Source of the DNA: Petrosia ficiformis
Lineage: Eukaryota > Porifera > Demospongiae > Haplosclerida > Petrosiidae
Direction: 5' to 3'
DNA length: 64,000 nt
Assembly: GCA_947044365.1 (NCBI GenBank)
Contig: OX345636.1
Location: forward strand, 42,849,537-42,913,536
In this document: one piece after another, positions 1 through 64,000 of the stretch
Layout: every line of letters begins with the position of its first letter
Numbering within the stretch: position 1 is the first letter of the stretch
Program-made: the position numbers and the translations under genes
The notes under the pieces: model-generated
What the model saw: the letters and a program-made list of their open reading frames with translations, nothing else
What the model was told of the DNA's origin: nothing
The model's database searches: none

Positions 1-125
1 CTGTCTACCTTTACTTTGCTTCTGAAAGGCCATCACAAATAAACAAACTTGACAAGTGTCGGAATATATATAATTGTTATTAATTTTAATAATAATCAGC
101 ATAATTAAAATTCGAATTTCATTCT

Positions 126-176
126 GATGCCTGGGCCTGGCCCGCCAGGCCCGGGTGTAGCTACGCCACTGCAACA
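126..176. mobile_element. GC-rich transposon-end-like fragment
   Basis: An isolated GC-rich block in AT-rich DNA contains the palindrome GCCTGGCCCGCCAGGC, followed by GTGTAGCTACGCCACTG. The latter motif looks like the end of dispersed animal repeats. No partner end was found, so this is a weak call. Confidence 0.25.
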
Positions 177-853
177 CACTAACCTTGTATGTTATCCACC
201 AAAGTCTTTTTAATTTAACAACGTATAAGAGTACATGTACTACATGGAAAAAGAAGTGTGTAATTAATGAAAAGAGGTACTCGAATTTGACTCCTTGGTT
301 TCTTTACTGATTATGGCTAGCACAAAGTACATTATAGACACTTAGATTTGAGTCTTATATTACTTGCTTCAAATACACATCTGTTCTGAATGGAACAGAG
401 GTAGAGTGGATGTTTCTTTTGTTGTTCACAGATATGCACTCAACACAATATACTTATTCAAATTTGAGTCATAGGTTTGAATATACAGATGTACTGAATC
501 GACTGACACACTCAAATTTGAGCCCCTTGATCCTTTCACTGTTCATAGCTACGGTGTAACGCAGATGATATACATTTTATTGGATTGTTCAGCATTGGAT
601 ACTGAGATAGCATTAGATTTGGAATCGCATAAATTTGAATGTAGTGACTCAAGAACTTGCAATTAAACGAAATCCAATTTTTGAAAATGTCTCGATTTTT
701 TTGTTGTGTAACTTGGAACTGACGAATTAGCATTATTTTTTGCTTGCTATTTTATTAAACTATGTATAATATGAGTGATTCTTAGCACTGGGACAGTTTA
801 GTTGGCATAGTGTTGTTTGTGAAGTAACCGCCCAGCATTATCTTCATGCATTT

Positions 854-902
854 TGTGTTGGTGGGGCATTTTGTATTTATTATAAAATGCCCCACTGACA
901 CA
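854..902. repeat. Hairpin (19-bp imperfect inverted repeat)
   Basis: The arms at 854-872 and 884-902 are inverted copies (core TGGGGCATTTT / AAAATGCCCCA) around an 11-nt loop. It may be a short MITE or foldback element. No target duplication was identified. Confidence 0.55.
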
Positions 903-1193
903 ATGTTCATGAGACTAAGTTACTTTGCGAAAGTAGTAAAGAAAACAAAATTATTTGGAAGACACCACATAGGTTTGCATATTACCTTAAAACTATCAAG
1001 GGGACTTTCCAATCCAAAATAATGTAGAATATAAAAGTAATATAATGACAATTATTTCTAGGTTTTCATTAGCCTGTTCATTGCTATATTTGTGGCTGAA
1101 TAAATCATTTCACTATTCATCCATTTTGTACGAAAAATTTTCTAAATATCCTATGTAATGTTACTGCTAATATATTTTTTCTTACTGTAGGTA

Positions 1194-1935
1194 ATCAATG
1201 TGCGTCAGAAATGGTGGATCAAACTCATATTGATGCTCGAATTCATCAAATAATTAACATGGAAGATGTTGAATTATTGCAGATTTACGTACCTTAAACA
1301 CTGGCGTAACTTCTAAGTACGACTGGTTTTGGGAAGATTGTCATAAATTTCTTAATGAGAAAACTGCAGCAGATGATAGGAGACATGGTTATATCACACA
1401 TTTAGCCTGTGCATTATCAGTGTGTGATTTGGTAGATCAAGTAAAGTTAGATGCTTAGATGATATTTTCATTCCATCTAATGAATGGGTACGGCTACAAT
1501 TTTGGCCCAAAAAACCTACTGCCAAGGTAGCTTTACAATATACTGAAAGACGTGGAGTAAAGTTTAAAGTGCAGCAACAATAATGGAGTCGTGATCTCAT
1601 ATACAGACACTTTGCTGCTGCCTGTTTTCGATACATGAGAGAGTATGCACTGATGTTGAGATACTATTGCTATTTTGTTTGCCTCGACAACAAGCATTAA
1701 ATTAAAGTTAGGGAGCCCAATTTTCCCATTGCCTCAGCATAAAGACATAGAAGAGTGTTAATGACAGATGATCAGATATTAGCAGTTGGGTATCATGGAA
1801 TCATTCCGGCTGTAGTATGTTAATTGAGATACCAAAAGAAATTTGTGATTCTTGGCACACTATGGAAATATTCGTGGCACCAAAAGATTCTGCTTATGAA
1901 CCTTCGTCGCCATTATGTCATGCATGTGAGTTATA
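1194..1935 (+). pseudogene. Decayed fragment of an unidentified protein-coding gene
   Basis: After a good acceptor (tttttcttactgtag, ending about 1191), the plus strand reads as protein-like sequence in shifting frames. Legible pieces include SEMVDQTHIDARIHQIINM, KYDWFWEDCHKFLNEKTA, DRRHGYITHLACALSVCDLV, WVRLQFWPKKPTAKVALQYT and CFRYMREYAL. Several frameshifts and stops interrupt it, for example near 1297, 1458 and 1581, so it cannot encode an intact product. The pieces look like one old coding exon. I do not recognise the domain. It may belong to the same multicopy family as the fragment at 8571-9240, or be transposon cargo. Confidence 0.5.
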
Positions 1936-2827
1936 TGCATGGTGTACTTCAATCTATATCTTTCTCTAAACCTGTCCTATTTGTTTAATGAGATAGTGGC
2001 CCAGGCCACAGATTTATTTACATTTCTGTTCAACTGAGTCTTATTTGTCCGGGCTATTGAAGTTAGATCTTGATTATCTATGTTCTGGTAGGACAGCATG
2101 TAATAGACTAGTCTTTTTCTAACTTTATCTTAACTCAACAACATACAATACAATACAATGTCTGCTTTTATATCCAACTATAATTCTAGAAAGATCTAAA
2201 CTATATTAAGAACCACATGTACAATTCCAGAAAGTTCATAACAAAATGACATCACACATTAACACCTAGACAAATCACAACCCAAATTCAGAAATAAAAA
2301 CACCTATTTTAAGAATTACAATATTATCACAAAATTATCCATGAAGTACATGAAAATCCCTTACACAGCACCATATCACAGTTGGACAATTCTGCTAGAG
2401 CACATCATGTCCCTCTTGAATTTAAGGTTTACAGTGTGTTGCCTTAGCTAGAACTGAAATGCCTGAAGAAGTTGAAGTTGAAATAGCTAATTGGCCAAAA
2501 AGATATGTAGTAATTGTAAAAGATATATTCTCTCGTTTGAAATGGAATGATAAATTCATTAGTATGTTTAGTTCAGCAACATCAACGACCCACCAAAATT
2601 GAATATCGATCAAAACACGAAAATTAGACCCCACGAAAATATCCCGCTATATAGTATAGAAAAATAAGTATCTCTATGACTGCTTTGTGGTGTCCAACAT
2701 TGTGTCTGACTTTATCATGACTGAAACTAGTCTGCCAACATACTGTCACTACTCCTCTATGCGAAGGGTGTGGCAACGCCTGAGCTGCAGCCTCGGTCAT
2801 ATTTCAATTCTTCAAAGGAGAGGAAAA
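1936..2827. other. Intergenic, nothing recognised
   Basis: AT-rich sequence with short open frames only. No domain, splice-bounded exon or obvious repeat structure was seen. Confidence 0.45.
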
Positions 2828-3356
2828 AAATTTACGCTTAGAGGACTGATTTGGAGTGTGTTCCTAGCATTACAAAGCAAATGCTTGTAATTGGTGTCAG
2901 CGACAAGTCCATGAAATGGCTAAAAACGTTTATGGTTTATTGATCTTTTTGGCCAAAATAAGGAGTACGAGGGGAATATTAAAGGGGGTGTCCCCCACCG
3001 CCCACACAATTTGCGTGTTCAGTGACCACACCCACGCCCTCTTGTGGGGGTACCTGAGGCATTAAAATCTGAAATCGAGGGTGTAGCTGGTGCCAACATG
3101 CAGTAGGGTCATTTTGTTTGCCCCAGTTCCAGTCAAAAGAGGGAGAGCACTGCATTTGGTTTAATCCTATGGAGCGCTTAGGGACTTTCGAGTCCCTGTA
3201 AGCAAGTTGGCAGAAGTTGTACTCCATGTCGGAAAAGGAGCCATGTGTGGGGTAGAGAAAGTGAACGGTGGGGCCAAAATATATGCAATGGAGTTGCCAG
3301 GGTTGAAATTGGGAAGATTTTTGAAAAACAAGCTCAGTCCTCTAAGGGTAAATTAA
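2828..3356. mobile_element. TIR-flanked non-autonomous DNA transposon (MITE-like)
   Basis: The ends are inverted copies of about 21 bp: AATTTACgCTTAGAGGACTGA near 2829-2849 and its reverse complement near 3336-3354. The interior is more GC-rich than its surroundings, including a block at 2985-3060, and has no transposase. The superfamily is not determined. Confidence 0.5.
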
Positions 3357-3555
3357 TTAATTGCAGCTACTTTCAGCTGAGATAATAGATGTTTTATACC
3401 ATAGCTACATGCTATAGCTGCAATTGATGAAAAACTGACTCATGTAACTTGTAAACAAAAGTAGAATTACACACAATCAATGGCATAAGCAAATGAACAT
3501 GTACAGTTTATTCAAACACGCTACCTTTAACTTCACTAATTATATAGCTAATATC

Positions 3556-3990
3556 AGAGAGTACGGTAGTACTCTCTATGTAGGGATGGCACGGAAAAAA
3601 AATGGCCGCCCATACAATTTCAATTGCAAGTGATGAGCTGAAATCTCTGGTAATATATACAGATATGTTTTAATACACACATACCTATTCATATCTAGTG
3701 TTTTTATGACTACCAACACCTTCTAGATTACCAAAGATTGTCTTTAAGGTAGAGAACCGGCGAATAGCAAAACTGGCAAAATCTTCATATTATTATTATT
3801 TTTTTTATTTTTCAGACAAATCATTTTTTTGTTTGTTGAAATATCACAATGATTCTAGCACCATTCCAGTCGCATTTATAATAAAATTCTGGTCTACAAG
3901 TATCGAGATGATATCTACAGATACTATGAAAGAAGACAGTCTCAACGACCACAAAGAATTGATCTCGAATTGGACGCCATTTTGGTAGGT
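3556..3990 (-). mobile_element. Repeat family with terminal palindrome, copy 1
   Basis: About 430 bp are shared in reverse orientation with 14153-14576, and a fragment recurs at 17640-17722. One end is a near-perfect palindrome (AGAGAGTAC-ggta-GTACTCTCT) followed by ATGTAGGGATGGCA. The body contains GTAGAGAACCGGC and CTCAACGAC segments common to both long copies. It has no coding capacity and looks like a non-autonomous element. Confidence 0.6.
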
Positions 3991-4124
3991 GTGCCCATTA
4001 ATCAAGTCATTTGTATACTCAGAACATGGAAGCTGAAAAGGAGAAAGTGATTGTTGCAGTTATAAGCATATATAGTAATAAAATGTGTGAGCAAATAATA
4101 ATGAATATAATTATTAAGCTATTA

Positions 4125-4276
4125 TAGAGTAATATTATATACTATCATAACATTGGAATGCCATGTGATTGATATAGAGACTGACACTACTTCTTGTATG
4201 ACTGCAGATAGTGCTGTAAGTGAAATAGTAGGCATCATCTGTAAGTGAAAAAGAATGATAAACAATTCATAAATAA

Positions 4277-4334
<58 letters not shown>

Positions 4335-4766
4335 TATATACAAAAGACTGACCTTCATTGATTAACAAACTTTAATGCATTTATGATTATATGATACATA
4401 ACCTACACCAGTATTTCTGCAATGTGCAAAATATATTCACACTATTCAAGAAAAAAAAACAATGGAAACAAGAATAATAAAAAACATTTTCAATAAAAAT
4501 GAAGGAAGATGTAGGGATGTCAAAACCCAAAAAGCATGCGAACAAGGTTAGATGGGACCCAAAATTAAACAAACCACTTCCATATAACCCTACATAAGTA
4601 CTTACACCACTATAAAGCAAAATACAAAGAGCTGTACTTATGTAGGGTTATATGGAAGTGGTTTGTTTAATTTTGGGTCCCATCTAACCTTGTTCGCATG
4701 CTTTTTGGGTTTTGACATCCCTACATCTTCTTTCATTTTTATTGAAAATGTTTTTATTATTCTTGT
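4125..4766. mobile_element. Foldback-type repeat, copy 1
   Basis: Arms of about 125 bp (about 4470-4596 and 4634-4766) are nearly perfect inverted copies around a spacer of about 37 bp. The element continues leftward to about 4125 in sequence shared, inverted, with 9420-9720. That extension includes a tract reading on the minus strand as an acceptor (ttacag) followed by coding-like sequence (MMPTISLTALSAVIQEVV). A (TA)n run interrupts it. Related copies lie at 9241-9720 and 59302-59490. Confidence 0.65.
4280..4332. repeat. (TA)n microsatellite
   Basis: Uninterrupted alternating TA of about 50 bp inside the foldback element. A similar run lies at about 5474-5509. Confidence 0.9.
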
Positions 4767-5242
4767 AATTATTACACTTATCACACTTAGTTTTTCATTT
4801 CAGTTGCCATGGTAACCTTTCATCTGCTGTGGAAGTTATATATATGCCCATACACCATACTGTATTTAACTATATAGTTCAATTATCTTACATAAAAGGG
4901 TTACTTAATTATTCTGGGTTCAAGTGCTTACCATAACTAATTTATAATACTACTATTAAAAAACTAAAGAAATATAGAAATGTCCTTTAAAAAAAAGATT
5001 TTTGGATTGTACAACAATTATATAATTATAATTATAATTATATATAAAGTACTTCAGTTAATATATATTATGTTTAATACATTAATATTTTCTTTAATTT
5101 CACACAACTGCGGCTACATAATTACAATTACTATAATTATAATATAAAAATGTTCAAATGTATAAAATTATATACATGTAGTTTATAAATTAAAAGAAAC
5201 AATTTTCATTGTTTGAACTTAATGATATGAATTTCATTTCTT
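4767..5242. other. 3' flank of the giant EGF gene
   Basis: AT-rich sequence immediately downstream (minus sense) of the stop codon, so it should hold the 3' UTR and polyadenylation site. Reading the minus strand, ATTAAA variants occur (plus-strand TTTAAT near 5072 and 5095). No canonical AATAAA was found close to the stop. Confidence 0.4.
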
Positions 5243-5364
5243 TTAGATATGTGCTTCTTCACTTTCATCAGGTGATTCTTTTTCTTGGTCTCCTTCTTCA
5301 AAGTCGTCCTCTTCTTCACTATCATTAACATCTGCAAGTTTCAGTGTCATACTGTGCACCGATC
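5243..5364 (-). CDS. Last exon: acidic cytoplasmic C-terminus and stop
   Basis: Acceptor atgtag, then 2 nt finishing a Gly codon, 39 codons and TAA at 5243-5245. The tail is highly acidic ([21 protein letters not shown] and onward to EEAHI). It has no kinase, PDZ-ligand or other signalling motif that I recognise. SDE-rich stretches could be casein-kinase-2 targets, which is inference only. The phase matches the upstream exon exactly. Confidence 0.75.
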
Positions 5365-5472
5365 CTACATATTCACAAAAAATGTCAATTAATATCATTA
5401 CTAGTATTGTCTAATGGAAGTTTTAATCAAAATTTAATACACTACAATATGTTTTAATGGTCCCAATTTGGC

Positions 5473-5514
<42 letters not shown>

Positions 5515-8500
5515 GATGGTGACATCATCCCTTTGTTGTGGTGAGTTCTATATATTGTATATAGGCCTTCTTTTTGTACACTATGCAGGAGATCTCACCA
5601 TCATACAATATATTGTATATAATAATATAGGACCTGAGTTTTGTGTCCGAGGATGTGATATAGCCGGAACCTGCGAGGGCTATATCACATCTGAGGACGC
5701 AAAACTGTTAGCATACTATATATACTATAAAACTGTTAGCATATTACATATATTATGTCTGCATTACACTAATGAATATAAAAATGTATAATCATGCTTT
5801 TTTATAAATTGATAATATTTATAAGAATATAGAAGTTTCATCTCTCATATATGGATGGTCAATGGTGTAATAATCTTCCTGTACCTTGAAGGCTAAGTTC
5901 TAATTGGTGCACATTTTCTAAACTGATATCAGATGTTTTCTTAGCGCTTTTCTTAATAAATGAGAATCGTCCATTCACGTGATGCATCCTATATAGATAT
6001 AATTTATATGCAAGAGATTTATTATTACAGACACGCACACACACAGACATACACACCCACACACCAGAGGCAATAGCCCACTAGCACACTAATAGTAACT
6101 AGTAGGAGTGTTCCTACTGATACTCCAATAGCAATTCCAGCAATCTGACCAACAGACAACACCTCATCATCCTCATCTTGTGGAGTAGGAAATGCTAACA
6201 TAATATTAGTGACTGTAAATCCAAAAACACCATCATCTCTCGCTTGCTACAATGTAAAGCATAATATTTATGATATTCTAGTGATCAATGCTTAAATAAT
6301 ATACAATGTAGAACATATTTCTATGTATTAATAATAATAGTTGCTATTATTATTACAAGTATCTCGTATTTAGCAGGGTAGTATGTAAGATTGTTGGCCA
6401 ACAATGTCAACAAACAGCATGTGGTATAACCACAGCAACCACAGTGCCTCATCTGCATCAAGATGTCATTCCTCAATCAACAGCCTTTACATGTTCATAG
6501 ACCAGTCCAAAAGTACTGGAAATTCCATGCTACAAAACAGATATAGTATACCTCTTCATGCACACATGGAATATAGCATTTGACACTGTGATGATGAAAG
6601 CATGTCATCAGTCACAGCACTAATACATGTATGTATGTATAATAGGTATGCTATTTCTATTATATATAAAACCAATAAAGTATGTAAGCAAGGTAAAGGA
6701 AGGTAATGTAGCAACAAATTTTAACTAACCATTTATATACGAACCTATTATAATCATTTACATAATAATTAAGCCTTTTGATATTTACTGTAATTATAAT
6801 AGCAGAAGTGTATCATTGAAAAAAACAAAGGATTGGAGTGTGCAACAAACTAAACAGCCATATATACACTAAAATAAAATTATATTGACCCACCCATAAT
6901 GTATAGTGATGCTGTGTCAGGTAAAAAAATTATGTGTACACTAACTGGATTTGTGGCTCTAAGTCTTGCTGTAATTCAAGGAGACCTTCTTGGAGTTAAG
7001 TTAAGACATCTTCACTTTTCTTAATATTTAACACATCAATATTATTCCAGCTCTGTTATGCTTTTTAAGGTTGTTGCCTTTTGAGTGGGAGGATGCTACT
7101 CCAATCAGTTTCTAGTTTTGCAAGCTTCTTGCTGTATTCTTTTGGAAGCCACACCCACTCGGGGGTATAATTATAGGGCCTAAATGTTTTCACTGGGGTG
7201 GTGGAGGGGGTCGTGGGTGGGAGACTCTGGCAGAGTAACTGTAGTTGCTCTCTGAGTAGATCGGAGTTTGATAATGCCTAAAAAGGTAAATTTTATGGTT
7301 TCACTCAAAAGCTACAGAATTCAGTGTTCACTTACAGGACAATACCCAGGTGATCAGAAGATATGAAGGTTGGTATTATACTAATATTATATTATATTGT
7401 ATTTTGAAACTGATTGGAGTTGCATCCGCCCACTCCCTATAGTACCACCTTAATTATTTACTGGAAGCTGCATGTTCTAACACTTAGTTTTTTCATTAAT
7501 GTGCTCCTGATTATAGCTACTTACATAATGATGAAACAAAAACAAGTAGTCCACCTTATAATGATATAAGCATTACAATACAGTTGCTTAAGTTACTTAA
7601 ATACATATTATCTGTAATCTACTAATTGAAGAGCTGACAGCCAGAGTGATCTAACTAAAAAACAGTACTATACTCTGGTTAACACTTCCAGAAGCAAAGA
7701 AAAATGTAAGAAATCACCATATTTCATAGTGGGTATATAAATGTTTTAATCCATTATTGTGTAACATGAACAATTTCCAGTATTTGATTCAGTTTCAGTT
7801 AGATCATGCAATTCTAACTTCTAAACCTTTCAAATATATTTACTTGTATAGCCTCCGCAACAGCTTGTGCATTTATCACTTCTCCATTCATTCTTATTAC
7901 AAAGAAGGTCACTTGAAGTCCATCAGTTGTATCTTCTATGTTAGTAATGATGATACCATTTGCTGACACAAATGTATCTTGTCTATATAGATAAAAGAGA
8001 AACATGTGTGTTAGGATAGATTCAGAAAGTGTTAGCATGACAATGTTGTAATTTTTTTCATAATAATTATGTAACATTTTTCACAGCTCACAGGGTCATT
8101 CCAAAGGTTTTTTCCATGGGTTCAAACTGTATGATATATAATGAAATGTTTGTTTCACGTATGCATTGTTTACACAGTTAAGGAAATTGCATCATTCTGA
8201 GAGGCTTGGTCAGTGTGGCATGTAAAATTAATGAATGTGTACTCAAGCATACTTTTTTCTTCATTTATCTTGCATGTCTATTATAATAGTCTATTTTTTA
8301 GGGCAATACTTTCCATAGAATTTCCTAAAGATCTATATCGCATACTGTATAATTGAAATTAAGAATTATTGTTTTAGGAATATGTACCAACTATTGAACT
8401 ATAAGTTAGGTTATTATTAATTACCCATGCATACCAACAGAAGTATATTGTTAGATTTCTTTCCATTGATTTTGTAGCTAGCTAGCTAATAAGTAAGATT

Positions 8501-11500
8501 TCAGGCTTAAATTACTGTTAGCTAATGTTCTCAGACAATTACTATAATATATTATATTATATTATTATAGAGAAAGAATTGAAGATGTTTCTATCATTGT
8601 GGACTCTAACTCAAGTACAGGTGAAGCTGAAGTTCTTGTACTAAGTTCTGATGATGAACGATCACAATGTGAAAGATACTCCTATCAATGTAGAGTCTGA
8701 CTCTAATACAGGTGAAGCAGAAGTTCTTTCGCTAAGTTCTGATGACTCCGCTGATGAACTTTGCAACGTCAAACGAATAAAAAGGTGAGCTAAGTACTGT
8801 AGTAGTTACATTCATGACACAAATTAAAGAAAAAAACCTAATTTTATATTGTTTTACAGGGACCAAACAACATGTGATAATAATCAACTAGTGTATGAGT
8901 ATCCCCCTCCAAAGTATTCAGTTGAAAGATTATTTGAAATATTACTTGATCCAGATATACCATATCACAAGGTGTGCAAGGAAAAGCCAAGTGGGGTCAG
9001 GTGCAGTGCTGTTGATACAGGCTATTTAAAATGTATTGATGACATTAAAAAGGATGAGTTCGGTATTTGGAATTACTCTGGGTCACATCCAGTAGCCTAC
9101 AGCGTTCACTCTGACAATGGACACATGGTAATAGAAAAGTGTAAAACAGGTACTGTTGGAAAACGCATTTACCATTTACGACGTATACATTGCACTCATC
9201 CATCAAATCCAGGGGTTAAGAGGATGATCTGCTTTTTGTCTGGTAACCCTACATAAGTACTTATAAAGTAAAAAAACAAAGAGCTATACTTATGTAGGGT
9301 TATATGGAAGTGGTTTGTTTAATTTTGGGTTCCACCTAACCTTGTTCGCATGCTTTTTGGGTTTTGACATCCCTACATCTTCTTTCATTTTATTGGAAAT
9401 GTTTTTTATTATTCTTGTTTCCATTGTTTTTTTTTTTGAATGGCCTGAATATTTTTTGTAGATTGCAGAAATACTGGTGTGAGTTTTATATATATCATAT
9501 CAAAACATTCAATCATAAATACATTAAAGCTCGAAGGTCAGTGTTTTGTATATATCAATTATTTATGAATTGATTATCATTCTCTTTCCTTTACAGATGA
9601 TGTTTAGTCTGTATTTCACTTGCAGAGCTGTCTGCAGTCTTAGAATTAGTGTCAGTCACTGTGTCAACAATTCACTATTCCAATGCTTATCATAGTATAT
9701 AATATTATTATACAATGGCTTTAATATTAATAAGTTTTATATTCATCATTATTATAATATATTACTGTATTTTCTCACAAATTTTATTATGATTCCAGCA
9801 CTCCATCTTCGAGTATAGAATTGCGCATGCGCAATTAAATACCACGATGGCACTCCTACTTCTACTGGGACCTGAAAACATGGCGAATGTTTGACTTTCA
9901 ATTTGTGTTAAATCTGTTATTTAACAGTATAGAGTCTTTCAAATTCGTTCTTTCTCCCAAATGATTGTTCATATAGTGTTCCATATTTTGTTTTGGAGCG
10001 TAATTTTTGCTACGATAATGGAAAACCTAAATTCATATGGAGTAAGTACCAACTTATCCAAGTCTGAGTTTATCGATATTCTATCTTGTTTTTCATCTCT
10101 CGAATTAAAATCATTAAGAGCTGACTTATTCACTGAATTATCTACCCTGAATTTAATGCCCAAAGAGTTTAAAGGTATCCCCTTAGTAACCCGTCGTGAT
10201 TCGGTAATTAGACCTATTTCAAAGATACTTAGTGAAGATTGCTGGGCTTTAGCTGACTGCATATCGAATAACACGTATATACATAGAACACTATTAAAAA
10301 ATGGAAAACGTAATGTATCGTTTGTGGCTAGTCAACCTCGCTCAATTCTAAGCCAGTCTAATGTCGACTCCATCGAAACTACCTGTATCCAAGAAAATGA
10401 ACCTTTCCATAGTCAACAGAAACAGGTTAATAATGCTCGATCTACACCTACCTCTCCATGTCAACTAGAACTGTCTGTCTCAGAACCATGTAATGAGAAT
10501 CATCTGTCTACTCTTGACACCATCACTACCAGACTACCATCACGTAATGACATATCAAGCCGACTTATTGCCCGTGAATTGTCTTCTCTGAGAACTGATA
10601 TAATGCAAGTGAAATCAGATATATCTTTCCTTAAAAAAGAAATCCCTACTCCTCCATCTGATTTACACGTAAGTCATGAAATTTCATCTGTGAAAGAAGA
10701 ACTTAGAATACTTCATAAAAAAATAGAGCAGCTCTCTCCAAATTATCAACTCGGTATTAGTGATGTACCTCCTGCTCAAAATCTCCAAAGGAATGAAACC
10801 TCCCTCAAGATTACTGCGTGGAACTGTCGTGGTCTTTCTAGTGCTATTCCCTATATTACACATCTAATGGAAACTGGTTCAGATATTATAGCTCTGTCCG
10901 AGCATTGGTTATGGCCATACAACATTAACAACTTATCTACCATACATCCCAGCTATGAAGGTTTTGGTTCGTGTGATAAAAGATTAGACGAACATTGTAC
11001 CTTATCCCGTGACTGTGGTGGTATTGGCCTTTTATGGAAAAAATCTCTCAATGTTACACCTTTAACACAAGTTGTTTCTGACCGTTTTTGTGCTATTCAA
11101 ATCTATCTGAATAACTCAGAATCTCTGATAGTGATTGCAGTCTACTTGCCTTGTTCAAATTACTCCAGTAATGAATATCGGAGCTATTTTCAAGATCTAC
11201 AGAGTGCTGTCAGTGCCTATGAATCCTATGGCCCTGTGATAATTACTGGTGATTTCAATGTTAACCTTGCTGATGTAAATCATCATTGTGATCGAAAACA
11301 ACTCGTTATGGATTTTATTGATGCCCATTCACTTTATATAGTCTCTCAAAGCTCTCTGTGTGGTGGTCCAAATTACACTTATTTCTCCACCTCGTGTTGT
11401 TCTACATTGGATTACGTCATTGCTAATTCGTCTACGGCAAACAAAATTCTGAGCTGCCTTATTCACCCGTTACATCCCCTAAATCTATCAGATCATTTGC

Positions 11501-14500
11501 CCGTCTCGGTTTCATTAAATGTTACTTGTGAATCGACTAATTCTACTGAAAACCATTTACATAGGATTAATTGGACTCAAGCTGTTGAATCGGATTCGAT
11601 AACCCTGTATTCGGAGGCTGTGTCACTTGTCACCAAACCTTTGATTGGCATAGCTGGTCAATCTATCAGTGAGTTAAATAATGAGATTGTGTATGTTAGT
11701 AATGTCATGAAATCTGCTGCCCTAAACTATCTTCCTCTTGTTAAAAATAAGAAGAAATTGAAACCTAGATTTGATAGCCCTGAGTTGAAAGATTTGTGTG
11801 ATGTTAGTAAAAGTGCATGGAAGCGTTGGAATGCAGGTGGTAGACCAATATCGGGCCCTCTATATGAGGTTAAGAAAAATGCAAATAAAAAAGTACGTAG
11901 TTGTGTTATGAACTGTTATGCTATTTTAGAGCGTCAGAATATTCGGCGAAGAGATAGGATGTTTAGAAATGGTGATAGATCTCGTTTTAAATTATTCAGT
12001 AAGCAGAAATCAACCTGTAAAAAGCTTTTCGTAGAAAACGAGACAATTACTGACCAGACTGAAATTGTTGAAGAGTTTCGGAAATACTTCTCTACTCTTG
12101 CATCCTCTTGTATTGATCCTCAGTTGAGTTCTTCTGAAATTGAAGCATATCACAGTTCATCTTACCATAATGATGATGAAATTCTTAAAAATGAAATTAG
12201 TGTTAAGGAAGTCACTGCAGCGATTATAAAGTTAAAAATGGGTAAATCAGCTGGTCCAGATGGTTTGTCATTAGAGCACTTTCGGTATGGTGGTCCTTTC
12301 CTAACTTTATGGATCACTAAACTTCTAAATGGAATTATTGTACTCGAGGAAATTCCCTCCTGCATGAAAGAAGGGATCATTACTCCCATCTATAAAAAAC
12401 AAGGAAAAGATCCTTTACTGGTTAATAGTTATAGAGGAATTACTGTGTCATCTGTTTTCTCGAAACTATTCGAAGTTACCATTCTAAATCGTTTGTCTGG
12501 TACTTTGGAAGATCTCCAACTACCCGATGTCCTACAAACTGCCTATCAGAAAGGATTGTCTTGTTCTGATGCTGTCTGTCTACTCAAGAGGCTTTGCTTA
12601 TTCATTTACGTGAAAATGGTCACCCGTACTTATGTCTCTTTGATCTGGAAAAGGCGTTCGATTCCATCGAGTTATCAGTCCTTTTAAGAAATCTATTTAA
12701 TATTGGTATAAATGGTAAATGTTGGCGTATTATTGAAAGCTGGTACACTGCAGCATATAGTAGGATTCGTGTGGATGGTGCAATATCCAACCCTTACCTT
12801 ATTTCCAGAGGTGTTAAACAAGGATCTGTATTGTTCCCAATATTATTCTTAATTGTCATTGACCCACTGCTTAAAACCTTGAGAGATAATAATGCTGGAT
12901 TATCTGTATATGGTACGTATATTGGTGGTGCTGCCCATGCTGATGATCTTCGCACTGCTACTGCCACTAAGAATTCTATTATTCAACAGGTCGACATCAT
13001 TGAAGAATTCACTTCAGCCAATCACTTAAAGCTCAATTCATCCAAAACTGAAATAATTAAAATTTCTCGTAATTTCCCAGATCCAGAACCTATTCAAGTA
13101 TCGAATTGGGACGTGACAACCGTAGCAAGTGCTAAATGTTTAGGCGTCTGGTGGCAGTTTAATCTATCTGCTTTGAGAGCCGTTCAAGAAAATATCAGTA
13201 AAGCTAGAAGAGCCTTTTTTGCACTGGTGCATTTCAGGGGAGTTTAAACCCGTTATCTGCCAGTAGTATTTATGAATCTTGTGTTATTTCCATCTTGTTA
13301 TATGGCTGTGAAACATGGCTATTGGATTCATCTTGTATTTTTTTACTTGATCAATTTCAGTACGAAATCGGCCGTCGCATACTAAAATTACCAAAGCACT
13401 TTTCTGGTCATGTTGTCAGAATTTGTTTATGTTGGCCTTCTATGTCATCTCGAATATTAGCTCGTAAATTGAGTTTTCTCGCCAAATTATTGCAATCTGA
13501 GAAGAGTACATTAAGCTCACAAATGTTCACCTCGGTAGCTATTATTGATGCCTATGATGTTTCAATTATCCAACAGTGCAGGATGCTGGAATCCAACATT
13601 GGTACTAGTGTTCTAAAGTTATGTTTGGAATGTCTAGAGGATGCTATTTCAATTGTTCGCTCTGAGAAATCTAACATATTTGATAGAGATATTGTTAACC
13701 TTATCACCTCTTCACTTACCCACCCATCTGCTCATTTAGTGGCTTCAGTTGCACAAAGTGTTTCCTGGTATCGTTTATGGGATTTGGCTTTGGATAGAGG
13801 AGTGCGAGGTACCAATCAACTACAACGAATTGTATACCACTTAAGTCGTCCAATTTTTTCGAATTTCTCGTGTCCTTTATGTGATACTACCTTGACTCCG
13901 ACAACAACATGGCTATCACATCTCTGCAACTCTCACTCAATTACAAATGGCCCCATTCATCTGTCTGTTGAGGAAGTAATTTATGCCCTTAAAAGTGAAA
14001 GTGTGGACACTATCTTTAACCTTTATTTTCCTACATAATTCTTAATTATTATCATTAATTTTATTATCATTAGCGTAATTATTATTCTGTTTGTTTAATT
14101 TATGTGCTATACTCTGTGAACCTTTGAACCTTTGAACCACGTGGGTTAATTAAGAAAATGGTGTCCGATTCGACATCAAATCTTTGTAGTCGTTGAGACT
14201 GTCTTCTTTCATAGTATCTGAAGATATCATCTTGCTACATTAAGACCAGAATTTTACTATGAATGCGACTGGAATTTTGCTAGAATCAATGTGATAGTTC
14301 AACAAACAAAAAAATAATTTGTCTGAAAAATAAATTATTAATAATATAATGAAGATTTTGCCACTTGCCGGTTCTCTACCTTAGCGCCAATTTTTGGCCA
14401 TCTAGAAGGTGTTGATAGTCATAAAAACACTAGATATGAATAGGTTTGTGTGTATTACAACATATCTGTATATATTACCAGAGATTTCAGCTCATCAGTT

Positions 14501-17500
14501 GCAATTGAAATGTATAGGCGGCCATATTTTTCATGCCATCCCTACATAGAGAGTACTACCGTACTCTCTGTTATACATACATAGTCAATAATTATTAATA
14601 GAAGATATACCTTTTCAGTAAGTTTTGTTGATTATTTCTTTTTCTAAGTGAACTGGAATCATTATTAATTGTAACACATTTTTCAGGAGTTTCCCTACAA
14701 TTGATAGCCACTGCAGTTGCCATTGTGAAATTATCTTGTCTTTCCTTGAACTGAGTGAATCAATAGTAAATAAGTATGTATGTATATATGATTATAACTA
14801 AGATGTGAAAAGGGGTCCTTCGTTTTTAAATGCTTCAGATTAGCTGCTCTTTCAGATATCTTGTGTAATAAACCAACACAATTTGGGATATAGGTGGGGC
14901 TACAACTTGTCTTCAAAGATTGAAAGTTTAATTTGTTTTTCTAATAAGACATCTGAAAACAAGCAGTTGAAAAAATCATTTTAGAAAAATTAAAGAAGAA
15001 ATAAGACCTCTTTTCCTAGCTATGCATGATTATATGGAAGCTAGATAGGGCTAGATAGATTGATCAATAGATGGATTTATTATGAAAGGAAGTGTGAATA
15101 AAAAAAAACCATGTACATGAGCAGCAAAAAATGAAATAATAAACGTCACCATGTATGTTATTTGTGCAATAAACATTTTGTCAAACACTTATATTTAAAC
15201 TCTCACTATTCAGCCATTTTGTACAGGAAGATATCATTCTTCTTGGATACCAAATTTGGTTGATTGCCAATACAAAATGGCTGAATACCAAGTATGCATT
15301 AAGCTTGATAAAAAGTATTTTCCAAATGACTCATTTTCACATTTCATTCATAAAACTCACTGTTGATGTTGTTAAATTACTTAGTGTCACATTAAGACTA
15401 TTCTGACGTTCTACTTCAGAGATTGCTAGAGATGGTATAACCAGTGAATAAATAAATAGAGAATACTTATCAGAATAGTTGCAGGGTTTACAATCATAGT
15501 GGACTAACACAATAATCAACTACTGGAGTTTGTCTATATTGCGGAAAGATGCATTAAAAATTGGACATTATCAAATTTGAAATATTCTTAATTTTATCTG
15601 CTACTGAAACACATTTTGAAAGCGTCTTCATGTTAACCTGAGTATATTACTGTTTTCTGGGTTACTCCAATAAGGTTCTCAGTCCTTAAACTTATTAATG
15701 ATATATGTATTTGTATGCTGGGAATATAAACTCACAATGTTAAGGTTGGACAAATTATTATTATATACTTGCTTATTTTTCCACTCTTTTTAATTTTAAC
15801 AGTTCTTGTGTAAGTTTTGTATTGATAACAACTAGTCATTACAAGCTGATTTCATTCTGCTAGCTCCAGCATGTGTTCATATATGTGCCAGCTCAAGTCC
15901 TCTGGAATGCAACTACCCCACAATGCATACAATATACATGTATATGTGACATATAAACATATAAACAATTATATATAGATTTAACCACTGTGTATAAATA
16001 CATGTATTATACAAGTTGTGTCTGCATACCATTGCAAGTAATTCCATCAAAATCTAGCCAATAACTACTATTACATCCACAATAGAAGCTTCCATTAGTG
16101 TTTGTACAATTTTGAGAGCAATTGTGTGTTCCATCACTACACTCATTAGTATCTGAATGAAAAAAAATGCATACAATAGTTAATTACATTATCTTTATAC
16201 CCGGGGGTATAATTATTGGGCCTAAATGTTTTCTTTATAAAAATATGGAAATGATACAACTTTCATTATTTCAAGTGATAATGTTTTGACATAAATACTA
16301 AGTTAAAAAAAGACATCAAATAAATAACTCATTAATTATTCATGATTTGTATCCCGTAACCTTTAACTCCTTTGAGTAGGGATTTTAAATTATAAAGTAA
16401 TAACTCTGGCAAATAATGGCCATTTTTGGTTAGTTTCCTGAAAGTAACTTTGTTTAGTATGCCTAATTTTACTCTAGCTGATCAACTGTAACTATAACTA
16501 TGAGAAACTAGACATATACTACCAAAAGCGCATACATACATACGTACATGCGTACATACATGTATAACATTATTTCTTTACAGGAGAACTGCTTAAAAAT
16601 ACTAATAATGTATTTATGCTACAACTACTTTGCACATTACAATTGTGAGAAGAATAAGAACAAGATCAAGATATATTTTTATGAGTGCTTTCTTTCAGCA
16701 TGGTATGGTGTATGACATTCAGTAATCTGGCATGCATAGTTGACTTTCTAATGCCTGAAACACAACAGTGTATTAAAGTTATTAGTTTCATTATTACTCT
16801 ACTTACTTTTATAGATTGTAAAACATTAAGAATATATATCAACAGCTATTAGTTTCGGTTCCTACATAAGCTACAGGCAAGCAGTGAAGCAAGCAAGCAT
16901 TCTATTACCTGCCTCACCCATTAATTGTCTGAGCTTCTGGGAATGATGCAAATTCTCTAACTATGTACATGTATACAATGTAGTTGACAAAAACACATGC
17001 ATAGTTATAATATACATTAAACCCCATGGAAAGCAATAGTAGGGAAGGCCCTGTGGGTCATAAAACGAATGCATGTGAGATAAGGAATATAAGATCACAT
17101 CACAACACTTCCATTAAAATCTATAAACAACCATTTTTTAGCACATAGATCTAACATAGTGCATGTATCTATTTCCCTTTCACATACAATTACAAGAAAC
17201 TCCATCATTGTCCAGTATATAACCACTATAACATCCACAAATGAAGCTTCCATTAGTGTTTGTACATGTATCTGAGCAACCATCTATTCCTTCACTACAC
17301 TCATCAATATCTGGACAAAAACATAATTTTACGTATGTAGACAGGACTTCGTAATAATTTTATTGTGAGTTTGGAACATGCACGCTCTTGATCAGAATTA
17401 GTAGCTATGAATATCATTTTAAATATTAGTTGCTAATATGCACTTAGTATAATTTATAATTCATAGGTACATGTATGTAATAAACTTACCAGTAAAATTA

Positions 17501-20500
17501 TATATAATGATTATTTAATTATAATGTACATAATGAAATAATGTTGATGTTTATAATCAATGCATTGGAATGTATGATGCAATATTGATAAATTATGAAA
17601 TTATTTATGGTTTTTGATCACACTGTTACGTTATGTCACTTGGAATTGAAATGCATGGACGGCCATTTTTTTTCATGCCATCCCTACATAGAGAGTGCTA
17701 CCGTGCTCTCTGATAAAGTCACAAGGCTAATTACATAAGGACGTTTTTATGATATGCAGGCATAAGAGAAATAGATGCAAAGAAAAAAGTGAAAAGTATT
17801 TAGGTCTTTGAGGGAGTTAGAAACAGATAGGTTTGGAATTGGTAGAATCCAACACTCCACTGCATCAAGGAGTCTGGTGGCTCTAAATGGTAAAAGTGCC
17901 TGACTAGATATCTGAAGTTCCTGCCTAGTTGGGGTCCATTTTTCCATTGTTTCTAATTATCATAACAATGTATGATTGTATGCATTTATGTGATTGTGTA
18001 GGAACAAACTTTTATAAGTACTGAAGTTCCTGCCTAGTTGGGGTCCATTTTTCCATTGTTTCTAATTATCATAACAATGTATGATTGTATGCATTTATGT
18101 GATTGTGTAGGAGCAAACTTTTATAAGTACTGAAGTTCCTGCCTAGTTGGGGTCCATTTTTCCATTGTTTCTAATTATCATAACAATGTATGATTGTATG
18201 CATTTATGTGATTGTGTGGGAACAAACTTTTATAAGTACTGAAGTTCCTGCCTAGTTGGGGTCCATTTTTCCATTGTTTCTAATTATCATAACAATGTAT
18301 GATTGTATGCATTTATGTGATTGTGTGGGAACAAACTTTTATAAGTACTGAAGTTCCTGCCTAGTTGGGGTCCATTTTTCCATTGTTTCTAATTATCATA
18401 ACAATGTATGATTGTATGCATTTATGTGATTGTGTAGGAACAAACTTTTATAAGTACTGAAGTTCCTGCCTAGTTGGGGTCCATTTTTCCATTGTTTCTA
18501 ATTATCATAACAATGTATGATTGTATGCATTTATGATAACATTTTTTTCCACATGTAGATAGATTTACGTGCATTTGTGTTGGTGCTATTGAAAACAGAG
18601 TTTGTTCCTGTGAAAAGTGTCAAACAAATCGTCTATTTCCACCTAAAGCACCATTACACCCTTGGGAATACCCTAGTAGACCTTGTGCACATCTACACAT
18701 TGATCATGCTGGTCCATTCTAGGACACACCTTTCTTATTGTAGTGGACCAAGTCACACGTAGTAAACTCTACTTCATCCGAAGCAACAATCAAAGTGCTT
18801 TGTAATCTGTTTGCTACCCATGGCATTCCAGATCATGTAGTTTCAGACAATGGTTCAGGATTACCAGCCAAGAATTTAAACAATTTATGGAACAGAACGG
18901 TATCAAATATACAACAACATCACCATATCATCCCTCTTCAAATGGACTAGCTGAACCTGCAGTACAAACATGGAATCAGTAAGCTAGAAGGTACTATTGA
19001 GTGTAGACTTGCTCGTTTTCTATTCAATTACCATGTAACTCCCCTATCAACTACAGAGTTATCACCTGCAGAACTATTGATGGGATGGAGATTACGTATT
19101 CATTTGGATTTAATACATCCAGACACAAAACAAAGAGTCATAAGGAAACAAGGAAGTGTTGAGAACTCTTCTACTCCCCGACATTTTAAAGTTGGAGACA
19201 AACTGTATGCTAAGGATTTCTGTGGAAAAGGAAAATGGATCCCTGCCTCAGTTATTAAAGTAACTGGTCCCATATCTTACAAGCTCAAGACACAGTCTGG
19301 ACATTTTATACGTTGTCATTTAGATCACTTACGTGTTCGTTATCTTCCAGACGATAATGTCACTGATCCTAGAACTGATCATGATGACTGGTCAGTATCA
19401 AGTAACTATACTAGCCCTATTACAGAAGGTCCTCTTAATGTTTCACCACGTTCTACCTCATCTGCTCCTCGAGGACTCGCACAACAGTCTGTTCATCGGT
19501 CAACCCGAATTCGTAACCCTGTGGATCGTTACACCCCAGTATCAACTTAAAAAGGGAGTGTGGTAACTATGACATCATAAAAAAACTTATAATAAATTAT
19601 GTGTATAATTATAAAGCGATGATTTACAGTTTTATTCAGTTGTTGATAAGTCTCTGTCTTCCTATTGTTTTGTCATTAGTTTATGGTACATGTGTGTAAT
19701 TATATACAGTTTGTAATAATTATATAAACATACAATGTATATATAGCTGTATGTATATACATATTTTGTACATACCAATACAAGTAACCTCATCAAGGTC
19801 TAGTTGATAGCCATTTTTACATCCACAAATGAAGCTTCCATTAGTGTTAGTACATATTTGAGAGCAATTGTGTGTTCCATTATTACACTCATCAACATCT
19901 GAATAGAAACAGATGTACATAATTATGTGTAATTATATACAGTTTGTAATAATCTATATAATAACACCGTTGTCTGTCACAAATTCACTGAACAAAGACC
20001 CAGAAAATTAGACGTAGACGTAGACGCGACGCTTTGATTGACGTGACATAATAATAGAAGGCGTTGACAGTAAATTTGACATTTATGCGACAGAATTAGA
20101 TAGAGAGAAGAGCTTAGGAGACAGTAGTAGAAAGAGAGTTCAGGAGATCTTTGGATAGAGAAAGACATAGACAAACACATACAACACTAACTGATATAGA
20201 GGAGAAACGCAGCTAACATCTGAGATAGAGATTCTCTTGCGCACACGTAGACGTTTGATGTGCACAAGACTAGAGAGAGAAGCCCAGCTAATATCTGATG
20301 AAGATTCTTGTGCATGTAGACGTTTGACGAACAAGAAAAGACAGAAATAGACATAGACAAAGACGAACAAGACTAGAGAGAGAGGCCATCTAACATCTGA
20401 TAGAAATAGACATAGACTAACATAGTCTCGCATAGCCAGACCCTTACTAACAAGACTAACTAATATAAAGAGAGAAGCCCAACTAACATCTGATAGAGAT

Positions 20501-23500
20501 AGACATATAATGAGTACTACACTTAGAAGGTACTATGCATGCCTAGCTTAAACTACTGAAGACAAGTACAGAGAAGACTGAACAGAGTCAGAGAGACATA
20601 ACATATATATAGTTCATTCATTTACTAAAATAAAAATTATAATACATTCATTCGTAGTATGTAAATTTAATTATTGTTATGATTCTAGATAATAATTCTT
20701 TCAATGACTATACTACACTACAATGCGTAGGGCATACTATGCTTGCCTAGCTTAAACCGCTGAAGGCGGTACTAATTAACATATAATTACCGTTGTCTGT
20801 CTGTCTGTCACAAATCCCTTACAGCACAAGAAAATTAGACGTTGACGTGGGGCGTTGACGTGACGTAGTAAAAGGAGGCGTTAACAGTGCCAAAAGCAGG
20901 ATGATCAGCGACAGAAGAGAGAGAAGAGCTTTGGAGACAGTAGTAGAAAGAGACATAGACAAACACGGACAACACTGGAGGAGAAGCCCAGCTAACATCT
21001 GATAGAGATTCTCGTTCAGGTAGAAGTTTGACGTTCACAAGACTAGATAGACATAGACTAACACAGACATAGACTAACACAGACAAGATCAACTGATATA
21101 GAGAGAGAAGCCCAACTAACATCTGATAAAGATAGACAAATGAATGAGCCTGTAGTGTGCTACACTTAGAATGTACTACGAGAGTGAGTTTGGGAGATTT
21201 GTGGATACAGATAGACAGAGAGAGTAGTAGAAAAAGAGTTCAGGAGATCTTTGACACTAACTGATTGAGAAAGAAGCCCAGCTAATATCTGATAGAGTTA
21301 GACATAGAATAAGAAGCCACAGAATAAGTCATGTTGCTATAGATACAGTATATTACTTGCGATAGACACAGACAAACACATTGGAAGTATATTTCACAAA
21401 TTGTGTGAACTAGAATAGAAGATTAAGTTTCGAAAAATTCGCAGTATGTAGTGTCTATGTCCATAATTGCTTGACAATTTTGACACAGTCGGCGAGAGAG
21501 ACGTAACATTTAGTTTATTCATTTATTAAACAAAAATTATAGTACATTCATTTGTAGTATAAATTATGAAATAAGCCATTATTTCACTACTTATTATATA
21601 ATTAAATAGCTATATAATGTATAGCTGTATGTAAATCCACATTTTGTACATACCATTACAAGTAACCTCATCAGTGTCTAGTTGATAGCCATTTTTACAT
21701 CCACAAGTGAAGCTTCCATTAGTGTTAGTACATATTTGAGAGCAATTGTGTGTTCCATTATTACACTCATCAATATCTGAATAGAAACAGATGTACATAA
21801 TTATGTGTAATTATATATTATACATGCATGTTTGTAATAATTAATAAACATACAATGTATGGCTGTATGTATGTACTTATTTTGTACATACCATTACAAG
21901 TAACCTCATCAGTGTCTAGTTGATAGCCATTTTTACATCCACAAGTGAAGCTTCCATTAGTGTTAGTACATATTTGAGAACAATTGTGTGTTCCATTATT
22001 ACACTCATCAATATCTGAATAGAAACAGATTTACATAATTATGTGTAATTATATACATGCATGTTTGTAATAATTAATAAACATACAATGTATAGCTGTA
22101 TGTATGTATATATTTTGTACATACCATTACAAGTAACCTCATCAGTGTGTAGATTATAGCCATTTTTACATCCACAAGTGAAGCTTCCATTAGTGTTAGT
22201 ACATATTTGAGAGCAATTGTGTGTTCCATTATTACACTCATCAATATCTGAATAGAAACAGTTGTACATAATTATGCGTAATCGCATAGGAGTTTGTAAT
22301 AATTATTATAATTATATAAACATACAATGTATAGCTGTATGTATGTATATATTTTGTACATACCATTACAAGTAACCTCATCAGTGTCTAGTTGATAGCC
22401 ATTTTTACATCCACAAGTGAAGCTTCCATTACGGTTAGTACATATTTGGGAGCAATTGTGTGTTCCATTATTACACTCATCAATATCTTAATAGAAACAG
22501 ATGTACATAATTATGTGTAATTATATACATGTATGTTTGTAATAATTAATAAACATACAATGTATAGCTGTATGTATGTATATATTTTGTACATACCATT
22601 ACAAGTAACCTCATCAGTGTGTAGATTATAGCCATTTTTACATCCACAAGTGAAGCTTCCATTAGTGTTAGTACATATTTGAGAGCAATTGTGTGTTCCA
22701 TTATTACACTCATCAATATCTGAATAGAAACAGTTGTACATAATTATGCGTAATCGCATAGGAGTTTGTAATAATTATTATAATTATATAAACATACAAT
22801 GTATAGCTGTATGTATGTATATATTTTGTACATACCATTACAAGTAACCTCATCAGTGTCTAGTTGATAGCCATTTTTACATCCACAAGTGAAGCTTCCA
22901 TTACGGTTAGTACATATTTGGGAGCAATTGTGTGTTCCATTATTACACTCATCAATATCTTAATAGAAACAGATGTACATAATTATGTGTAATTATATAC
23001 AGGCATGTTTGTAATAATTATTATAATTATATAAACATACAATGTATAGCTGTATGTATGTATATGTTTTGTACATACCATTACAAGTAACCTCATCAGT
23101 GTCTAGTTGATAGCCATTTTTACATCCACAAGTGAAGCTTCCATTAGTGTTAGTACATATTTGAGAGCAATTGTGTGTTCCATTATTACACTCATCAACA
23201 TCTGAAAAGAAACAGTTGTACATAATTATGCGTAATTGCATAGGAGTTTGTAATAATTATTATAATTATATAAACATACAATGTATAGCTGTATGTATGT
23301 ATATGTTTTGTACATACCATTACAAGTAACCTCATCAGTGTCTAGTTGATAGCCATTTTTACATCCACAAGTGAAGCTTCCATTAGTGTTAGTGCATATT
23401 TGAGAGCAATTGTGTGTTCCATTATTACACTCATCAACATCTGAAAAGAAACAGTTGTACATAATTATGCGTAATTGCATAGGAGTTTGTAATAATTATT

Positions 23501-26500
23501 ATAATTATATAAACATACAATGTATAGCTGTATGTATGTATATGTTTTGTACATACCATTACAAGTAACCTCATCAGTGTCTAGTTGATAGCCATTTTTA
23601 CATCCACAAGTGAAGCTTCCATTAGTGTTAGTGCATATTTGAGAGCAATTGTGTGTTCCATTATTACACTCATCAACATCTGAAAAGAAACAGTTGTACA
23701 TAATTATGCGTAATTGCATAGGAGTTTGTAATAATTATTATAATTATATAAACATACAATGTATAGCTGTATGTATGTATATGTTTTGTACATACCATTA
23801 CAAGTAACCTCATCAGTGTCTAGTTGATAGCCATTTTTACACCCACAAGTGAAGCTTCCATTAGTGTTAGTACATATTTGAGAGCAATTGTGAGTTCCAT
23901 TATTACACTCATCAATATCTGAATAGAAACAGTTGTACATAATTATGCATAATTGCATAGGAGTTTGTAATAATTATTATAATTATATAAACATACAATG
24001 TATAGCTATATGTATGTATATGTTTTGTACATACCATTACAAGTAACCTCATCAGTGTCTAGTTGATAGCCATTTTTACACCCACAAGTGAAGCTTCCAT
24101 TAGTGTTAGTACATATTTGAGAGCAATTGTGAGTTCCATTATTACACTCATCAATATCTGAATAGAAACAGTTGTACATAATTATGCATAATTGCATAGG
24201 AGTTTGTAATAATTATTATAATTATATAAACATACAATGTATAGCTGTATGTATGTATATGTTTTGTACATACCATTACAAGTAACCTCATCAGTGTCTA
24301 GTTGATAGCCATTTTTACACCCACAAGTGAAGCTTCCATTAGTGTTAGTACATATTTGAGAGCAATTGTGAGTTCCATTATTACACTCATCAATATCTGA
24401 ATAGAAACAGTTGTACATAATTATGCATAATTGCATAGGATTTTGTAATAATTATTATAATTATATAAACATACAATGTATAGCTATATGTATGTATATG
24501 TTTTATACATACCATTACAAGTAACCTCATCAGTGTCTAGTTGTTAGCCATTTTTACACCCACAAGTGAAGCTTCCATTAGTGTTAGTACATATTTGAGA
24601 GCAATTGTGAGTTCCATTATTACACTCATCAATATCTCAATAGAAACAGTTGTACATAATTATGCATAATTGCATAGGAGTTTGTAATAATTATTATAAT
24701 TATATAAACATACAATGTATAGCTGTATGTATGTATATGTTTTGTACATACCATTACAAGCAACCTCATCAGTGTCTAGTTGATAGCCATTTTTACACCC
24801 ACAAGTGAAGCTTCCATTAGTGTTAGTACATATTTGAGAGCAATTGTGTGTTCCATTATTACACTCATCAATATCTGAATAGAAACAGTTGTACATAATT
24901 ATGCATAATTGCATAGGAGTTTGTAATAATTATAATTATATAAACATACAATGTATAGCTGTATGTATGTATATGTTTTGTACATACCATTACAAGTAAC
25001 CTCATCAGTGTCTAGTTGATAGCCATTTTTACATCCACAAGTGAAGCTTCCATTAGTGTTAGTGCATATTTGAGAGCAATTGTGAGTTCCATTATTACAC
25101 TCATCAACATCTGAAAAGAAACAGTTGTACATAATTATGCGTAATTGCATAGGAGTTTGTAATAATTATTATAATTATATAAACATACAATGTATAGCTG
25201 TATGTATGTATATGTTTTGTACATACCATTACAAGTAACTTCATCAGTGTCTAGTTGATAGCCATTTTTACACCCACAAGTGAAGCTTCCATTAGTGTTA
25301 GTACATATTTGAGAGCAATTGTGAGTTCCATTATTACACTCATCAATATCTGAATAGAAACACTTGTACATAATTATGCGTAATTGCATAGGAGTTTGTA
25401 ATAATTTTTATAATTATATAAACATACAATGTATAGCTGTATGTATGTATATGTTTTGTACATACCATTACAAGTAACCTCATCAGTGTCTAGTTGATAG
25501 CCATTTTTACATCCACAAGTGAAGCTTCCATTAGTGTTAGTGCATATTTGAGAGCAATTGTGTGTTCCATTATTACACTCATCGACATCTGAAAAGAAAC
25601 AGTTGTACATAATTATGCGTAATTGCATAGGAGTTTGTAATAATTATTATAATTATATAAACATACAATGTATAGCTGTATGTATGTATATGTTTTGTAC
25701 ATACCATTACAAGTAACCTCATCAGTGTCTAGTTGATAGCCATTTTTACATCCACAAGTGAAGCTTCCATTAGTGTTAGTACATATTTGAGAGCAATTGT
25801 GTGTTCCATTATTACACTCATCAATATCTGAATAGAAACAGATTTACATAATTATGTGTAATTATATACATGCATGTTTGTAATAATTATTATAATTATA
25901 TAAAAATACAATGTATAGCTGTATGTATGTATATGTTTTGTACATACCATTACAAGTAACCTCATCAGTGTCTAGTTGATAGCCATTTTTACACCCACAA
26001 GTGAAGCTTCCATTAGTGTTAGTACATATTTGAGAGCAATTGTGAGTTCCATTATTACACTCATCAATATCTGAATAGAAACAGTTGTACATAATTATGC
26101 ATAATTGCATAAGAGTTTGTAATAATTATTATAATTATATAAACATACAATGTATAGCTATATGTATGTATATGTTTTGTACATACCATTACAAGTAACC
26201 TCATCAGTGTCTAGTTGATAGCCATTTTTACACCCACAAGTGAAGCTTCCATTAGTGTTAGTACATATTTGAGAGCAATTGTGAGTTCCATTATTACACT
26301 CATCAATATCTGAATAGAAACAGTTGTACATAATTATGCATAATTGCATAGGAGTTTGTAATAATTATAATTATATAAACATACAATGTATAGCTGTATG
26401 TATGTATATGTTTTGTACATACCATTACAAGTAACCTCATCAGTGTCTAGTTGATAGCCATTTTTACATCCACAAGTGAAGCTTCCATTAGTGTTAGTGC

Positions 26501-29500
26501 ATATTTGAGAGCAATTGTGTGTTCCATTATTACACTCATCAACATCTGAAAAGAAACAGTTGTACATAATTATGCGTAATTGCATAGGAGTTTGTAATAA
26601 TTATTATAATTATATAAACATACAATGTATAGCTGTATGTATGTATATGTTTTGTACATACCATTACAAGTAACCTCATCAGTGTCTAGTTGATAGCCAT
26701 TTTTACACCCACAAGTGAAGCTTCCATTAGTGTTAGTACATATTTGAGAGCAATTGTGAGTTCCATTATTACACTCATCAATATCTGAATAGAAACACTT
26801 GTACATAATTATGCGTAATTGCATAGGAGTTTGTAATAATTTTTATAATTATATAAACATACAATGTATAGCTGTATGTATGTATATGTTTTGTACATAC
26901 CATTACAAGTAACCTCATCAGTGTCTAGTTGATAGCCATTTTTACATCCACAAGTGAAGCTTCCATTAGTGTTAGTGCATATTTGAGAGCAATTGTGTGT
27001 TCCATTATTACACTCATCGACATCTGAAAAGAAACAGTTGTACATAATTATGCGTAATTGCATAGGAGTTTGTAATAATTATTATAATTATATAAACATA
27101 CAATGTATAGCTGTATGTATGTATATGTTTTGTACATACCATTACAAGTAACCTCATCAGTGTCTAGTTGATAGCCATTTTTACATCCACAAGTGAAGGT
27201 TCCATTAGTGTTAGTACATATTTGAGAGCAATTGTGTGTTCCATTATTACACTCATCAATATCTGAATAGAAACAGATTTACATAATTATGTGTAATTAT
27301 ATACATGCATGTTTGTAATAATTATTATAATTATATAAAAATACAATGTATAGCTGTATGTATGTATATGTTTTGTACATACCATTACAAGTAACCTCAT
27401 CAGTGTCTAGTTGATAGCCATTTTTACACCCACAAGTGAAGCTTCCATTAGTGTTAGTGCATATTTGAGAGCAATTGTGTGTTCCATTATTACACTCATC
27501 GACATCTGAAAAGAAACAGTTGTACATAATTATGCGTAATTGCATAGGAGTTTGTAATAATTATTATAATTATATAAACATATACAATGTATAGCTGTAT
27601 GTATGTATATGTTTTGTACATACCATTACAAGTAACCTCATCAGTGTCTAGTTGATAGCCATTTTTACATCCACAAGTGAAGCTTCCATTAGTGTTAGTA
27701 CATATTTGAGAGCAATTGTGTGTTCCATTATTACACTCATCAATATCTGAATAGAAACAGATTTACATAATTATGTGTAATTATATACATGCATGTTTGT
27801 AATAATTATTATAATTATATAAAAATACAATGTATAGCTGTATGTATGTATATGTTTTGTACATACCATTACAAGTAACCTCATCAGTGTCTAGTTGATA
27901 GCCACTTTTACATCCACAAGTGAAGCTTCCATTAGTGTTAGTGCATATTTGAGAGCAATTGTGAGTTCCATTATTACACTCATCAACATCTGAAAAGAAA
28001 CAGTTGTACATAATTATGCGTAATTGCATAGGAGTTTGTAATAATTATTATAATTATATAAACATACAATGTATAGCTGTATGTACATGTATGTATATGT
28101 TTTGTACATACCATTACAAGTAACCTCATCAGTGTCTAGTTGATAGCCATTTTTACATCCACAAGTGAAGCTTCCATTAGTGTTAGTGCATATTTGAGAG
28201 CAATTGTGTGTTCCATTATTACACTCATCGACATCTGAAAAGAAACAGTTGTACATAATTATGCGTAATTGCATAGGAGTTTGTAATAATTATTATAATT
28301 ATATAAACATACAATGTATAGCTGTATGTATGTATATGTTTTGTACATACCATTACAAGTAACCTCATCAGTGTCTAGTTGATAGCCATTTTTACATCCA
28401 CAAGTGAAGCTTCCATTAGTGTTAGTACATATTTGAGAGCAATTGTGTGTTCCATTATTACACTCATCAATATCTGAATAGAAACAGATTTACATAATTA
28501 TGTGTAATTATATACATGCATGTTTGTAATAATTATTATAATTATATAAAAATACAATGTATAGCTGTATGTATGTATATGTTTTGTACATACCATTACA
28601 AGTAACCTCATCAGTGTCTAGTTGATAGCCACTTTTACATCCACAAGTGAAGCTTCCATTAGTGTTAGTGCATATTTGAGAGCAATTGTGAGTTCCATTA
28701 TTACACTCATCAACATCTGAAAAGAAACAGTTGTACATAATTATGCGTAATTGCATAGGAGTTTGTAATAATTATTATAATTATATAAACATACAATGTA
28801 TAGCTGTATGTATGTATATGTTTTCTACATACCATTACAAGTAACCTCATCAGTGTGTAGATTATAGCCATTTTTACATCCACAAGTGAAGCTTCCATTA
28901 GTGTTAGTGCATATTTGAGAGCAATTGTGTGTTCCATTATTACACTCATCGACATCTGAAAAGAAACAGTTGTACATAATTATGCGTAATTGCATAGGAG
29001 TTTGTAATAATTATTATAATTATATAAACATACAATGTATAGCTGTATGTATGTATATGTTTTGTACATACCATTACAAGTAACATCATCAGTGTCTAGT
29101 TGATAGCCATTTTTACATCCACAAGTGAAGCTTCCATTAGTGTTAGTACATATTTGAGAGCAATTGTGTGTTCCATTATTACACTCATCAATATCTGAAT
29201 AGAAACAGATTTACATAATTATGTGTAATTATATACATGCATGTTTGTAATAATTATTATAATTATATAAAAATACAATGTATAGCTGTATGTATGTATA
29301 TGTTTTGTACATACCATTACAAGTAACCTCATCAGTGTTTAGTTGATAGCCACTTTTACATCCACAAGTGAAGCTTCCATTAGTGTTAGTGCATATTTGA
29401 GAGCAATTGTGAGTTCCATTATTACACTCATCAACATCTGAAAAGAAACAGTTGTACATAATTATGCGTAATTGCATAGGAGTTTGTAATAATTATTATA

Positions 29501-32500
29501 ATTATATAAACATACAATGTATAGCTGTATGTATGTATATGTTTTCTACATACCATTACAAGTAACCTCATCAGTGTGTAGATTATAGCCATTTTTACAT
29601 CCACAAGTGAAGCTTCCATTAGTGTTAGTGCATATTTGAGAGCAATTGTGTGTTCCATTATTACACTCATCGACATCTGAAAAGAAACAGTTGTACATAA
29701 TTATGCGTAATTGCATAGGAGTTTGTAATAATTATTATAATTATATAAACATACAATGTATAGCTGTATGTATGTATATGTTTTGTACATACCATTACAA
29801 GTAACATCATCAGTGTCTAGTTGATAGCCATTTTTACATCCACAAGTGAAGCTTCCATTAGTGTTAGTACATATTTGAGAGCAATTGTGAGTTCCATTAT
29901 TACACTCATCAATATCTGAATAGAAACGATTGTACATAATTATGCGTAATTGCATAGGAGTTTGTAATAATTATTATAATTATATAAACATACAATGTAT
30001 AGCTGTATGTATGTATATGTTTTGTACATACCATTACAAGTAACCTCATCAGTGTCTAGTTGATAGCCATTTTTACATCCACAAGTGAAGCTTCCATTAG
30101 TGTTAGTGCATATTTGAGAGCAATTGTGTGTTCCATTATTACACTCATCAACATCTGAAAAGAAACAGTTGTACATAATTATGCGTAATTGCATAGGAGT
30201 TTGTAATAATTATTATAATTATATAAACATACAATGTATAGCTGTATGTATGTATATGTTTTCTACATACCATTACAAGTAACCTCATCAGTGTCTAGTT
30301 GATAGCCATTTTTACACCCACAAGTGAAGCTTCCATTAGTGTTAGTACATATTTGAGAGCAATTGTGAGTTCCATTATTACACTCATCGACATCTGAAAA
30401 GAAACAGTTGTACATAATTATGCGTAATTGCATAGGAGTTTGTAATAATTATTATAATTATATAAACATACAATGTATAGCTGTATGTATGTATATGTTT
30501 TGTACATACCATTACAAGTAACCTCATCAGTGTCTAGTTGATAGCCATTTTTACATCCACAAGTGAAGCTTCCATTAGTGTTAGTACATATTTGAGAGCA
30601 ATTGTGTGTTCCATTATTACACTCATCAATATCTGAATAGAAACAGATTTACATAATTATGTGTAATTATATACATGCATGTTTGTAATAATTATTATAA
30701 TTATATAAAAATACAATGTATAGCTGTATGTATGTATATGTTTTGTACATACCATTACAAGTAACCTCATCAGTGTCTAGTTGATAGCCATTTTTACACC
30801 CACAAGTGAAGCTTCCATTAGTGTTAGTACATATTTGAGAGCAATTGTGTGTTCCATTATTACACTCATCAATATCTGAATAGAAACAGATTTACATAAT
30901 TATGTGTAATTATATACATGCATGTTTGTAATAATTATTATAATTATATAAAAATACAATGTATAGCTGTATGTATGTATATGTTTTGTACATACCATTA
31001 CAAGTAACCTCATCAGTGTCTAGTTGATAGCCACTTTTACATCCACAAGTGAAGCTTCCATTAGTGTTAGTGCATATTTGAGAGCAATTGTGAGTTCCAT
31101 TATTACACTCATCAACATCTGAAAAGAAACAGTTGTACATAATTATGCGTAATTGCATAGGAGTTTGTAATAATTATTATAATTATATAAACATACAATG
31201 TATAGCTGTATGTATGTATATGTTTTCTACATACCATTACAAGTAACCTCATCAGTGTCTAGTTGATAGCCATTTTTACACCCACAAGTGAAGCTTCCAT
31301 TAGTGTTAGTACATATTTGAGAGCAATTGTGAGTTCCATTATTACACTCATCAATATCTGAATAGAAACAGTTGTACATAATTATGCGTAATTGCATAAG
31401 AGTTTGTAATAATTTTTATAATTATATAAACATACAATGTATAGCTGTATGTACATGTATGTATATGTTTTGTACATACCATTACAAGTAACCTCATCAG
31501 TGTCTAGTTGATAGCCATTTTTACATCCACAAGTGAAGCTTCCATTAGTGTTAGTGCATATTTGAGAGCAATTGTGTGTTCCATTATTACACTCATCGAC
31601 ATCTGAAAAGAAACAGTTGTACATAATTATGCGTAATTGCATAGGAGTTTGTAATAATTATTATAATTATATAAACATACAATGTATAGCTGTATGTATG
31701 TATATGTTTTGTACATACCATTACAAGTAACCTCATCAGTATCTAGTTGATAGCCATTTTTACATCCACAAGTGAAGCTTCCATTAGTGTTAGTACATAT
31801 TTGAGAGCAATTGTGAGTTCCATTATTACACTCATCAATATCTGAATAGAAACGATTGTACATAATTATGCGTAATTGCATAGGAGTTTGTAATAATTAT
31901 TATAATTATATAAACATACAATGTATAGCTGTATGTATGTATATGTTTTGTACATACCATTACAAGTAACCTCATCAGTGTCTAGTTGATAGCCATTTTT
32001 ACATCCACAAGTGAAGCTTCCATTAGTGTTAGTGCATATTTGAGAGCAATTGTGTGTTCCATTATTACACTCATCAACATCTGAAAAGAAACAGTTGTAC
32101 ATAATTATGCGTAATTGCATAGGAGTTTGTAATAATTATTATAATTATATAAACATACAATGTATAGCTGTATGTATGTATATGTTTTCTACATACCATT
32201 ACAAGTAACCTCATCAGTGTCTAGTTGATAGCCATTTTTACACCCACAAGTGAAGCTTCCATTAGTGTTAGTACATATTTGAGAGCAATTGTGAGTTCCA
32301 TTATTACACTCATCGACATCTGAAAAGAAACAGTTGTACATAATTATGCGTAATTGCATAGGAGTTTGTAATAATTATTATAATTATATAAACATACAAT
32401 GTATAGCTGTATGTATGTATATGTTTTGTACATACCATTACAAGTAACATCATCAGTGTCTAGTTGATAGCCATTTTTACATCCACAAGTGAAGCTTCCA

Positions 32501-35500
32501 TTAGTGTTAGTACATATTTGAGAGCAATTGTGAGTTCCATTATTACACTCATCAATATCTGAATAGAAACGATTGTACATAATTATGCGTAATTGCATAG
32601 GAGTTTGTAATAATTATTATAATTATATAAACATACAATGTATAGCTGTATGTATGTATATGTTTTGTACATACCATTACAAGTAACCTCATCAGTGTCT
32701 AGTTGATAGCCATTTTTACATCCACAAGTGAAGCTTCCATTAGTGTTAGTGCATATTTGAGAGCAATTGTGTGTTCCATTATTACACTCATCAACATCTG
32801 AAAAGAAACAGTTGTACATAATTATGCGTAATTGCATAGGAGTTTGTAATAATTATTATAATTATATAAACATACAATGTATAGCTGTATGTATGTATAT
32901 GTTTTGTACATACCATTACAAGTAACCTCATCAGTGTCTAGTTGATAGCCATTTTTACACCCACAAGTGAAGCTTCCATTAGTGTTAGTACATATTTGAG
33001 AGCAATTGTGAGTTCCATTATTACACTCATCGACATCTGAAAAGAAACAGTTGTACATAATTATGCGTAATTGCATAGGAGTTTGTAATAATTATTATAA
33101 TTATATAAACATACAATGTATAGCTGTATGTATGTATATGTTTTGTACATACCATTACAAGTAGCCTCATCAGTGTCTAGTTGATAGCCATTTTTACATC
33201 CACAAGTGAAGCTTCCATTAGTGTTAGTACATATTTGAGAGCAATTGTGTGTTCCATTATTACACTCATCAATATCTGAATAGAAACAGATTTACATAAT
33301 TATGTGTAATTATATACATGCATGTTTGTAATAATTATTATAATTATATAAAAATACAATGTATAGCTGTATGTATGTATATGTTTTGTACATACCATTA
33401 CAAGTAACCTCATCAGTGTCTAGTTGATAGCCACTTTTACATCCACAAGTGAAGCTTCCATTAGTGTTAGTGCATATTTGAGAGCAATTGTGAGTTCCAT
33501 TATTACACTCATCAACATCTGAAAAGAAACAGTTGTACATAATTATGCGTAATTGCATAGGAGTTTGTAATAATTATTATAATTATATAAACATACAATG
33601 TATAGCTGTATGTACATGTATGTATATGTTTTCTACATACCATTACAAGTAACCTCATCAGTGTCTAGTTGATAGCCATTTTTACACCCACAAGTGAAGC
33701 TTCCATTAGTGTTAGTACATATTTGAGAGCAATTGTGAGTTCCATTATTACACTCATCAATATCTGAATAGAAACGATTGTACATAATTATGCGTAATTG
33801 CATAGGAGTTTGTAATAATTATTATAATTATATAAACATACAATGTATAGCTGTATCTTTGTATATGTTTTGTACATACCATTACAAGTAACCTCATCAG
33901 TGTCTAGTTGATAGCCATTTTTACATCCACAAGTGAAGCTTCCATTAGTGTTAGTGCATATTTGAGAGCAATTGTGTGTTCCATTATTACACTCATCAAC
34001 ATCTGAAAAGAAACAGTTGTACATAATTATGCGTAATTGCATAGGAGTTTGTAATAATTATTATAATTATATAAACATACAATGTATAGCTGTATGTATG
34101 TATATGTTTTCTACATACCATTACAAGTAACCTCATCAGTGTCTAGTTGATAGCCATTTTTACACCCACAAGTGAAGCTTCCATTAGTGTTAGTACATAT
34201 TTGAGAGCAATTGTGTGTTCCATTATTACACTCATCGACATCTGAAAAGAAACAGTTGTACATAATTATGCGTAATTGCATAGGAGTTTGTAATAATTAT
34301 TATAATTATATAAACATACAATGTATAGCTGTATGTATGTATATGTTTTGTACATACCATTACAAGTAACCTCATCAGTGTCTAGTTGATAGCCATTTTT
34401 ACATCCACAAGTGAAGCTTCCATTAGTGTTAGTACATATTTGAGAGCAATTGTGTGTTCCATTATTACACTCATCAATATCTGAATAGAAACAGATTTAC
34501 ATAATTATGTGTAATTATATACATGCATGTTTGTAATAATTATTATAATTATATGAACATACAATGTATAGCTGTATGTATGCAGATATTTTGTACATAC
34601 CATTACAAGTAACCTCATCAGTGTCTAGTTGATAGCCATTTTTACATGCACAAGTGAAGCTTCCATTAGTGTTAGTACATATTTGAGAGCAATTGTGTGT
34701 TCCATTATTACACTCATCAACATCTGAAAAGAAACAGTTGTACATAATTATGCGTAATTGCATAGGAGTTTGTAATAATTATTATAATTATATAAACATA
34801 CAATGTATAGCTGTATGTACATGTATGTATATGTTTTCTACATACCATTACAAGTAACCTCATCAGTGTCTAGTTGATAGCCATTTTTACACCCACAAGT
34901 GAAGCTTCCATTAGTGTTAGTACATATTTGAGAGCAATTGTGAGTTCCATTATTACACTCATCAATATCTGAATAGAAACGATTGTACATAATTATGCGT
35001 AATTGCATAGGAGTTTGTAATAATTATTATAATTATATAAACATACAATGTATAGCTGTATCTTTGTATATGTTTTGTACATACCATTACAAGTAACCTC
35101 ATCAGTGTCTAGTTGATAGCCATTTTTACATCCACAAGTGAAGCTTCCATTAGTGTTAGTGCATATTTGAGAGCAATTGTGTGTTCCATTATTACACTCA
35201 TCAACATCTGAAAAGAAACAGTTGTACATAATTATGCGTAATTGCATAGGAGTTTGTAATAATTATTATAATTATATAAACATACAATGTATAGCTGTAT
35301 GTATGTATATGTTTTCTACATACCATTACAAGTAACCTCATCAGTGTCTAGTTGATAGCCATTTTTACACCCACAAGTGAAGCTTCCATTAGTGTTAGTA
35401 CATATTTGAGAGCAATTGTGTGTTCCATTATTACACTCATCGACATCTGAAAAGAAACAGTTGTACATAATTATGCGTAATTGCATAGGAGTTTGTAATA

Positions 35501-38500
35501 ATTATTATAATTATATAAACATACAATGTATAGCTGTATGTATGTATATGTTTTGTACATACCATTACAAGTAACCTCATCAGTGTCTAGTTGATAGCCA
35601 TTTTTACATCCACAAGTGAAGCTTCCATTAGTGTTAGTACATATTTGAGAGCAATTGTGTGTTCCATTATTACACTCATCAATATCTGAATAGAAACAGA
35701 TTTACATAATTATGTGTAATTATATACATGCATGTTTGTAATAATTATTATAATTATATGAACATACAATGTATAGCTGTATGTATGCAGATATTTTGTA
35801 CATACCATTACAAGTAACCTCATCAGTGTCTAGTTGATAGCCATTTTTACATGCACAAGTGAAGCTTCCATTAGTGTTAGTACATATTTGAGAGCAATTG
35901 TGTGTTCCATTATTACACTCATCAATATCTGAATAGAAACAGTTGTACATAATTATGCGTAATTGCATAGGAGTTTGTAATAATTATTATAATTATATAA
36001 ACATACAATGTATAGCTGTATGTATGTATATGTTTTCTACATACCATTACAAGTAACCTCATCAGTGTCTAGTTGATAGCCATTTTTACACCCACAAGTG
36101 AAGCTTCCATTAGTGTTAGTACATATTTGAGAGCAATTGTGAGTTCCATTATTACACTCATCGACATCTGAAAAGAAACAGTTGTACATAATTATGCGTA
36201 ATTGCATAGGAGTTTGTAATAATTATTATAATTATATAAACATACAATGTATAGCTGTATGTATGTATATGTTTTCTACATACCATTACAAGTAACCTCA
36301 TCAGTGTCTAGTTGATAGCCATTTTTACACCCACAAGTGAAGCTTCCATTAGTGTTAGTACATATTTGAGAGCAATTGTGAGTTCCATTATTACACTCAT
36401 CAATATCTGAATAGAAACGATTGTACATAATTATGCGTAATTGTATAGGAGTTTGTAATAATTATTATAATTATATAAACATACAATGTATAGCTGTATG
36501 TATGTATATGTTTTGTACATACCATTACAAGTAACCTCATCAGTGTCTAGTTGATAGCCATTTTTACATCCACAAGTGAAGCTTCCATTAGTGTTAGTGC
36601 ATATTTGAGAGCAATTGTGTGTTCCATTATTACACTCATCAACATCTGAAAAGAAACAGTTGTACATAATTATGCGTAATTGCATAGGAGTTTGTAATAA
36701 TTATTATAATTATATAAACATACAATGTATAGCTGTATGTATGTATATGTTTTGTACATACCATTACAAGTAACCTCATCAGTGTCTAGTTGATAGCCAT
36801 TTTTACACCCACAAGTGAAGCTTCCATTAGTGTTAGTACATATTTGAGAGCAATTGTGTGTTCCATTATTACACTCATCAATATCTGAATAGAAACAGAT
36901 TTACATAATTATGTGTAATTATATACATGCATGTTTGTAATAATTATTATAATTATATAAAAATACAATGTATAGCTGTATGTATGTATATGTTTTGTAC
37001 ATACCATTACAAGTAACCTCATCAGTGTCTAGTTGATAGCCACTTTTACATCCACAAGTGAAGCTTCCATTAGTGTTAGTGCATATTTGAGAGCAATTGT
37101 GAGTTCCATTATTACACTCATCAACATCTGAAAAGAAACAGTTGTACATAATTATGCGTAATTGCATAGGAGTTTGTAATAATTATTATAATTATATAAA
37201 CATACAATGTATAGCTGTATGTATGTATATGTTTTCTACATACCATTACAAGTAACCTCATCAGTGTCTAGTTGATAGCCATTTTTACACCCACAAGTGA
37301 AGCTTCCATTAGTGTTAGTACATATTTGAGAGCAATTGTGAGTTCCATTATTACACTCATCAATATCTGAATAGAAACAGTTGTACATAATTATGCGTAA
37401 TTGCATAGGAGTTTGTAATAATTTTTATAATTATATAAACATACAATGTATAGCTGTATGTACATGTATGTATATGTTTTGTACATACCATTACAAGTAA
37501 CCTCATCAGTGTCTAGTTGATAGCCATTTTTACATCCACAAGTGAAGCTTCCATTAGTGTTAGTGCATATTTGAGAGCAATTGTGTGTTCCATTATTACA
37601 CTCATCGACATCTGAAAAGAAACAGTTGTACATAATTATGCGTAATTGCATAGGAGTTTGTAATAATTATTATAATTATATAAACATACAATGTATAGCT
37701 GTATGTATGTATATGTTTTGTACATACCATTACAAGTAACCTCATCAGTATCTAGTTGATAGCCATTTTTACATCCACAAGTGAAGCTTCCATTAGTGTT
37801 AGTACATATTTGAGAGCAATTGTGAGTTCCATTATTACACTCATCAATATCTGAATAGAAACGATTGTACATAATTATGCGTAATTGCATAGGAGTTTGT
37901 AATAATTATTATAATTATATAAACATACAATGTATAGCTGTATGTATGTATATGTTTTGTACATACCATTACAAGTAACCTCATCAGTGTCTAGTTGATA
38001 GCCATTTTTACATCCACAAGTGAAGCTTCCATTAGTGTTAGTGCATATTTGAGAGCAATTGTGTGTTCCATTATTACACTCATCAACATCTGAAAAGAAA
38101 CAGTTGTACATAATTATGCGTAATTGCATAGGAGTTTGTAATAATTATTATAATTATATAAACATACAATGTATAGCTGTATGTATGTATATGTTTTCTA
38201 CATACCATTACAAGTAACCTCATCAGTGTCTAGTTGATAGCCATTTTTACACCCACAAGTGAAGCTTCCATTAGTGTTAGTACATATTTGAGAGCAATTG
38301 TGAGTTCCATTATTACACTCATCGACATCTGAAAAGAAACAGTTGTACATAATTATGCGTAATTGCATAGGAGTTTGTAATAATTATTATAATTATATAA
38401 ACATACAATGTATAGCTGTATGTATGTATATGTTTTGTACATACCATTACAAGTAACATCATCAGTGTCTAGTTGATAGCCATTTTTACATCCACAAGTG

Positions 38501-41500
38501 AAGCTTCCATTAGTGTTAGTACATATTTGAGAGCAATTGTGAGTTCCATTATTACACTCATCAATATCTGAATAGAAACGATTGTACATAATTATGCGTA
38601 ATTGCATAGGAGTTTGTAATAATTATTATAATTATATAAACATACAATGTATAGCTGTATGTATGTATATGTTTTGTACATACCATTACAAGTAACCTCA
38701 TCAGTGTCTAGTTGATAGCCATTTTTACATCCACAAGTGAAGCTTCCATTAGTGTTAGTGCATATTTGAGAGCAATTGTGTGTTCCATTATTACACTCAT
38801 CAACATCTGAAAAGAAACAGTTGTACATAATTATGCGTAATTGCATAGGAGTTTGTAATAATTATTATAATTATATAAACATACAATGTATAGCTGTATG
38901 TATGTATATGTTTTGTACATACCATTACAAGTAACCTCATCAGTGTCTAGTTGATAGCCATTTTTACACCCACAAGTGAAGCTTCCATTAGTGTTAGTAC
39001 ATATTTGAGAGCAATTGTGAGTTCCATTATTACACTCATCGACATCTGAAAAGAAACAGTTGTACATAATTATGCGTAATTGCATAGGAGTTTGTAATAA
39101 TTATTATAATTATATAAACATACAATGTATAGCTGTATGTATGTATATGTTTTGTACATACCATTACAAGTAACCTCATCAGTGTCTAGTTGATAGCCAT
39201 TTTTACATCCACAAGTGAAGCTTCCATTAGTGTTAGTACATATTTGAGAGCAATTGTGTGTTCCATTATTACACTCATCAATATCTGAATAGAAACAGAT
39301 TTACATAATTATGTGTAATTATATACATGCATGTTTGTAATAATTATTATAATTATATAAAAATACAATGTATAGCTGTATGTATGTATATGTTTTGTAC
39401 ATACCATTACAAGTAACCTCATCAGTGTCTAGTTGATAGCCACTTTTACATCCACAAGTGAAGCTTCCATTAGTGTTAGTGCATATTTGAGAGCAATTGT
39501 GAGTTCCATTATTACACTCATCAACATCTGAAAAGAAACAGTTGTACATAATTATGCGTAATTGCATAGGAGTTTGTAATAATTATTATAATTATATAAA
39601 CATACAATGTATAGCTGTATGTACATGTATGTATATGTTTTCTACATACCATTACAAGTAACCTCATCAGTGTCTAGTTGATAGCCATTTTTACACCCAC
39701 AAGTGAAGCTTCCATTAGTGTTAGTACATATTTGAGAGCAATTGTGAGTTCCATTATTACACTCATCAATATCTGAATAGAAACGATTGTACATAATTAT
39801 GCGTAATTGCATAGGAGTTTGTAATAATTATTATAATTATATAAACATACAATGTATAGCTGTATCTTTGTATATGTTTTGTACATACCATTACAAGTAA
39901 CCTCATCAGTGTCTAGTTGATAGCCATTTTTACATCCACAAGTGAAGCTTCCATTAGTGTTAGTGCATATTTGAGAGCAATTGTGTGTTCCATTATTACA
40001 CTCATCAACATCTGAAAAGAAACAGTTGTACATAATTATGCGTAATTGCATAGGAGTTTGTAATAATTATTATAATTATATAAACATACAATGTATAGCT
40101 GTATGTATGTATATGTTTTCTACATACCATTACAAGTAACCTCATCAGTGTCTAGTTGATAGCCATTTTTACACCCACAAGTGAAGCTTCCATTAGTGTT
40201 AGTACATATTTGAGAGCAATTGTGTGTTCCATTATTACACTCATCGACATCTGAAAAGAAACAGTTGTACATAATTATGCGTAATTGCATAGGAGTTTGT
40301 AATAATTATTATAATTATATAAACATACAATGTATAGCTGTATGTATGTATATGTTTTGTACATACCATTACAAGTAACCTCATCAGTGTCTAGTTGATA
40401 GCCATTTTTACATCCACAAGTGAAGCTTCCATTAGTGTTAGTACATATTTGAGAGCAATTGTGTGTTCCATTATTACACTCATCAATATCTGAATAGAAA
40501 CAGATTTACATAATTATGTGTAATTATATACATGCATGTTTGTAATAATTATTATAATTATATGAACATACAATGTATAGCTGTATGTATGCAGATATTT
40601 TGTACATACCATTACAAGTAACCTCATCAGTGTCTAGTTGATAGCCATTTTTACATGCACAAGTGAAGCTTCCATTAGTGTTAGTACATATTTGAGAGCA
40701 ATTGTGTGTTCCATTATTACACTCATCAATATCTGAATAGAAACAGTTGTACATAATTATGCGTAATTGCATAGGAGTTTGTAATAATTATTATAATTAT
40801 ATAAACATACAATGTATAGCTGTATGTATGTATATGTTTTCTACATACCATTACAAGTAACCTCATCAGTGTCTAGTTGATAGCCATTTTTACACCCACA
40901 AGTGAAGCTTCCATTAGTGTTAGTACATATTTGAGAGCAATTGTGAGTTCCATTATTACACTCATCGACATCTGAAAAGAAACAGTTGTACATAATTATG
41001 CGTAATTGCATAGGAGTTTGTAATAATTATTATAATTATATAAACATACAATGTATAGCTGTATGTATGTATATGTTTTCTACATACCATTACAAGTAAC
41101 CTCATCAGTGTCTAGTTGATAGCCATTTTTACACCCACAAGTGAAGCTTCCATTAGTGTTAGTACATATTTGAGAGCAATTGTGAGTTCCATTATTACAC
41201 TCATCAATATCTGAATAGAAACGATTGTACATAATTATGCGTAATTGTATAGGAGTTTGTAATAATTATTATAATTATATAAACATACAATGTATAGCTG
41301 TATGTATGTATATGTTTTGTACATACCATTACAAGTAACCTCATCAGTGTCTAGTTGATAGCCATTTTTACATCCACAAGTGAAGCTTCCATTAGTGTTA
41401 GTGCATATTTGAGAGCAATTGTGTGTTCCATTATTACACTCATCAACATCTGAAAAGAAACAGTTGTACATAATTATGCGTAATTGCATAGGAGTTTGTA

Positions 41501-44500
41501 ATAATTATTATAATTATATAAACATACAATGTATAGCTGTATGTATGTATATGTTTTGTACATACCATTACAAGTAACCTCATCAGTGTCTAGTTGATAG
41601 CCATTTTTACACCCACAAGTGAAGCTTCCATTAGTGTTAGTACATATTTGAGAGCAATTGTGTGTTCCATTATTACACTCATCAATATCTGAATAGAAAC
41701 AGATTTACATAATTATGTGTAATTATATACATGCATGTTTGTAATAATTATTATAATTATATGAACATACAATGTATAGCTGTATGTATGCAGATATTTT
41801 GTACATACCATTACAAGTAACCTCATCAGTGTCTAGTTGATAGCCATTTTTACATGCACAAGTGAAGCTTCCATTAGTGTTAGTACATATTTGAGAGCAA
41901 TTGTGTGTTCCATTATTACACTCATCAATATCTGAATAGAAACAGTTGTACATAATTATGCGTAATTGCATAGGAGTTTGTAATAATTATTATAATTATA
42001 TAAACATACAATGTATAGCTGTATGTATGTATATGTTTTGTACACACCATTACAAGTAACCTCATCAGTGTCTAGTTGATAGCCATTTTTACATCCACAA
42101 GTGAAGCTTCCATTAGTGTTAGTACATATTTGAGAGCAATTGTGAGTTCCATTATTACACTCATCAACATCTGAAAAGAAACAGTTGTACATAATTATGC
42201 GTAATTGCATAGGAGTTTGTAGTAATTATTATAATTATATAAACATACAATGTATAGCTGTATGTATGTATATGTTTTGTACATACCATTACAAGTAACC
42301 TCATCAGTGTCTAGTTGATAGCCATTTTTACATCCACAAGTGAAGCTTCCATTAGTGTTAGTACATATTTGAGAGCAATTGTGTGTTCCATTATTACACT
42401 CATCAATATCTGAATAGAAACAGATTTACATAATTATGTGTAATTATATACATGCATGTTTGTAATAATTATTATAATTATATGAACATACAATGTATAG
42501 CTGTATGTATGCAGATATTTTGTACATACCATTACAAGTAACCTCATCAGTGTCTAGTTGATAGCCATTTTTACATGCACAAGTGAAGCTTCCATTAGTG
42601 TTAGTACATATTTGAGAGCAATTGTGAGTTCCATTATTACACTCATCAATATCTGAATAGAAACAGTTGTACATAATTATGCGTAATTATATACATGCAT
42701 GTTTGTAATAATTATTATAATTATATAAACATACAATGTATAGCTGTATGTACGCAGATATTTTGTACATACCATTACAAGTAACCTCATCAGTGTCTAG
42801 TTGATAGCCATTTTTACATGCACAAGTGAAGCTTCCATTAGTGTTAGTACATATTTGAGAGCAATTGTGAGTTCCATTATTACACTCATCAATATCTGAA
42901 TAGAAACAGTTGTACACAATTATGCGTAATTGCATAGGAGTTTGTAATAATTATTATAATTATATAAACATACAATGTATAGCTGTATGTATGTATATGT
43001 TTTGTACATACCATTACAAGTAACCTCATCAGTGTCTAGTTGATAGCCATTTTTACATCCACAAGTGAAGCTTCCATTAGTGTTAGTACATATTTGAGAG
43101 CAATTGTGAGTTCCATTATTACACTCATCAACATCTGAAAAGAAACAGTTGTACATAATTATGCGTAATTGCATAGGAGTTTGTAGTAATTATTATAATT
43201 ATATAAACATACAATGTATAGCTGTATGTATGTATATGTTTTGTACATACCATTACAAGTAACCTCATCAGTGTCTAGTTGATAGCCATTTTTACACCCA
43301 CAAGTGAAGCTTCCATTAGTGTTAGTACATATTTGAGAGCAATTGTGTGTTCCATTATTACACTCATCAATATCTGAATAGAAACAGATTTACATAATTA
43401 TGTGTAATTATATACATGCATGTTTGTAATAATTATTATAATTATATGAACATACAATGTATAGCTGTATGTATGCAGATATTTTGTACATACCATTACA
43501 AGTAACCTCATCAGTGTCTAGTTGATAGCCATTTTTACATGCACAAGTGAAGCTTCCATTAGTGTTAGTACATATTTGAGAGCAATTGTGAGTTCCATTA
43601 TTACACTCATCAATATCTGAATAGAAACAGATTTACATAATTATGTGTAATTATATACATGCATGTTTGTAATAATTATTATAATTATATGAACATACAA
43701 TGTATAGCTGTATGTATGCAGATATTTTGTACATACCATTACAAGTAACCTCATCAGTGTCTAGTTGATAGCCATTTTTACATGCACAAGTGAAGCTTCC
43801 ATTAGTGTTAGTACATATTTGAGAGCAATTGTGAGTTCCATTATTACACTCATCAATATCTGAATAGAAACAGTTGTACACAATTATGCGTAATTGCATA
43901 GGAGTTTGTAATAATTATTATAATTATATAAACATACAATGTATAGCTGTATGTATGTATATGTTTTGTACATACCATTACAAGTAACCTCATCAGTGTC
44001 TAGTTGATAGCCATTTTTACATCCACAAGTGAAGCTTCCATTAGTGTTAGTACATATTTGAGAGCAATTGTGAGTTCCATTATTACACTCATCAACATCT
44101 GAAAAGAAACAGTTGTACATAATTATGCGTAATTGCATAGGAGTTTGTAGTAATTATTATAATTATATAAACATACAATGTATAGCTGTATGTATGTATA
44201 TGTTTTGTACATACCATTACAAGTAACCTCATCAGTGTCTAGTTGATAGCCATTTTTACATCCACAAGTGAAGCTTCCATTAGTGTTAGTGCATATTTGA
44301 GAGCAATTGTGTGTTCCATTATTACACTCATCGACATCTGAAAAGAAACAGTTGTACATAATTATGTGTAATTGCATAGGAGTTTGTAATAATTATTATA
44401 ATTATATAAACATACAATGTATAGCTGTATGTATGTATATGTTTTGTACATACCATTACAAGTAACCTCATCAGTGTCTAGTTGATAGCCATTTTTACAT

Positions 44501-47500
44501 CCACAAGTGAAGCTTCCATTAGTGTTAGTACATATTTGAGAGCAATTGTGTGTTCCATTATTACACTCATCAATATCTGAATAGAAACAGTTGTACATAA
44601 TTATGCGTAATTATATACATGCATGTTTGTAATAATTATTATAATTATATAAACATACAATGTATAGCTGTATGTATGCAGATATTTTGTACATACCATT
44701 ACAAGTAACCTCATCAGTGTCTAGTTGATAGCCATTTTTACATGCACAAGTGAAGCTTCCATTAGTGTTAGTACATATTTGAGAGCAATTGTGAGTTCCA
44801 TTATTACACTCATCAATATCTGAATAGAAACAGTTGTACACAATTATGCGTAATTGCATAGGAGTTTGTAATAATTATTATAATTATATAAACATACAAT
44901 GTATAGCTGTATGTATGTATATGTTTTGTACATACCATTACAAGTAACCTCATCAGTGTCTAGTTGATAGCCATTTTTACATCCACAAGTGAAGCTTCCA
45001 TTAGTGTTAGTACATATTTGAGAGCAATTGTGAGTTCCATTATTACACTCATCAATATCTGAATAGAAACAGTTGTACATAATTATGCGTAATTATATAC
45101 ATGCATGTTTGTAATAATTATTATAATTATATAAACATACAATGTATAGCTATATGTATGTATATATTTTGTACATACCATTGCAAGTAACCTCATCAGT
45201 GTCTAGTTGATAGCCGTTTTTACATCCACAAGTGAAGCTTCCATTAGTGTTAGTACATATTTGAGAGCAATTGTGTGTTCCATTATTACACTCATCAATA
45301 TCTGAATAGAAACGGTTGTACATAATTATGCGTAATTGCATAGGAGTTTGTAATAATTATTATAATTATATAAACATACAATGTATAGCTATATGTATGT
45401 ATATATTTTGTACATACCATTGCAAGTAACCTCATCAGTATCTAGTTGATAGCCGTTTTTACATCCACAAGTGAAGCTTCCATTAGTGTTAGTACATATT
45501 TGAGAGCAATTGTGTGTTCCATTATTACACTCATCAATATCTGAATAGAAACGGTTGTACATAATTATGCGTAATTGCATAGGAGTTTGTAATAATTATT
45601 ATAATTATATAAACATACAATGTATAGCTATATGTATGTATATATTTTGTACATACCATTGCAAGTAACCTCATCAGTATCTAGTTGATAGCCGTTTTTA
45701 CATCCACAAGTGAAGCTTCCATTAGTGTTAGTACATATTTGAGAGCAATTGTGTGTTCCATTATTACACTCATCAATATCTGAATAGAAACGGTTGTACA
45801 TAATTATGCGTAATTGCATAGGAGTTTGTAATAATTATTATAATTATATAAACATACAATGTATAGCTATATGTATGTATATATTTTGTACATACCATTG
45901 CAAGTAACCTCATCAGTGTCTAGTTGATAACCGTTTTTACATCCACAAGTGAAGCTTCCATTAGTGTTAGTACATATTTGAGAGCAATTGTGTGTTCCAT
46001 TATTACACTCATCAACATCTGAAAAGAAACAGTTGTACATAATTATGTGTAATTATATACATGCATGTTTGTAATAATTATTATAATTATATAAACATAC
46101 AATGTATAGCTGTATGTATGTATATGTTTTGTACATACCATTACAAGTAACCACATCAGTGTCTAGTTGATAGCCATTTCTACATCCACAAGTGAAGCTT
46201 CCATTAGTGTTAGTACATATTTGAGAGCAATTGTGAGTTTCATTATTACACTCATCAATATCTGAATAGAAACGGTTGTACATAATTATGCGTAATTGCA
46301 TAGGAGTTTGTAATAATTATTATAATTATATAAACATACAATGTATAGCTGTATGTATGTATGTATATATTTTGTACATACCATTACAAGTAATCTCATC
46401 AGTGTCTAGTTGATAGCCATTTTTACATCCACAAGTGAAGCTTCCATTAGTGTTAGTACATATTTGAGAGCAATTATGTGTTCCATTATTACACTCATCA
46501 ATATCTGAATAGAAACGGTTGTACATAATTATGCGTAATTGCATAGGAGTTTGTAATAATTATTATAATTATATAAACATACAATGTATAGCTATATGTA
46601 TGTATATATTTTGTACATACCATTGCAAGTAACCTCATCAGTATCTAGTTGATAGCCGTTTTTACATCCACAAGTGAAGCTTCCATTAGTGTTAGTACAT
46701 ATTTGAGAGCAATTGTGTGTTCCATTATTACACTCATCAATATCTGAATAGAAACAGTTGTACATAATTATGCGTAATTGCATAGGAGTTTGTAATAATT
46801 ATTATAATTATATAAACATACAATGTATAGCTGTATGTATGTATATGTTTTGTACATACCATTACAAGTAACCTCATCAGTGTCTAGTTGATAGCCATTT
46901 TTACATCCACAAGTGAAGCTTCCATTAGTGTTAGTACATATTTGAGAGCAATTGTGTGTTCCATTATTACACTCATCAATATCTGAATAGAAACGGTTGT
47001 ACATAATTATGCGTAATTGCATAGGAGTTTGTAATAATTATTATAATTATATAAACATACAATGTATAGCTGTATGTATGTATATGTTTTGTACATACCA
47101 TTACAAGTAACCTCATCAGTGTCTAGTTGATAGCCATTTTTACATCCACAAGTGAAGCTTCCATTAGTGTTAGTACATATTTGAGAGCAATTGTGTGTTC
47201 CATTATTACACTCATCAATATCTGAATAGAAACGGTTGTACATAATTATGCGTAATTGCATAGGAGTTTGTAATAATTATTATAATTATATAAACATACA
47301 ATGTATAGCTATATGTATGTATATATTTTGTACATACCATTGCAAGTAACCTCATCAGTATCTAGTTGATAGCCGTTTTTACATCCACAAGTGAAGCTTC
47401 CATTAGTGTTAGTACATATTTGAGAGCAATTGTGTGTTCCATTATTACACTCATCAATATCTGAATAGAAACGGTTGTACATAATTATGCGTAATTGCAT

Positions 47501-50500
47501 AGGAGTTTGTAATAATTATTATAATTATATAAACATACAATGTATAGCTGTATGTATGTATGTATATATTTTGTACATACCATTACAAGTAATCTCATCA
47601 GTGTCTAGTTGATAGCCATTTTTACATCCACAAGTGAAGCTTCCATTAGTGTTAGTACATATTTGAGAGCAATTATGTGTTCCATTATTACACTCATCAA
47701 TATCTGAATAGAAACAGATTTACATAATTATGTGTAATTATATACATGCATGTTTGTAATAAACATACAATGCATAGCTGTATGTATGTATCTATATATT
47801 TTGTACATACCATTACAAGTAACCTCATCAGTGTCTAGTTGATAGCCATTTTTACATGCACAAGTGAAGCTTCCATTAGTGTTAGTACATATTTGAGAGC
47901 AATTGTGAGTTCCATTATTACACTCATCAATATCTGAATAGAAACAGTTGTACATAATTATGCGTAATTGCATAGGAGTTTGTAATAATTATTACAATTA
48001 TATAAACATACAATGTATAGCTGTATGTATGTATATGTTTTGTACATACCATTACAAGTAACCTCATCAGTGTCTAGTTGATAGCCATTTTTACATCCAC
48101 AAGTGAAGCTTCCATTAGTGTTAGTACATATTTGAGAGCAATTGTGTGTTCCATTATTACACTCATCAATATCTGAATAGAAACGGTTGTACATAATTAT
48201 GCGTAATTGCATAGGAGTTTGTAATAATTATTATAATTATATAAACATACAATGTATAGCTATATGTATGTATATATTTTGTACATACCATTGCAAGTAA
48301 CCTCATCAGTATCTAGTTGATAGCCGTTTTTACATCCACAAGTGAAGCTTCCATTAGTGTTAGTACATATTTGAGAGCAATTGTGTGTTCCATTATTACA
48401 CTCATCAATATCTGAATAGAAACGGTTGTACATAATTATGCGTAATTGCATAGGAGTTTGTAATAATTATTATAATTATATAAACATACAATGTATAGCT
48501 GTATGTATGTATGTATATATTTTGTACATACCATTACAAGTAATCTCATCAGTGTCTAGTTGATAGCCATTTTTACATCCACAAGTGAAGCTTCCATTAG
48601 TGTTAGTACATATTTGAGAGCAATTATGTGTTCCATTATTACACTCATCAATATCTGAATAGAAACAGATTTACATAATTATGTGTAATTATATACATGC
48701 ATGTTTGTAATAATTATTATAATTATATAAACATACAATGTATAGCTGTATGTATGTATATGTTTTGTACATACCATTACAAGTAACCTCATCAGTGTCT
48801 AGTTGATAGCCATTTATACATCCACAAGTGAAGCTTCCATTAGTGTTAGTACATATTTGAGAGCAATTGTGAGTTCCATTATTACACTCATCAATATCTG
48901 AATAGAAACAGTTGTACATAATTATGCGTAATTCCATAGGAGTTTGTAATAATTATTATAATTATATAAACATACAATGTATAGCTGTATGTATGTATGT
49001 ATATATTTTGTACATACCATTACAAGTAATCTCATCAGTGTCTAGTTGATAGCCATTTTTACATCCACAAGTGAAGCTTCCATTAGTGTTAGTACATATT
49101 TGAGAGCAATTTTGTGTTCCATTATTACACTCATCAATATCTGAATAGAAACAGTTGTACATAATTATGCGTAATTGAATAGGAGTTTGTAATAATTATT
49201 ATAATTATATAAACATACAATGTATAGCTGTATGTATGTATATGTTTTGTACATACCATTACAAGTAACCTCATCAGTGTCTAGTTGATAGCCATTTATG
49301 CATCCACAAGTGAAGCTTCCATTAGTGTTAGTACATATTTGAGAGCAATTGTGAGTTCCATTATTACACTCATCAATATCTGAATAGAAACAGTTGTACA
49401 TAATTATGCGTAATTCCATAGGAGTTTGTAATAATTATTATAATTATATAAACATACAATGTATAGCTGTATGTATGTATGTATATATTTTGTACATACC
49501 ATTACAAGTAATCTCATCAGTGTCTAGTTGATAGCCATTTTTACATGCACAAGTGAAGCTTCCATTAGTGTTAGTACATATTTGAGAGCAATTGTGTGTT
49601 CCATTATTACACTCATCAATATCTGAATAGAAACAGTTGTACATAATTATGCGTAATTGCATAGGAGTTTGTAATAATTATTATAATTATATAAACATAC
49701 AATGTATAGCTGTATGTATGTATATGTTTTGTACATACCATTACAAGTAACCTCATCAGTGTCTAGTTGATAGCCATTTTTACATCCACAAGTGAAGCTT
49801 CCATTAGTGTTAGTACATATTTGAGAGCAATTGTGTGTTCCATTATTACACTCATCAATATCTGAATAGAAACGATTGTACATAATTATGCGTAATTGCA
49901 TAGGAGTTTGTAATAATTATTATAATTATATAAACATACAATGTATAGCTATATGTATGTATATATTTTGTACATACCATTGCAAGTAACCTCATCAGTG
50001 TCTAGTTGATAGCCGTTTTTACATCCACAAGTGAAGCTTCCATTAGTGTTAGTACATATTTGAGAGCAATTGTGTGTTCCATTATTACACTCATCAACAT
50101 CTGAAAAGAAACAGTTGTACATAATTATGTGTAATTATATACATGCATGTTTGTAATAATTATTATAATTATATAAACATACAATGTATAGTTGTATGCA
50201 TGTATGTATATATTTTGTACATACCATTACAAGTAACCTCATCAGTGTCTAGTTGATAGCCGTTTTTACATCCACAAGTGAAGCTTCCATTAGTGTTAGT
50301 ACATATTTGAGAGCAATTGTGTGTTCCATTATTACACTCATCAATATCTGAATAGAAACAGTTGTACATAATTATGCGTAATTCCATAGGAGTTTGTAAT
50401 AATTATTATAATTATATAAACATACAATGTATAGCTGTATGTATGTATGTATATATTTTGTACATACCATTACAAGTAATCTCATCAGTGTCTAGTTGAT

Positions 50501-53500
50501 AGCCATTTTTACATGCACAAGTGAAGCTTCCATTAGTGTTAGTACATATTTGAGAGCAATTGTGTGTTCCATTATTACACTCATCAATATCTGAATAGAA
50601 ACAGTTGTACATAATTATGCGTAATTGCATAGGAGTTTGTAATAATTATTATAATTATATAAACATACAATGTATAGCTGTATGTATGTATATGTTTTGT
50701 ACATACCATTACAAGTAACCTCATCAGTGTCTAGTTGATAGCCATTTTTACATCCACAAGTGAAGCTTCCATTAGTGTTAGTACATATTTGAGAGCAATT
50801 GTGTGTTCCATTATTACACTCATCAATATCTGAATAGAAACGGTTGTACATAATTATGCGTAATTGCATAGGAGTTTGTAATAATTATTATAATTATATA
50901 AACATACAATGTATAGCTATATGTATGTATATATTTTGTACATACCATTGCAAGTAACCTCATCAGTATCTAGTTGATAGCCGTTTTTACATCCACAAGT
51001 GAAGCTTCCATTAGTGTTAGTACATATTTGAGAGCAATTGTGTGTTCCATTATTACACTCATCAATATCTGAATAGAAACGGTTGTACATAATTATGCGT
51101 AATTGCATAGGAGTTTGTAATAATTATTATAATTATATAAACATACAATGTATAGCTATATGTATGTATATATTTTGTACATACCATTGCAAGTAACCTC
51201 ATCAGTGTCTAGTTGATAGCCGTTTTTACATCCACAAGTGAAGCTTCCATTAGTGTTAGTACATATTTGAGAGCAATTGTGTGTTCCATTATTACACTCA
51301 TCAACATCTGAAAAGAAACAGTTGTACATAATTATGTGTAATTATATACATGCATGTTTGTAATAATTATTATAATTATATAAACATACAATGTATAGTT
51401 GTATGCATGTATGTATATATTTTGTACATACCATTACAAGTAACCTCATCAGTGTCTAGTTGATAGCCGTTTTTACATCCACAAGTGAAGCTTCCATTAG
51501 TGTTAGTACATATTTGAGAGCAATTGTGTGTTCCATTATTACACTCATCAATATCTGAATAGAAACAGATGTACATAATTATGTGTAATTATATACATGC
51601 ATGTTTGTAATAATTATTATAATTATATAAACATACAATGTATAGCTGTATGTATGTATATGTTTTGTACATACCATTACAAGTAACCTCATCAGTGTCT
51701 AGTTTATAGCCGTTTTTACATCCACAAGTGAAGCTTCCATTAGTGTTAGTACATATTTGAGAGCAATTGTGTGTTCCATTATTACACTCATCAACATCTG
51801 AAAAGAAACAGTTGTACATAATTATGTGTAATTATATACATGCATGTTTGTAATAATTATTATAACTATATAAACATACAATGTATAGCTGTATGTATGT
51901 ATATGTTTTGTACATACCATTACAAGTAACCACATCAGTGTCTAGTTGATAGCCATTTCTACATCCACAAGTGAAGCTTCCATTAGTGTTAGTACATATT
52001 TGAGAGCAATTGTGAGTTTCATTATTACACTCATCAATATCTGAATAGAAACGGTTGTACATAATTATGCGTAATTGCATAGGAGTTTGTAATAATTATT
52101 ATAATTATATAAACATACAATGTATAGCTGTATGTATGTATGTATATATTTTGTACATACCATTACAAGTAATCTCATCAGTGTCTAGTTGATAGCCATT
52201 TTTACATCCACAAGTGAAGCTTCCATTAGTGTTAGTACATATTTGAGAGCAATTATGTGTTCCATTATTACACTCATCAATATCTGAATAGAAACGGTTG
52301 TACATAATTATGCGTAATTGCATAGGAGTTTGTAATAATTATTATAATTATATAAACATACAATGTATAGCTATATGTATGTATATATTTTGTACATACC
52401 ATTGCAAGTAACCTCATCAGTATCTAGTTGATAGCCGTTTTTACATCCACAAGTGAAGCTTCCATTAGTGTTAGTACATATTTGAGAGCAATTGTGTGTT
52501 CCATTATTACACTCATCAATATCTGAATAGAAACAGTTGTACATAATTATGCGTAATTGCATAGGAGTTTGTAATAATTATTATAATTATATAAACATAC
52601 AATGTATAGCTGTATGTATGTATATGTTTTGTACATACCATTACAAGTAACCTCATCAGTGTCTAGTTGATAGCCATTTTTACATCCACAAGTGAAGCTT
52701 CCATTAGTGTTAGTACATATTTGAGAGCAATTGTGTGTTCCATTATTACACTCATCAATATCTGAATAGAAACGGTTGTACATAATTATGCGTAATTGCA
52801 TAGGAGTTTGTAATAATTATTATAATTATATAAACATACAATGTATAGCTATATGTATGTATATATTTTGTACATACCATTGCAAGTAACCTCATCAGTA
52901 TCTAGTTGATAGCCGTTTTTACATCCACAAGTGAAGCTTCCATTAGTGTTAGTACATATTTGAGAGCAATTATGTGTTCCATTATTACACTCATCAATAT
53001 CTGAATAGAAACAGATTTACATAATTATGTGTAATTATATACATGCATGTTTGTAATAATTATTATAATTATATAAACATACAATGTATAGCTGTATGTA
53101 TGTATATGTTTTGTACATACCATTACAAGTAACCTCATCAGTGTCTAGTTGATAGCCATTTTTACATCCACAAGTGAAGCTTCCATTAGTGTTAGTACAT
53201 ATTTGAGAGCAATTGTGAGTTCCATTATTACACTCATCAATATCTGAATAGAAACGGTTGTACATAATTATGCGTAATTGCATAGGAGTTTGTAATAATT
53301 ATTATAATTATATAAACATACAATGTATAGCTGTATGTATGTATGTATATATTTTGTACATACCATTACAAGTAATCTCATCAGTGTCTAGTTGATAGCC
53401 ATTTTTACATCCACAAGTGAAGCTTCCATTAGTGTTAGTACATATTTGAGAGCAATTATGTGTTCCATTATTACACTCATCAATATCTGAATAGAAACAG

Positions 53501-56500
53501 ATTTACATAATTATGTGTAATTATATACATGCATGTTTGTAATAAACATACAATGTATAGCTGTATGTATGTATCTATATATTTTGTACATACCATTACA
53601 AGTAACCTCATCAGTGTCTAGTTGATAGCCATTTTTACACCCACAAGTGAAGCTTCCATTAGTGTTAGTACATATTTGAGAGCAATTGTGAGTTCCATTA
53701 TTACACTCATCAATATCTGAATAGAAACAGTTGTACATAATTATGCGTAATTGCATAGGAGTTTGTAATAATTATTATAATTATATAAACATACAATGTA
53801 TAGCTGTATGTATGTATATGTTTTGTACATACCATTACAAGTAACCTCATCAGTGTCTAGTTGATAGCCATTTTTACATCCACAAGTGAAGCTTCCATTA
53901 GTGTTTGTACATATTTGAGAGCAATTGTGTGTTCCATTATTACACTCATCAATATCTGAATAGAAACAGATTTACATAATTATGTGTAATTATATACAGG
54001 CATGTTTGTAATAATTATTATAATTATATAAACATACAATGTATAGCTATATGTATGTATATATTTTGTACATACCATTGCAAGTAACCTCATCAGTGTC
54101 TAGTTGATAGCCGTTTTTACATCCACAAGTGAAGCTTCCATTAGTGTTAGTACATATTTGAGAGCAATTGTGTGTTCCATTATTACACTCATCAATATCT
54201 GAATAGAAACAGTTGTACATAATTATGCGTAATTGCATAGGAGTTTGTAATAATTATTATAATTATATAAACATACAATGTATAGCTGTATGTATGTATA
54301 TGTTTTGTACATACCATTACAAGTAACCTCATCAGTGTCTAGTTGATAGCCATTTTTACATCCACAAGTGAAGCTTCCATTAGTGTTAGTACATATTTGA
54401 GAGCAATTGTGTGTTCCATTATTACACTCATCAATATCTGAATAGAAACGGTTGTACATAATTATGCGTAATTGCATAGGAGTTTGTAATAATTATTATA
54501 ATTATATAAACATACAATGTATAGCTATATGTATGTATATATTTTGTACATACCATTGCAAGTAACCTCATCAGTATCTAGTTGATAGCCGTTTTTACAT
54601 CCACAAGTGAAGCTTCCATTAGTGTTAGTACATATTTGAGAGCAATTGTGTGTTCCATTATTACACTCATCAATATCTGAATAGAAACGGTTGTACATAA
54701 TTATGCGTAATTGCATAGGAGTTTGTAATAATTATTATAATTATATAAACATACAATGTATAGCTATATGTATGTATATATTTTGTACATACCATTGCAA
54801 GTAACCTCATCAGTGTCTAGTTGATAGCCATTTCTACATCCACAAGTGAAGCTTCCATTAGTGTTAGTACATATTTGAGAGCAATTGTGAGTTCCATTAT
54901 TACACTCATCAATATCTGAATAGAAACAGTTGTACATAATTATGCGTAATTGCATAGGAGTTTGTAATAATTATTATAATTATATAAACATACAATGTAT
55001 AGCTGTATGTATGTATATGTTTTGTACATACCATTACAAGTAACCTCATCAGTGTCTAGTTGATAGCCATTTTTACATTCACAAGTGAAGCTTCCATTAG
55101 TGTTAGTACATATTTGAGAGCAATTGTGTGTTCCATTATTACACTCATCAATATCTGAATAGAAACGGTTGTACATAATTATGCGTAATTGCATAGGAGT
55201 TTGTAATAATTATTATAATTATATAAACATAGCTATATGTATGTATATATTTTGTACATACCATTGCAAGTAACCTCATCAGTGTCTAGTTGATAGCTGT
55301 TTTTACATCCACAAGTGAAGCTTCCATTAGTGTTAGTACATATTTGAGAGCAATTGTGTGTTCCATTATTACACTCATCAACATCTGAAAAGAAACAGTT
55401 GTACATAATTATGTGTAATTATATACATGCATGTTTGTAATAATTATTATAATTATATAAACATACAATGTATAGTTGTATGTATGTATGTATATATTTT
55501 GTACATACCATTACAAGTAACCTCATCAGTGTCTAGTTGATAGCCGTTTTTACATCCACAAGTGAAGCTTCCATTAGTGTTAGTACATATTTGAGAGCAA
55601 TTGTGTGTTCCATTATTACACTCATCAACATCTGAAAAGAAACAGTTGTACATAATTATGTGTAATTATATACATGCATGTTTGTAATAATTATTATAAT
55701 TATATAAACATACAATGTATAGTTGTATGTATGTATGTATATATTTTGTACATACCATTACAAGTAACCTCATCAGTGTCTAGTTGATAGCCGTTTTTAC
55801 ATCCACAAGTGAAGCTTCCATTAGTGTTAGTACATATTTGAGAGCAATTGTGTGTTCCATTATTACACTCATCAATATCTGAATAGAAACGGTTGTACAT
55901 AATTATGCGTAATTGCATAGGAGTTTGTAATAATTATTATAATTAGATAAACATACAATGTATAGCTATATGTATGTATATATTTTGTACATACCATTGC
56001 AAGTAACCTCATCAGTATCTAGTTGATAGCCGTTTTTACATCCACAAGTGAAGCTTCCATTAGTGTTAGTACATATTTGAGAGCAATTGTGAGTTCCATT
56101 ATTACACTCATCAATATCTGAATAGAAACGGTTGTACATAATTATGCGTAATTGCATAGGAGTTTGTAATAATTATTATAATTATATAAACATAGCTATA
56201 TGTATGTATATATTTTGTACATACCATTACAAGTAACCTCATCAGTGTCTAGTTGATAGCCGTTTTTACATCCACAAGTGAAGCTTCCATTAGTGTTAGT
56301 ACATATTTGAGAGCAATTGTGTGTTCCATTATTACACTCATCAACATCTGAAAAGAAACAGTTGTACATAATTATGTGTAATTATATACATGCATGTTTG
56401 TAATAATTATTATAATTATATAAACATACAATGTATAGTTGTATGTATGTATGTATATATTTTGTACATACCATTACAAGTAACCTCATCAGTGTCTAGT

Positions 56501-59500
56501 TGATAGCCGTTTTTACATCCACAAGTGAAGCTTCCATTAGTGTTAGTACATATTTGAGAGCAATTGTGTGTTCCATTATTACACTCATCAATATCTGAAT
56601 AGAAACGGTTGTACATAATTATGCGTAATTGCATAGGAGTTTGTAATAATTATTATAATTAGATAAACATACAATGTATAGCTATATGTATGTATATATT
56701 TTGTACATACCATTGCAAGTAACCTCATCAGTATCTAGTTGATAGCCGTTTTTACATCCACAAGTGAAGCTTCCATTAGTGTTAGTACATATTTGAGAGC
56801 AATTGTGAGTTCCATTATTACACTCATCAATATCTGAATAGAAACGGTTGTACATAATTATGCGTAATTGCATAGGAGTTTGTAATAATTATTATAATTA
56901 TATAAACATAGCTATATGTATGTATATATTTTGTACATACCATTGCAAGTAACCTCATCAGTGTCTAGTTGATAGCCGTTTTTACATCCACAAGTGAAGC
57001 TTCCATTAGTGTTAGTACATATTTGAGAGCAATTGTGTGTTCCATTATTACACTCATCAACATCTGAAAAGAAACAGTTGTACATAATTATGTGTAATTA
57101 TATACATGCATGTTTGTAATAATTATTATAATTATATAAACATACAATGTATAGTTGTATGTATGTATGTATATATTTTGTACATACCATTACAAGTAAC
57201 CTCATCAGTGTCTAGTTGATAGCCGTTTTTACATCCACAAGTGAAGCTTCCATTAGTGTTAGTACATATTTGAGAGCAATTGTGTGTTCCATTATTACAC
57301 TCATCAATATCTGAATAGAAACAGTTGTACATAATTATGCGTAATTGCATAGGAGTTTGTAATAATTATTATAATTATATAAACATACAATGTATAGCTG
57401 TGTGTATGTATATGTTTTGTACATACCATTACAAGTAACCTCATCAGTGTCTAGTTGATAGCCGTTTTTACATCCACAAGTGAAGCTTCCATTAGTGTTA
57501 GTACATATTTGAGAGCAATTGTGTGTTCCATTATTGCACTCATCAATATCTGAAAGAAACAGATTTACATAATTATGTGTAATTATATACATGCATGTTT
57601 GTAATAATTATTATAATTATATAAACATATAATGTATAGCTGTATGTATGTATGTATATATTTTGTACATACCATTACAAGTAACCTCATCAGTGTCTAG
57701 TTGATAGCCATTTTTACATCCACAAGTGAAGCTTCCATTAGTGTTAGTACATATTTGAGAGCAATTGTGTGTTCCATTATTACACTCATCAATATCTGAA
57801 TAGAAACGGTTGTACATAATTATGCGTAATTGCATAGGAGTTTGTAATAATTATTATAATTATATAAACATACAATGTATAGCTATATGTATGTATATAT
57901 TTTGTACATACCATTGCAAGTAACCTCATCAGTATCTAGTTGATAGCCGTTTTTACATCCACAAGTGAAGCTTCCATTAGTGTTAGTACATATTTGAGAG
58001 CAATTGTGTGTTCCATTATTACACTCATCAATATCTGAATAGAAACGGTTGTACATAATTATGCGTAATTGCATAGGAGTTTGTAATAATTATTATAATT
58101 ATATAAACATAGCTATATGTATGTATATATTTTGTACATACCATTGCAAGTAACCTCATCAGTGTCTAGTTGATAGCCGTTTTTACATCCACAAGTGAAG
58201 CTTCCATTAGTGTTAGTACATATTTGAGAGCAATTGTGTGTTCCATTGTTACACTCATCAATATCTGAATAGAAACAGATGTACATAATTATGTGTAATT
58301 ATATACATGCATGTTTGTAATAATTATTATAATTATATAAACATACAATGTATAGCTGTATGTATGTATATGTTTTGTACATACCATTACAAGTAACCTC
58401 ATCAGTGTCTAGTTGATAGCCATTTCTACATCCACAAGTGAAGCTTCCATTAGTGTTAGTACATATTTGAGAGCAATTGTGAGTTCCATTATTACACTCA
58501 TCAATATCTGAATAGAAACGGTTGTACATAATTATGCGTAATTGCATAGGAGTTTGTAATAATTATTATAATTATATAAACATACAATGTATAGCTGTGT
58601 GTATGTATATGTTTTGTACATACCATTACAAGTAACCTCATCAGTGTCTAGTTGATAGCCGTTTTTACATCCACAAGTGAAGCTTCCATTAGTGTTAGTA
58701 CATATTTGAGAGCAATTGTGTGTTCCATTATTACACTCATCAATATCTGAAAGAAACAGATTTACATAATTATGTGTAATTATATACATGCATGTTTGTA
58801 ATAATTATTATAATTATATAAACATATAATGTATAGCTGTATGTATGTATGTATATATTTTGTACATACCATTACAAGTAACCTCATCAGTGTCTAGTTG
58901 ATAGCCATTTTTACATCCACAAGTGAAGCTTCCATTAGTGTTAGTACATATTTGAGAGCAATTGTGTGTTTCATTATTACACTCATCAATATCTGAATAG
59001 AAACGGTTGTACATAATTATGCGTAATTGCATAGGAGTTTGTAATAATTATTATAATTATATAAACATACAATGTATAGCTGTATGTATGTATATGTTTT
59101 GTACATACCATTACAAGTAACCTCATCAGTGTCTAGTTGATAGCCATTTTTACATCCACAAGTGAAGCTTCCATTAGTGTTTTTACATTTTTGAGAGCAA
59201 TTGTGTGTTCCATTATTACACTCATCAATATCTGAATAGAAACAGATGTACATAATTATGTATAATTATATACATGCATGTTTGTAATAATTATTATAAT
59301 TACAAGAATAATAAAAACATTTCCAATAAAAATGAAAGAAGATGTAGGGATGTCAAAACCCAAAAAGCATACGAACAAGGTTAGATGGGACCCAAAATTA
59401 AACAAACCACTTCCATATAACCCTACATAAGTACAGCTCTTTGTATTTTTCTTTATAGTGGTGTAAGTACTTATGTAGGGTTATATGACTAATTGTTGTA

Positions 59501-62378
59501 ATCAAATTATGCTTTCCATTTTATAAACATTCTAAATAAAATATCAATTTAATTTTGATATGCAAATGTAGGTTCACATATGTGCCATGTAGTTGAATGT
59601 TACTAATATCATTTGTAACATATGAAAGTGACTCGGTGACATTTATAAAACTGTTTAATTATACTGAAACATACCATTACATGATATTCCATCTTCATCC
59701 AAAAAATAACCATCATTACATGAACAGAATAAACCTTCCGGAGAGAAGTTACATAGCTGAGTACAGTTGGAACACTCATCACCAGCTATTGAGAGAGGGT
59801 ATTAAGTATAATATATATAGTACAGTTTTATGTGTGTGTGTGTGATTGTCTGAATCTTTCTAGGTACCATTAAATACTGTATCATTGCATAAATAGAATT
59901 GTTAAAATAAAAAAATTATTGGCCAGCAAATTTGTAAGAATGCAAATTATAATTTAATTGGTCATACAGGTTGTTATTATGACTGCATGATAAAAGATAC
60001 TTATACTATAATCAATTATCATATCCAATATCTCATATTACATGCGCAAAGAATGTGTGGAAACCTAAAATAATTTAATTAAAATGTTATTCTGCTTCTT
60101 TGTACATCTAATAGTAAGTATAAGGATAATTGAAATTACAAATTATAGTTACCTGTACATCACCACTACAATTTGCACTATTACATGAAAATCAGTTTAA
60201 GGAGTTGGGAAATATTTCAGAATAAAACAAATTCCCTTTTTCATAGTGCGGTAAATTCAACTTTTACCCATTATTGTGCAATATGGACTAGTTGATTTTT
60301 TTTGTTAGACAAATCTGGCTCTCAACTTTTATGTTTAATGCATCTCGTGTATACCGTTACAAGTAGCTCCATCAGCATCCAGTAAATATCCATTATTACA
60401 TTATTTTTGCAGTGTAAAACATTTGGTTGCATGATAACAGGGGTGCCCAATTACAGAGACAAAAATTACTGATAATTACACTTGAGGTTTATAATTATGT
60501 TATTGACAGTACTAGGAAGACTACTTTCTCTCATGATTATGTCACAGCAGTTTCTTCTTTACAATTTAGATGTATTCATTTACCAATTTGCCCCAAAGAG
60601 CACATGAAGTTTACAATAAAAAGTATGCTCGTCATGAAAATCAATATAATTATTGCTGTAAAAATTTAATAGTATGCTTTGTGTATCTATTTATCTCATT
60701 AGGCACAATTTATAATTTCCTGGGTGTGCCCCTGGTTGCATGAATTTGTCACTGTAAAAGAACAAAATTGTTTGGTTATTGCATATACAGTTACAAAGAT
60801 TTAATGTTGTATTGTCATGCTGTTCATGCTATAACATTTACTTGAAGTCCTTTTTTATTATCCTTCCCATATAATATTTCATGTCACTTATGAAACGTAA
60901 AAGTAACTGGCCATCAATCAACAAAATTAATGGTTGAAATGTTTTGTAAAACTCGCAACTGCATTATTTAATTTACCAAGAAACACCACAAAAGATTGTT
61001 CCTATAGTTATTTGGCAACAAAGGCAACTATATGATATCAGCAATCATGTATGCACAACCAGCATCTTAACAATAAATTATTTGAATTCACACTATACTT
61101 TGCAACTGTATACTTACCAATGAATGAGTTATTTTAAAAGTTTTGTTATTGCAGTGTAACCGCTCACTGTTGTATCAGACTACATGGTTTCCTTAACAGT
61201 CATTTTTACATAACTTATTAGTGAGAGAGGTAGCTACTGGCTAAAATAAACTGTGAGTACCATGGTATCCAAGTTGTCAGATATATTATATGAGTTAGTA
61301 ATTACTATCAATAAATGTAAGTGATCATTGTAAATAACAACACTATAGCCTGTTACCATGTTGTTACTGTGTGTTGTATTTAGAATATTGGAAGTTATAG
61401 AGCAGTTTATAACTTCCTAGTTTCCTGGCTGTAAGTATGCTAATAGCTTCCACATGCAGTTAATATCACATTGGGTGTAAATTGAATGCTCACTCTATTT
61501 TACTGATGCTTAGTCTATTTTACTGAAAATATAATTCTTTGCACTCAGATGTAGACATTCTGCCCTCACAATTTTATTTTAGCAATAGACCATGAGCACA
61601 TCCTATAACTATAACTTCTAACATCAATTTAAATGTTCAGGAAACAAACTAACCTGAATTGCTCTTTGACATTTGAATGTATTTGAAAATGTAATAGTCA
61701 TAAATATAAGATACTAGTAATTCAATGCTATTGTAATCATTGATAATGAGGTATATAAACATCTGATGGATTGAAAACATGTAGTGTGCAAAAGACTAAA
61801 GTTTGTAATGACACAAAATTAATCAGTACCATATTAATTTTAGTAATATAACTGTTAAATTTATTATGTTATGAGTAAAATATTATAGTAACTGTTAGTA
61901 ATAGTTTAATCAATAACTAAATAATCTCTGATAAAATTGAATAGTACTCTCATACATTTACTTACGTGGAGGACAGATTTGTGGAGCATCAGAACAGCAA
62001 TCGTTTAGCTGATAACAATGTGTATCGCAATAGCAATCCCCGACCTGGCAAGTAGATAGACGACTATATATACAGCAATCAGTATAATTAGCAGTGCAGG
62101 AACCTGTATGAAGTATTGTATACTACAATTTCACATGACAAATGAATTATGTAAAGAAATGCATTGAAATAGCAGACATATAGGCAAGAGTAAATCTATA
62201 TGCCTAATCTTAAATAGTGTGCAACAATATATTCCATTATAAGTACATACATTATGTGATCAAAGTGTTATTAACCTTGAGCTGAAATCACAGGGAACTC
62301 AAGATACAACAACAGTATCATAAAAGGTAGGAAACGATACAACAGTATCATAAAGGGTAGGAAACATTTGGAATTCAT
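5243..62378 (-). CDS. Giant multi-exon transmembrane protein: signal peptide, SMB-like, about 160 cbEGF, juxtamembrane region, TM, acidic tail
   Basis: Hand-built spliced model on the minus strand. Exons in transcript order: 62378-62276, 62103-61966, 59785-59675, about 157 array exons of 123 bp (first 59231-59109, last 21776-21654), 19898-19776, 17310-17188, 16152-16030, 15425-15361, 14750-14611, 7982-7844, 6246-6065, 5988-5885, 5364-5243. All introns start GT and end AG. Phases run 1 through the EGF exons and then 0,2,0,2,1, and every junction fits, so the total is a multiple of three (about 6,900 codons). The cbEGF repeats carry DIDEC, six cysteines and the Asn-hydroxylation pattern. Tandem cbEGF domains form Ca2+-stiffened rods in fibrillins and Notch, so I infer a very long cell-surface stalk, perhaps for adhesion or matrix contact. 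One array exon has a stop (24513-24635). No orthologue is named because none could be searched. Confidence 0.8.
5365..5884. other. Last intron of the giant gene
   Basis: 520-bp intron holding a (TA)n run (about 5474-5509), nested inverted repeats (ATGATGGTGA near 5513 against TCACCATCAT near 5595) and the strong hairpin at 5638-5705. Probably a small MITE insertion. Confidence 0.5.
5638..5705. repeat. Strong hairpin, 28-bp stem and 12-nt loop
   Basis: The arms GTTTTGTGTCCGAGGATGTG... and ...CACATCTGAGGACGCAAAAC pair over about 28 bp with two or three mismatches. The GC content of the arms stands out from the AT-rich intron. It is either a MITE core or an RNA hairpin in the pre-mRNA. Confidence 0.65.
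5885..5988 (-). CDS. Penultimate exon: basic cytoplasmic membrane-proximal segment
   Basis: Acceptor tatatag and donor GTACAG. One base completes the Trp codon begun in the TM exon, followed by [17 protein letters not shown] and then [17 protein letters not shown]. The Lys-rich stretch just after the membrane fits the positive-inside rule. If the donor is not used, the frame stops about nine codons later (TGRLLHH then stop), giving a shorter tail lacking the acidic segment. Confidence 0.7.
6065..6246 (-). CDS. Transmembrane exon
   Basis: 182 bp with acceptor attgtag and donor GTGTGTGG, a weak donor lying in a TG-rich run. It encodes an extracellular piece ([19 protein letters not shown]), an acidic linker (TPQDEDDEV), and then a single hydrophobic helix of about 23-25 residues beginning [18 protein letters not shown] and ending near VLVGYCLW. 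Small-residue spacing (G-x-A-x-G and G-x-x-x-G type) could support helix packing. This is the only membrane span seen after the signal peptide, so topology is type I. Confidence 0.75.
6247..7843. other. Intron between juxtamembrane and TM exons
   Basis: About 1.6 kb. It contains the MITE at 7083-7440 and otherwise featureless AT-rich sequence. A short motif 'cgggggtataattat(a/t)gggcctaaatgtttt' at 7158-7192 recurs at 16201-16232, suggesting a dispersed repeat. Confidence 0.5.
7083..7440. mobile_element. MITE with about 30-bp terminal inverted repeats
   Basis: GAGTGGGAGGATGCTACTCC-AATCAGTTT at about 7084-7114 is inverted at about 7404-7438 (AAACTGATTGGAGTTGCATCC...CCCACTCCC). The interior is about 290 bp, G-rich in part, with no transposase. 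The superfamily is unknown. Confidence 0.55.
7844..7982 (-). CDS. Juxtamembrane-domain exon 3
   Basis: 139 bp with acceptor tatatag and donor GTAAATA. It completes an Arg codon from the previous exon, then [39 protein letters not shown] and AVAEAIQ. Alternating hydrophobic residues suggest beta strands followed by a helix, as in SEA-like or other ferredoxin-fold juxtamembrane domains. That resemblance is only by pattern and I cannot assign a family. Confidence 0.7.
7983..8570. other. Part of the 6.6-kb intron, nothing recognised
   Basis: Intronic AT-rich sequence upstream (plus sense) of the gene remnant at 8571. No coding or repeat feature was supported. Confidence 0.45.
8571..9240 (+). pseudogene. 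Two-exon fragment of an unidentified gene, truncated by a foldback element
   Basis: Acceptor attatag before 8571, donor AAAG|GTGAGC after 8784, acceptor ttttacag before 8860. Exon 1 holds two copies of a 20-residue acidic motif: [12 protein letters not shown] at about 8630 and [11 protein letters not shown] at about 8718. They lie in different frames, so a frameshift separates them, although an ATG at 8651 could start the second frame. Both resemble SUMO-interaction motifs (hydrophobic core plus Ser/Asp/Glu). Exon 2 continues with [38 protein letters not shown] and [17 protein letters not shown], then runs into the repeat at about 9241. It is not recognised and may be a multicopy family also represented at 1194-1935. 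Confidence 0.5.
9241..9720. mobile_element. Foldback-family repeat, copy 2
   Basis: Begins AACCCTACATAAGTACTTA and includes the full right-arm sequence (GTGGTTTGTTTAATTTTGGG, TTTTTGGGTTTTGACATCC). It then extends through sequence inverted relative to 4125-4470, including the cttTACAG|ATGATG tract at about 9590-9700. The 5' edge cuts into the gene remnant at 8571-9240. Only a short piece of the opposite arm is present. Confidence 0.6.
9819..9836. promoter_or_regulatory. NRF-1-like palindrome in the LINE 5' region
   Basis: AATTGCGCATGCGCAATT is a perfect 18-bp palindrome containing the NRF-1 consensus TGCGCATGCGCA. About 45 bp downstream, at 9877-9886, AACATGGCGA resembles a YY1 site. Both precede the LINE reading frame and may be its internal promoter (inference). 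Confidence 0.5.
9961..14038 (+). pseudogene. LINE polyprotein: APE endonuclease and reverse transcriptase, two frameshifts
   Basis: The frame opens at ATG 9961, with a second ATG at 10018 that better fits a hydrophilic N-terminus. The N-terminal ~280 residues hold a coiled-coil-like stretch. An AP-endonuclease domain runs about residues 280-520, with [28 protein letters not shown] and LSDHLPV. The reverse transcriptase begins about residue 745 ([28 protein letters not shown]). A one-base shift near 12590 moves it to the frame with [21 protein letters not shown] and AHADDLRT (catalytic ADD motif). A second shift near 13226 leads to the last segment ([11 protein letters not shown]) ending at 14038, which has a CPLC...H....H zinc-finger-like motif. 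The shifts mean it cannot make the whole enzyme. Confidence 0.8.
14153..14576 (+). mobile_element. Terminal-palindrome repeat family, copy 2
   Basis: Inverted relative to 3556-3990 with the same order of shared blocks: CTCAACGAC/GTCGTTGAG, GCCGGTTCTCTACCTTA, TAGAAGGTGTTGATAGTCAT, and TGCCATCCCTACATAGAGAG ending in the palindrome AGAGAGTACTACCGTACTCTCT at about 14551-14572. It abuts the LINE 3' end and lies just downstream of a coding exon. Confidence 0.6.
14611..14750 (-). CDS. Juxtamembrane-domain exon 2 with dibasic site
   Basis: 140 bp with acceptor actcag and donor GTATATC. It encodes [17 protein letters not shown], then [14 protein letters not shown], then [15 protein letters not shown]. 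Two cysteines probably pair with each other. RKR followed by a polar stretch is a possible proprotein-convertase cleavage site, though the strict R-x-K/R-R form is not met. Phase 0 in and phase 2 out match both neighbours. Confidence 0.7.
14751..15360. other. Intron of the giant gene
   Basis: 610-bp AT-rich intron. A short inverted pair (ATTCAGCCATTTTGTA near 15209 against TACAAAATGGCTGAAT near 15270) suggests a small hairpin or MITE remnant. No coding sequence was seen. Confidence 0.5.
15361..15425 (-). CDS. Juxtamembrane-domain exon 1
   Basis: 65 bp with acceptor tctctag and donor GTGAGT. It follows the last EGF exon in phase 1 and reads [20 protein letters not shown] then ST. It has two N-glycosylation sequons (NVT, NLT). 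Phase 0 out fits the next exon. Confidence 0.65.
15426..16029. other. Intron, nothing recognised
   Basis: 604-bp AT-rich intron without a supported feature. Confidence 0.45.
16030..16152 (-). CDS. Membrane-proximal cbEGF exon, divergent
   Basis: 123 bp, phase 1-1, acceptor attcag and donor GTATGC. It has six cysteines: [15 protein letters not shown], then [20 protein letters not shown], then GITCN. The junction codon is Tyr instead of the usual Asp, so the first calcium ligand of the D-x-D/N-E motif is missing. The hydroxylation motif C-x-N-x4-F-x-C-x-C is intact. It is closest to the membrane and among the most diverged of the set. Confidence 0.8.
16153..17187. other. Intron between divergent cbEGF exons
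   Basis: About 1.0 kb. It contains a CATA/CGTA-type microsatellite near 16530-16570 and the short shared motif at 16201-16232 also seen near 7160. Nothing else was supported. Confidence 0.5.
17188..17310 (-). CDS. cbEGF exon, divergent
   Basis: 123 bp, phase 1-1. It reads [41 protein letters not shown]. Calcium-binding and Asn-hydroxylation motifs are intact. It lacks two of the three sequons typical of the array units. It ends AATT before the donor, which makes the Tyr codon at the next junction. Confidence 0.8.
17311..17639. other. Intron, nothing recognised
   Basis: Start of the 2.5-kb intron between the 17.2-kb and 19.8-kb exons. AT-rich with no feature supported until the repeat fragment at 17640. 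Confidence 0.45.
17640..17722 (+). mobile_element. Terminal-palindrome family, end fragment
   Basis: TTGGAATTGAAATGCATGGA, CATGCCATCCCTACATAGAG and the palindrome AGAGAGTGCTACCGTGCTCTCT match the end of the copies at 3556 and 14576. The internal part is missing. Confidence 0.6.
17874..17945 (+). mobile_element. tRNA-derived SINE-like head
   Basis: TGGCTCTAAATGG at 17878-17890 resembles a pol III A box. AGTTGGGGTCC at 17927-17937 resembles a B box about 37 bp later, and GTGCCTGACTAGATATCTGA lies between them as in tRNA-related SINEs. The acceptor-stem pairing and the tail were not established. The 109-bp tandem units start within this head. Confidence 0.4.
17912..18533 (+). repeat. 109-bp minisatellite, five full units plus a partial one
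   Basis: Units starting CTGAAGTTCCTGCCTAGTTG lie at 17912, 18021, 18130, 18239, 18348 and 18457 (partial). They are nearly identical and differ at only a few bases, such as GTAGGAAC against GTGGGAAC, so the expansion is recent. Each unit contains the B-box-like part of the SINE head. Confidence 0.9.
18540..19550 (+). pseudogene. Ty3/gypsy-type retrotransposon integrase remnant
   Basis: In shifting frames the plus strand shows a zinc-binding CEKCQ piece, the integrase core ([34 protein letters not shown] with the D, D and E positions present), then an open stretch at 19077-19550. That stretch holds a C-terminal domain ([35 protein letters not shown]) and ends [14 protein letters not shown]. 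The core is broken by frameshifts, and gag, protease and reverse transcriptase are absent. It is a truncated, inactive copy with its 5' end next to the minisatellite. Confidence 0.7.
19559..19690 (+). repeat. Candidate short 3' LTR with polypurine tract
   Basis: A purine tract AAAAAGGGAG lies just after the integrase stop, followed by TGTGGTAACTATGACATC and sequence ending ATGGTACA. This gives TG...CA ends over about 132 bp. Ordinary array-intron sequence resumes straight afterwards. There is no second LTR to compare, so the boundary is tentative. Confidence 0.4.
19776..19898 (-). CDS. cbEGF exon separated from the main array
   Basis: 123 bp, phase 1-1. It is array-like: [41 protein letters not shown]. 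Flanking intron sequence is the array type, so this unit was part of the array before the insertions at 18.5-19.7 kb and 19.96-21.6 kb split it off. Confidence 0.85.
19955..20776 (+). mobile_element. Helitron-like non-autonomous element, copy 1
   Basis: The array-intron sequence GTAATAA is interrupted by TCTATATAATAACACCGTTG (TC start after an A), a form common at Helitron 5' ends. The interior is rich in AGACATAGACAAAGAC-type degenerate repeats and AGCCCAACTAACATCTGATA. Near the far end ACCGC-TGAAG-GCGGT forms a hairpin followed by CTAA, as CTRR ends do, though the hairpin is closer to the end than usual. No Rep/helicase is present. Confidence 0.4.
20785..21590 (+). mobile_element. Helitron-like non-autonomous element, copy 2
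   Basis: ACCGTTGTCTGTCTGTCTGT at about 20791 restarts the same order of blocks as copy 1: ACGTTGACGTG, GGAGGCGTTAACAG, AGAAGCCCAGCTAACATCTG, and ATTATAGTACATTCATTTGT near 21535. The copy is diverged. Its end was not located exactly, and array-type intron resumes by about 21615. Confidence 0.4.
24513..24635 (-). pseudogene. Array exon with in-frame stop and weak acceptor
   Basis: In this unit the Tyr31 codon TAT is TAA (plus-strand TTA at 24544-24546), and the acceptor is CTATTGAG instead of CTATTCAG. GAG is a poor 3' splice site. The rest of the exon is intact. Inclusion would end translation after about 144 array repeats, before the membrane exon. Skipping keeps frame because the exon is phase 1-1. 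It could be a dead exon tolerated by skipping, a switch for a soluble form, or a sequencing error. Confidence 0.75.
30910..36685 (-). repeat. Higher-order block A within the array
   Basis: Marker units repeat in the same order in block B (36919-41489). The markers are an extra GTACATGTAT intron insertion (unit near 31.5 kb), a D37 variant (32.4 kb), S29 variants (31.0, 33.4 kb), a CTTTGT intron variant (33.8 kb) and A26 units (34.6 kb). The offset is 6009 bp up to about 34.7 kb and 4804 bp after that. The 1205-bp difference is a local five-unit tandem duplication present only here (33788-34993 repeated at 34993-36200). Confidence 0.75.
36919..41489 (-). repeat. Higher-order block B within the array
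   Basis: Partner of block A, about 4.6-4.8 kb or about 20 units long. It carries the marker units at 37.5, 38.4, 39.4, 39.85 and 40.6 kb in matching order and spacing. Confidence 0.75.
46053..47973 (-). repeat. Higher-order block C, partner at 51832-53756
   Basis: Marker units (NETHNCS with CRNGYQ and DVVTC; then DEITC with an extra GTAT; then CKNGYQ with codon GTT-type changes; then a short intron with ATCTATATAT) recur 5779-5783 bp further on. This implies a duplication spanning about 24 units. Confidence 0.7.
51832..53756 (-). repeat. Higher-order block C', partner of 46053-47973
   Basis: Same marker units in the same order as block C at an offset of 5779-5783 bp. The intervening units differ, so later local gains and losses followed. 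Confidence 0.7.
55700..57350 (-). repeat. Three-unit (716-bp) tandem block
   Basis: A trio of units with a distinctive shortened intron (AAACATAGCTATATG, lacking ACAATGTAT) and a GTATAGTTGTATG variant repeats at 716-bp spacing near 55.7, 56.4 and 57.1 kb. Confidence 0.75.
59302..59490. mobile_element. Foldback-family repeat, copy 3, at the upstream edge of the array
   Basis: Array-intron sequence (ATAATTATTATAATTA) runs directly into CAAGAATAATAAAAACATTT and the left arm of the foldback family. The arm ends AACCCTACATAAGTACAG, followed by a short spacer and ACTTATGTAGGGTTATATGA. The second arm is truncated. The array stops exactly at this insertion. Confidence 0.65.
59675..59785 (-). CDS. 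First EGF exon, divergent
   Basis: 111 bp, phase 1-1, acceptor caatag and donor GTATGT. It reads [37 protein letters not shown]. It has six cysteines but a shorter first loop and no D-x-D-E start, so calcium binding is probably weaker. It links the SMB-like exon to the array. Confidence 0.75.
59925..60150. mobile_element. MITE copy related to 63380-63675
   Basis: Shares TTTAATTGGT...GGTTGTTATTATGACTGCATG, TATAATCAATTATC and the AATTATCCTTATACT-type segments with 63380-63675, partly in inverted order. It is a non-autonomous element without coding sequence. Confidence 0.45.
60355..60402 (-). pseudogene. Truncated EGF exon remnant
   Basis: Minus strand reads [15 protein letters not shown] followed by a donor-like GTATAC, matching the C-terminal third of an EGF exon. 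An in-frame TAA lies just upstream and the first four cysteines are gone. The hAT-like insertion lies about 35 bp away. Confidence 0.65.
60438..60734. mobile_element. hAT-like MITE
   Basis: Starts CAGGGGTGCCCAATTA and ends AATTTCCTGGGTGTGCCCCTG, which are hAT-type inverted ends. GTTGCATGA occurs at 60426-60434 (3 nt before the left end) and at 60735-60743, a likely target duplication of about 8-9 bp. About 297 bp with no transposase. Confidence 0.6.
61966..62103 (-). CDS. Somatomedin-B-like exon
   Basis: 138 bp, phase 1-1, acceptor catacag and donor GTAAGT. It encodes [18 protein letters not shown], then [18 protein letters not shown], then SDAPQICPP. The C-x-C-x3-C-x5-CC-x6-C half is the classic SMB arrangement. 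Ten cysteines instead of eight make it a variant. SMB domains mediate protein-protein contacts in vitronectin and ENPP proteins. Here it would sit at the far tip of the stalk. Confidence 0.75.
62276..62378 (-). CDS. Start exon: signal peptide
   Basis: ATG at 62376-62378 followed by [34 protein letters not shown], then the donor GTTAAT in phase 1. It is hydrophobic with a small-residue end (ISA), as expected of a signal peptide, though long because of an internal 10-codon tandem duplication. The pyrimidine-rich tract and CAG immediately before the ATG look like an acceptor, so an upstream 5' UTR exon is likely. Confidence 0.7.
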
Positions 62379-62746
62379 CTGTTTGACAAAAGAGAAATTA
62401 AGTAATGATTATAATTATAAACTATTTGATACAATATTTGTGTTGTCAAAAATGATTATTTTTTGTGTATGCATTATTATTCCCATGGACTTTAATTATT
62501 ATACACCTGCACCTGTTTTCTGAATGTGTGAACAGGGCATGTACTTTTTCATGATTAGTGCACCAGCCAGGTAAGATGACAAAGATTGTACAAGGCATAA
62601 TTATGTACTTGAATTCTTTATTCGAATGTTTCTTCATATTTCTTCATATTTATCACAGAAAAAATGTAATTTTGGTACACTTAGAAATTGAAAGTTATAT
62701 CAGTAGTATAATTTATCGACATACAATTAATCCTGCCGTAGCATTA

Positions 62747-62850
62747 CAGTGGAGCCCCTCTATTCCAGACACCCTTGGGACAAATATAAATGTCCTGATT
62801 ACATAGGGTGTCCGCATTTCTGGCCTATTGTTTCTTTGAGTTAACCTTAA
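62747..62850 (+). mobile_element. Tigger/pogo-like transposon end
   Basis: TA followed by CAGTGGAGCCCCTCTATTCC, AGACACCCTTGGGACAAAT and the inverted-sense GGGTGTCCGCATTTCTGG. This is the typical form of pogo/Tigger-type termini at a TA target. No transposase or second end was found. Confidence 0.45.
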
Positions 62851-63379
62851 ACGTTTTTCAGCCTGATTGATATGCTTAACTTTAACAAAAGCCTGCCCAT
62901 TCAAAATGCTCCACTTTTGCTGCCCATGCTTTCAGTTTGCTGTTAGCTGAAGCACGAGTACAAATTTTCCACATGCCTGACCCATTTAACTCTTGAAGAC
63001 GAAATGGGCTTCTATGCTGTACATACTTATTTAAGCATAATTATGCCAGAACATTTCTTTCTTAACATGAAATTTTATCTTATTATATTTATATTATATA
63101 AAAGACAAAGGGATAGCTAAGTTGAAATTTATTCTCAGTTTTCAAACAAACCAATTCAAACTTTAAAAAATACTTTTGTACACATCAAGCTTCTTAAATT
63201 GTATGACAGTTACAATAGCTTCTCTAAAATGCATTTTCTTGTTGCATGGCAAATGCTCAAAGGCGTGGTTACTACAAACATAAAAAAAAACATTCCACTA
63301 CATCATCCACATTAGCAATATACAAAAAGAGTACATGCAACATTGCAAAAATGAAATTAAATTGTTAAAATAGCTAATT

Positions 63380-63675
63380 TATTGGTTAGCACAGTTGCAA
63401 GGAATAGTGGCAATTGTAATTTAATTGGTAGTGTAGGTTGTTATGACTGCATGGCCATGGTAACATACATATATTATAATATAATCCAATAATTGCAATT
63501 TCAATTATCCTTATACTATCTATTATATATACATAGAAGAAGAATAAAATTTTTATTAAGTCATTTTAGGTTTCCAAACCTTCTTTGTATGTCTAATTTG
63601 AGATAATTGATTATAGTATAATTTATCATGCATCACAGTCATAACAACCTTATATTATAATTTGCATCCTTACAA
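63380..63675. mobile_element. MITE with about 55-bp imperfect inverted ends
   Basis: ACAGTTGCAAGGAATAGTGG...GGTTGTTATGACTGCATG at the left pairs with CATGCATCACAGTCATAACA...GCATCCTTACAACTGT at the right. Related to 59925-60150. Confidence 0.55.
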
Positions 63676-63929
63676 CTGTACTCAGTGATCAATTTTACTA
63701 CTGATTTGTTTTAACAATTTGCAGTGAATGCCTCATTATTCCATTTGCATGAGTGAATCTACTGGATTTCTAACATTGATGATGGTAGTGATGTATTCCA
63801 AGTTCTCTAACTCTTCTGTTCCGTCTTCTTGCTCTGAAAATTGAAGGCACGGGTTCCGTTCTAATTCTAGTTCTCTAACTCTTCGACTTCTCCATTTGCA
63901 AAATTGTGGGCTCGTGTAACTTGACCTTT

Positions 63930-63970
63930 GAACCGTGACGTACGTTACAGTTGTCTCGTATATAGCTCAC
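63930..63970 (-). promoter_or_regulatory. Candidate core promoter of the giant gene
   Basis: On the minus strand GCTATATACGAG (63955-63966) resembles a TATA box. It is followed about 15 bp downstream by GTACGTCACGG (CRE-like half site, 63935-63945) in a CpG-containing patch. The distance and orientation suit a 5' UTR exon spliced to 62378, but no transcript evidence exists. Confidence 0.25.
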
Positions 63971-64000
63971 TTGCTGCAAAATGCAATTTAAAACGATGCA

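Follow-up and report, generated by a model that had tools for sequence, protein, structure and literature searches.

Do the many EGF-like exons of this locus belong to a single gene, and if so, what kind of protein would it encode? We analysed a window of 64,000 bases on chromosome 1 of Petrosia ficiformis (C1:42849537-42913536), in which the gene lies on the minus strand. The genome searched comprises 191,215,263 bases in 29 contigs; the assembly odPetFici3.1 is published as 191,273,811 bp in 35 scaffolds, and the RNA run for the species is ERR10378034 (PMC12648040). The initial annotation described one complete gene, from an ATG at 62378 to a TAA ending at 5243, with every junction closing in frame. 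Both codons are present, and 169 exons with compatible phases connect them over about 57,000 bases (Table 1). They encode, in order, a predicted signal peptide, a domain resembling SMB, an EGF domain, 160 cbEGF domains (123 bp each) and, in six tail exons, one predicted transmembrane (TM) helix and an acidic tail. The start motif of cbEGF domains is absent from all three plus frames, whereas the minus frames contain it 50, 58 and 51 times. The claim on the junctions fails at one place: exon 148 is interrupted by an in-frame TAA, and without skipping of this exon the frame would not extend to 5243. The model lacking exon 148 has 6,886 residues (742 kDa), 974 cysteines and 485 N-glycosylation sequons (2.99 per unit), and its two hydropathy zones are the signal and a single TM segment at residues 6780-6816. 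It is thus likely that this is one gene, with 169 phase-matched exons, whose predicted product is a single-pass protein of about 6,886 residues with a rod of some 159 near-identical cbEGF domains. The unity of the gene, the order of its domains and the TM helix with its acidic tail had all been proposed at the outset; they are backed by the exon phases and by a complete sister gene of 28 units with an identical head and tail layout. The proposed count of about 160 cbEGF domains is further backed by the 160 units matched at the DNA level.

Table 1. Exons of the predicted gene, in window coordinates.
Feature	Position	Strand	Description
Exon 1	62276..62378	-	Start codon (ATG) and predicted signal peptide; phase 1 at its end
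Exon 2	61966..62103	-	SMB-like domain, 10 Cys
Exon 3	59675..59785	-	EGF domain without calcium-binding start
Exons 4-160	21654..59231	-	157 cbEGF exons (123 bp, phase 1-1) repeated in tandem every 239 bp
Exon 148	24513..24635	-	Broken unit, in-frame TAT to TAA at 24546, GAG acceptor; predicted to be skipped
Exon 161	19776..19898	-	cbEGF
Exon 162	17188..17310	-	cbEGF
Exon 163	16030..16152	-	Last EGF; first calcium ligand Tyr, not Asp
Exon 164	15361..15425	-	Juxtamembrane linker with sequons
Exon 165	14611..14750	-	First part of juxtamembrane module, Cys pair and RKR
Exon 166	7844..7982	-	Second part of juxtamembrane module
Exon 167	6065..6246	-	End of juxtamembrane module and single TM helix
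Exon 168	5885..5988	-	Basic cytoplasmic start
Exon 169	5243..5364	-	Acidic tail, ends EEAHI-TAA

The window also contains elements that are not part of this model. A non-LTR retrotransposon-like element occupies 9961-14038 on the plus strand, antisense to the gene and within the intron that separates exons 165 and 166. Its matches to reverse transcriptase (PF00078, E=2.9e-20) and endonuclease (PF03372, E=1.1e-16) fall in different ORFs, both of them broken. There is a 109-bp tandem repeat of 5.7 copies at 17912-18535 and, on the plus strand at 19077-19550, an ORF of 157 residues that looks retroelement-like by eye and has no Pfam match. Two short repeats, also noticed by eye, have the look of small DNA transposons: one around ctctatgtagggatggca, near 3590, 14560 and 17680, and one around ataaccctacataagta, near 4600, 9300 and 59400.

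The cbEGF units are strikingly uniform. All 160 units matched at the DNA level are gap-free and without indels, and 159 combine an AG acceptor, a GT donor, an open frame and six cysteines. We searched for calcium ligands with the pattern (D/N)x(D/N)(E/Q)..(D/N)..(Y/F) together with six cysteines, following the published consensus (PMC3306419), and found it in its strict form in 158 of the 159 units left when exon 148 is skipped. In exon 163 a T at the preceding donor-side base turns the first ligand from Asp into Tyr. A linker of one residue (C6-x-D) joins units at 158 places, each unit has a Gly-Tyr motif, and the cbEGF domains of the head and tail exceed the Pfam cut-off for EGF_CA. TRF delimits a 239-bp tandem array of 157.1 copies at 21593-59302, beyond which lie the three cbEGF units of exons 161 to 163. 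The 156 introns of the array fall into ten length classes, while the exons show no indels. Of its 156 units of exon plus intron, 92 are distinct. No exact repeat within the array is longer than 2,260 bp, which is less than the mean HiFi read of about 10.5 kb (89.01 Gb divided by 8.46 million reads; PMC12648040). Hence, reads should span the repeats of the array, and its copy number is probably sound.

The gene had been presented as standing alone, a view that the genome searches do not support, as it belongs to a large local family. With the tail as query, 122 candidates were scored and 100 matches obtained; the TM exon was matched at 39 places including the window (C1 at 38.4-43.0 and 52.1 Mb, and C14). 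The query with SMB and EGF gave at least 122 matches, with 150 of 1,013 candidates scored. Another large group of EGF_CA exons lies on a different chromosome (C7:2993629-3250120). Three relatives on C1 were compared with the window. The first (g28, C1:42640084-42664634) is the complete sister gene with 28 cbEGF units, all intact; its model of 1,515 residues has no internal stop, and its nine head and tail exons are 97-100% identical to those of the window. In the second (g115, C1:43038217-43100867), exons for SMB, EGF and the tail are accompanied by 117 DNA units. Of these, 116 lie between head and tail (114 intact), and one is upstream of the SMB exon. No signal exon was recognised within the g115 stretch searched; its TM exon has an altered beginning, where an alternative acceptor is in frame. 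The third (g80, C1:42787000-42816999) has 80 DNA units within this stretch, 77 of them intact. Units differ little within their own array (means of 0.034, 0.059, 0.070 and 0.048 in the four arrays), against a mean of 0.170 between the window and g115, and for 32 of the 160 window units the nearest neighbour is in g80. This pattern is concerted evolution that includes exchange between genes. The same process is reported for the internal PIGSFEAST repeats of Dumpy in Drosophila, probably by unequal crossing over (PMC2930355, PMC8520396, PMC10597583). Relatives with 28 and 116 copies point to the number of repeated exons as what determines how long the stalk is.

Is the whole array included in the transcript? 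The gene may mainly produce shorter isoforms, with skipping among 159 symmetrical, near-identical exons leading to stalks of varied length. All array exons have 123 bp, phase 1-1 and nearly identical splice sites, such that any skipping preserves the frame, and broken units with a GAG acceptor suggest that skipping occurs. We nevertheless regard mainly short products as unlikely, given that the splice sites look consistently usable: acceptors in the 157-unit array are TTCAG in 154 cases, TTAAG in two and TTGAG in one (exon 148), and the donor is GGTATGT in 156 of 157.

A more specific question concerns exon 148, whose acceptor is the only GAG among the 160 units of the window. If the exon were included, the product would end at residue 6,051 as an anchorless secreted rod, or the message would be degraded. 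The AG dinucleotide and the GT donor are still there, which would allow inclusion. Yet, across the four arrays the 381 coding-intact units have CAG (375), AAG (4), TAG (1) or GCA (1) as acceptor and never GAG, whereas GAG precedes two of the three coding-broken units (Fisher exact test, p=4e-5). The third broken unit has CAG: it is a frameshifted unit of the neighbouring array g80 (L052, C1:42792001). The tail exons downstream also stay in frame in both g28 and g115. Inclusion is therefore quite unlikely, and because of the stop a transcript retaining exon 148 was not adopted as our principal model. The exon is symmetrical, so its removal preserves the frame, and it is probably skipped, since it combines an in-frame stop with a poor GAG acceptor of a type absent from intact units. 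More generally, units seem to lose coding integrity where the acceptor is spoilt, as skipping predicts. This link between acceptors and integrity also speaks, indirectly, for splicing of the array one unit at a time.

The head of the gene is less clear-cut than its array. The label SMB-like reflects a match below threshold: exon 2 aligns with PF01033 (E=0.011, profile positions 16-38 of 40) at 16.5 bits against a curated cut-off of 23.1, and a genome scan with PF01033 gave five matches, none of them within the window. The exon is 100% identical to its counterpart in g28 and 92.8% to that in g115. Exon 3 matches the EGF domain of C1r among PDB sequences (E=0.0004). Exon 1 has a hydropathy peak of 2.19 over 19 residues, as a signal peptide might, and a 30-bp tandem duplication is visible within it (window 62309-62365). 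An in-frame stop is found 11 codons upstream of its ATG. The initial annotation took the 5' start as certain, which goes too far, as the ATG directly follows an acceptor-like CAG and another head lies outside the window. This upstream head (L067, C1:42919105-42915432) is on the same strand and consists of SMB, EGF and two cbEGF exons. It may be a short gene or a remnant, or it could be spliced to exon 2 or beyond, in which case the ATG at 62378 would be an alternative start. Its splice sites permit phase 1, and no tail exon was recognised between it and exon 1, nor in C1:42913400-42919800. This longer 5' end is nonetheless improbable: exon 1 read as an internal phase-1 exon runs into a stop, and the same signal exon recurs before SMB at five of nine other loci. 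Counting the window itself, a homologous signal exon keeps its frame at six of the ten SMB loci examined, being 30 or 33 bp shorter, in frame, at L032, L033, L036 and L042.

We then asked whether the array evolves as coding sequence. In so young an array, open frames carry little weight on their own: among its 40 variant states, about 1.5 nonsense states are expected by chance and one is seen. Substitution patterns are partly those of a coding sequence. All five distinct changes in Cys codons are synonymous (chance about 1e-4), synonymous states make up 16 of the 40 variant states where 22.6% would be expected (binomial p=0.010), and the 56 distinct exon types of the window give pS=0.112 and pN=0.031. 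The exon types are related by duplication, and these variant counts are not independent. Other patterns are neutral or point the other way. The share of variable columns is similar in exons (35/123) and introns (42/137), and introns of the window and g28 are 92-100% identical, which is near the identity of the exons and speaks against the coding model. A comparison of the array consensus of the window with that of g115 gives a dN of 0.179, no lower than the dS of 0.148; for eight non-array exons dN/dS is 0.042/0.065, which is neutral or unfavourable. The evidence for selection is therefore mixed. A non-expressed or decaying expansion, maintained by tandem duplication alone, would fit a young homogenised array with one nonsense unit and a dN not below dS between arrays, but we consider it very unlikely because units are intact in 28/28, 108/108 and 159/160 cases in three arrays that differ by up to 17%, and because broken units are tied to bad acceptors.

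Which known proteins does the predicted product resemble? It had been stated that no described receptor has this layout. For the exact layout this agrees with our literature searches, which covered papers outside subscription and retrieved no described sponge protein of the kind. The statement is too broad in that Dumpy, which has been described, is anchored in the membrane and has over 300 EGF domains. Dumpy is also giant, with a mainly EGF ectodomain, a TM segment and a cytoplasmic end (PMC2930355, PMC8520396, PMC10597583), and the predicted 6,886-residue product shares with it a giant EGF ectodomain anchored by a TM helix. Dumpy differs by its EGF-DPY-EGF triads, its ZP domain and calcium-binding EGFs that are only an N-terminal share, whereas the sponge gene combines a nearly uniform array of cbEGF domains with an SMB-like head and gave no match to ZP. 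Fibrillin-1 is likewise dominated by cbEGF domains (43 of them) with the same ligand consensus (PMC5639267, PMC3306419). It is however secreted and has TB and hybrid domains, the former being the hallmark of the fibrillin superfamily (PMC5639267), while the sponge model has a predicted TM helix and neither domain was found in it. In particular, TB (PF00683) gave no match in the head and tail pieces at E<=1, and all 160 array and tail units translate as EGF units. We could thus rule out fibrillin, for which no TB domain was found, and Dumpy itself, for which no ZP domain was found next to the TM helix. The protein is neither of the two, yet it is of the general kind that Dumpy represents.

The tail offers fewer comparisons. 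The peak of the TM helix (2.51, in exon 167) is the only hydropathy peak of at least 1.6 besides the signal, and the last 40 residues contain 16 D/E and two K/R. Classification of the juxtamembrane module as SEA or ZP was rejected, with no Pfam family at E<=10, and against PDB nothing was better than E=0.74 (a catalase). Searches for tail homologues gave none at E<=0.001 among 1,878 candidates of 833-2,651 residues, and none at E<=1 among 1,373 candidates with the 496-residue query. The head-plus-EGF search gave 1,252 cbEGF proteins, 120 of them listed; these are not shown to be relatives of the SMB head, as the EGF part drives the matches. One sponge membrane protein, P0112 (Em0010g757a, whose prefix we take to stand for Ephydatia muelleri), shares cbEGF repeats and a TM helix. 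It has only 1,698 residues and, by eye, about nine cbEGFs, with a middle that is presumably NIDO/AMOP/VWD-like from its look. Its juxtamembrane region aligns with the family profile with an hhalign probability of 65.7% and a score of 31.3, where the best of 60 shuffles reached 18.9. The comparison of single sequences fell short of significance (134 of 2,000 shuffles scored at least as high; BLASTP E=7.7), and hmmsearch of the juxtamembrane profile against the 120 listed cbEGF proteins did not recover P0112 at E<=10. The likeness is thus suggestive, and comes from the profile comparison only.

The gene likely encodes a giant cell-surface stalk. From its outer end inwards, the mature chain would carry the SMB-like head, one EGF domain, the array, the juxtamembrane module, the TM helix and the acidic tail, the predicted signal preceding them all. 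Calcium would fill the site of each unit, as the ligand consensus implies, and together with the Gly-Tyr motif it would stiffen the chain, while about three N-glycans per unit would coat the rod. At 2.7-3 nm per cbEGF domain, the head could be held far from the membrane, roughly 430-480 nm if the rod is straight and less if it is compacted. Studies of other cbEGF proteins are the basis for this picture of a calcium-stiffened, glycan-coated and anchored stalk. The Gly-Tyr motif lies in the loop at which Gly-aromatic motifs are described to pack against the next domain (PMC3906135), and calcium keeps pairs of fibrillin cbEGF domains extended and stiff, with simulations in which its binding drops under load (PMC7545174). 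In solution, fibrillin cbEGF arrays are somewhat compacted rather than linear (PMC5639267). Unequal exchange could lengthen or shorten the rod with the frame unbroken because every unit is a symmetrical 1-1 exon, a model consistent with the 28 and 116 units of the sister genes.

The most likely role for such a protein is that of a cell-surface spacer or tether in the glycocalyx. The mesh of the choanocyte collar is an attractive candidate place for it. In a glass sponge this mesh is bilayered with pores of 20 x 70 nm, and a paper on the sponge pump describes it as a secreted protein product whose composition and determinant of mesh size are unknown (PMC3236749). One may go further and propose that the membrane-anchored, densely N-glycosylated and calcium-stiffened rods of the tandem family (28 to 160 exons) would themselves be protein strands of the sponge glycocalyx, such as this 20 x 70 nm mesh. 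Rod length would then follow directly from exon copy number, retuned by unequal exchange, in a mesh on the collar microvilli that filters food. We regard this extension as a long shot.

If transcribed as modelled, the gene would place a giant membrane-anchored EGF protein in an animal phylum distant from flies, and its nearly uniform array would hold 3.7 times as many cbEGF domains as fibrillin-1. Its family would span array lengths from 28 to 160 across near-identical genes, a natural series for how the number of cbEGF domains sets the length and stiffness of a rod. It would also provide a concrete candidate for the sponge glycocalyx.
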